This document shows, piece after piece, positions 1-42,690 of a stretch of DNA of 42,690 nucleotides. The stretch's first letter is position 1. The number at the start of each line of letters is the position of its first letter. Under the pieces are notes generated by a model, which did no database searches, was not told the DNA's origin, and saw only the letters and a program-made list of their open reading frames with translations. The stretch covers positions 1-42,690 of the forward strand of contig JAICYZ010000005.1 of assembly GCA_025933935.1 (NCBI GenBank), read 5' to 3'. This DNA comes from Chitinophagaceae bacterium (GTDB taxonomy: Bacteria > Bacteroidota > Bacteroidia > Chitinophagales > Chitinophagaceae). Both the position numbers and the translations under genes were made by a program.

Positions 1-804
1 TGTGTACTATGTAATACACATATTAAATGGCGCGCCCTTTCAAAAAGGGCCGATGCGCTTGGCTGCGATTTTATAGCCACCGGACATTATGCACAAATTC
101 ATCAGCACACAAACGGAAGATATTTTGTAAGAAAAGGAATTGACGAAACAAAAGATCAAAGCTATGTGCTGTGGGGATTACAGCAGGATTTATTGAGCCG
201 CACTTTGTTGCCACTTGGTACGTACCGTAAAACTGAAATCAGGCAGATGGCCATTGATTTTGGCTATCCTGAACTGGCTAAAAAGAATGAAAGCTATGAA
301 ATTTGTTTCGTGCCGGATAACGATTACCGCGGTTTTCTGAAAAGAAAAGTAGAAGGGCTGGAAGAAAGAGTTTCAGGTGGTTTTTTTGTCGATAAAAGCG
401 GCACAATTTTAGGACCGCATAAAGGTTATCCATTCTATACGGTTGGACAAAGAAAAGGGCTGGATATTGCTTTGGGAAAACCGGCTTTTGTAACCCAAAT
501 TATTCCTGAAACAAATACGATTGTTCTTGGAGATGAAGAAGATTTAAAAGGAAGTGAAATGACGGTAAAAGGTATCAACTGGATAAAATATGATGGCATT
601 TCTGAAGGCATGGAAGCACTTACAAAAATCAGGTATAAAGATAAAGGCGCACTTTCCAACTTATTTGCATACGAAAACGGGGTAAAAGTCCGTTTTTATG
701 AAAATGTAAAAGGAATAGCACCAGGACAAAGCGCTGTTTTTTATGAAGGCGATGATGTTATAGGTGGAGGAATTATTCAGAGAATACCAATGGTTGAAGG
801 GTAA
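1..804 (+). CDS. mnmA: tRNA-specific 2-thiouridylase MnmA (5' truncated by window edge)
   Basis: Frame +1 is open from base 1 (CVLCNTHIKWRALSKRADALGCDFIATGHYA...) and continues into the listed ORF at 166; CxxC and ATGHYA motifs, then ESYEICFVPDNDYRGFL and TVGQRKGL typical of MnmA. Confidence 0.95.
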   Translation, partial: CVLCNTHIKWRALSKRADALGCDFIATGHYAQIHQHTNGRYFVRKGIDETKDQSYVLWGLQQDLLSRTLLPLGTYRKTEIRQMAIDFGYPELAKKNESYEICFVPDNDYRGFLKRKVEGLEERVSGGFFVDKSGTILGPHKGYPFYTVGQRKGLDIALGKPAFVTQIIPETNTIVLGDEEDLKGSEMTVKGINWIKYDGISEGMEALTKIRYKDKGALSNLFAYENGVKVRFYENVKGIAPGQSAVFYEGDDVIGGGIIQRIPMVEG

Positions 805-935
805 ACTTTCCACCACGTCACGAAGAAGGTTTAGGCTGTTTAGAGGCTTTAGTTCGTTTAAATAATTGCGTAAACCGTCTAAACCATTCCAAACAAGCTC
901 TTTCGATCCTTTTCAAAAACATTTTACGACTCTTT

Positions 936-1676
936 ATGATCAAATACTTTATCGGTTCTTGCTTTATAGTTCTGCTACTGGCATCTTGTAAAAAAGAGGA
1001 TGCAAATTTCACTTCAGAATCTATTAATGATTACTTTCCCCTTCAGGTTGGAAAATATATTACTTACGACCTCGATTCAACGATCTTTTACCTGAACTTT
1101 GGAGTAAAAGCGGTTGAAGTTCATTACCAGGCACAATACCGGGTTGACAAGCAGGTTACAGATAATTTGGGCAGACAGGCGTATAATATCAGCCGCTGGT
1201 TACGTACCGATTCCACCCAATCGTGGCAAATTGATAATGTGTTTACAGCAGTTCCGACAAGTAAATCGCTTGAATACATCCAGGATAATCTCCGTTTCAT
1301 TAAACTGATGATGCCAATCAGGGAAGGTTTTTCATGGAAAGGGAATAGCTATTTGCCTTATGATCCGTATAGATCTTACGCTTTTGCAAATCCTACTTTC
1401 ACAGAGGATTGGGATTATATTTACCAAAATACAGATTCTCCATTGACTATCGGCAAGAATAATTTTCCAAATACAATCACTGTTTTTGAGATCGCTGATT
1501 CTTCTGGAAATCCGGTTACTGCCGGAACAGATTATGCCGAAAAAACTTATAGCATTGAAAAATATGCTAAGAATATTGGATTGATTTATAAAGATTTTAT
1601 TCATTGGGAATTTCAATCCGTAGATAATACTTACAAAGGATTCGGCGAAAGGCTTAGTATTATTGATCACAATTAA
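936..1676 (+). CDS. putative lipoprotein, unknown function
   Basis: ORF with lipobox-like N-terminus (MIKYFIGSCFIVLLLASCKKED); same strand as the following gene. Confidence 0.75.
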   Translation: MIKYFIGSCFIVLLLASCKKEDANFTSESINDYFPLQVGKYITYDLDSTIFYLNFGVKAVEVHYQAQYRVDKQVTDNLGRQAYNISRWLRTDSTQSWQIDNVFTAVPTSKSLEYIQDNLRFIKLMMPIREGFSWKGNSYLPYDPYRSYAFANPTFTEDWDYIYQNTDSPLTIGKNNFPNTITVFEIADSSGNPVTAGTDYAEKTYSIEKYAKNIGLIYKDFIHWEFQSVDNTYKGFGERLSIIDHN

Positions 1677-1737
1677 TCCGAAACATTTAATTTGCCTTTA
1701 TGATAAAATTGAAATGGTTAAAATCACTTTTCGTTTT

Positions 1738-3435
1738 ATGATAAAGAAACTTTTATTGCTTTTACTGACAGCAAATTTTTCTCTGGGTGTTTCCGCCCAG
1801 TTTTCCAAATACATTGTAAAATTTAAGGACAAGAATGGTACTCCGTTTTCTATAAATAATCCCTCCGCATTTTTATCTGCAAAAGCGATTGCAAGAAGAG
1901 CAAAACAGCACATCGCTGTTGACGAAACAGACCTTCCTGTTGTGCCCCGTTATATTGATAGTGTTCAGTCAATAGGGGATGTTCGTGTACTTGATCAATC
2001 GAAATGGTTGAATCAAATATGTGTTGAAACTACTGATTCCGCTGCACTTCAGAAGATTAATACTTTTTCTTTTGTATTGAAAACACAACCGGTAAAGCGA
2101 ATAGCAAACAGTGTAAATGAGAGAGAGCATTTTTTTGCAAGAGATAAATTTAATGAACAGGTAAATACAATAAATTCTGTAATGACTCCGCCTGTTGCTG
2201 CCAATTATTATGCGTATGGAAATGCTTATGACCAGGTTCATATTCACAATGGAGAATATTTGCACAATAAAGGTTTTCATGGTGAAGGAATGCTGATTGC
2301 AATTATTGATGCAGGATTTTATCATTATAAATCATTGCCTGCTTTTGATAGTGTTAATATTAGAAACCAGGTAATTGATACACATGATTTTGTTGACAAT
2401 GAAAGTAGTGTAAACGAAGATAATGAGCATGGGATGATGTGTTTTTCAATCATTGCTGCTAACCTTCCAGGACAGCTAATTGGAACTTCTCCTAATGCTG
2501 ATTTTCTGCTTTACCGCTCTGAAGATGTTTCCTCAGAATCTCCGGTAGAAGAGCAGTACTGGATAGCGGCGGCCGAGCGGGCAGATAGTGCCGGCGCTGA
2601 TATAATTTCTACTTCTCTTGGTTACGATACATTCGATAATCCTGTTTTTGATTATGTATATGCCGATATGAACGGCCGCACTTCCATGATTGCGAAAGCT
2701 GCGACAATGGCTGCACGCAAAGGGATAATTGTATTAGCAGCAGCGGGAAATGAAGGAGATAACAACTGGCATTTTATTACTACACCTGCTGATGCAGATA
2801 GCATCCTTGCAGTTGGTGCAGTAAATGCTTCAGGCACGCCCGCCGGTTTTAGTAGCTATGGCCCTTCCAGCGATGGAAGAGTAAAACCGGATGTCGCTTC
2901 TGTTGGATCGGGGACGGCAATTTCATCTACAACAGGAGCCGTTGTTTCGGGAAATGGTACTTCATTTGCCACACCAAATTTAGCCGGATTGGTTACCTGT
3001 TTATGGCAGGCATTTCCCGAATTTTCAAACATGGAAATAATTAAAGCTGTTGAAAAAAGCAGCAGTATTTTCGACAATCCTGATAACCGGATCGGGTATG
3101 GAATTCCTGATTTTAAAAAGGCTTATGATGATCTTTTACAACAAAGGATTGTAAAAAACGCGCCTGCCATTTTAGGAAGTAATTTTATAAAAGTTTACCC
3201 AAATCCTTTTAAAAATAATTTTACGTTATTAATAAAGCCACAACGAACAGCAACAGCTACCTTCACTCTTTTTGATGCTTTAGGACGACTGTATTTTTCA
3301 AAACGGATTGAGGTAAAAGAAAATGTTATTCAGCTAATCGATTTCAATGCGATAAAACCCCTCGAAAACGGAATGTATATTTTGAAATTCACGGATGGGA
3401 AAAGTAAAGAAAGTTTTAAATTGATCGTGCAATAG
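1738..3435 (+). CDS. S8 (subtilisin-like) serine peptidase with C-terminal type A T9SS sorting domain
   Basis: IIDAGF (Asp), EHGMM (His), GNGTSFATPNLAG (Ser) motifs; C-terminus VYPNPFKNNFTLLI...GRLYFSKRIE...GMYILKFTDGKSKESFKLIVQ matches a Por-type sorting domain. Start at 1738 preferred (signal peptide MIKKLLLLLLTANFSLGVSAQ); the ORF-track start 1663 overlaps the previous gene. Confidence 0.9.
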   Translation: MIKKLLLLLLTANFSLGVSAQFSKYIVKFKDKNGTPFSINNPSAFLSAKAIARRAKQHIAVDETDLPVVPRYIDSVQSIGDVRVLDQSKWLNQICVETTDSAALQKINTFSFVLKTQPVKRIANSVNEREHFFARDKFNEQVNTINSVMTPPVAANYYAYGNAYDQVHIHNGEYLHNKGFHGEGMLIAIIDAGFYHYKSLPAFDSVNIRNQVIDTHDFVDNESSVNEDNEHGMMCFSIIAANLPGQLIGTSPNADFLLYRSEDVSSESPVEEQYWIAAAERADSAGADIISTSLGYDTFDNPVFDYVYADMNGRTSMIAKAATMAARKGIIVLAAAGNEGDNNWHFITTPADADSILAVGAVNASGTPAGFSSYGPSSDGRVKPDVASVGSGTAISSTTGAVVSGNGTSFATPNLAGLVTCLWQAFPEFSNMEIIKAVEKSSSIFDNPDNRIGYGIPDFKKAYDDLLQQRIVKNAPAILGSNFIKVYPNPFKNNFTLLIKPQRTATATFTLFDALGRLYFSKRIEVKENVIQLIDFNAIKPLENGMYILKFTDGKSKESFKLIVQ

Positions 3436-3500
3436 GAGTTTCCCTTTCGGAACGCATTCTTCCAATTTGGCAGCAGCGAAGCAATAAATAAATGGATTTC

Positions 3501-4718
3501 TTATTCCGCAAAAGTTTTTTTAAACAAAGCAACAAACAACGTGTCTGCTTCCATTTCATAACCTTTCAGGTATTGACTTTTTATAAGTTGCAGGTTTAGA
3601 TTTCTTTGAATAAAATCGACATTTTCTTCATTTTCTTTTTTAAACACGGAACAGGTTATATAAAGCAGATAACCATTTGCTTTCAAAAATTCAATTGCAT
3701 GCGAAACTATTTTTTGTTGGAGAGTGGCATATTCTTTTATCTTTTTTTCTGAAAAAAAATGCAATTGTTCCGGCGTTCTTGCCCAAGTGCCTGAGCCGGA
3801 ACAAGGAACATCTGCAATGATCACATCCTGCTTTTCCAAAATACTTCGTTGTGGAAGAGAAATGGAAAGATCGGAAACAAAAGACTGATAATTTTTAATG
3901 CCAGCTTTTGTAAACCGCTTTTTCAAATTCTCTAAGATATTTTTACGTGTGTCGCTTACCGTTAGTTCAATATTTTTATATAAATCAAACGCTAAAATAG
4001 ATTTCCCACCACTGGCGGCGCAGCAATCCCAAAGGGAAATATCTGATATCTCATCTTTCATGTGTGATGTTAAAAGATTCAGCGTTTGTTGCGAGTTATA
4101 GTCCTGTATCACCGCTTCTCGGTCTTTTGTAATTATATCGCTTACTTTTTGATTGTTAGAAAAAGCAAGAGCGTTTTGTGTTATTTTTTCAAAAGAAATT
4201 TGCGCTGATTTTAATTTATCAAAAACAATATTTCGATATCCAGGCCTTATCCGGATAAACAGTTTTGGCTGAATTAAAAATGATAAACAGAAATCTTCAA
4301 TATTTATTTGGTTACTGACTTCTTCCCGGCAAGGAAAAATTTTTTCAATAGAAAACTTTTCTTTTACCATTTCTATTTTTGAAGAAATATCCAAATCTAT
4401 TTGATCATTCCAGTGAGGTCCTAATTTCCCAAGAAAAGCTGAAGGCTTTTTTTCAACAAGAAAAGTTGCTAACAGTAATTTTTCATCAATAGAAATTTCA
4501 GAACTAACGCCAAAGCCTACACGAAAATAGTCATAGCAAAGAGAAGTGATTTGTTTCCTGTCTTTGGAACCGTGTTTTTTATTTGCAGAAAAATATTTTT
4601 TTAAATAAAGATGAAAAGGTTCGGCGCCATTATATTCATTAAGAATTGACTTCGCATAATTCAAATACCGGTGAACATGTGTTCCATTATTATAGGAAGA
4701 TGCTTCACCGTTTTTCAT
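3501..4718 (-). CDS. RsmB/NOL1/NOP2/Sun-family rRNA (cytosine-C5) methyltransferase
   Basis: LWDCCAASGGKS, DVPCSGSGTWARTPE and LLYITCSVFKKENEENV motifs. Confidence 0.88.
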   Translation of the reverse strand: MKNGEASSYNNGTHVHRYLNYAKSILNEYNGAEPFHLYLKKYFSANKKHGSKDRKQITSLCYDYFRVGFGVSSEISIDEKLLLATFLVEKKPSAFLGKLGPHWNDQIDLDISSKIEMVKEKFSIEKIFPCREEVSNQINIEDFCLSFLIQPKLFIRIRPGYRNIVFDKLKSAQISFEKITQNALAFSNNQKVSDIITKDREAVIQDYNSQQTLNLLTSHMKDEISDISLWDCCAASGGKSILAFDLYKNIELTVSDTRKNILENLKKRFTKAGIKNYQSFVSDLSISLPQRSILEKQDVIIADVPCSGSGTWARTPEQLHFFSEKKIKEYATLQQKIVSHAIEFLKANGYLLYITCSVFKKENEENVDFIQRNLNLQLIKSQYLKGYEMEADTLFVALFKKTFAE

Positions 4719-4745
4719 AAATAAAAATAATTTCTTCTTTGCACC

Positions 4746-6011
4746 TTAAAGCTGAAGAAGCGCTTTGACAGGATCTTTGCCGAATAAAAGCTGTTCGGGG
4801 TTTTCGAGCATTTGTTTTACTCTTACTAAAAAGCTAACTGATTCGCGGCCATCGATCAAACGATGATCATAGCTCAATGCGACATACATCATCGGCTTTA
4901 TTACGACCTGGCCTTTTACAGCAACGGGACGCTCGACAATATTGTGCATGCCAAGAATTGCGCTCTGAGGAATATTAATGATTGGGGTGCTCAACAAGGA
5001 ACCGAAAACTCCCCCATTGGTAATGGTAAATGTACCTCCCGTCATTTCTTCGATCGTTAGTTTGCTATCTCTTGCTTTTGCTGCAAGTTGCGCTACTTCT
5101 TTTTCAATCTCTGCCATGCTCAGGCTTTCTGCATTTCTAATCACCGGTACCACCAGTCCTTTTGGAGAAGAAACAGCAATCGAGATATCGCAATATTCAT
5201 GATAGATAATATTTTCCCCATCAATTTGAGCATTGACTGTTGGCCATTCCTGAAGAGCAAAACAAACTGCTTTCGTAAAGAAACTCATGAATCCAAGATT
5301 CACTTCGTGGTTTTTTTTAAAAGTTTCCTTATACTTCGCTCTAAGGTCCATAATTGCACTCATATCCACTTCATTGAAAGTGGTGAGCATCGCTGTACTG
5401 TTTTTTGCTTCCACCAATCTGCGGCTGATCGTGCGGCGCAGGTTGCTCATTTTCTGGCTCTTTTCCTCCCTGCTGAAAAGTTCTTTTCCAATTGCTCTTC
5501 CCGGATGGGCAAGTGCATCCAGCACATCGTGCTTCATTATTTTTCCATGAGAACCAGTTGGAGTAACTTTTGAAACATCAATTTTTTTATCGGCCAATAT
5601 TGCGGCAGCTACAGGAGTAGCTTTTATATCTTCTTTTTTGCGTGGCTGATTTTCTTCCGGTGTAATTACTTTTGGCTCTTTTACTTCCGGAGCTTCCTGT
5701 TTCGCTTGCGGCTTCGCTGTTTCAGCTTTTGGAGTTTCAGCTTTTGGAGTTTCAACTTTCCCGGCAGGCTTTTCAGCAGTATCATCAATCGTGCAAACTA
5801 CATCTCCAATTTGTAAAGTATCATCTTCTTTGGCAATCGTATGTAAAATTCCCGCTTTCTCTGCATTAATTTCAAAGGTCGCTTTTTCGCTTTCCAACTC
5901 GGCAATTACTTCATCCCGGTCAACCCATTCACCATCTTTTTTGATCCATTTTGTAAGCGTTACTTCACTGATACTTTCGCCAACCGGCGGCACTTTTATT
6001 TCTACTGACAT
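4746..6011 (-). CDS. sucB: 2-oxoglutarate dehydrogenase E2, dihydrolipoyllysine succinyltransferase
   Basis: N-terminal lipoyl domain ([11 protein letters not shown]), Ala/Pro/Lys/Glu linker, E3-binding domain, catalytic domain ending [30 protein letters not shown]; adjacent to sucA. Confidence 0.95.
5719..5765 (-). repeat. 15-nt tandem repeat in the sucB interdomain linker
   Basis: cagcttttggagttt repeated; encodes [15 protein letters not shown]. Confidence 0.7.
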
Positions 6012-6030
6012 GAATTTTTTTTAAGAGTTA

Positions 6031-6060
6031 CAAACCTACGGTAAATTGAGAAATGAACAA
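6031..6060 (-). promoter_or_regulatory. Bacteroidota-type promoter upstream of sucB
   Basis: Reverse strand reads TTG-N19-TAGGTTTG, matching the -33 TTG / -7 TAnnTTTG consensus; ends about 20 nt before the sucB start. Confidence 0.5.
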
Positions 6061-6307
6061 AAAGCAATGGAACTGAAAGGATTTTTGTTTTGATTAGGAG
6101 TATAAAAAAGTAATTTCTCATTCATTGCTCATATTCGGCAGCGAACGAACAAATACGTTTGATTAAAATTCTCTTTGAAAACATTTTTTTAAAAATCAAA
6201 TTCAAAGATGATCAATAAAAACAATGAAATCTGCGGATCGGGAAAATTAGAAACCGTCATTGCAGTAAACAAGAAAATAAGTTGAATTCGTCTTTCTTTT
6301 ATAACTT

Positions 6308-9064
6308 TTAGATAGAAAATGCTGTATCCAAAATTTCCTTCTGTTCTTCTGCGTGTACTTTGGAAAAGCCTGTTGCAGTAGCTGCGCTTGGCTGACGACT
6401 AATTACACCAAAATTAATCGTTGTGAGATTCATTCTAAGGAATGAAGCTGCACCCATATTCAATGGCTCTTCCTGAACCCAATACCAGATCGCTTTTTTA
6501 TATTTTTTGTATAAAGCATCCAATTGATCGAAAGGCAATGGATACAATTGTTCCATTCTGATGATGGCAAGATCCTTACGGTTTTCTTTTTCTCTTTTTT
6601 CATCCAGATCAAAATATATTTTCCCGGAGCAAAGCAATACTTTGGTAATGTTTTCAGCATCTGGAACCTTTTCATCATCCATTACTTCTTTAAAACCGCC
6701 CGTTGTAAACTCTTCTATCTTGCTATAACTTCCCGGATGACGCAGGTTTGCTTTCGGTGAAAAATTAATCAAGGGTTTTCTAAAAGGCCATGCAAGTTGT
6801 CTTCTTAAAGCATGGAAAAAATTCGCAGCAGTAGTAATATTTGTTACTACCATATTCAATTCAGCACACATCTGTAAAAAACGTTCCATTCTTCCGCTGC
6901 TGTGTTCCGGTCCCTGCCCTTCGTACCCATGTGGCAATAATAAAACAATGCCATTCATGCGATGCCACTTTTGTTCCGAGCAGGAAATAAACTGATCGGT
7001 AATTGTTTGAGCGCCATTTGCAAAATCACCAAATTGCGCTTCCCACAAAACCAAATTGTTTGGATTGGCCATTGCGTAGCCATATTCAAAACCGAGAACC
7101 GCATATTCGCTCAATAATGAATTCCATATTCTTAACAAACCTTGCTTATCAGAAATCCGGCTCAAACGATTGTAAAATTCATCTGTTTTTTCATCTCTCA
7201 CCACTGCGTGCCTGTGACTGAAAGTACCACGCCGAACATCCTGCCCGCTCATTCTCACATCTTTACCTTCATTCAGAATACTTGCATAAGCAAGCAATTC
7301 GCCCGTTGCCCAATCAAATTTTCCTTCTGTTTCATACAGGTGAATTTTATCCTGAAGGATTTTCTTAATCTTTTTTAACGGTGTAAAATCTTCCGGGAGC
7401 GTCATGATGGCATGAAACAATTTTTCAATTTCCGATTTTGGAACAGCAGTCACCGGAGAATGATTAAAATCCCCGGGAGTAGCTTTTCTAAGACTTTGCC
7501 ACCACAATTCCGGTTTTTGATAACTATACGGAAGTGGGTTTTGTTTCAGTTCGTCTAACCTTGCCTGCAAATCGCTCCAGAATTTTTCCTCCATTTCTTT
7601 AGCAAGCCCGGCTGTTTTTTCATCACCATGCTTCATTAACCAACTCACGTATACCTCACGTGGATTTGGTTGTTTATCAATAAGTGCATATAAACCCGGC
7701 TGAGTAAATTTCGGATCATCGCCTTCGTTGTGGCCATGACGCCGATAACAAACCATGTCAATAAAAATATCTGTATTAAATTTCTGCCTGTAGAGCATCG
7801 CGATTTGCGAAACTTTTACCACGGCTTCTGCATCATCGCCATTTACATGAAATACCGGCGCTTTAATGGCGGCAGCGACAGAAGTACAATAATCGGAAGT
7901 GCGCGCATCGTCAAAATCGGTTGTAAATCCTATCTGGTTGTTGATTACAAAATGAAGAGTTCCACCCGTACAAAATCCACGAAGCCCACTCATTTGCAAA
8001 ACTTCATAAATAATTCCTTGTCCGGCAAGGGAAGAATCTCCATGCAATAAGATAGGAAGAATTTTATCATAATCGCTGTTGTAAATCACATCAGCTTTGC
8101 TTCTTGCAAATCCTAACACCACCGGATCTACCGCTTCGAGGTGGGAGGGATTGGGGCTCATTTTTAAATGAACCAGTTTCCCGGCAGGAGTTTCAACATC
8201 ACTGCTAAAACCTTTGTGATATTTCACGTCGCCACTTCCCATTGTAGAATCCGTTGGCGTATTTCCTTCAAATTCTGTAAAAATCTGTTCGTACGTTTTG
8301 CCCAGAATATTTGCAAGCACATTCAATCTTCCGCGATGTGCCATGCCGATTACCACTTCCTGCACTTCATTTTCTGCGGCTGTATTGATGATCGCGTCCA
8401 ATGCTGCAATCGTACTTTCGCCGCCTTCCAATGAAAATCTTTTCTGCCCGATATATTTCGTTTGAAGGAATTTTTCAAACATCACGCCTTCGTTCAATTT
8501 TTCAAGTATTCGTCTTTTTTGCTGAAGAGGTACAGGTTCCTGCAATGTTTTTTCAGCGGCATTAATGATCCAATCAATTTTTTCAGGATCATTAAGTGAG
8601 CTAAATTCAACCCCTACAGATTCTGTATAACATTTCTTTAAATGATTAACAATTTTTTCGAGAGTGGCTGTACCCAATCCAGCAAATTTGCCTGCTACAA
8701 ATTCTGTTTGAAGATCGTTGTCATTAAGGCCAAAATAAGACAAAGCAAGATTTGCATGCCGGTCTTTTCTTTCCCTTATGGGATTTGTTTTTGCGATGAG
8801 ATGCCCTTTTTTGCGATAAGCCAGGATGAGCTGATAAACTCCGAATTCTTTATCGAGATTGGTAACCGAGAAAGCGGTTGAAACGGTAGATGTGGCTGCT
8901 TCTGGTGTTTTAGCATGACCGTTTTGATTCGAGAGAGCGAAATCAAATCCTTCAAAAAATTTTCTGAGATCTATATCTACGCTTTCGGGGTTCTTTTTAA
9001 AATCTGTGTATAAGTTTTCAATATATGACGGATGCGAATTGGTAATATAAGAGAAATCTTTCAT
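6308..9064 (-). CDS. sucA: 2-oxoglutarate dehydrogenase E1 component
   Basis: Full-length 918 aa; IGMAHRGRLNVLANILGK, HGDSSLAGQGIIYE, CYRRHGHNEGDDP and PHGYEGQGPEHSSGRMERFLQ motifs. Confidence 0.97.
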   Translation of the reverse strand: MKDFSYITNSHPSYIENLYTDFKKNPESVDIDLRKFFEGFDFALSNQNGHAKTPEAATSTVSTAFSVTNLDKEFGVYQLILAYRKKGHLIAKTNPIRERKDRHANLALSYFGLNDNDLQTEFVAGKFAGLGTATLEKIVNHLKKCYTESVGVEFSSLNDPEKIDWIINAAEKTLQEPVPLQQKRRILEKLNEGVMFEKFLQTKYIGQKRFSLEGGESTIAALDAIINTAAENEVQEVVIGMAHRGRLNVLANILGKTYEQIFTEFEGNTPTDSTMGSGDVKYHKGFSSDVETPAGKLVHLKMSPNPSHLEAVDPVVLGFARSKADVIYNSDYDKILPILLHGDSSLAGQGIIYEVLQMSGLRGFCTGGTLHFVINNQIGFTTDFDDARTSDYCTSVAAAIKAPVFHVNGDDAEAVVKVSQIAMLYRQKFNTDIFIDMVCYRRHGHNEGDDPKFTQPGLYALIDKQPNPREVYVSWLMKHGDEKTAGLAKEMEEKFWSDLQARLDELKQNPLPYSYQKPELWWQSLRKATPGDFNHSPVTAVPKSEIEKLFHAIMTLPEDFTPLKKIKKILQDKIHLYETEGKFDWATGELLAYASILNEGKDVRMSGQDVRRGTFSHRHAVVRDEKTDEFYNRLSRISDKQGLLRIWNSLLSEYAVLGFEYGYAMANPNNLVLWEAQFGDFANGAQTITDQFISCSEQKWHRMNGIVLLLPHGYEGQGPEHSSGRMERFLQMCAELNMVVTNITTAANFFHALRRQLAWPFRKPLINFSPKANLRHPGSYSKIEEFTTGGFKEVMDDEKVPDAENITKVLLCSGKIYFDLDEKREKENRKDLAIIRMEQLYPLPFDQLDALYKKYKKAIWYWVQEEPLNMGAASFLRMNLTTINFGVISRQPSAATATGFSKVHAEEQKEILDTAFSI

Positions 9065-9343
9065 GATTAAAAGAAAATTTTGCTATTTTTCTCTTGAAAA
9101 ATGATTTTCAGGAGACTGGATGTTTAAACTGACCTAAAATTTTTACTGCAAATATCGTGAGTTTTATTAAGATAAATTTATAATAAAAGGAACATTATCA
9201 ATTAATTTGGAAACGAAACAGACAAATAAAGATTTGTTTTAAACGGAATTTACGCAGTCAAAATTGCCAGGATGTTTTTTTTATTTCATCTAAATGCAGC
9301 AATAAAAAAATTGAAAAGCATGTTTTTTTCTCAAGAATATCGT

Positions 9344-9351
9344 TATCTTTG
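9344..9351 (+). promoter_or_regulatory. putative -7 element (TATCTTTG) of rpsT
   Basis: Matches TAnnTTTG about 20 nt upstream of the rpsT ATG; no well-spaced -33 TTG found. Confidence 0.45.
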
Positions 9352-9371
9352 CAGCCCAAAAAATTTATTTA

Positions 9372-9629
9372 ATGGCAAACCATTCAGCAACCAGGAAAAG
9401 TGTTCGTAAATCAGCAAAGCGCAATGAGCGCAACCGTTACCAGGGGAAAACCACTCGTAATGCGATTCGCGATTTTAAAGTGATAGATGTAAAAGCAACG
9501 GCTTTGGAAAGTTTGCCAGAACTTTCTTCTAAGATTGACAAGCTTGCAAAAAGAGGAATAATACATAAAAACAAAGCTGCTAATTTAAAAAGCAAATTGA
9601 CGAAAGGGATACAAACACTTTCTAAATAA
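9372..9629 (+). CDS. rpsT: 30S ribosomal protein S20
   Basis: MANHSATRKSVRKSAKRNERNRYQGKTTRNAIRDF...GIIHKNKAANLKSKL, a typical bS20 sequence. Confidence 0.97.
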   Translation: MANHSATRKSVRKSAKRNERNRYQGKTTRNAIRDFKVIDVKATALESLPELSSKIDKLAKRGIIHKNKAANLKSKLTKGIQTLSK

Positions 9630-9652
9630 TATTTTTCCTGTTCAACTTATTG

Positions 9653-9680
9653 ACCCGCAACGTTTGTTGGCGGGTTTTTA
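9653..9680 (+). terminator. Rho-independent terminator of rpsT
   Basis: acccgcaac-gttt-gttggcgggt hairpin followed by a T-rich tract just after the rpsT stop. Confidence 0.75.
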
Positions 9681-9724
9681 ATTTTATAAAGTTTCATGCT
9701 TTTTTAGAGCTCGAAATCTGATGC

Positions 9725-10165
9725 CTATTTTTCATAATCAGGAAAAATATTTATCTCACTAAATATTCCATCTTCTTTCACGAAGCCAAAAGAATAGATT
9801 CCGTTCGTGATTATTAAATATTTTGCCGGTAAGGTGATATGGTATCGAAGGATTTGTTGTAATGTTTTTTCAGAAAGCGTTGCCGTCATTTTTTTACATT
9901 CAATTATCATCCACGGATTAGCGTCTCTGTTGTAAACAACGATGTCACAGCGTTTTTTTAATTCACCCAACCTTATTTCTTTCTCAACAGCAATCAATGA
10001 ACTAGGATAATTTTTTGAAATTAAAAGATAATCAAGAATATTTTGCCGCACCCATTCTTCGGGCGAAAGAATGATCCATTTTTTTCTGATGATATCAAAA
10101 ATTTCGTTTATGCTGCCCCGTTGTTCAATTTTTATCTGTTGTTTTGGAAATCCGATTTTGATCAT
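9725..10165 (-). CDS. stand-alone type I restriction HsdR N-terminal domain-like protein
   Basis: PSSLIAVEKEIRLGELKKRCDIVVYNRDANPWMIIECKK: PD-(D/E)xK-type core (D...ECK); no hsdM/hsdS nearby. Confidence 0.75.
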   Translation of the reverse strand: MIKIGFPKQQIKIEQRGSINEIFDIIRKKWIILSPEEWVRQNILDYLLISKNYPSSLIAVEKEIRLGELKKRCDIVVYNRDANPWMIIECKKMTATLSEKTLQQILRYHITLPAKYLIITNGIYSFGFVKEDGIFSEINIFPDYEK

Positions 10166-10294
10166 TTGAGTTAAAAGTATTTATTAAAAAGCAAGCAAAT
10201 AAAGCTGCCGAAACTGCTTATACATTTTTATGATAATTTTTGCAGCGAAATGTAAAATCTAAAATCGTATTTTTATCCATACCAAATAAAAAAT

Positions 10295-11065
10295 ATGAAG
10301 ACAAAAAAAGAAATCGTGAATAACTGGCTGCCGAGATATACCGGTGAAAAATTATCAAATTTTGGGGAATATATTCTGCTTACCAATTTCAGCAATTATG
10401 TAGAAATGTTTGCCGAGATTCATGGTGTAAAGATAGTAGGAGTAGAGAAAGCAATGGAATGCGCTACAGCAGGAGATATTACGATTATCAATTTTGGAAT
10501 GGGAAGCCCGGGAGCTGCAACTGTAATGGATTTGCTGAGCGCGATAGAGCCAAAAGCCGTTTTATTTTTAGGCAAATGTGGTGGGTTGAAAAAAAGAAAT
10601 AAAATTGGAGATTTGATATTACCAATTGCCGCTATCAGGGGAGAGGGAACATCCAATGATTATTTCCCGCCTGAAGTGCCGGCTCTTCCTGCATTTGCGC
10701 TTCAAAAAGCGATTTCAACAACCATTCGTGATCATTCCGTTGACTATTGGACGGGAACCGTATACACAACCAATCGACGTGTATGGGAACATGACGAAGC
10801 GTTCAAAACTTACCTCCGAAAAATTCGCGCTTATGCTGTTGATATGGAAACTGCCACCATTTTTATTGTTGGTTTTTACAATAAAATTCCCACAGGTGCA
10901 TTGCTGCTGGTAAGTGATTCTCCAATGGTTCCGGAAGGAGTGAAAACCAGTGAAAGTGACGCAAGCGTAACAGCGAATTTTGTAGAAATGCATTTAACGA
11001 TTGGTATTGAATCGCTGAAGCAATTGATCAATAATGGGTTAACAGTAAGACATTTGAAGTTTTGA
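10295..11065 (+). CDS. amn: AMP nucleosidase / nucleoside phosphorylase family
   Basis: Phosphorylase-fold motifs FGMGSPGAATVMDLL, FLGKCGGLKKRNKIGDLILP, AVDMETATIF, VSDSPMVPEGVKT. Confidence 0.85.
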   Translation: MKTKKEIVNNWLPRYTGEKLSNFGEYILLTNFSNYVEMFAEIHGVKIVGVEKAMECATAGDITIINFGMGSPGAATVMDLLSAIEPKAVLFLGKCGGLKKRNKIGDLILPIAAIRGEGTSNDYFPPEVPALPAFALQKAISTTIRDHSVDYWTGTVYTTNRRVWEHDEAFKTYLRKIRAYAVDMETATIFIVGFYNKIPTGALLLVSDSPMVPEGVKTSESDASVTANFVEMHLTIGIESLKQLINNGLTVRHLKF

Positions 11066-11120
11066 TAATTTAGTATTCAAACTCTCTGAGAGCGGACTGC
11101 AATAAATAAACAAATAACCC

Positions 11121-11152
11121 TAATTCACATTAGCACATTAACGCATCAGCAC
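11121..11152. repeat. degenerate 8-nt-period tandem repeat (TAATTCAC ATTAGCAC ATTAACGC ATCAGCAC)
   Basis: Four consecutive octamers just upstream of the ABC transporter ATG. Confidence 0.6.
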
Positions 11153-11161
11153 CTTTACATT

Positions 11162-12901
11162 ATGCCATTTCCTCTTCTCCAAATAAAAAATTTCAGTGTT
11201 GATTTTGTTACAGATTCCGGAACAACATCTGCCATAAAAAATATTTCTTTTGAGATAAATCATGGAGAAACGGTTGCAATTGTAGGAGAATCCGGCTCTG
11301 GAAAAACCGTTACTTCCTTATCCGTTTTGCAATTATTGCCCTCACCACCGGCACAATATAAAAGTGGTGAAATTCTTTTTTCAGAAGATAAAATTTCAAC
11401 TGTGAATCTTTTGAAACTTTCTGATAATGAGATCAGAAAAATAAGGGGAAATAAAATATCGATGATTTTCCAGGAACCAATGACGTCGTTAAATCCTGTA
11501 AAAACGTGTGGCTCACAAGTGATAGAAGCAATGCGGATTCATGAAAACATTTCTTTGAAAGCGGCAGAAGAAAAAACGATCAAATTATTTGAGCAGGTTA
11601 AACTGCCAAATGCTTCGTCTATGCTTCACCGTTATCCTCATGAAATAAGTGGCGGACAAAAGCAAAGGGTAATGATTGCGATGGCTATCAGTTGTAATCC
11701 TTCTTTGTTGATTGCCGATGAACCGACAACAGCGCTGGATGTTACGGTACAAAAAACAATTCTTCAATTAATTAAAGAATTGCAAGTAAAACAACAAATG
11801 AGCGTCATTTATATAACACATGATTTGGGGCTGGTAGCAGAAATTGCCGATAAAGTAATTGTGATGTACAAAGGAGATGTGGTGGAAGCAGGATCGATTA
11901 AAGATATATTTTTAATTCCGCAACATCCATATACTAAGGCACTGCTCAGTTGCAGGCCTGACGCTTCTTCGAAAGGGAAACGCCTTCCTGTTATCAGCGA
12001 TTTTTTAGGCGAAGGTATCAGGAATGAGCCGTCAAAAAATCCACCTTCAACTTTGAACCTTCAACCTTCAACCTTCAGCCTTCAGCCTTCAACGTTGAAC
12101 AAAAACAGCTTTCCTCTTTTGAAAGTAGAAAATCTGAAAGTTTATTTTCCTGTAAAGAGGAATTTTTTTGGGAAAATTTTAAAAGAATTTAAAGCCGTTG
12201 ATGATGTAAGTTTTACTGTTGACAAAGGCGAAACGCTGGGCTTGGTTGGTGAAAGTGGATGTGGTAAAACCACGCTGGGCCGCACTTTGATAAGATTGAT
12301 AAATCCGACATCGGGCAATATTTTTTTTAACGGAAAAAACATTGCCGGCATTCCGGATGAAGAATTGAGAAGAATGCGAAAAGATATTCAAATCATTTTC
12401 CAGGATCCTTATGGTTCTTTAAATCCGCGTTTAACGATTGGGGAAGCCATAAATGAACCGATGAAAATTCATTCTATTTTACCGACGCAAAAACAGCGTA
12501 AAGAAAAAATAATTGATCTGTTGGAAAAGGTAGATTTAAAACCGGAATATTTCAATCGCTATCCACATGAGTTCAGCGGTGGTCAGCGACAGCGTATTTG
12601 TATTGCGCGCGCGCTTGGACTCAATCCTGATTTTATTATTTGTGATGAAAGCGTATCTGCGCTTGATGTAAGCGTGCAGGCACAGGTTTTAAATCTATTG
12701 AACGATTTGAAAGAAGAACTTGGATTTACCTGTATTTTTATTTCCCATGATCTGGGAGTGGTGCATTATATCAGCAACCGCATCATAGTGATGAATAAAG
12801 GGAAAATAGAAGAAAGCGGCACTTCAGATGAGATATATTTTAATCCTAAGAAGGAGTACACGCAAAGATTAATCGCTTCTATACCCAAGGTTGCGTTTTA
12901 A
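11162..12901 (+). CDS. dipeptide/oligopeptide-type ABC transporter ATP-binding protein, two fused ATPase domains
   Basis: Two Walker A ([16 protein letters not shown]), two signature ([16 protein letters not shown]) and two Walker B motifs. Confidence 0.93.
12043..12098. repeat. degenerate 7-nt tandem repeat (ACCTTCA, 8 units) within the ABC transporter CDS
   Basis: ACCTTCA ACTTTGA ACCTTCA ACCTTCA ACCTTCA GCCTTCA GCCTTCA ACGTTGA; encodes [19 protein letters not shown] between the two ATPase domains. Confidence 0.9.
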
Positions 12902-13007
12902 TGTTGCACAAATTATCGTCACGCTTTCTCCCAAAAATTCTCTTTAATTCTTCCGGTGAAAACAAAAATTTGCATTATTTCTTGTTTTACTGATTTTCCC
13001 AAACGCT

Positions 13008-14576
13008 TTATTTAGCCGGAAACGGCAGAATCTGCCATCCGTTTCCTTTTCTTTCCAAATAGATAGAATCACTCAACGGGCTTTCATTGTTTGTTTTTGT
13101 AAGCGCCGTAGCAGCAATGATGATTTTATTTTGGTTTGCCGGAATATTGTCAAAAATAAAATGATAGAAATTGTTACCTGATAAAATGATCTCTTTTATA
13201 TTTTTTGGATCGTTAACATCGATATTATTCGCATCATTAAACTGGTAAATTATATAACGGTTTATCAGGTCATTTTCTTGATTTTCACGAAAATATAAAT
13301 CTACAGAATTAGTGAAGAAAGTTGTTTTAGAACTATCGTAGGATAAGATTGGTTGTTCCGGCTTTGATGAATCTATCCACGGCATCGGTGGTGGTATCGC
13401 AGGATATTTATAATAATTATTTCTCAGTGTATCGCTCCATCCGTTCGGATTGCTGGCAAACGTGGCGCTGCTGAAAAATACACTTCCTTCTATCTGCGGA
13501 TATTTTCTGAGAAATTGTATCTGATCCGGAAGTTCCAGTTTGTTTTTCCACGCATAAGATTTTGCTTCTAAAGCACGGTAAATTCCTTGTCCAATATACA
13601 ATTGCCTCCCATAAGTGTGCCTTGCCCACCAATCGGTAAGGACTTTGAAGCCAACAACTTTCTGGCTTACTTCCCAATATAATTGCGGCACTACATAATC
13701 AATCCATTTCATTTTCAGCCATAATAAAATATCGGCATACAGATCATCATAGTTCGTTACGCCAGCTTTTGTATTGCTTCCTTCCGGATCTTTATCAATA
13801 TTTCTCCATACACCAAAAGGGCTGATCCCAAATTGGCAATACGGATTTTCTTCTTTAATGGCCTTACTCAAATGAACAATGATGGAATCTACATTACTTC
13901 TACGCCAGTCATCCAACGTCAAGCCATTTCCATATTTTCTATAAGACGATGCGTCATTAAAGTCTTTACCGGCTATTTTGTAGGGATAAAAATAATCGTC
14001 AAAATGGATCGCATCAACGTCGTATCGTTTTACCACATCACGTACTACATTGACTACAAAATTTTGCGCGTCTTTATTTCCGGGATCAAAATATTTTGTA
14101 CTACCATAAGTGATAAACCATTCCGGATGCAGTTTCGTGATATGATTCGGAGAGATAGAAGACTTACCAACACGAAATTCTGCGCGATATGGATTCATCC
14201 AGGCATGAAATTCCATTCCACGTTTGTGCGTCTCTCTGATCATGAATTCTAATGGATCGTAATAAGGAGATGGCGGTTGTCCTTGTTTGCCAGTGAGATA
14301 TTCGCTCCATGGTTCATATTGCGATGGATAAAACGCGTCTGATGCGGGCCTGATTTGCACTATAAGCGCATTCATGCCATTTCTTTTATGCATTTCCAAT
14401 AACTTGATAAACTGATCTTTTTGCTGTTGTGTGCTTAAATTTCTTGAAGAAGGAAAATCAATATTTTCTACTGTCGCTATCCAAACACCACGAAATTCAT
14501 ACTTAGGTTGCGAAGATATTTTTTGAAGAAAAACAAAAGACAAAAGGAATAGAAAGAAGCAGTTTTTTTTTATCAT
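13008..14576 (-). CDS. DUF187/GHL10-type glycoside hydrolase-like protein, secreted
   Basis: Signal peptide; EFRGVWIATVENIDFPSS, MNALIVQIRPASDAFYPS, HAWMNPYRAEF, DAIHFDDYFYPY motifs. Confidence 0.88.
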   Translation of the reverse strand: MIKKNCFFLFLLSFVFLQKISSQPKYEFRGVWIATVENIDFPSSRNLSTQQQKDQFIKLLEMHKRNGMNALIVQIRPASDAFYPSQYEPWSEYLTGKQGQPPSPYYDPLEFMIRETHKRGMEFHAWMNPYRAEFRVGKSSISPNHITKLHPEWFITYGSTKYFDPGNKDAQNFVVNVVRDVVKRYDVDAIHFDDYFYPYKIAGKDFNDASSYRKYGNGLTLDDWRRSNVDSIIVHLSKAIKEENPYCQFGISPFGVWRNIDKDPEGSNTKAGVTNYDDLYADILLWLKMKWIDYVVPQLYWEVSQKVVGFKVLTDWWARHTYGRQLYIGQGIYRALEAKSYAWKNKLELPDQIQFLRKYPQIEGSVFFSSATFASNPNGWSDTLRNNYYKYPAIPPPMPWIDSSKPEQPILSYDSSKTTFFTNSVDLYFRENQENDLINRYIIYQFNDANNIDVNDPKNIKEIILSGNNFYHFIFDNIPANQNKIIIAATALTKTNNESPLSDSIYLERKGNGWQILPFPAK

Positions 14577-14760
14577 CAGGCTTTAAATTTTGTAAGGTGG
14601 CAATTTACAAACATCGGTTTAATATTTCCCGATTTGAAAAATGAATGTAAATAATAGTTCTTTCTTAACAGCCCGCAAAAAATGCTCAGAGACATTGGAG
14701 CACATGCCACTAAAAGAGAAAAGCTAAAAAGTATCGCATGGAAACATAATATAAAAATTC

Positions 14761-14973
14761 TCAAATAGCCACCAGTTCAGCTTTCAAGACGATTGGTTGA
14801 GGAACTGGTTTTCCTTCATCCTTTAAATCCTGAAGATACAATGCAATCGCATCTTTTACATTTTCTTTTGCTTCATCAACGCTATCTCCACTGGAATAAC
14901 ATCCGTCAAGGTCAGGAACTTTTGCCCACACCGTTCCGTCTGCTGCTTTCTCGAAAATTACTAAATATTGCAT
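14761..14973 (-). CDS. hicB: HicB-family antitoxin
   Basis: MQYLVIFEKAADGTVWAKVPDLDGCYSSGDSVDEAKENVKDAIALYLQDLKDEGKPVPQP, a typical HicB partial RNase H-like fold. Confidence 0.88.
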   Translation of the reverse strand: MQYLVIFEKAADGTVWAKVPDLDGCYSSGDSVDEAKENVKDAIALYLQDLKDEGKPVPQPIVLKAELVAI

Positions 14974-14990
14974 GTTCTAAAATTAATTTA

Positions 14991-15182
14991 TTATTTCCAT
15001 CGAGCCTTCTTTCTAATATCATTTAACACGCCAATAGAAGGCTCTCTATTATTTCCATGGTCAGGTAGGACTATTCTTATATCAGGTTTTTGCGGATTTT
15101 TAAAAATCTTATGACTACCGCTTTGGCGTGCTATATACTACCCTTCATCTTGAAGTTGCTTGATAATATCTCCTACTTTCAT
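14991..15182 (-). pseudogene. hicA: HicA-family toxin with one in-frame amber codon
   Basis: Manual minus-strand translation: MKVGDIIKQLQDEG*YIARQSGSHKIFKNPQKPDIRIVLPDHGNNREPSIGVLNDIRKKARWK*. TAG at 15138-15140 (codon 15) sits where HicA normally has Trp; otherwise full length and immediately upstream of hicB. Confidence 0.88.
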
Positions 15183-15364
15183 TACCTATGATGTAAAATT
15201 AAAAGGAGAATTATAACAGGAAAGAATTTCAAAGCCATTTTCGTTTGTCATTTCAATTTATCGGTTTATCACATGATTTAAAAATAAAAATGCAAATTAT
15301 TTCTGCTTTTACTGTAAGATTAATTTTTACTTCGCTCACTTGAAAATTAAATATTATCATTTTT

Positions 15365-15406
15365 TTCAACCTTCAACCTTCAACCTGGAACCTCAAACCC
15401 CGAACC
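15365..15406. repeat. degenerate 7-nt tandem repeat (TTCAACC, 6 units) at the 3' end of cysS
   Basis: TTCAACC TTCAACC TTCAACC TGGAACC TCAAACC CCGAACC; abuts the cysS stop codon at 15408-15410. Confidence 0.85.
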
Positions 15407-15407
15407 C

Positions 15408-16895
15408 TCACATCCTGCTCCAGCTCATATTTCCCTCCTTTTCATCTTTCATTTCAATGCCCAAATCAGCAAGTTGTTTTCTTATTTTATCAGAAGTGAA
15501 AAAATCCTTTTTTGATTTCGCTTCTTTGCGGATCTGTATGAGCAAATCCATAATTCCATTGAGTTGAAGGGAATTTTCATTCGGATCTTTTAATCCCAAA
15601 ATATCGTGGAGGTAAACTGTAAATTTTACTTTTAGTTTTTCCAATGTAGCAGCAGATATCGCATCTGTTTTTATCAATCCATCTTTCATTGAATTGATCA
15701 CCGGAACAATTTCAAACATATTCGCCAATACTTTTGCCGTATTGAAATCATCGTTTATAAATTCTTCAAATTCATCTACCAGCTTATTTATTTTTTCTTC
15801 AAGTTCTGTATCAGTCGCTTCCTGCATTTCAACAACAGGAAGCTTTTTCAGAATTTCAAAAGCTTCAAATAATCTTTTCAAACCTTTTTCTGCAGCTACC
15901 AGCGCTTCACTGCTGAAATCCAACGTGCTGCGATAATGTGTTTGTAAAATAAAAAAACGGATTACCATTGGCGAAAATGGCTGTGTAAGCAATGGATGAT
16001 CACCACTAAACATTTGAGTCAGTGTAATCTGGTTGTTATAACTTTTGCCCATTTTTTTCCCGTTCACTGTAATCATATTGTTGTGCATCCAGTACTTTGC
16101 CGGAGGCGTATGATTGCAAATAGTACTTTGCGCAATCTCACTTTCATGATGCGGAAACATCAGGTCCATTCCGCCGCCATGTATATCAAAACGAGGCCCT
16201 AAATATTTCGTTGCCATAGCAGAACATTCAATATGCCATCCCGGAAAACCTTCTCCCCAAGGGCTGTTCCATCGCATGATGTGTTTTGGTGGTGCTGACT
16301 TCCATAAGGCGAAATCAGCTTTATTTCTTTTTTCTTCCTGTCCTTCCAGCTCGCGTGTTGTTTCTAAAAGATCATCGACCACACGACCGCTGAGTTTTCC
16401 ATAATCATAATTTTCAGCGTATTTTTTTACGTCAAAATAAACAGAACCGTTTACGACGTAAGCATAACCCGCATCAATTAGTTTTTCGATCATCCCAATC
16501 TGTTCTACAATATGTCCGGTTGCTGTTGGTTCTATATTTGGGTCAAGGGTATTAAATTGCCTGAACGCCCAATGAAAAAGGTTGGTATATTTATGAACCA
16601 GTTCCATGGGCTCTACTTTTTCCAATTGTGCTTTTTTGGAAATTTTGTCTTCTGCTTCACGGCCTTCTTCTTCAAAATGGCCGGCATCAGTGATATTGCG
16701 TACATAACGCACTTTATATCCCAGGTACAATAAATATCTGTACACCACATCGAAAGTGATGTAAGGACGTGCATGCCCAAGATGACTTTCTCCGCTTACC
16801 GTGGGCCCGCACACATACATGCCCACATGAGGAGGATTTATAGGTATAAATTCTTCTTTTTCTTTTGTGAATGAATTATAAACTTTTAACGGCAT
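15408..16895 (-). CDS. cysS: cysteinyl-tRNA synthetase
   Basis: YVCGPTVSGESHLGHARPYITFDV, GWHIECSAMATKYLG, DLMFPHHESEIAQS, KKMGKSYNN motifs. Confidence 0.97.
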   Translation of the reverse strand: MPLKVYNSFTKEKEEFIPINPPHVGMYVCGPTVSGESHLGHARPYITFDVVYRYLLYLGYKVRYVRNITDAGHFEEEGREAEDKISKKAQLEKVEPMELVHKYTNLFHWAFRQFNTLDPNIEPTATGHIVEQIGMIEKLIDAGYAYVVNGSVYFDVKKYAENYDYGKLSGRVVDDLLETTRELEGQEEKRNKADFALWKSAPPKHIMRWNSPWGEGFPGWHIECSAMATKYLGPRFDIHGGGMDLMFPHHESEIAQSTICNHTPPAKYWMHNNMITVNGKKMGKSYNNQITLTQMFSGDHPLLTQPFSPMVIRFFILQTHYRSTLDFSSEALVAAEKGLKRLFEAFEILKKLPVVEMQEATDTELEEKINKLVDEFEEFINDDFNTAKVLANMFEIVPVINSMKDGLIKTDAISAATLEKLKVKFTVYLHDILGLKDPNENSLQLNGIMDLLIQIRKEAKSKKDFFTSDKIRKQLADLGIEMKDEKEGNMSWSRM

Positions 16896-17089
16896 ATATT
16901 GTTACATCTGTTTTTTATAAGACCAAATCAGGCGGTAAAGATATTCCACAGCCGACGATTTTCAAATTTACACTTATCCGGTGTTTGAAGTACCAACGCA
17001 GAATTCTGGTGTTTTTCATGATTTCGTAAAACTATAATGAAACAAAAACTTTTTTTATAAATAATTTTTAATTTTAATTAAAAATTATC

Positions 17090-17449
17090 ATGACCACTCA
17101 ACAAATTGCTGATCGCCTAGCAGAACTTTGCAAAAAAGGTGATTTTGAAAAAGCACAACAGGAATTATTTGCCGACGATGCAGTGAGTATCGAACCTCAG
17201 CCTTCACCGGGTTTTGAAAAAGAAACGAAAGGGTTAGAGGCAATTTTAGAAAAAGGAAGACAATTCAATTCCATGATGCAGGAAGCACATTCTATAAATA
17301 TTTCTGATCCAATCGTAGCAGGAAATGCAATTGCGATTGCGTTGCACATGGACGTAACAATGAAAGGTCGCGGACGTTCCACGATGTCTGAAATTTGTGT
17401 GTATGAAGTGAAAGATGGGAAAATTATTTCTGAACATTTTTTTTGGTAG
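17090..17449 (+). CDS. NTF2/SnoaL-like small protein
   Basis: 119 aa; QIADRLAELCKKGDFEKAQQELFADDAVSIEP...EICVYEVKDGKIISEHFFW, a SnoaL-like pattern. Confidence 0.8.
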   Translation: MTTQQIADRLAELCKKGDFEKAQQELFADDAVSIEPQPSPGFEKETKGLEAILEKGRQFNSMMQEAHSINISDPIVAGNAIAIALHMDVTMKGRGRSTMSEICVYEVKDGKIISEHFFW

Positions 17450-17999
17450 ATGAGTCTTCAATAAACTTTACCGCTTTTTCAAATCTTTGTTCATAATTCC
17501 CTGAAATAATGCACCATGGTGTAGATTGATTCACCATTGTGTCTTTGTAAAAATGAAAAAGATTTTTACGTATTTTTTCATCAGGGTATTCCCTTAAATC
17601 ATCTTCAACCCACGGCAAATCTGTATCACACAGCAAATACAAGTCATATTTTCTTTCGGCAATTCTATTCAGAATCCAATTTGTGCAATCGTTAAAAACA
17701 AATTCTGACCACACTTTCATTACATACATATCGGTATCAATGAATAATGAATGCTGAATAGTGAATGATGAATTTTCAAGCGCCAAAAGTTGATTAGTAA
17801 TTCTATCTTCCAGTTCTATTTGCCCTTTGGCAATTATAAGGAGATCATCAAACGTGTAATCAGCGCCGTTTTTTTCTAAATATTCCCTTGCATATTCCGG
17901 TACCCACAAGGTGTGGTAGCGTGCCGCCAGCTTTGCACACAATGTACTTTTTCCGGTAGATTCAGGACCGATGACTACTATTTTTTTTATTGCTTCCAT
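17424..17999 (-). CDS. NadR-like ribosylnicotinamide kinase (AAA/P-loop)
   Basis: GPESTGKSTLCAKLAARYHTLWVPEYAREYLE and LLCDTDLPWVEDDLRE; pairs with pnuC. Confidence 0.88.
   Translation of the reverse strand: MEAIKKIVVIGPESTGKSTLCAKLAARYHTLWVPEYAREYLEKNGADYTFDDLLIIAKGQIELEDRITNQLLALENSSFTIQHSLFIDTDMYVMKVWSEFVFNDCTNWILNRIAERKYDLYLLCDTDLPWVEDDLREYPDEKIRKNLFHFYKDTMVNQSTPWCIISGNYEQRFEKAVKFIEDSSTKKNVQK
17739..17773. repeat. degenerate 7-nt tandem repeat (AATGAAT, 5 units) inside the NadR-like CDS
   Basis: AATGAAT AATGAAT GCTGAAT AGTGAAT GATGAAT; sense strand encodes SSFTIQHSLFI. Confidence 0.8.
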
Positions 18000-18646
18000 T
18001 GTGGCATTTCTTCTGCTTTCGATAGATATTCATTCGCTCTTCTTCGCCATTCCATTAACCCCCACACAGCCATGATCAACAGGATAATGTAGTAAACACT
18101 GGTGAATACATAATGTTTGATAAAGTACAATGGAATCGACGCAATATTGGTAGCGATCCACCAATACCAGCTTTCTACTTTTTTCTTTGCCATCAACCAC
18201 ATTCCGGTAAAAGCGGTAGAACTCGCAAATGCATCTGCCCAGGGAATGGCACCAGGAGCGAAGTCCTTTTTTAAATAACTAAGGGAAGCAAAAATGACAA
18301 TATAAAATGTGGCAAAAAATAAAATTTCCTGCATCCATTCTTTTTTTGTGCTCCACGTTATATTTACAACATGCTCCTGTTGCTGATTTTTTTTTGCCCA
18401 CAATATCCAGCCATAAATACTCATTACGGTATAATAAAAATTCACGCTGGCTTCGCCAAATAAACTTCCTTTGAAACTTAAATAAACATAGAAGATCGTA
18501 TTAATTAATCCAGTTGGATAAACCCATATATTCTCTTTTCGTGAAAACCAAACACTTACAATTCCTGAGAATACGGCGATGTATTCAAGCCAGGTTGTGT
18601 CTTTCATTCCGGCAATAAATGCGTCGTATATTTCTGAAACGCTCAT
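17987..18646 (-). CDS. pnuC: nicotinamide riboside/mononucleotide transporter PnuC
   Basis: Multiple hydrophobic helices; VWFSRKENIWVYPTGLINTIFYVYLSFKGSLFGEASVNFYYTVMSIYGWILW and WYWWIATNIASIPLYF. Overlaps the downstream kinase by 13 nt. Confidence 0.92.
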   Translation of the reverse strand: MSVSEIYDAFIAGMKDTTWLEYIAVFSGIVSVWFSRKENIWVYPTGLINTIFYVYLSFKGSLFGEASVNFYYTVMSIYGWILWAKKNQQQEHVVNITWSTKKEWMQEILFFATFYIVIFASLSYLKKDFAPGAIPWADAFASSTAFTGMWLMAKKKVESWYWWIATNIASIPLYFIKHYVFTSVYYIILLIMAVWGLMEWRRRANEYLSKAEEMPQWKQ

Positions 18647-18727
18647 TCAATTTTTGTATCTAACGTCATTTCATTTCTAAAACGAAAACTCAAATCCTGC
18701 TTATTTGCTGGTTTACTGAAAGCATTT

Positions 18728-20641
18728 TTATTTAACCCTCTTTTTCAGATCTGAAATGGGCACAGACATCATTCTGCCAATCGGGTTATCGCCACGATAA
18801 GTAATTATTTTCAGCATCACTGCATCTGTCGGAGGCACCAGTGGTGATGTATATTTCGGATAAAAATTATCTGGAAAAGAATTGTCAAAACTGTAATAAA
18901 TGTCAAGCCCTTTTATTTCAGTACTTAAATCTATTTTAATGGTTCCGCTATCTGTTTTGCTTACATTAATAATCGGGTCATACATGCTTGGCGCATATTT
19001 AATTTCTGCAGCATCAAATCTTGGAAATTGCTTTTGAACCCGGTTGGAGAAGTCATCCCAGTTTCTTTTATCTTTTGGTGACCATACCGCTTCTGAAATG
19101 GCCATTGCCCGTGGCCACAACATATACTCCATATGACGCATGTTATAGATTTGCTCTGTCCATAAATTCGCCTGTCCACCAAGAATAAATTTTGGATCAA
19201 CACCGTCCGGAACGGGTTCAAATTCATAAGCTTTTCTCAATCGCAGGGTAGCATAAACATGCGGCTCAATTGAAGGGTCGCCCTGCATATAATCGAGATA
19301 GGCAAAATCGGTCGGACTCATTACCACTTCATGTTTCATCTTAGCCGCTTCAATTCCTCCTTTCATTCCCTGCCAGCTCATTACCGCCGCATTTGGCGCT
19401 ATTCCGCCATGCAAAATTTCATCCCAGCCCATGAATTTTTTTCCTTTTGACTCAACAATTTTTTCCAGCCTTTTTTCAAAATAACTTTGTACTTCATCCA
19501 TATTTTTCAGGCCTTCTCTCTGCATCAATGCTTTTACAGAGTCGCTTTTTTCCCAAAAGTTTTTAGGACATTCATCGCCACCCACATGGATATATGGAAA
19601 TGGGAATAATTGCGCTACCTGCGTCATTACTTTATCTAGAAATTCATATACTTTTTCATTTGCAGGGCATAGGGTATTATCAACCAAAGCGATCGGCGGC
19701 TGACCGTGAGACCAGTCCATAATTGGTTCTCCGGAACGAACGTGATAATTTTCAGCTCCTGATGTACACGATAATTCAGGATATGAAACTACAGCAGCGA
19801 GGCTATGGCCAGGGACATCAATTTCAGGTAAAATATTCACAAAGCGATCCTGCGCATATTTTACGATTTCACGGATATCATCCTGTGTGTAGAATCCGCC
19901 GTAATTGCGTGGTTCATCAGGGGTTGGCGGAGAAAAGGTTCCAAAGTAACCGACCTTTTTTACGTTCCATGCACCTACATCTGTCAGTCGTGGCAAACCT
20001 TTAATTTCTATACGCCAGCCTTCATCGTCAGTAAGATGCAAATGCAACAAATTGTATTTGTATTTTACCATCTGGTCAATAAAATCTTTTACTTCCGCTT
20101 TTGTAAAAAAATGACGGCTTACATCAAACATTAATCCACGCCAGGCAAAGCGCGGATAATCTACGACAGTGCAAACAGGAACTTCCCATTTTACATTTTT
20201 TACTATATTATTTTCTTCAATTTCTTTCGGCATCAATTGAAATAACGTTTGCATTCCATAAAAAAGCCCGGCGGGTTTATTTGCAGTAATAGAAATTTCA
20301 CTTGTTTTTACATTCAGCTTATATCCTTCATCAGCTAAAGAAACATCCTTAACTAAAGACAATTGTATTGCATTTAAATTTCCGTTTTTTGAATTGGCAA
20401 TAACCGGGATTGTATATCCGGTAACCTTTGAAATTTTCTTGGATAGAAAGGCTGCAACCCGCTTTGCTGAAGCATCTGAGGTAACAAGATGAATGCTGGT
20501 GTTTTTATTTAAAACAAAATTACCAGTGCCTTGTGTTACTGAAACCGGTTCAGGAATTAGCAATTGCTCTACATTAATTTTCTGTCCGATAACAGAAACA
20601 GAAACAAAAAATAAAAATGAAATGAATAAGCCTTTTTTCAT
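18728..20641 (-). CDS. GH20 beta-N-acetylhexosaminidase, secreted
   Basis: WRGLMFDVSRHF, LHLHLTDDEGWRIEI, PEIDVPGHSLAA, HVGGDECPK motifs; signal peptide. Confidence 0.95.
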   Translation of the reverse strand: MKKGLFISFLFFVSVSVIGQKINVEQLLIPEPVSVTQGTGNFVLNKNTSIHLVTSDASAKRVAAFLSKKISKVTGYTIPVIANSKNGNLNAIQLSLVKDVSLADEGYKLNVKTSEISITANKPAGLFYGMQTLFQLMPKEIEENNIVKNVKWEVPVCTVVDYPRFAWRGLMFDVSRHFFTKAEVKDFIDQMVKYKYNLLHLHLTDDEGWRIEIKGLPRLTDVGAWNVKKVGYFGTFSPPTPDEPRNYGGFYTQDDIREIVKYAQDRFVNILPEIDVPGHSLAAVVSYPELSCTSGAENYHVRSGEPIMDWSHGQPPIALVDNTLCPANEKVYEFLDKVMTQVAQLFPFPYIHVGGDECPKNFWEKSDSVKALMQREGLKNMDEVQSYFEKRLEKIVESKGKKFMGWDEILHGGIAPNAAVMSWQGMKGGIEAAKMKHEVVMSPTDFAYLDYMQGDPSIEPHVYATLRLRKAYEFEPVPDGVDPKFILGGQANLWTEQIYNMRHMEYMLWPRAMAISEAVWSPKDKRNWDDFSNRVQKQFPRFDAAEIKYAPSMYDPIINVSKTDSGTIKIDLSTEIKGLDIYYSFDNSFPDNFYPKYTSPLVPPTDAVMLKIITYRGDNPIGRMMSVPISDLKKRVK

Positions 20642-20915
20642 TAGAATGAATTTTTTTTGAAATGAAATAATTGCGATGAAGATATAAAAATGATTGCTGA
20701 TTTACACAGTAATTTTTTTATGCTTTGCGTGGCATAACGGCAGTCGTCAGAAACATCAATTTTGTCCTTTTAATTAAGTTTTTTTGCAAAATCAAATGAG
20801 ATATCCTGTTATTTCTTGCGTTGCTGTTTATACTTCTTCATTACATTTATGTCGCGAAATAGCAAACCCGATTCCATTAACTTTGATGCTCAAAATTTTT
20901 TTAAAGAATCGAGGT

Positions 20916-21596
20916 ATGAAAAAAATTGCGTTAGTTGTCGCCGGTGGTAATGGAACACGAATGAACAATGATATCCCCAAACAATTTTTATTCTTAAAAA
21001 ACAAACCGGTTTTATATTATAGCATCAATGCTTTTTTAAATGCTTATGATGATATAGAGATCATTTTAGTTTTACCGCCAGAACACATCGGGAAAGGACA
21101 GGAAATCATTGATGGATATTTTGACGCATCAAAATTCACAATTACTGCTGGTGGAAGAACGCGTTTTCATTCAGTACAAAATGGCCTCACGTTAATAAAA
21201 GATGAAGCAATTATTTTTGTGCATGATGGCGTAAGATGCTTGCTTACAAAGGATCTGATTAAAAGATGTTATGATGCAGCACTTGAGTTGGGCAATGCAA
21301 TTCCGGCTGTTGATTGCAGCGACAGCGTGAGAATGCTGACGAATAACGGAAATAAAATTATTGACAGAAAAAAAATAAAACTCGTTCAAACTCCTCAAAC
21401 CTTTCACAGCAAAATTCTTTTGCCGGCTTATGAAATTGATTATAAAGATCAGTTTACAGACGAAGCTAGCGTTGTAGAAGCATTTGGATTAAAAGTCAAT
21501 CTGATTGAAGGCGAAATCGATAATATTAAAATAACAACTCCCCGGGATTTGATTTTTGCGGACTTAATTCTGGAAAATATTTCCAAAGAAATTTGA
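20916..21596 (+). CDS. ispD: 2-C-methyl-D-erythritol 4-phosphate cytidylyltransferase
   Basis: MKKIALVVAGGNGTRMNNDIPKQFLFLKNKPVLYYSI, VHDGVRCLL, KLVQTPQTF, TDEASVVE. Start moved to 20916 (GAGG just upstream) from the ORF-track 20784. Confidence 0.93.
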   Translation: MKKIALVVAGGNGTRMNNDIPKQFLFLKNKPVLYYSINAFLNAYDDIEIILVLPPEHIGKGQEIIDGYFDASKFTITAGGRTRFHSVQNGLTLIKDEAIIFVHDGVRCLLTKDLIKRCYDAALELGNAIPAVDCSDSVRMLTNNGNKIIDRKKIKLVQTPQTFHSKILLPAYEIDYKDQFTDEASVVEAFGLKVNLIEGEIDNIKITTPRDLIFADLILENISKEI

Positions 21597-21646
21597 CGTT
21601 TTATGTTACAGTAAACAAAGAAATATCCGTGTTTCTGTTTTTGAGA

Positions 21647-22570
21647 TCAAGATATTTTTTTCAAATAATCATATCCGTTTTTCAGCAATTTTTTTGGGAA
21701 GGAAAGGTTATTAATTTTTACAAAAGGATAAGGTTGCTCAACGGCACCAAATTTCAAAAAAAATGATTTGATGGACGGGATTTCTGAACCTTCAAAATCA
21801 AAAATTAAATCCTGTTCAGCGAATTCTTTTATTGTCTGGTACAACAAAAAATAGTTTGCTTGTTGTTTTCGTCCTGCTGGTAAAGTAGTTGACATTACAT
21901 AATAAATCCTGCGATTGTCTTTTAAGAATAATGCGGTTGAAATTAATTGTCCTTCAGCTGTTGACACTTTTCTCACCAATATTTGACCTCTTGATTGTAA
22001 CTGATTACATAACAGAAACCAATCGTGATAAGTATTTAATGCAATTCGCAATTTATGATCATAATTTTCTCTGAATAACTCAATGACGCTTTCAGCATCG
22101 TTTGCTGGTTCGTAAATTAAATTGTTGTTCTTCAGTTTACTTACAAAATCTTTTCTGAAATTTTTTTCTATTTCTTGAAAAGAACGATTTAAAGGAAGAA
22201 TTAAATTGCATTTATTTGTTGCACCATCTTTATATTCATTTGCATAATTCAGATTTATTTCTGCAAATGGAAATATTTTCAAAGCTTTATTGATAAACGA
22301 TTCTGTTACTTTTTCATCAAAAAAAATATTTCCAAATATTCCTAATTGTTGTGTAAAGGCCGGTTGTCTTAAATAGGAAATTCCAAATTTTTTATTCCAT
22401 GTTAAAGGCATTACTGCTTCGTAATCATTTAAGATAAGTGCGTCCCAGTTTTTGCTCATGAGATCAAGATAATAAGAGTATGCGTAAATCAATTGGTTTG
22501 CTGATTCAGCAATACGCTTATCCCATCTTTCTTTATCGATGTCGCTATGCTTTATGTAGGAAATATGCAA
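21647..22570 (-). CDS. GNAT/FemAB-like acyltransferase of unknown substrate
   Basis: 307 aa; ENYDHKLRIALN, STALFLKDNRRIYYVMSTTLPAGRKQQANYFLLYQTIKEFAEQDLIFDFEGSEIPSIKSFFLKFGA resembles FemAB-like proteins. Confidence 0.65.
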   Translation of the reverse strand: MHISYIKHSDIDKERWDKRIAESANQLIYAYSYYLDLMSKNWDALILNDYEAVMPLTWNKKFGISYLRQPAFTQQLGIFGNIFFDEKVTESFINKALKIFPFAEINLNYANEYKDGATNKCNLILPLNRSFQEIEKNFRKDFVSKLKNNNLIYEPANDAESVIELFRENYDHKLRIALNTYHDWFLLCNQLQSRGQILVRKVSTAEGQLISTALFLKDNRRIYYVMSTTLPAGRKQQANYFLLYQTIKEFAEQDLIFDFEGSEIPSIKSFFLKFGAVEQPYPFVKINNLSFPKKLLKNGYDYLKKIS

Positions 22571-22593
22571 TGAAATACGTTTGAATTTGAAAG

Positions 22594-25548
22594 TTAATCG
22601 CCGGGTAGATTTAAAATATTGCTTATCCGGAAATTTTGAATATCAATACTGAAAGTTATTTTCTTTAAAAACTTATTAGCTTCTGAATCTGTTTTTAAAT
22701 ATTCTTTGAAATCATTACTATAGATAAGAGGCACATAAATATTCACTACATTTTTTAAAAGCGATAATTGCAGTCCGCCAACATACAAAAATTTAGAAGA
22801 AGAAACATTTTTTTGCCAAGCTTCAGCATAAGTTCCGGCATCGAAAAAAATCCTTAAAGGAAGATTTGCAGGAAATAAATTATTGGGTAATGTGCTGTTC
22901 AAATTAACCGAAGCGATCCAGTTTTCGGATTGCCATCTGCTACTGACCGGATCAAGTCTGAATTTAAGTCCGCCGGTATTTGGTATCATGATTTGTTGTG
23001 CAGCAATTCCATCGTTTTTAAGAGGAATATCGCCATAAGATGTGGATGATGTGCGGCCTATAAAATAATTACCGTAGGTATAATCGTCACTTCCACTTGC
23101 GCCCAGTAATTTTGGTTCATACTGATAAGTAAGGCCAAAATCTTTTGTGCCGATGTAACCAAATTTTGCTGCAAAAATTCGTGCACTCAAGCCACCGCCT
23201 GTTGCATAATTGAAAAAATAGTTTCCGGTTGCATTAATCCTGTAAAAGCCCTTTCCTTGTTGCATTTGAAGCTGATAATTATAAGGATATAAAGAACGGT
23301 TATTTTCAAAATTGAAAGAAAATTGGTTGATATACCGGTGTGTTTTTTGAAGAGAAACCGGATATGAAATAAGACTATCGCTACCCGATTTGTATTCAAA
23401 ATTATTAAATAAATTTTCTGTTATTAAATAAGAACGAATATCGATCCAACTCTTCTTTTTACTTAAAATATCTGTTTTGAAATAAATTTTTACATAAGGC
23501 GTAAATTTCTCAAAACTTTCAAAAATTTTATTACCACTTGTATCCAGACTATGGTTCATTGAGAATGTAGCTGCATTCAGCCCAATTTGAATTTTTTGAA
23601 ATTGATTATCAGGATACCAATGATAATTTATGCCGCCAATTCCTCTTAATTTTTTGCTGCCCGTTGCGTACAGCGGAGCAACAAAAAACTGAAATTTCTG
23701 TTCCGGTAACGTATAATTATGAATCAATGCTCCAATCATGAAATCATCATAATAATTTTTTCCGACAGCAGGAGATAAAAAAAGGTAATTGTATTTGTCC
23801 GTGTTTCTCAAATTGAAAAAAGCTGATATTTTAAATTCTTTTTTTTCATGCGGTTGTAAACTTCCTTTTTTTGATAAGAAAGAAAATATGGTATCTACAT
23901 TTTTTTTGCTCACTTCTTCTACTATTTTTTTAAAATCTTCCGGATACGGATGTTTGAATTTCCAGCGATTGTAATATTCATGAAGACAACTGTCAAATAG
24001 TTCTCTTCCAACAAAATCTTGTAATTTTTTCATCCACAAGCTGGTTTTGTAATACGCAATTGCCCCATAGTTTGCTTCAGAAAAATCCTGGGAGCGTGTT
24101 TCAATTGGCTGATCTTTTTTCGAAGTAATTCGTATTCTATAAATCAGGCTTTGATCATCATTAGGAAGTTTTTTTTCAATAATGTTCTCCTTTTTTTCTG
24201 CCTCTTTTTCCGGATATTTTATGTTTTCATAACGGTTGTCAAAGTAAGTATTCATCCCTTCGTCCATCCAAGGATAATCTCTTTCATTCGTAGCTAAAAT
24301 TCCGTAAAGCCAGTTGTGGCCTACTTCATGTTCCATGATCATGTCCAGCGATTTTTCATCAGCTAATGGAGAAATACAGGTAATTGTTGGATATTCCATT
24401 CCCCCGCTGTAATCCGTTTTTGCTTCTACGGCCGTTACTATATTGTATGGATATTCGCCGAGCCACTTACTCCTTGTTTTGATGGCATCTTTCATAAAGG
24501 CGATACTATTCTTCCAAATATTTTTCGCTTCAGGTGGATAAAAAGCATAAACATCGATGATTCTTCCGGATTTCAACTTTAAAGTGTCATATTTTACCAA
24601 GAAATTTTTATCAGCAAACCATGCAAAATCATGAACATTATTTTGGATGTACGTGAGAGTTTTGGTCGACGGTTGAAGGTTTGAGGTTGAAGGTTGAGGG
24701 TTAGTTGGAGGATTTTTTTTCGCTGTTTTTTTAGTTGTCAGTTGATATCTCTTTTTTTCTTTTTTCTTTTTATTTCCTGCTGCCGATTCTTTGTTCGCTG
24801 CTGACTGCTGATTGTTGATTGCTGGCCGATTCTTTCCGGCAGTGTCATATTTTTTACCTGTCGCCTGTTCCTTCAGCCAGTTCACTTCATCTTCATCTTG
24901 CAATTCACCGGTAGCTGCTACGAGATAATCTTTTGGAACGGTAATCTGTACATGAAAATTTCCAAACTCACTGTAAAATTCCCCTTGCTCCAGGTAAGGC
25001 ATTGGATGCCATCCACGGTTATCATAAACCGCGGGCTTGGGATACCATTGCGTTATCTGAAAAGTATGATCCACATATCCACCCCGGGAAAAATTGAAAG
25101 GAATTTTTTCATGAAAAGGAGTGGTAATTTTTATGGTTTGTCCAGGCAAAAGCACAGAAGGTAAAATTAATTTTGCTACATCTATATATTGTGGATGGTC
25201 TTCCAGGTTGGCGGTAATTCCATTTACTTTAAAATCCAGTCCATTGATATAGCCGCGTTTGCTTTCATCGCTAAAATAAAAATCAGTATTTCCTAATTGC
25301 AACATTTGCTCACTGACAGCAGTACGGTCATTTTTATAAGCATCAGGCCAGAGATGAAACCAGATATACTGAAGCGTGTCCGGTGAATTGTTGGTGTAAT
25401 CGATAATTTCAAATCCATCCAATGTCTTTTGAACGTCGTTGAGTGTGACATCGATGCTATAATTTACCTGCTGTTGAAAATATTTTGACTGGCAAAAAGA
25501 AATAGGGATTTGGAAATAAAGAAAGCAGATTAGAAAGAGATTTTTCAA
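22594..25548 (-). CDS. M1-family metallopeptidase, secreted
   Basis: MEHEVGHNWLYGILATNERDYPWMDEGMNTYFDNRYE (HExxH...E); signal-peptide-like KNLFLICFLYFQIPISFCQ. TTG start at 25548 preferred because a TATATTTG promoter element overlaps the upstream part of the ORF. Confidence 0.88.
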   Translation of the reverse strand: MKNLFLICFLYFQIPISFCQSKYFQQQVNYSIDVTLNDVQKTLDGFEIIDYTNNSPDTLQYIWFHLWPDAYKNDRTAVSEQMLQLGNTDFYFSDESKRGYINGLDFKVNGITANLEDHPQYIDVAKLILPSVLLPGQTIKITTPFHEKIPFNFSRGGYVDHTFQITQWYPKPAVYDNRGWHPMPYLEQGEFYSEFGNFHVQITVPKDYLVAATGELQDEDEVNWLKEQATGKKYDTAGKNRPAINNQQSAANKESAAGNKKKKEKKRYQLTTKKTAKKNPPTNPQPSTSNLQPSTKTLTYIQNNVHDFAWFADKNFLVKYDTLKLKSGRIIDVYAFYPPEAKNIWKNSIAFMKDAIKTRSKWLGEYPYNIVTAVEAKTDYSGGMEYPTITCISPLADEKSLDMIMEHEVGHNWLYGILATNERDYPWMDEGMNTYFDNRYENIKYPEKEAEKKENIIEKKLPNDDQSLIYRIRITSKKDQPIETRSQDFSEANYGAIAYYKTSLWMKKLQDFVGRELFDSCLHEYYNRWKFKHPYPEDFKKIVEEVSKKNVDTIFSFLSKKGSLQPHEKKEFKISAFFNLRNTDKYNYLFLSPAVGKNYYDDFMIGALIHNYTLPEQKFQFFVAPLYATGSKKLRGIGGINYHWYPDNQFQKIQIGLNAATFSMNHSLDTSGNKIFESFEKFTPYVKIYFKTDILSKKKSWIDIRSYLITENLFNNFEYKSGSDSLISYPVSLQKTHRYINQFSFNFENNRSLYPYNYQLQMQQGKGFYRINATGNYFFNYATGGGLSARIFAAKFGYIGTKDFGLTYQYEPKLLGASGSDDYTYGNYFIGRTSSTSYGDIPLKNDGIAAQQIMIPNTGGLKFRLDPVSSRWQSENWIASVNLNSTLPNNLFPANLPLRIFFDAGTYAEAWQKNVSSSKFLYVGGLQLSLLKNVVNIYVPLIYSNDFKEYLKTDSEANKFLKKITFSIDIQNFRISNILNLPGD
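24664..24705. repeat. degenerate 7-nt tandem repeat (GGTTGAA, 6 units) inside the M1 peptidase CDS
   Basis: GGTCGAC GGTTGAA GGTTTGA GGTTGAA GGTTGAG GGTTAGT; sense strand encodes NPQPSTSNLQPST. Confidence 0.85.
24786..24827. repeat. second degenerate 7-nt tandem repeat (GCTGATT) inside the M1 peptidase CDS
   Basis: GATTCTT GTTCGCT GCTGACT GCTGATT GTTGATT GCTGGCC; sense strand encodes PAINNQQSAANKES. Confidence 0.75.
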
Positions 25549-25562
25549 AACGATTATTTCAT

Positions 25563-25570
25563 CAAATATA
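25563..25570 (-). promoter_or_regulatory. putative -7 element TATATTTG for the M1 peptidase gene
   Basis: CAAATATA on + strand = TATATTTG on -, matches TAnnTTTG; no well-placed -33 TTG. Confidence 0.4.
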
Positions 25571-26018
25571 AAAAATAATAGCAAAGACTATGTTGCAGCC
25601 GATTTGAACCGAAAGACTGGATTCTAAATATTTATCCATCCATAAAAAATAGATCATCATATTAGTTGAAAGAGGATTTGAAACAAAAGATCGTTAACTA
25701 CTGGCAGTATAAAAAAAGCGATTCATGTAAAAAAAATGCTGAAAACATAGTAAAATATCATGATTTTAACCTTCCATAAAAATTTAATAGGTTAAGGGTA
25801 AAAAGTAGTTAAAGTGAATTCCTTTTTGCAGTAAAAATTTCAAGAAAAAAAATTGTAAAAAAAAATTTTATTTCAAATAAAAGATTACCTTTATTGTTTG
25901 TTAATGGTTTAGTGTGTTTTTCTTTTGGCTGATGTTTCTCTTTTTAGGTTTCTTCAGTTCATTGTAGCTACTGATTCATTAATAGTTTCTCTAATTTATT
26001 TAAAAAAAAGTTTTTACA

Positions 26019-26432
26019 ATGAACATCTATGTAGGTAATCTCAGTTGGTCAATGACCGATGACGATTTAAGCAACTTATTCAGCCAGTATGGTGCTGTAT
26101 CTAGTGCAAAAATTCTTAAGGAAAAAAACACGGGCCGTAGTAAGGGTTTCGGTTTTGTTGAAATGGAAGATGATGATGCAGCTAAAACTGCAATCGCTAC
26201 ATTAAATGAAAGTGAAGTTCAGGGTCGTAAACTAATCGTAAACGAATCACAACCTCGTCCTGAAGGCAGCGGCTACAAGAAAAGCGGCGGCGGAGGCTAC
26301 GGTGGCGGCAGAAGCAGTGGCGGCTACGGCGGCGGCAGAAGCGGCGGTGGCGGCTATGGTGGCGGCAGAAGCGGTGGTGGTTACGGCGGCGGCAGAAACA
26401 GCGGCGGCGGTGGTTACAGCAAAGATTATTAA
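26019..26432 (+). CDS. RRM-domain RNA-binding protein with Gly/Arg-rich tail
   Basis: RNP2 NIYVGNLSW, RNP1 RSKGFGFVEM; C-terminal GGGGYGGGRSSGGYGGGRSGGGGYGGGRSGGGYGGGRNSGGGGYSKDY. Confidence 0.95.
   Translation: MNIYVGNLSWSMTDDDLSNLFSQYGAVSSAKILKEKNTGRSKGFGFVEMEDDDAAKTAIATLNESEVQGRKLIVNESQPRPEGSGYKKSGGGGYGGGRSSGGYGGGRSGGGGYGGGRSGGGYGGGRNSGGGGYSKDY
26285..26418 (+). repeat. Gly-rich coding tandem repeat (GGYGGGRS units)
   Basis: Repeated ggcggctacggcggcggcagaagc-like DNA. Confidence 0.85.
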
Positions 26433-26453
26433 TTTTCTTTAATACCGTTTTTT

Positions 26454-26489
26454 AAAAATCCTTTTCATTGAGTTGAAAAGGATTTTTTT
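26454..26489 (+). terminator. Rho-independent terminator of the RRM gene
   Basis: aaaaatccttttca-ttgagt-tgaaaaggattttttt: 14-bp perfect stem followed by a T tract. Confidence 0.85.
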
Positions 26490-26775
26490 GTGCGTATAAT
26501 CCGATTATTTGGTAACATTTTAATTTTATTCGGATTTTAGCTGCACCAATTAAAAGCATTTTTTCCAGTAAACGAATAAATTCCTCACAATTCAATTTTC
26601 TCTTATTGATAGAAAAGATTGCCATTTTCATAAAATCCATTTATTAAAAAAGAATTTGAGATAAAGATCGTTTTTTTGCAGCCAACTAACAAATAAGCAA
26701 ATTTTGAATTCTCTGCTATATAAAAAATGATTCTCATTTTCATAAGAATCATTTGTAAAAAAGAATTTCTTTTCG

Positions 26776-27648
26776 TTATTTTTTCATTACCTCCGCCATT
26801 GTTTTCCCAATATCGGCGGGGCTTGCTACCACGTGAACGCCGCATTCAGCAAGGATTTTCATTTTTGCAGCAGCAGTATCTTCTGCACCGCCAACGATAG
26901 CGCCGGCGTGTCCCATTCTTCTTCCTGCAGGAGCAGTTTGCCCCGCTATAAAACCTACAACGGGCTTGCGGTTATTTTCTTTGATCCAGCGTGCGGCTTC
27001 TGCTTCCATTCCCCCACCAATTTCGCCAATCATTACAATCCCATCAGTTTCGGGATCATTCATAAAAAGTTCAACTGCTTCTTTAGTGGTAGTTCCGATA
27101 ATCGGATCGCCACCGATTCCAATGGCTGTTGAAATTCCCAATCCTGCTTTTGCTACCTGGTCTGCCGCTTCATAAGTAAGTGTACCAGACTTCGAAACAA
27201 TTCCAATCCTGCCTTTTTTGAAAATAAAGCCGGGCATGATTCCCACTTTACATTCATCGGCAGTTATAACTCCCGGGCAATTTGGTCCTATTAATCTTGA
27301 TGTAGTATCTAATAAATAATTTTTCACTTTTACCATGTCCTGTACAGGAATTCCTTCGGTAATACAAACAATCAAAGCAATTCCAGCATCAGCAGCTTCC
27401 ATAATGGCGTCTGCTGCAAAAGCCGGTGGTACAAAAATGATGCTTACATCAGCGCCTGTTACTTTTACTGCTTCTTCTACTGTGTTAAATACAGGCCTGT
27501 CAAGATGTGTTGTTCCACCTTTATTGGGAGTTACACCGCCTACTACTTTTGTTCCATATTCTATCATTTGTGACGCATGAAAAGTTCCTTCTGTTCCGGT
27601 AAATCCCTGCACCAATACCTTCGAATTTTTATTTACTAATACTGACAT
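26776..27648 (-). CDS. sucD: succinate-CoA ligase alpha subunit
   Basis: [52 protein letters not shown] motifs. Confidence 0.97.
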
Positions 27649-27669
27649 GAAGTTTATTTAAAAGTTGTG

Positions 27670-27677
27670 CAAATATA
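27670..27677 (-). promoter_or_regulatory. putative -7 element TATATTTG for sucD
   Basis: CAAATATA on + strand; about 22 nt upstream of the sucD start; the 8-nt repeat begins 4 nt further upstream. Confidence 0.45.
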
Positions 27678-27680
27678 AGT

Positions 27681-27736
27681 AATTAGCTAATTAGCTAATG
27701 AGCTGATGAGGTAATTAGCCAATATGCTGACATGCT
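27681..27736. repeat. degenerate 8-nt tandem repeat (AATTAGCT, 7 units) between divergent sucD and thyA
   Basis: AATTAGCT AATTAGCT AATGAGCT GATGAGGT AATTAGCC AATATGCT GACATGCT. Confidence 0.85.
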
Positions 27737-27795
27737 AATTAAACAGCAATTTGACAAACTCCTTCAAATTTTCACATTATTCTTAACTTGCGCGC

Positions 27796-28605
27796 ATGCA
27801 GCAATATCTTCAACTTTTACAAAAAATCATCAATACCGGCGTTGACAAAAGTGACCGTACCGGCACGGGAACACGCAGTTTATTTGGCTACCAAATGCGC
27901 TTTGATTTGAAGGAAGGTTTCCCGTTGGTAACTACCAAAAAACTTCATTTAAAAAGTATTATTTATGAATTGTTGTGGTTTTTGAAAGGTGATACCAATA
28001 TTGAATATTTACAAAAAAACGGTGTAAGAATTTGGGATGAGTGGGCAGATAAAAATGGAAATCTTGGTCCCGTTTATGGAAAACAGTGGAGAAGCTGGGA
28101 TGGAGCAAATGGAAAAACAGTTGACCAGGTTTCAGAATTAATCGAACAATTAAAAACGAATCCAGACAGCCGGCGGTTAATTATCAGCGCATGGAATGTT
28201 GCTGATCTTCCAGAGATGAAATTGATGCCATGCCATTGTTTGTTTCAGTTTTATACCTCGTCCGCGGAAGGCGGAAAGAGAAGGCTATCCTGCCAGTTGT
28301 ATCAAAGAAGTGCGGATGTGTTCCTGGGAGTACCTTTCAATATTGCATCTTACGCATTGCTAACGATGATGATAGCACAAGTTTGTGATATGGAATCCGG
28401 AGAATTTATTCATTCTTTTGGCGACGTGCATCTTTATAAAAATCATTTTGAACAGGCAGAATTACAACTTACAAGAATACCATTTCCCCTTCCTCAAATG
28501 AAATTAACTCCGGACGTAAAAAATATTTTTGATTTTAAATTTGAAGATTTTGAATTGATCAATTATCAAAGCCATCCCGGGATAAAAGCACCGGTAGCAG
28601 TATAA
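27796..28605 (+). CDS. thyA: thymidylate synthase
   Basis: [55 protein letters not shown] motifs. Confidence 0.97.
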
Positions 28606-28632
28606 TGACAGCGATCATGTAACTCTTCACCA

Positions 28633-29412
28633 TTAAACATTTGCAGGATCCTGGTTAAACATCGTACACATTAATTTAAAAAGTTCCGGATGATTTTCTT
28701 TGAACAATTTAGGCTGGTTAAAAAAATATTCGGATGCAACTGCGAGGAATTCGGCTTTGTTGCTTGAAGCATAATAATTGATATCAGAACGGCCTTCAAG
28801 AATTGATTGCATATTTCTATTTATCAGTTCGATCCACGTTGAATTGTATTTTCTGTTGAGCAATGCTTCGGGCAAACCATCGACATCGCCATCTTCTTTG
28901 TCCAGCAAATGAACAAATTCATGGATTCCGGTATTTTCTTTTGCCGCTTCCGTTTGAAATCCGAATTGCAACGCCTGCTTTGATAAAATCATCACTTGTT
29001 GCATTGGCCCATTTCCAATCATTCCTAAGGTATTCTGTTCATAACCGGAAGCAAGAAACTGATCTTTATTAAATGAACCAGGATAAAGAAGTACATTTCG
29101 CAGGTTATAATATTTCCATTTATTAAAACCAAAAACGGGAATAACCGCGCTGGAAGCGATTAAAAGCTTATCAAGTTCATCTACCTGCGTATCAATTCCA
29201 TCAATGCGCACATATCCCAAAAACTCTTTTATTTTTTCTTCAAAAATTGATTTATTTTTTTCTGAAAGCCTGTAATAATAAGAAACGTTTTGGTTCAAGA
29301 GTTCTTTATGATTTTTGGTAAGAACAATTTTTTTAGCTGGCTTTTTATAAAAAATAAAAAACAAAATCAATACAGTTAGAACGATTAAAACTATAACAGG
29401 TGCGATATTCAT
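28633..29412 (-). CDS. M90 (MtfA-like) zinc-dependent peptidase
   Basis: N-terminal TM helix; GIHEFVHLLDKEDGDVDG metal-binding motif. Confidence 0.88.
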   Translation of the reverse strand: MNIAPVIVLIVLTVLILFFIFYKKPAKKIVLTKNHKELLNQNVSYYYRLSEKNKSIFEEKIKEFLGYVRIDGIDTQVDELDKLLIASSAVIPVFGFNKWKYYNLRNVLLYPGSFNKDQFLASGYEQNTLGMIGNGPMQQVMILSKQALQFGFQTEAAKENTGIHEFVHLLDKEDGDVDGLPEALLNRKYNSTWIELINRNMQSILEGRSDINYYASSNKAEFLAVASEYFFNQPKLFKENHPELFKLMCTMFNQDPANV

Positions 29413-29588
29413 TTTTGCATACTGTAATTATAAGAAAACATTTTTGTTCAAAATTACTTTTCAATATAGTCGATTTTGGCTTTTCCATTATAAAATAAAA
29501 AAACAGAAAGTTATATTATTTGTCTTTTTGCTGCAATCAGTAAAAGCTGCAAAAAAAATATTAAACTTGTACCTTTTAAATTCGAAAA

Positions 29589-31202
29589 ATGCCGAAATCT
29601 ATTATCAACATATTTTTATTTCCCATTTTGGTTTTCATCTTTTTCGTTTCATGTGTTTCAACAAAATCCGGCACTCAAGTACATTCAGCAAATTCAAATA
29701 ATGAGATTATCTATCATGTTTTTCAAAGAAGTTTTTACGACAGCAATGGCGATGAAATCGGCGACCTGAAAGGGCTTCGCGACAAATTAGATTATTTGCA
29801 AGATCTTGGAGTGACATCTATTCAATTGCTGCCTTTGTATCAATCTCCTTTCTATCACAATTATTTCACCAATGATTTTTATAAGATTGATTCAACATTC
29901 GGAACGATGAACGATTATATTTCTTTGGTAAAAGAAGTGCATCGCCGCGGAATGAAAATTTATATGGACATGGAAACGCAATATGTTACCGACGATCATC
30001 CGTGGTATAAGGATTCCTACAATAATTTGAAATCTCCCTACAGCAATTACCTGGTTTGGGCCGATTCGGCACATACGCAAACAGAAAAGATTGTGATGGA
30101 TCTTACTGAATTGAAAGGTTACAACGGAGTAATAAAAAAACTGATCATGGTCAACCTGGACAATCCGGCAATTCTTGATTATAATATCAAATTGTATTCT
30201 TTCTGGCTCGATCCAAATAAAGATGGGGAATTCGATGATGGTGTTGATGGATTTCGTTTCGACCACATGATGAATGATCTTGACAATCGCGGCCGCGTTA
30301 CCAACACTTTCGAAAATTTTTGGAAACCGTTAATTACTGCGATAAAAAAAGTAAATCCAAAAATTACCAATGTTGCAGAACAAGCGGAATGGAATTCATG
30401 GCCTGCAGATTATATTACCAAAGCCGGCGTTGACCGGGTTTATTCTTTTAAATTAATGGGTGGCATTCGTTCTTTTAATAAAAAATATTTGGCACTGATG
30501 GCTGATTCTGCTTTTCATGTTTTTACAAAAGGAGCGCATCAGATCATTTTCATCGAAAACCACGATCTGCCAAGGTTTGCAAACCAGGTAAATGGATTTC
30601 TTCCGAAATTAAAAATGGCAGCTGCTTTAAATTTATTACTCGGGCAAACTCCTTCGATTTATTACGGGCAGGAATTGGGAATGAACGGAAAAGGCGAATG
30701 GCAAAAATGGGGAATGACGGATGCCAACGAAATTCCTGATCGTGAAGCATTTGAATGGTATAAATCCGACACAGGAAAAGGAATGGCATTATGGTATAAA
30801 AATTCAGGGCCGTGGTGGGACAATCGTTATGCTAAGCCAAATGATGGCATTTCGTTGGAAGAAGAAAAATCGGATCCGAATTCAATTTATAATTTTTATA
30901 AAAAGATGATCGCAATTAGAAAAAATAACCCGGTAATTTCAACTGGAAGTTATAAAACCCTTGTCAATACTAATGATCAAGTCTTTGCATATCAGCGATT
31001 TGATTCATTAAACAGGATTGTCGTTCTAGTAAATTTTTCTAATTCGCAGCAAAATACAGAAGTAAATTTTGCAGGAGGAAATCCAGAAAATAAAAATGTT
31101 CAACTGTTAAATGGAAATGTTCTTCCTGCTTTTTCTGAAAATAAATTTTCCGTGAAATTGCCAGCTTATGGAATTGAAGTGATTAAAATAACTGCTAACT
31201 AA
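29589..31202 (+). CDS. GH13 alpha-amylase family lipoprotein
   Basis: Lipobox FFVSC; GVDGFRFDHM, NVAEQAEWN, IIFIENHDLPRFA: catalytic Asp/Glu/Asp present. Confidence 0.93.
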   Translation: MPKSIINIFLFPILVFIFFVSCVSTKSGTQVHSANSNNEIIYHVFQRSFYDSNGDEIGDLKGLRDKLDYLQDLGVTSIQLLPLYQSPFYHNYFTNDFYKIDSTFGTMNDYISLVKEVHRRGMKIYMDMETQYVTDDHPWYKDSYNNLKSPYSNYLVWADSAHTQTEKIVMDLTELKGYNGVIKKLIMVNLDNPAILDYNIKLYSFWLDPNKDGEFDDGVDGFRFDHMMNDLDNRGRVTNTFENFWKPLITAIKKVNPKITNVAEQAEWNSWPADYITKAGVDRVYSFKLMGGIRSFNKKYLALMADSAFHVFTKGAHQIIFIENHDLPRFANQVNGFLPKLKMAAALNLLLGQTPSIYYGQELGMNGKGEWQKWGMTDANEIPDREAFEWYKSDTGKGMALWYKNSGPWWDNRYAKPNDGISLEEEKSDPNSIYNFYKKMIAIRKNNPVISTGSYKTLVNTNDQVFAYQRFDSLNRIVVLVNFSNSQQNTEVNFAGGNPENKNVQLLNGNVLPAFSENKFSVKLPAYGIEVIKITAN

Positions 31203-31217
31203 GAACTTCGAAGTAAA

Positions 31218-33533
31218 ATGCAACAATCAAAATTTCTGAATCATCCTCTCGACATCATAGATGATTTTTATGAATTGGAAAATGAATATTTTGTTTCCGG
31301 AGAAGTAAAAGATTTTAATGCAAAAAAAGGAGACGGGAAAATTGAATGGAATTATCATCGTTGGCAAATGGATTGGTTTTTTAATAAAATTGATATGCAC
31401 TTGCAGAAGGCACATCAAAAAGAAGCGCCTTTCCAGGATTATGAATCACATCCTGTTTGTAAATTTTCTTTGTCATTTATTAATTCAAGAACAATCAGGC
31501 TTCGTTTGAAAACAACGTCTGCATTGCAACAGGAGCATTCTTCGTTGATGCTGGATGGCGAACCGCAATTAAAAGGCGGCTGGAAAATCAAAGATGATGT
31601 TGAAAAAACAATTTATAAAAGTGAAGATGGTTTATTGATCTTGAATAAAAAGAATTTCAAAATTGATTTGTTTGATGCCGCGGGGAAATTATTAACATCA
31701 ACAAATAGTTTTGAAGAACTGGAAGGAATGCATTCAAAAAAATATCCTTTTCTTTTTATAAAAAGATCAACAGATTATTCGAGAAGTATTGCCGCATCAT
31801 TTTCATTAATGACTGATGAAAAGATCTTTGGTTGCGGTGAATCTTTTACAGGACTGAATAAACGAGGACAGAAAATCGTTCTCTGGGCTTGCGATACGCA
31901 AAGCACTGCCAGTAAACAAATGTATAAGCCTGTTCCCTTTTTTATGAGCAGCAGAGGCTATGGAATGTTTGTTCACACTACATCTCCCGTGACAATGGAT
32001 TTTGGCTACACGCATGAAGGAAGCAAAACTTTATTTGTTGGGGATGATGAATTGGACATTTTTTTCTTCATTGGCTCTCCAAAAGAAATTCTTTCTGAAT
32101 ACACAAATATCACCGGCAAAAGTTCGATGCCGCCGCTTTGGAGTTTTGGTTTATGGATGAGCCGTTTTACTTATCGTTCTGAAAAAGAAGTGATAACGGT
32201 TGCTGAAAAATTAAGAAAAAATAAAGTGCCATGTGATGTAATTCACATCGATGCAGGATGGTTTAAAAGCGGCATTAACTGTGATTTTGAATTTAATGAA
32301 AAAGCATATCCTCATCCCCGAAAAATGATTGCTGAATTAAAAGAAGATGGATTCAAAACATCGCTCTGGCAAATTCCATATTTCACGCCCTTGAATCCAA
32401 TATTTAATGAAGTGGTAAAAAAGAAATTGTACGTCAAAGATGGTAATGGAAACGTAGCAACAGAAGATGCAATTTTGGATTTTTCAAATCCTGAAACTAT
32501 TGAATGGTATTCAAAAAAAATAAAAGCACTTTTACGTTTAGGCGTCTCCGTTATAAAGACAGATTTTGGTGAAGCGGCGCCCCTGAAAGGTTTATACGCA
32601 TCGGGTCGAAGCGGTTTTTATGAACACAATAATTATCCGTTGCGATACACACAATTAGTAAGCAAAATAACACAGGAAATCAATCACGAAAATCTGATCT
32701 GGTCTCGCAGTTCGTGGGCCGGCGGACAAAGAAATCCGGTTCATTGGGGCGGCGATGCAGAAGTTTCTGATGCAGGAATGGCGGGTACATTAAGAGGAGG
32801 ACTATCTTTGGGGTTAAGCGGATTTTCTTTTTGGAGTCATGATATTGGCGGATTTTCGGGGTCTCCAAAAGAAGAACTTTTTAAACGATGGGCTTTCTTC
32901 GGCATGTTTACTTCACACAGTCGTGTTCATGGTTTTCCGCCACGCGAGCCCTGGGAATTCAGTGATGAATTTTTGAAACTTTTCAGAATGATGGTAGAGA
33001 TGCGTTACAGATTGATGCCATACATTTTTACACAAGCTTTCATTGCTTCACAAAATGGCTGGCCGATGTTGAAAGCGATGTTTTTAAATTACGCTGATGA
33101 TCCTACGACCTGGACTCTGGAAGATCAGTTTATGTTTGGAGAAGATCTTTTAATTGCTCCGATTATGGAAGAAAACTGTATCCAAAGAAAAGTGTATTTA
33201 CCGAAAGGGAAATGGATCAATTATCTGACAAATGAAGTTTATGATGGGTTACAATGGATTGATATTAAAACAGGAGAATTGCCGGGAATCGTTTTGGTAA
33301 AAAATGGTTCAGTGATCCCGCATATTGCTTTGGCGCAATCCACTGAATTTATGGATTGGGAAAATATAGAGCTGGTGATTTTTGATACGGAAAATACAAG
33401 TATCAAAGGATTCTTTTATCATCCTGCGCTGAAAATACATCCGGTAGAATTGATTTGTAAAAATGGTAAATGGAAGGTCGCTTCATTTTCCGATACAAAA
33501 ATTAAACTCGATATCAGAAGCTTTGATGAATAA
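31218..33533 (+). CDS. GH31 family glycoside hydrolase (alpha-xylosidase/alpha-glucosidase-like)
   Basis: PPLWSFGLWMSRFTY, HIDAGWF, VIKTDFGEAAP (nucleophile region), WSRSSWAGGQRNPVHWGGDAE. Starts 15 nt after the GH13 stop. Confidence 0.92.
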   Translation: MQQSKFLNHPLDIIDDFYELENEYFVSGEVKDFNAKKGDGKIEWNYHRWQMDWFFNKIDMHLQKAHQKEAPFQDYESHPVCKFSLSFINSRTIRLRLKTTSALQQEHSSLMLDGEPQLKGGWKIKDDVEKTIYKSEDGLLILNKKNFKIDLFDAAGKLLTSTNSFEELEGMHSKKYPFLFIKRSTDYSRSIAASFSLMTDEKIFGCGESFTGLNKRGQKIVLWACDTQSTASKQMYKPVPFFMSSRGYGMFVHTTSPVTMDFGYTHEGSKTLFVGDDELDIFFFIGSPKEILSEYTNITGKSSMPPLWSFGLWMSRFTYRSEKEVITVAEKLRKNKVPCDVIHIDAGWFKSGINCDFEFNEKAYPHPRKMIAELKEDGFKTSLWQIPYFTPLNPIFNEVVKKKLYVKDGNGNVATEDAILDFSNPETIEWYSKKIKALLRLGVSVIKTDFGEAAPLKGLYASGRSGFYEHNNYPLRYTQLVSKITQEINHENLIWSRSSWAGGQRNPVHWGGDAEVSDAGMAGTLRGGLSLGLSGFSFWSHDIGGFSGSPKEELFKRWAFFGMFTSHSRVHGFPPREPWEFSDEFLKLFRMMVEMRYRLMPYIFTQAFIASQNGWPMLKAMFLNYADDPTTWTLEDQFMFGEDLLIAPIMEENCIQRKVYLPKGKWINYLTNEVYDGLQWIDIKTGELPGIVLVKNGSVIPHIALAQSTEFMDWENIELVIFDTENTSIKGFFYHPALKIHPVELICKNGKWKVASFSDTKIKLDIRSFDE

Positions 33534-33607
33534 GATTTACTATTTCAGTAAACAAATAAATAACCGGTATTTCGAATATACCTTTCCCTATAAAACAATT
33601 TCAAACT

Positions 33608-34606
33608 ATGCCTTTTTCTCTTTTTAATCCTTTTGAAACTCTATATTTTAATGCTGAAACGTGTTTTTTAACCGGCGAGGATTTGCAATCTGAGAATGAT
33701 CAGGTTTGTATTTTTTCCGACTGGATCCTGGATCGTTTTTCTTTGAAAAATAAAAAATTTAAAATGATGGATCAGGTAACCGCTATCCATTATGAAGATT
33801 TGAAATTGCCGTGTTCAGCGGCTGTAAAAAATGCTTTAAATATTTTGGATGAAGAAATAAAAGAAGCTTTTAATGAAGGATTTGATGCAGTAGAAAAAAT
33901 TGCTGAAGAAAGCTTGTTTCTTTGGATGGGAAAATTGGTTTATGGGGTTTTGTATCATGATCTCAATCTTGAAATAAGACGCTCTGCTAAAAATCCAAAA
34001 GTAAAAGAGTTTAAGCTTTCGCCTTTATTGAAGGAGCGGTTTGGTAAATTCCATTTAATGTTACAATCCCTTGTTGTTCCGATGGAATTTAAAGGTAATA
34101 AACCATGGAGTATAGAAGTTGTGAAACTAAAATATTCGCAGGATACTTTTAATTATAAAGATGAGCCGACTAATTTAAATTTTTCTCTCGGGATGAATGG
34201 CTTTGGAATCATTGCTTGTCTTCAGGACAATGGCGCGGTTGGAAAAAAAGAAAAAGACATTCTCACGAAAGTTTCGGGTAAAATTCTGCATCCGATACAA
34301 TTTGAAGAACTATGTGCGCGATTCCTTTATTCAAATTATTTATTAAAAAAACGTCCTCAACATCTAGTTGAAGTACAGGATGAAAAAGTAATTATTGAAT
34401 CGCTTCCTCTGCCTGAAACTATTGCTGATCGTGCGTTTGGTGCATGGGACGACAATATGTTTTCCCGCGTTTTAGCAGAATACTGGCAACCGTGGGGTTT
34501 TACGAAGGATCAAATTATTACTCCTCCTGATTCACCTCTCAGTTTTTTAGAAAATGATTACACTGGTGTGTTTATTGAACCGGAGTCAATAAAATTGCCA
34601 TTTTAA
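33608..34606 (+). CDS. hypothetical protein of unknown function
   Basis: 332-aa uninterrupted ORF with a plausible start; no family recognised. Confidence 0.7.
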   Translation: MPFSLFNPFETLYFNAETCFLTGEDLQSENDQVCIFSDWILDRFSLKNKKFKMMDQVTAIHYEDLKLPCSAAVKNALNILDEEIKEAFNEGFDAVEKIAEESLFLWMGKLVYGVLYHDLNLEIRRSAKNPKVKEFKLSPLLKERFGKFHLMLQSLVVPMEFKGNKPWSIEVVKLKYSQDTFNYKDEPTNLNFSLGMNGFGIIACLQDNGAVGKKEKDILTKVSGKILHPIQFEELCARFLYSNYLLKKRPQHLVEVQDEKVIIESLPLPETIADRAFGAWDDNMFSRVLAEYWQPWGFTKDQIITPPDSPLSFLENDYTGVFIEPESIKLPF

Positions 34607-34769
34607 GATTTTAAGATCAGCTTTGATTTTCGTGGTGGTTCTCATATTTTTATCAAACAATTAGGAGTGAACTGGACTGGTTTTTGTAACCATATTTTAA
34701 AAGAACGGCTTTATTTTTTATCTTCCTATTTTATTTGGTGAATGTTTACGCCTCGAAAAATAGAATGTT

Positions 34770-35705
34770 ATGAAAGCATTAGTGATATCCGGTGGTGGAA
34801 GCAAAGGGGCTTTCGCCGGGGGCATTGCAGAACATTTGATTAAGGATTGTGCTAACTCTTATGATCTTCTTGTTGGGTCGTCGGCAGGAAGCCTGCTTTT
34901 GCCTCATGTAGCCTTAGGAAATATTGAAAAAATTAAAAAAATTTTCACTACTGTAAAGCAGGAAGATGTTTTTAACGTATCACCTTTCAATACAAAAGAA
35001 ACCAACGGCAGTTATTTTAAAAGTATCAACCAATTTGCCATTCTTCGCAATATTCTTAAAGGTCATCTGACCTTTGGAGAAAGTGAAAATCTTCGAAATT
35101 TAATTTTCCAAAATCTCACTAAAGAAGAATTTGATAAAATAAGCTTGTTACAAAAAAAAGTAATTGTTACGGTATCGAATCTTACGAAACAAAAAGTAGA
35201 ATATTTTAATACACGCGACAGTACTTATGAAGATTTCTGTAACTGGACCTGGGCTTCCGCAAATGCAGTACCCTACATGAGCGTGTATGAACACGATGGT
35301 TGTCAATATGCCGATGGCGGTTTTGGAAACCACATTCCAATTAATTGCGCATTGGAAAATGGTGTTACGGATATGGACGTCATCATACTTGAAGGAGAAA
35401 ATGAAATACATAACCTGCCGCTTGCACACAATCCGTTTTCGCTCGTAATGCAAACGATTAGTTTTATGAGTAATCAGATAAGCATGAAAGACCGGATCAT
35501 AGGAAGATTGATGGGTTTGAGCCGTGAACTCGACATCCGCATTTATTTTACGCCAAAACATTTAACCAATAATCCATTTGTTTTCAGACCGGAACTGATG
35601 AGTAAATGGTGGGACGACGGGCTTGAGTTTGCAAGAAATAATAAACCTGTCACATATAATCATCGCCCGAATGCGAAATCCAATGGACAGGCAGCGGTAA
35701 GTTGA
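34770..35705 (+). CDS. patatin-like phospholipase
   Basis: SGGGSKGAFAGG, GSSAGSLL (Ser), ADGGFGNHIP (Asp) motifs. Confidence 0.92.
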   Translation: MKALVISGGGSKGAFAGGIAEHLIKDCANSYDLLVGSSAGSLLLPHVALGNIEKIKKIFTTVKQEDVFNVSPFNTKETNGSYFKSINQFAILRNILKGHLTFGESENLRNLIFQNLTKEEFDKISLLQKKVIVTVSNLTKQKVEYFNTRDSTYEDFCNWTWASANAVPYMSVYEHDGCQYADGGFGNHIPINCALENGVTDMDVIILEGENEIHNLPLAHNPFSLVMQTISFMSNQISMKDRIIGRLMGLSRELDIRIYFTPKHLTNNPFVFRPELMSKWWDDGLEFARNNKPVTYNHRPNAKSNGQAAVS

Positions 35706-35820
35706 TCGTTGGTTGTTGAAGGCGCCGGTAAAAGCACAAATAAGTACAATTTTTATTTTCAAATAACAAAAGCAAAAATCTCTTACTGAAACTATTATCG
35801 GATAAGCAAATCGTTTTTCT

Positions 35821-35828
35821 TATTTTTG
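35821..35828 (+). promoter_or_regulatory. putative -7 element TATTTTTG for the downstream E2 gene
   Basis: Matches TAnnTTTG about 40 nt upstream of the ATG at 35868; no clear -33. Confidence 0.35.
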
Positions 35829-35867
35829 AAGCGTCGGTTTTGATCAGTTTAATCTTAAATTATTTTT

Positions 35868-37208
35868 ATGAGCATGGTAGATTTAATAATGCCCAAGCTT
35901 GGCGAAAGTATCATGGAAGCTACGATATTGAAATGGCACAAAAAGCCGGGCGATAAAGTGGCAATGGACGAAACTGTGCTCGATATTGCCACTGATAAAG
36001 TCGATAGCGAAGTGCCTTCTACGGCTGAAGGAACGATTTCAGAAATACTTTTTAAAGAAAACGATGTAGTTCCGGTTGGTGCAGTCATAGCGCGGATTAA
36101 TACGAATGAAAATGTTTCTGAAAATAATGTTTCGCAACAAAATGCATCTGCACAGCAACATGAAGAAGCTGAAGTAATGGAAGAAGTTCCTTATCAGCCT
36201 GAAGAAAAAAAATCAATGAGTAACGGCGCATCAGGCATTCGTTTTTATTCGCCTTTGGTATTGAATATCGCGGCCAGCGAAGGAATTTCTATGAATGAGT
36301 TGGAGAATATTGAAGGTACAGGGCAGGATGGGAGAGTGAGCAAAAAAGATATCATGTCTTATTTGGAAAAAAGAAAAAATGCGCCTCAATCAAAACGAGA
36401 ACAAGCGCCACAAACAGAGCAAGTGCAATCGCAGCCAGCAGTGCATGAAGTGCCACAAACAACATCAAAGCAGGAATATAGTCCAACAGTTTATTCAGGA
36501 AACGTTGAAATTATTGAAATGGATCGCATGCGTAGGATGATTGCCAAACACATGATTGACAGTCAGAATGCCAGCGCTCACGTTACCAGTTTTACCGAAT
36601 GCGACGTTACCAACCTCGTTTTATGGCGCGAAAAAATCAAAAAAGATTTTGAAAAAAGGGAAGGAGAAAAAATGACTTTCACGCCATTGTTTGTTGAAGC
36701 TGTTGTAAAATGCATCAAAAAATATCCGATCATCAATAGCAGCGTGGACGGCGATAATATCGTGATCAAAAAAGATATTAATATCGGCATGGCAACTGCA
36801 ATGCCGACTGGCAACTTAATTGTACCAGTAATTAAAAATGCTGATCAGCTCAATTTAACAGGGCTTGCAAAACAGGTAAATGGATTGGCAAATGCTGCAA
36901 GAAATAACAAATTAAAACCGGACGATACCGCTGGTGGCACTTTTACTTTGACGAATGTGGGTACTTTTGGAAGCCTCATGGGCACGCCTATAATTAATCA
37001 ACCGCAGGTGGCTATTCTGGCCGTCGGTGCTATAAAAAAACGGCCGGTTGTTATTGAGAGCGAACAAGGCGACAGCATTGCCATCCGTCATATGATGTAT
37101 CTTTCATTAAGCTATGACCACCGGATTATTGATGGCGCTTTGGGCTCTACATTCTTAAATGCTGTGGCAAAGGAATTAGAAAACTTTGATGGAAAAAGAG
37201 GGTTTTAG
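35868..37208 (+). CDS. 2-oxo acid dehydrogenase E2 (dihydrolipoamide acyltransferase), second paralogue
   Basis: Lipoyl domain (DIATDKVDSEVPS), E3-binding domain, catalytic SYDHRIIDGALGSTFLNAV. Confidence 0.93.
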   Translation: MSMVDLIMPKLGESIMEATILKWHKKPGDKVAMDETVLDIATDKVDSEVPSTAEGTISEILFKENDVVPVGAVIARINTNENVSENNVSQQNASAQQHEEAEVMEEVPYQPEEKKSMSNGASGIRFYSPLVLNIAASEGISMNELENIEGTGQDGRVSKKDIMSYLEKRKNAPQSKREQAPQTEQVQSQPAVHEVPQTTSKQEYSPTVYSGNVEIIEMDRMRRMIAKHMIDSQNASAHVTSFTECDVTNLVLWREKIKKDFEKREGEKMTFTPLFVEAVVKCIKKYPIINSSVDGDNIVIKKDINIGMATAMPTGNLIVPVIKNADQLNLTGLAKQVNGLANAARNNKLKPDDTAGGTFTLTNVGTFGSLMGTPIINQPQVAILAVGAIKKRPVVIESEQGDSIAIRHMMYLSLSYDHRIIDGALGSTFLNAVAKELENFDGKRGF

Positions 37209-37230
37209 TGAATGGTGGGTGAGTAAATTG

Positions 37231-37279
37231 AACTTTCAACCTTCAATCGTAAACGTTCAAGCTTCAACTTTCAATTGAA
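37231..37279. repeat. degenerate 7-nt tandem repeat (AACNTTC, 7 units) filling a convergent intergenic spacer
   Basis: AACTTTC AACCTTC AATCGTA AACGTTC AAGCTTC AACTTTC AATTGAA. Confidence 0.8.
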
Positions 37280-37292
37280 CCTTCCGCAATTA

Positions 37293-38477
37293 TTACCATT
37301 CTCTCATAATATTCCCATTCAATATTTGCATGATAAAAAGGTGTTTATTTTCAAAATAATCAGGAATGCTTTTATTATTGTCATGGTAGACAGGACGGAA
37401 GTTAAAATCATGCAAAGGAGCGTATAAGCTATCATTAATATTTTCCATGAAATTTCCCGGATGATTGATTAAAATAGAAGTAAAATTATAAGTGGTTTCA
37501 AAACCTTTTTCAGCCATATCGCTTGGGTCTGTCCGATATAGACGAAAATATTTATCATCTAAATACTCTTTAAACCCATTATTTTTTACATCGTGATGCG
37601 GAGTAGTATAACGGATGGGAAAATCTTTATAAACATCTTTTCTATACAAACTTGAAAATCCATCCCAGTTAGGCATTCCAATAAAAACCAATGGATTTGT
37701 TTTTTGAATCGGATAACACGCATCAGCTAACTTTTGTGCAAAAGTTTCATCAAGGCTGGCGCCAATCACTACGATAGGTTTCGTAGTATCAACCAGATAT
37801 CTTAATCCCGCAGAAGAAATCGAACTATCGAGCATGATGGTTCTTATTTTTAAAAGCGGCTTGCCATCTACCCAGTTTATTTCTTTGAAATAATTATCAA
37901 TCCGGTTGTCATTTTTCTTTTTTACGAGGTAAATATTGTCTGTTCCATGCTTTTGAAGAATATAACTGAAGATTCCTTCACAATGGGATTTTAAAGTCGA
38001 ATTGACAATTAATAAAAAAGGATTTTGTCTTATGCGCCCATCGTTTGGATAGGTGGCGGAAACAAACGGAACGTTTCTTTGCACCGCGAACTGAGCCAGG
38101 ATACTGTATTCCGGCTCTTTCACTGATCCGATAATTAAATCTACGTTATCTAATTTTTTATTTTTTATTAAAGATAAAACAGGTTGTGTGGCAGATTTTG
38201 AATCATAGATAAATGCTTCTACGTGTTGCCCTTTCAAATTTATTGTGTCCAACGCAATTTGCGCTCCCTGCACGAAATCTGCTCCGGCGATGCTAAATGA
38301 TGGCAGGGATCTTTCCTGTTTTAATTTGTCTCCTGTAAATGCAGAATCCAGGTACAGCGGCGCAAAAATAGCTACATGGTAAGTTTTGTTTGGGGCCGGA
38401 TAACTGACTTGGGCAAATAAATGGTGCGGTGGAAAAAAAATAAACAGGACAATAAAAGATAAAAAGTATTTCTTCAT
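37293..38477 (-). CDS. type 1 periplasmic binding protein (ABC transporter substrate-binding-like)
   Basis: Signal peptide MKKYFLSFIVLFIFFPPHHLFA; VAIFAPLYLDSAF..., GAQIALDTINLKGQHVEAFIYDSKS, IIGSVKEPEYSILAQFAVQRNVPFVSATYPND. Start at 38477 preferred: the 13-residue extension in the ORF track is repeat sequence. Confidence 0.82.
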   Translation of the reverse strand: MKKYFLSFIVLFIFFPPHHLFAQVSYPAPNKTYHVAIFAPLYLDSAFTGDKLKQERSLPSFSIAGADFVQGAQIALDTINLKGQHVEAFIYDSKSATQPVLSLIKNKKLDNVDLIIGSVKEPEYSILAQFAVQRNVPFVSATYPNDGRIRQNPFLLIVNSTLKSHCEGIFSYILQKHGTDNIYLVKKKNDNRIDNYFKEINWVDGKPLLKIRTIMLDSSISSAGLRYLVDTTKPIVVIGASLDETFAQKLADACYPIQKTNPLVFIGMPNWDGFSSLYRKDVYKDFPIRYTTPHHDVKNNGFKEYLDDKYFRLYRTDPSDMAEKGFETTYNFTSILINHPGNFMENINDSLYAPLHDFNFRPVYHDNNKSIPDYFENKHLFIMQILNGNIMREW

Positions 38478-38512
38478 AATTCTTAATTCGCAATTCTTAA
38501 TTCTTAATTCTA
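38478..38512. repeat. degenerate 7-nt tandem repeat (AATTCTT, 5 units) flush with a start codon
   Basis: AATTCTT AATTCGC AATTCTT AATTCTT AATTCTA directly upstream of the ATG at 38477 (- strand). Confidence 0.85.
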
Positions 38513-38537
38513 ACATCGTACATCAGACATTAGCACT

Positions 38538-40100
38538 CTATTCCCATTCGATTGTTGCCGGCGGCTTACTGCTGATATCATAAACCACGCGATTAATTCC
38601 TTTGATATTATTAATGATTTCGTTGGAAACATAAGCAAGGAAATCATAAGGAAGATGCGCCCAGTCTGCTGTCATTCCATCTACCGAAGTAACAGCACGA
38701 AGTGCAACCGTAAATTCATACGTTCTTTCATCACCCATTACACCCACGCTTTTCACAGGAAGTAAGATAGCGCCAGCTTGCCACACGGTTGCATACAAAT
38801 CAAATTTTTTCAAAGCATTCACATAAATCGCATCCGCCTTTTGTAGTAACTGCACCTTTTCTTCCGTCACCTCTCCAAGAATTCTAATTGCCAATCCTGG
38901 TCCGGGGAAAGGATGGCGGTTTAGGAGGGAAGAAGGAAGACCAAGTTCTGCACCCACTTTTCTTACTTCATCTTTGAATAAAGAACGAAGCGGTTCTATC
39001 AGCAAAAGTTTCATCCGTTCAGGAAGCCCGCCTACATTATGATGCGACTTGATGGTAACGGAAGGGCCATGAACAGATACCGATTCAATTACATCAGGAT
39101 AAATAGTGCCCTGACCGAGAAATTCGATCCCTTCAATCTTGTGCGCTTCTTCATCAAAAATTTCTATAAAGCTTTTTCCGATCGCTTTTCTTTTTTCTTC
39201 AGGATCCGATTTTCCAGCGAGCTTTTTATAAAAATAATTTTTTGCATCTACACCTTTAATATTTAATCCAATGCTTTTACATGATTCAATCACCTGTTCA
39301 AATTCATCTTTACGCAATACGCCATTATCAACAAAAATTCCATAAAGATTTTTTCCAATAGCACGATGAATTAAAGTAGCAGCAACGGTAGAATCGACGC
39401 CGCCACTCAAAGCCATAATTACTTTTTTATCGCCGATCTTTTCTTTTATCGCAGCGACAGTATCATTTATAAAATGCGCCGGAGTCCAGTCCTGGCTACA
39501 TTTACAAACACTTATCAAAAAATTGCTAATTATTTTTTTGCCTTCCGCCGAATGATAAACTTCCGGGTGAAACTGTAAACCAAAAATCGCATTATTTCCT
39601 GTCCGAATGGCATCGCCAGGCGGGGTGTCTTTACTGTCAAAAGCTGCAACGGGAATATTGTGTGTAGATGCAGAAATTGAAAAAGTATCGGGAAGTTTTT
39701 TGATCGTATCGCTATGGCTCATCCATACATCAGAATCGTTTTTTACATCTTTCAATAATTCATCTGACTGGTTTTTTATCTGCAATTTTGATCTGCCATA
39801 TTCACGCTTATCACTTTTTTCAACAATACCGCCATATATTTTTGCAATCAATTGCGCACCGTAACAAATTCCCAGAACCGGAACTTTTTCAGCAATTTTT
39901 TTTACATCAACAAACAAAGCGCCTTTGTCATTTACCGAGAAGGGCGATCCCGAAAGGATCACTCCTTTCAGTGTGGGTGAAAATTCAATTTCTTTGTTGA
40001 ATGGAGTAATTTCACAATAAACATTCGCCTCTCTTACGCTCCTGGCAATGAGTTGCGTGTATTGGGAACCAAAGTCAAGAATCAGGATTTTTTCAGTCAT
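38538..40100 (-). CDS. guaA: GMP synthase (glutamine-hydrolysing)
   Basis: [70 protein letters not shown]-terminus. Confidence 0.97.
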
Positions 40101-40222
40101 GGCTGCGAAGGTAAATCGTTTATTGTTTCTATAATTTCATTCTTTATTCGAAAAAATAAACATTCAGAATTGTTTTAAAAATAAATTTTTCTTATTATTA
40201 CTTTTGGCATTAAAAATAGCAG

Positions 40223-40927
40223 ATGAAAAACTTAATCCTTCTTTTCGTTACTTCCGTCCTATTTACATCATGCGCTTCTGTCTCCGGAAATGGAAATGTG
40301 CGTGATGAAAACAGGGATATTTCTGCAATCGATGCTGTAAAAACGTCAGGGTCAATCGATGTGGAAATTAAAGATGGAAACAATTATTCATTGGTAGTTG
40401 AAAATGATGAGAATTTAATTCCTTATGTTATTACAGACGTAAATGGCGGCGTATTAAATATTCATTATAAAAATGGATATTCTATAATGAATGATCATGC
40501 AAAAGTGATTGTTACTGCCCCTTCTCTAAATAAATTGATTACCTCCGGTTCCGGAGATATCAGCAGCAATGGCATCATAAAAAGTAATCAACAGATGGAA
40601 ATTAGTACGTCCGGTTCCGGCGATGTGAACGTTGAGCTGGATGCACCCTCAGTAAAAGTAACGGGCTCAGGTTCCGGAAATATTTCTTTGTCGGGGCGAA
40701 CAAAAGATTTTGATTGTAAAATAAGCGGCAGCGGCGATATGAAATGTGCGAATTTGAAAGCAGAAAATGCAGCGATTCGTGTTTCAGGTAGTTCTGACGT
40801 TCATGTTTTTGCAAGTGTAAGTTTGAAAGTAAATGTGAGCGGTAGTGGCGATGTAACGTATAGCGGAAATCCCACTTCTCCGGAAATTCATATTGCAGGA
40901 AGTGGAACTGTTACAGCGCAGCAATGA
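40223..40927 (+). CDS. GIN/DUF2807-domain lipoprotein
   Basis: Lipobox LFTSC; repeated SGSGD motifs (TSGSGDIS, SGSGDVNV, SGSGDMKC, SGSGDVTY). Confidence 0.9.
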   Translation: MKNLILLFVTSVLFTSCASVSGNGNVRDENRDISAIDAVKTSGSIDVEIKDGNNYSLVVENDENLIPYVITDVNGGVLNIHYKNGYSIMNDHAKVIVTAPSLNKLITSGSGDISSNGIIKSNQQMEISTSGSGDVNVELDAPSVKVTGSGSGNISLSGRTKDFDCKISGSGDMKCANLKAENAAIRVSGSSDVHVFASVSLKVNVSGSGDVTYSGNPTSPEIHIAGSGTVTAQQ

Positions 40928-40946
40928 GTTTTAATTTGTCGACATT

Positions 40947-40967
40947 TGAAGGTTGATGCTTGAAGAT
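40947..40967. repeat. short 7-nt tandem repeat (TGAAGGT TGATGCT TGAAGAT) at the stop codon of the aspartyl protease gene
   Basis: Three heptamers in a 39-bp convergent spacer. Confidence 0.55.
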
Positions 40968-42151
40968 TAACGAATCCTTCCCACCTTCAAAAAAATCATT
41001 ATAGGAACTTTATTCCTCATTACGAGTACTTGAATTCTAGTTCCTGTTTTTTGCAAAAGATTTTTATATGTCTCCAGATTACCACTGAAATTGTTGTTTA
41101 TCGACATAATAACATCATCATTTTTAAGGCCGCTTTTGTCAGCAGGAGAACCTTCAATGATATCATCAATAATTATTTCGCCGTCAAGATTGTACATAGT
41201 CATTCCTGTATAAGAATAGTCAAAAGCATCCCGAAAATGGCTGTTTGGCAATAGATGAATTTCGCGTTGGGGATAATTAATCACCAGGTTAAAACGCCTT
41301 AGAATGTCATTGCCGATCAAACCGCCAAGCGATGGATATGAAAGCACATTGAATTCATCATCGAGAACATATGTGGGCACTTTTCTGAATTTGTAAGAAC
41401 CAATTTGCAGCTCTTTAATTACTGTTAGCTGCATTCTTCTTTTGCCTCCGAGCCCCTGAACTTCAATGGGTGAAGGTTTTCTTTTTTTTAATAAAACGGA
41501 ACTGTCATCTTTGAATTGTTTGCTTATTAAAAAACACAATCCTGCTCCGGTGTCAAAAAAAAATTTTGAACCGACGGTTTTAGCATCTTTGATTCGCAGT
41601 GGCACAATAGGCAACCCTCTGAATTGCGGACGTAATAAAAAGCCGTGTTCAGCATACCTGACAAATCCAGGTTGAAATACACTAATTTTTAAACTATCAA
41701 AATTTACTTTTACAACATACCTGCTCAAAAAGCTATAACCGATAATTCCGTCTATTTTTATTCCATACACACTCGAGAGCACTTCGTAATTATTGATATA
41801 AAAATCAAGGCTATCAATGGTGATTCCGGGAAATGAAAGACGGTTGTGTTGCGCGAAATCAACTTTACGTACGCCGGCTATTCCATAAATATATCTGCCA
41901 GATGGAACGTGGGGGATGTGATAAGTTTCAGTTGTTGTGGAATCTAATGAAATGCCACCGCTGCCTGTATCGAGGATAAAATTGAAGGTGTCGGAAATAT
42001 TATTAAACTGTGCTTTCAACAAAATAACACCGCCACTCAACTGTTTAAAAGGAAATGAAGTAATAAACTTTGCTGGTTTTTCCGAATACATTTCTTGAGC
42101 AGATAAACCGCCGGTTCTTAATAAAAAAAAGAAGAAAAGCAGAATCTTCAT
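40967..42151 (-). CDS. retropepsin-like aspartyl protease with C-terminal PDZ domain
   Basis: Two active-site motifs (ILDTGSGGISLD and FFDTGAGLCFLIS); GLKNDDVIMSINN PDZ motif; signal peptide. Confidence 0.9.
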   Translation of the reverse strand: MKILLFFFFLLRTGGLSAQEMYSEKPAKFITSFPFKQLSGGVILLKAQFNNISDTFNFILDTGSGGISLDSTTTETYHIPHVPSGRYIYGIAGVRKVDFAQHNRLSFPGITIDSLDFYINNYEVLSSVYGIKIDGIIGYSFLSRYVVKVNFDSLKISVFQPGFVRYAEHGFLLRPQFRGLPIVPLRIKDAKTVGSKFFFDTGAGLCFLISKQFKDDSSVLLKKRKPSPIEVQGLGGKRRMQLTVIKELQIGSYKFRKVPTYVLDDEFNVLSYPSLGGLIGNDILRRFNLVINYPQREIHLLPNSHFRDAFDYSYTGMTMYNLDGEIIIDDIIEGSPADKSGLKNDDVIMSINNNFSGNLETYKNLLQKTGTRIQVLVMRNKVPIMIFLKVGRIR

Positions 42152-42226
42152 AAAGGATAAAAACTAAATTTAAGATTTATTGCTTGTATTTTTGCTTAAA
42201 TTATTTTGAATGGTTTTAGGAAACAA

Positions 42227-42690
42227 ATGGAAGCAATGAATACATCGGAATTATTACAAAAAGCATTACGTTTTGAATTTCTTTCTGTAGAAGAAGGCAC
42301 TTTTTTATTTAAAAATGCTGCATTATCAGAACTCATGACCGTCGCCGATGAACTGCGAAAAATACAAGTGCCGCATGGAAAAGTAACCTGGATTATTGAT
42401 AGAAATGTCAATACGACGAATGTTTGTATTGCGAATTGCAAATTTTGTAATTTTTACAGGATACCGGGCCATAAAGACGCTTACGTTACTGACATCGAAA
42501 CCTATAAAAGAAAAATTGAAGAAACATTTAAATATGGAGGGGAACAATTATTGTTGCAGGGCGGACATCATCCTGATTTGGATTTGAATTATTACGTGAA
42601 TCTTTTTAAAGAATTAAAAAAGCTATTTCCAAAGTTAAAACTTCATGCTTTGGGGCCACCGGAAGTAGCGCACATTACCAAAATTTCAAA
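42227..42690 (+). CDS. mqnC: cyclic dehypoxanthinyl futalosine synthase MqnC (3' truncated by window edge; not in ORF track)
   Basis: Manual translation: MEAMNTSELLQKALRFEFLSVEEGTFLF...HGKVTWIIDRNVNTTNVCIANCKFCNFYRIPGHKDAYVTDIETYKRKIEETFKYGGEQLLLQGGHHPDL; radical-SAM CxxxCxxC and MqnC-type motifs. Confidence 0.88.
   Translation, partial: MEAMNTSELLQKALRFEFLSVEEGTFLFKNAALSELMTVADELRKIQVPHGKVTWIIDRNVNTTNVCIANCKFCNFYRIPGHKDAYVTDIETYKRKIEETFKYGGEQLLLQGGHHPDLDLNYYVNLFKELKKLFPKLKLHALGPPEVAHITKIS

Follow-up and report, generated by a model that had tools for sequence, protein, structure and literature searches.

Ten sites in the window, which is the whole 42,690 nt stretch of DNA analysed here, carry tandem arrays of 7 nt or 8 nt units, and in every unit family tested an invariant core of 2–5 nt was combined with variable spacer positions that were identical at all loci. 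These patterned arrays suggest a so far uncharacterised way of copying DNA, always in steps of seven or eight letters, rather than random decay. The window is a complete contig (C48) of a 4.13 Mb genome that was assembled in 452 contigs and is 88% complete; its genes and its relatives make Chitinophagaceae (Bacteroidota) the probable family.

Arrays were detected with TRF and a lag-autocorrelation scan (+1/-1 scoring, segments scoring at least 12), and 60 Markov-3 shuffles of the window served as the null. Nine lag-7 segments were observed against 0.37 expected (maximum 3), whereas no other lag from 5 to 11 gave more than two segments. Both methods located arrays where the initial annotation had placed them, and all ten sites are 7 nt or 8 nt arrays (Table 1). 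Eight of the ten were individually non-random, with an expectation of at most 0.10 per window. The remaining two, at 11121 (period 8, expected 2.9) and 40947 (period 7, expected 3.5), were not significant by periodicity alone; they are counted as members of the class because they match the unit families of the genome, for which zero matches are expected in shuffles. The 11120–11161 array, weak in periodicity alone, matched its family template at 24 of 28 positions (0 expected in shuffles). The array at 37228–37285 matched the CAACCTT family at 35 of 42 positions, again with 0 expected. A scan with the genome's own families covered all ten sites with five of them and found none in the shuffles. 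The annotation had stressed different unit sequences; several units do occur, but they reduce to these five families. CAACCTT alone accounts for five of the sites and the 8-mer TAATNNGC for two (11120 and 27680; written TAATGTGC/TAATTAGC in the family scan); ATTCACT, AGAATTA, and CAGCAAT have a single site each. The units previously given as AATGAAT, AATTCTT, and GCTGATT belong to the ATTCACT, AGAATTA, and CAGCAAT families, respectively. Neither TAACTGA nor a GGG core of the G-quadruplex GGGNATC type was found among the array units of the window.

Table 1. Tandem arrays of the window and the ABC transporter gene that hosts one of them
Feature	Position (nt; span in the family scan in brackets where it differs)	Strand	Context
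8 nt array, family TAATNNGC (CACATTAG on the plus strand)	11120–11161	-	abuts the ATG of the ABC transporter, upstream side
ABC transporter, two PF00005 stretches, OppD-OppF-like fusion	11162–12901	+	host of the 12040 array
7 nt array CAACCTT, about 8 units	12040–12100 (12035–12102)	+	in frame, linker between two ABC domains
7 nt array CAACCTT	15365–15407 (15359–15401)	+	adjoins the cysS stop codon
7 nt array ATTCACT/ATTCATT	17739–17773 (17736–17776)	-	within NadR-like AAA_28 gene
7 nt array CAACCTT	24664–24702 (24662–24705)	-	M1 peptidase loop
7 nt array CAGCAAT	24787–24830 (24791–24830)	-	same M1 peptidase loop as the 24664 CAACCTT array
8 nt array TAATNNGC	27680–27741 (27679–27728)	+	between divergent sucD and thyA
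7 nt array CAACCTT, strongly degenerate	37228–37285 (37227–37275)	+	between convergent genes
7 nt array AGAATTA	38473–38521 (38469–38521)	-	periplasmic-binding-like gene; array directly before its likely ATG at about 38477
Short 7 nt array CAACCTT, basis family match	40938–40973	-	past a stop codon

Two further repeats of the window are in triplet register, unlike the heptamers: an RRM-type RNA-binding protein carries a period-27/57 coding repeat in its Gly-rich tail (26282–26410), and a 2-oxoacid dehydrogenase E2-like protein carries a 15 nt coding repeat (KAETP) in its linker (5719–5759). On the minus strand of 14764–15182, an ORF at 14764–14973 (open in the stretch read) lies beside an ORF at 15000–15182 with an in-frame TAG at 15138–15140; we take the former to be HicB-like and the latter HicA-like.

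The degeneracy noted by the initial annotation is real, but its restriction to fixed spacer positions around an invariant core had been missed. Each of the nine families examined, from Bacteroidota, Cyanobacteria, and Chloroflexota, had a p value between 0.0002 and 0.0074 when positions were permuted within each locus, a procedure that leaves possible shared ancestry of loci in the p values. In the GAACCAC family of G004 (G numbers denote the genomes compared), no changes were found at each of A, A, and C (0/41), against 19/41 and 17/41 at the next two positions. The 8-mer ATAAACNN showed one change in 240 cells across its TAAAC core (48 units), and CAACCTT in the window's own genome varied chiefly at C1 and C5. 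The same arrangement was seen in the GGGA-NNN units of Moorena, the CTCCC-NN units of Tepidiforma, and the GTTC-centred units of Roseiflexus. Random decay would hit all seven positions and the observed changes do not, indicating that the degeneracy is not random decay. A motif common to all heptamers (NRAY or YRNYYNY) was also considered and rejected: its score of 2.96 vs 2.62 in column-permuted units fell to 2.84 vs 2.66 (sd 0.11, not significant) when units were thinned to at least 2 apart.

At orthologous loci, the arrays were mostly lineage-specific rather than conserved, and independent arrays occupied the same gap. The ABC linker holds CAACCTT in the own genome, ACATCGG and CAATAGT in G010, ACATCGG-like units and CAATGGT in G007, TTACCAG/CAACTGG in G009, CAGCAAT in G018, and no array in other congeners. 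The gap of the NadR-like gene (before DTDMYV) carries ATTCACY in the own genome and G006, TTGTCAA in G003, and ACAGTCG in G007, and is empty in others. The TAATNNGC 8-mer upstream of sucD was absent from all 16 congeners with sucD, and the CAACCTT array after cysS was absent from all congeners with a readable flank; G003 carries a different array after cysS. In the nearest species, G014 (84–93% nucleotide identity), decayed or shorter arrays were present at the equivalents of 12040, 24664, and 38473, and the NadR gap was 24 nt shorter than in the window. The net differences between G014 and the window (24 nt and about 13 nt, one genome per species) were not clean multiples of 7. Downstream of the ortholog of 37293–38516, G014 (L324) has a perfect (TTCAATA)6.6 where the window has degenerate CAACCTT; the former is a young array at a refilled site. 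This comparison indicates that arrays turn over faster than genes and that one permissive gap is filled anew with units of another sequence. Within an ORF, every step of a 7 nt unit shifts the frame, so the period cannot be put down to coding selection. Nucleotide identity to G014 was about 93% across 15930–19498 and about 84% elsewhere in the window, perhaps as a result of recent recombination.

Array load ranged from very rich to none among related species and was patchy in distant phyla. The 14 nt word TTCAACCTTCAACC, with one mismatch allowed, gave 53 matches in the own genome vs 2 for the reversed control; across 60 relatives, G004 (23), G014 (16), and G046 (11) were enriched, and most congeners were at the control level. 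The 8-mer pattern TAATNNGCTAATNNGCTAAT was matched 145 times in G003, 85 in G018, 84 in G006, 32 in the own genome, and 26 in G011 (controls 0–2, own-genome control 0), and not at all in G004, G005, and G017, which belong to the same genus as the rich G003, G018, and G006. Periods 7 and 8 (with 14, 16, and 21) dominated the short-unit arrays in sampled sequence of G004 (24 period-7 and 8 period-8 arrays in 382 kb), the single-contig genome G024 (6 period-7 arrays in 200 kb), and G057 (8 period-7 arrays in 120 kb); the sampled sequence of G016, G035, and G026 held no period-7 arrays. All these densities are those of samples, and that of the own genome was partly chosen for holding hits; its unbiased part (L011–L020 and L031–L050; 184 kb, mostly small contigs) contained one period-7 and one period-8 array, so the window is denser in arrays than the genome average.

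Among the matches listed for (TTCAACC)x3 in named genomes were Ferruginibacter, Moorena, Roseiflexus, Anaerolineae, Verrucomicrobia, Prevotella, and others. An 823 kb multi-phylum set, which was selected by a heptamer bait and shows the periods accompanying such arrays rather than a bacterial average, contained, with the bait excluded, 146 period-7 and 20 period-8 arrays, 5 each with periods 6 and 9, and none with period 5. The peak at period 7 (and 8) was thus sharp both in several members of the order and in the multi-phylum set, and that at period 7 was present in both near-perfect (25) and degenerate (177) arrays, suggesting that the period is apparently fixed when an array forms. In G004, 32 of 38 period-7 or period-8 arrays lay within the approximately 14% of the DNA outside ORFs, the coding arrays being a minority, and many arrays were at most 30 nt from a gene end, as expected of weakly constrained DNA. 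On L064 of G004, four identical 30 nt stretches of ATAAACGATTAAACCC repeats (7116, 9787, 9989, and 12155) lie in one 12 kb region and form a higher-order 16 nt repeat. With their excess of 7 nt units over other lengths, dispersed shared families, mainly intergenic position, and patchy occurrence among relatives, the arrays belong with the known heptanucleotide STRR/LSSR class. The earlier comparison with cyanobacterial STRRs was therefore apt, and the common period and scattered placement on which it rested hold. Neither outcome that the annotation had named as refuting it came about: periods 7 and 8 are in excess, and the arrays are not conserved across orthologous loci.

Our preferred reading, offered tentatively and with its chances put somewhat below even, is that these fast-turnover arrays of the LSSR/STRR class arise by local tandem duplication in 7 nt or 8 nt steps in weakly constrained DNA, with a core being required. 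Arrays would be born and would expand locally in gene gaps and inter-domain linkers, and the duplication step would be fixed at 7, less often 8, nt. Duplication would depend on a short core, such as AAC in CAACCTT/GAACCAC, TAAAC in ATAAACNN, or GGGA in GGGAATC. Units without the core would cease to be copied and then decay, whereas spacer mutants would still be copied; arrays whose copying is tied to the core would thus finish with an invariant core and variable spacers. Candidate agents are the pause or slip geometry of a polymerase and an enzyme that nicks or cleaves DNA at a short site. No candidate enzyme for the duplication was found, and Y-family polymerases were present in all eleven genomes tested and hence uninformative on the agent.

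Identical units were adjacent modestly more often than in order-shuffled arrays in several families (8 vs 3.7 ± 1.6, 23 vs 17.8 ± 2.1, and 36 vs 29.4 ± 2.0). Unit pairs common to different loci were not in excess over order-shuffled arrays, and unit triples were in excess in two families only. Raised neighbour identity without an excess of shared pairs points to local duplication rather than general block copying. The mobile repeat named among possible mechanisms in the initial annotation gains no support from these pair counts; no target-site signature was seen, and no flanking duplication was evident in the NadR-gap comparison, the sole clean case. Isolated two-copy 7 nt duplications outside arrays numbered 100 vs 68.5 in array-rich genomes and 24 vs 33 in array-poor genomes, and this excess in array-rich genomes only points to a genome-level property. 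Against local duplication, some arrays recur in G014 in decayed or shorter form with length differences off multiples of 7, neighbour identity is raised modestly, two families share some unit triples between loci, no enzyme emerged, the unit motif common to the phyla is weak, and the common units could stem from copying between loci. A regulatory role of the arrays is possible and is not needed by the model. It is conceivable, though on balance doubtful, that bacteria dispersed over several phyla share an uncharacterised process of DNA handling, active in some congeners and not in others, which reads a core of 3–5 nt and duplicates DNA in strict 7 nt or 8 nt steps; each genome would then write its own core-and-spacer arrays into DNA that is free to change.

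Simple slippage during replication, starting from chance seeds without any recognised core, the 7 nt set by the polymerase footprint, and unit recurrence due to base composition, is an unlikely explanation. Mismatch repair would be expected to miss loops of 7 nt, the arrays bear a signature of local expansion, and, according to the literature passages considered, period 7 is the commonest long-unit repeat in many bacteria. However, slippage predicts neither that the invariant positions coincide across all loci of one genome nor that a 14 nt word stands at 53 places vs 2 in the control with background levels in most congeners, and the uniform per-position variation that it does predict is contradicted unless mutation is strongly position-dependent. 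The invariant core and free spacer resemble a binding motif, and the mostly intergenic arrays, many of them within 30 nt of a gene end, might be binding sites under selection whose core is read by a protein that binds DNA or RNA; a role of this kind has been suggested for TAACTGA repeats that precede start codons. For the present arrays, this is made improbable by the same families occurring in ORF linkers, past stop codons, between convergent genes, and in either orientation, by congeners gaining or losing arrays with different units at one site, and by the several unrelated cores in each genome.

Arrays might also spread from locus to locus through template switching or gene conversion wherever short sequences match, a reading of similarly low probability. 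It would suit the same few families at dozens of dispersed loci here that are missing from congeners, and the NadR-gap array joins a coding stretch (TTATTCATTGA) resembling its unit, but the counts of shared pairs and triples speak against it. Templating of 7 nt units by a telomerase-like or other reverse transcriptase is very improbable despite the short fixed unit, lineage-specific sequence, and degeneracy that it would share with the arrays. Each genome has several unit families, and RVT_1-type enzymes are disfavoured as the agent because their presence does not track arrays: G057 and G028 have arrays but no RVT_1 match, whereas the array-poor G016, G026, and G035 have one or two. An assembly artefact might be suspected in a fragmented MAG of 452 contigs; its probability is negligible, and it is refuted by the arrays in the single-contig G024 and in isolates such as Tepidiforma flava NZ_CP115149 and Moorena bouillonii.

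The question of why long bacterial microsatellites favour a unit of 7 dates from 2007. A core/spacer rule common to loci, families, and phyla, together with an on/off contrast within one genus, turns it into one that can be tested: what gene causes a genome to write 7 nt arrays, and what reads the core. Through such arrays, conserved proteins also acquire new repetitive peptides in their linkers, in a non-triplet register.

According to passages of PMC4679880 and PMC4692102, Mrazek et al. (2007) reported that heptanucleotides are the most abundant among long simple sequence repeats of 5–11 nt and are scattered across phyla, and proposed that 7 nt is the polymerase footprint. The present arrays differ from these LSSRs in their degeneracy and position-specific variation, which are undescribed in those passages. 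Like cyanobacterial STRRs and the GGGGA(C/T)T and GGGNATC repeats of Nostoc and Xanthomonas, as excerpted from PMC4692102, they are dispersed, mostly intergenic 7 nt tandem units, and, as for the cyanobacterial STRRs, length and sequence differ between close relatives. Unlike the STRRs in that excerpt, they occur in Bacteroidota, have non-G4 units, lie in ORF linkers, have a parallel 8 nt class, and show fixed core/spacer variation. TAACTGA direct repeats, described in the passages of MacGregor 2015 (PMC4679880) from Beggiatoaceae, cyanobacteria, and five Bacteroidetes, likewise form patchy intergenic heptamer arrays, some beside heptamer repeats of other sequence; as described there, they are a single fixed heptamer near start codons with variants rarely repeated, whereas many degenerate families occur here. 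Rapid independent birth in intergenic and disordered protein regions is shared with the tandem repeats of archaeal Borgs (PMC9879509), but the Borg units found inside ORFs always have lengths divisible by three, are nearly perfect, and are each confined to one locus, whereas the present units are 7 nt, degenerate, and drawn from recurring families. Relative to the literature passages considered, the new features are a fixed core/spacer rule that holds across loci and phyla, one linker filled with different units in different congeners, a parallel 8 nt class, and arrays inside ORFs despite a unit length that three does not divide.
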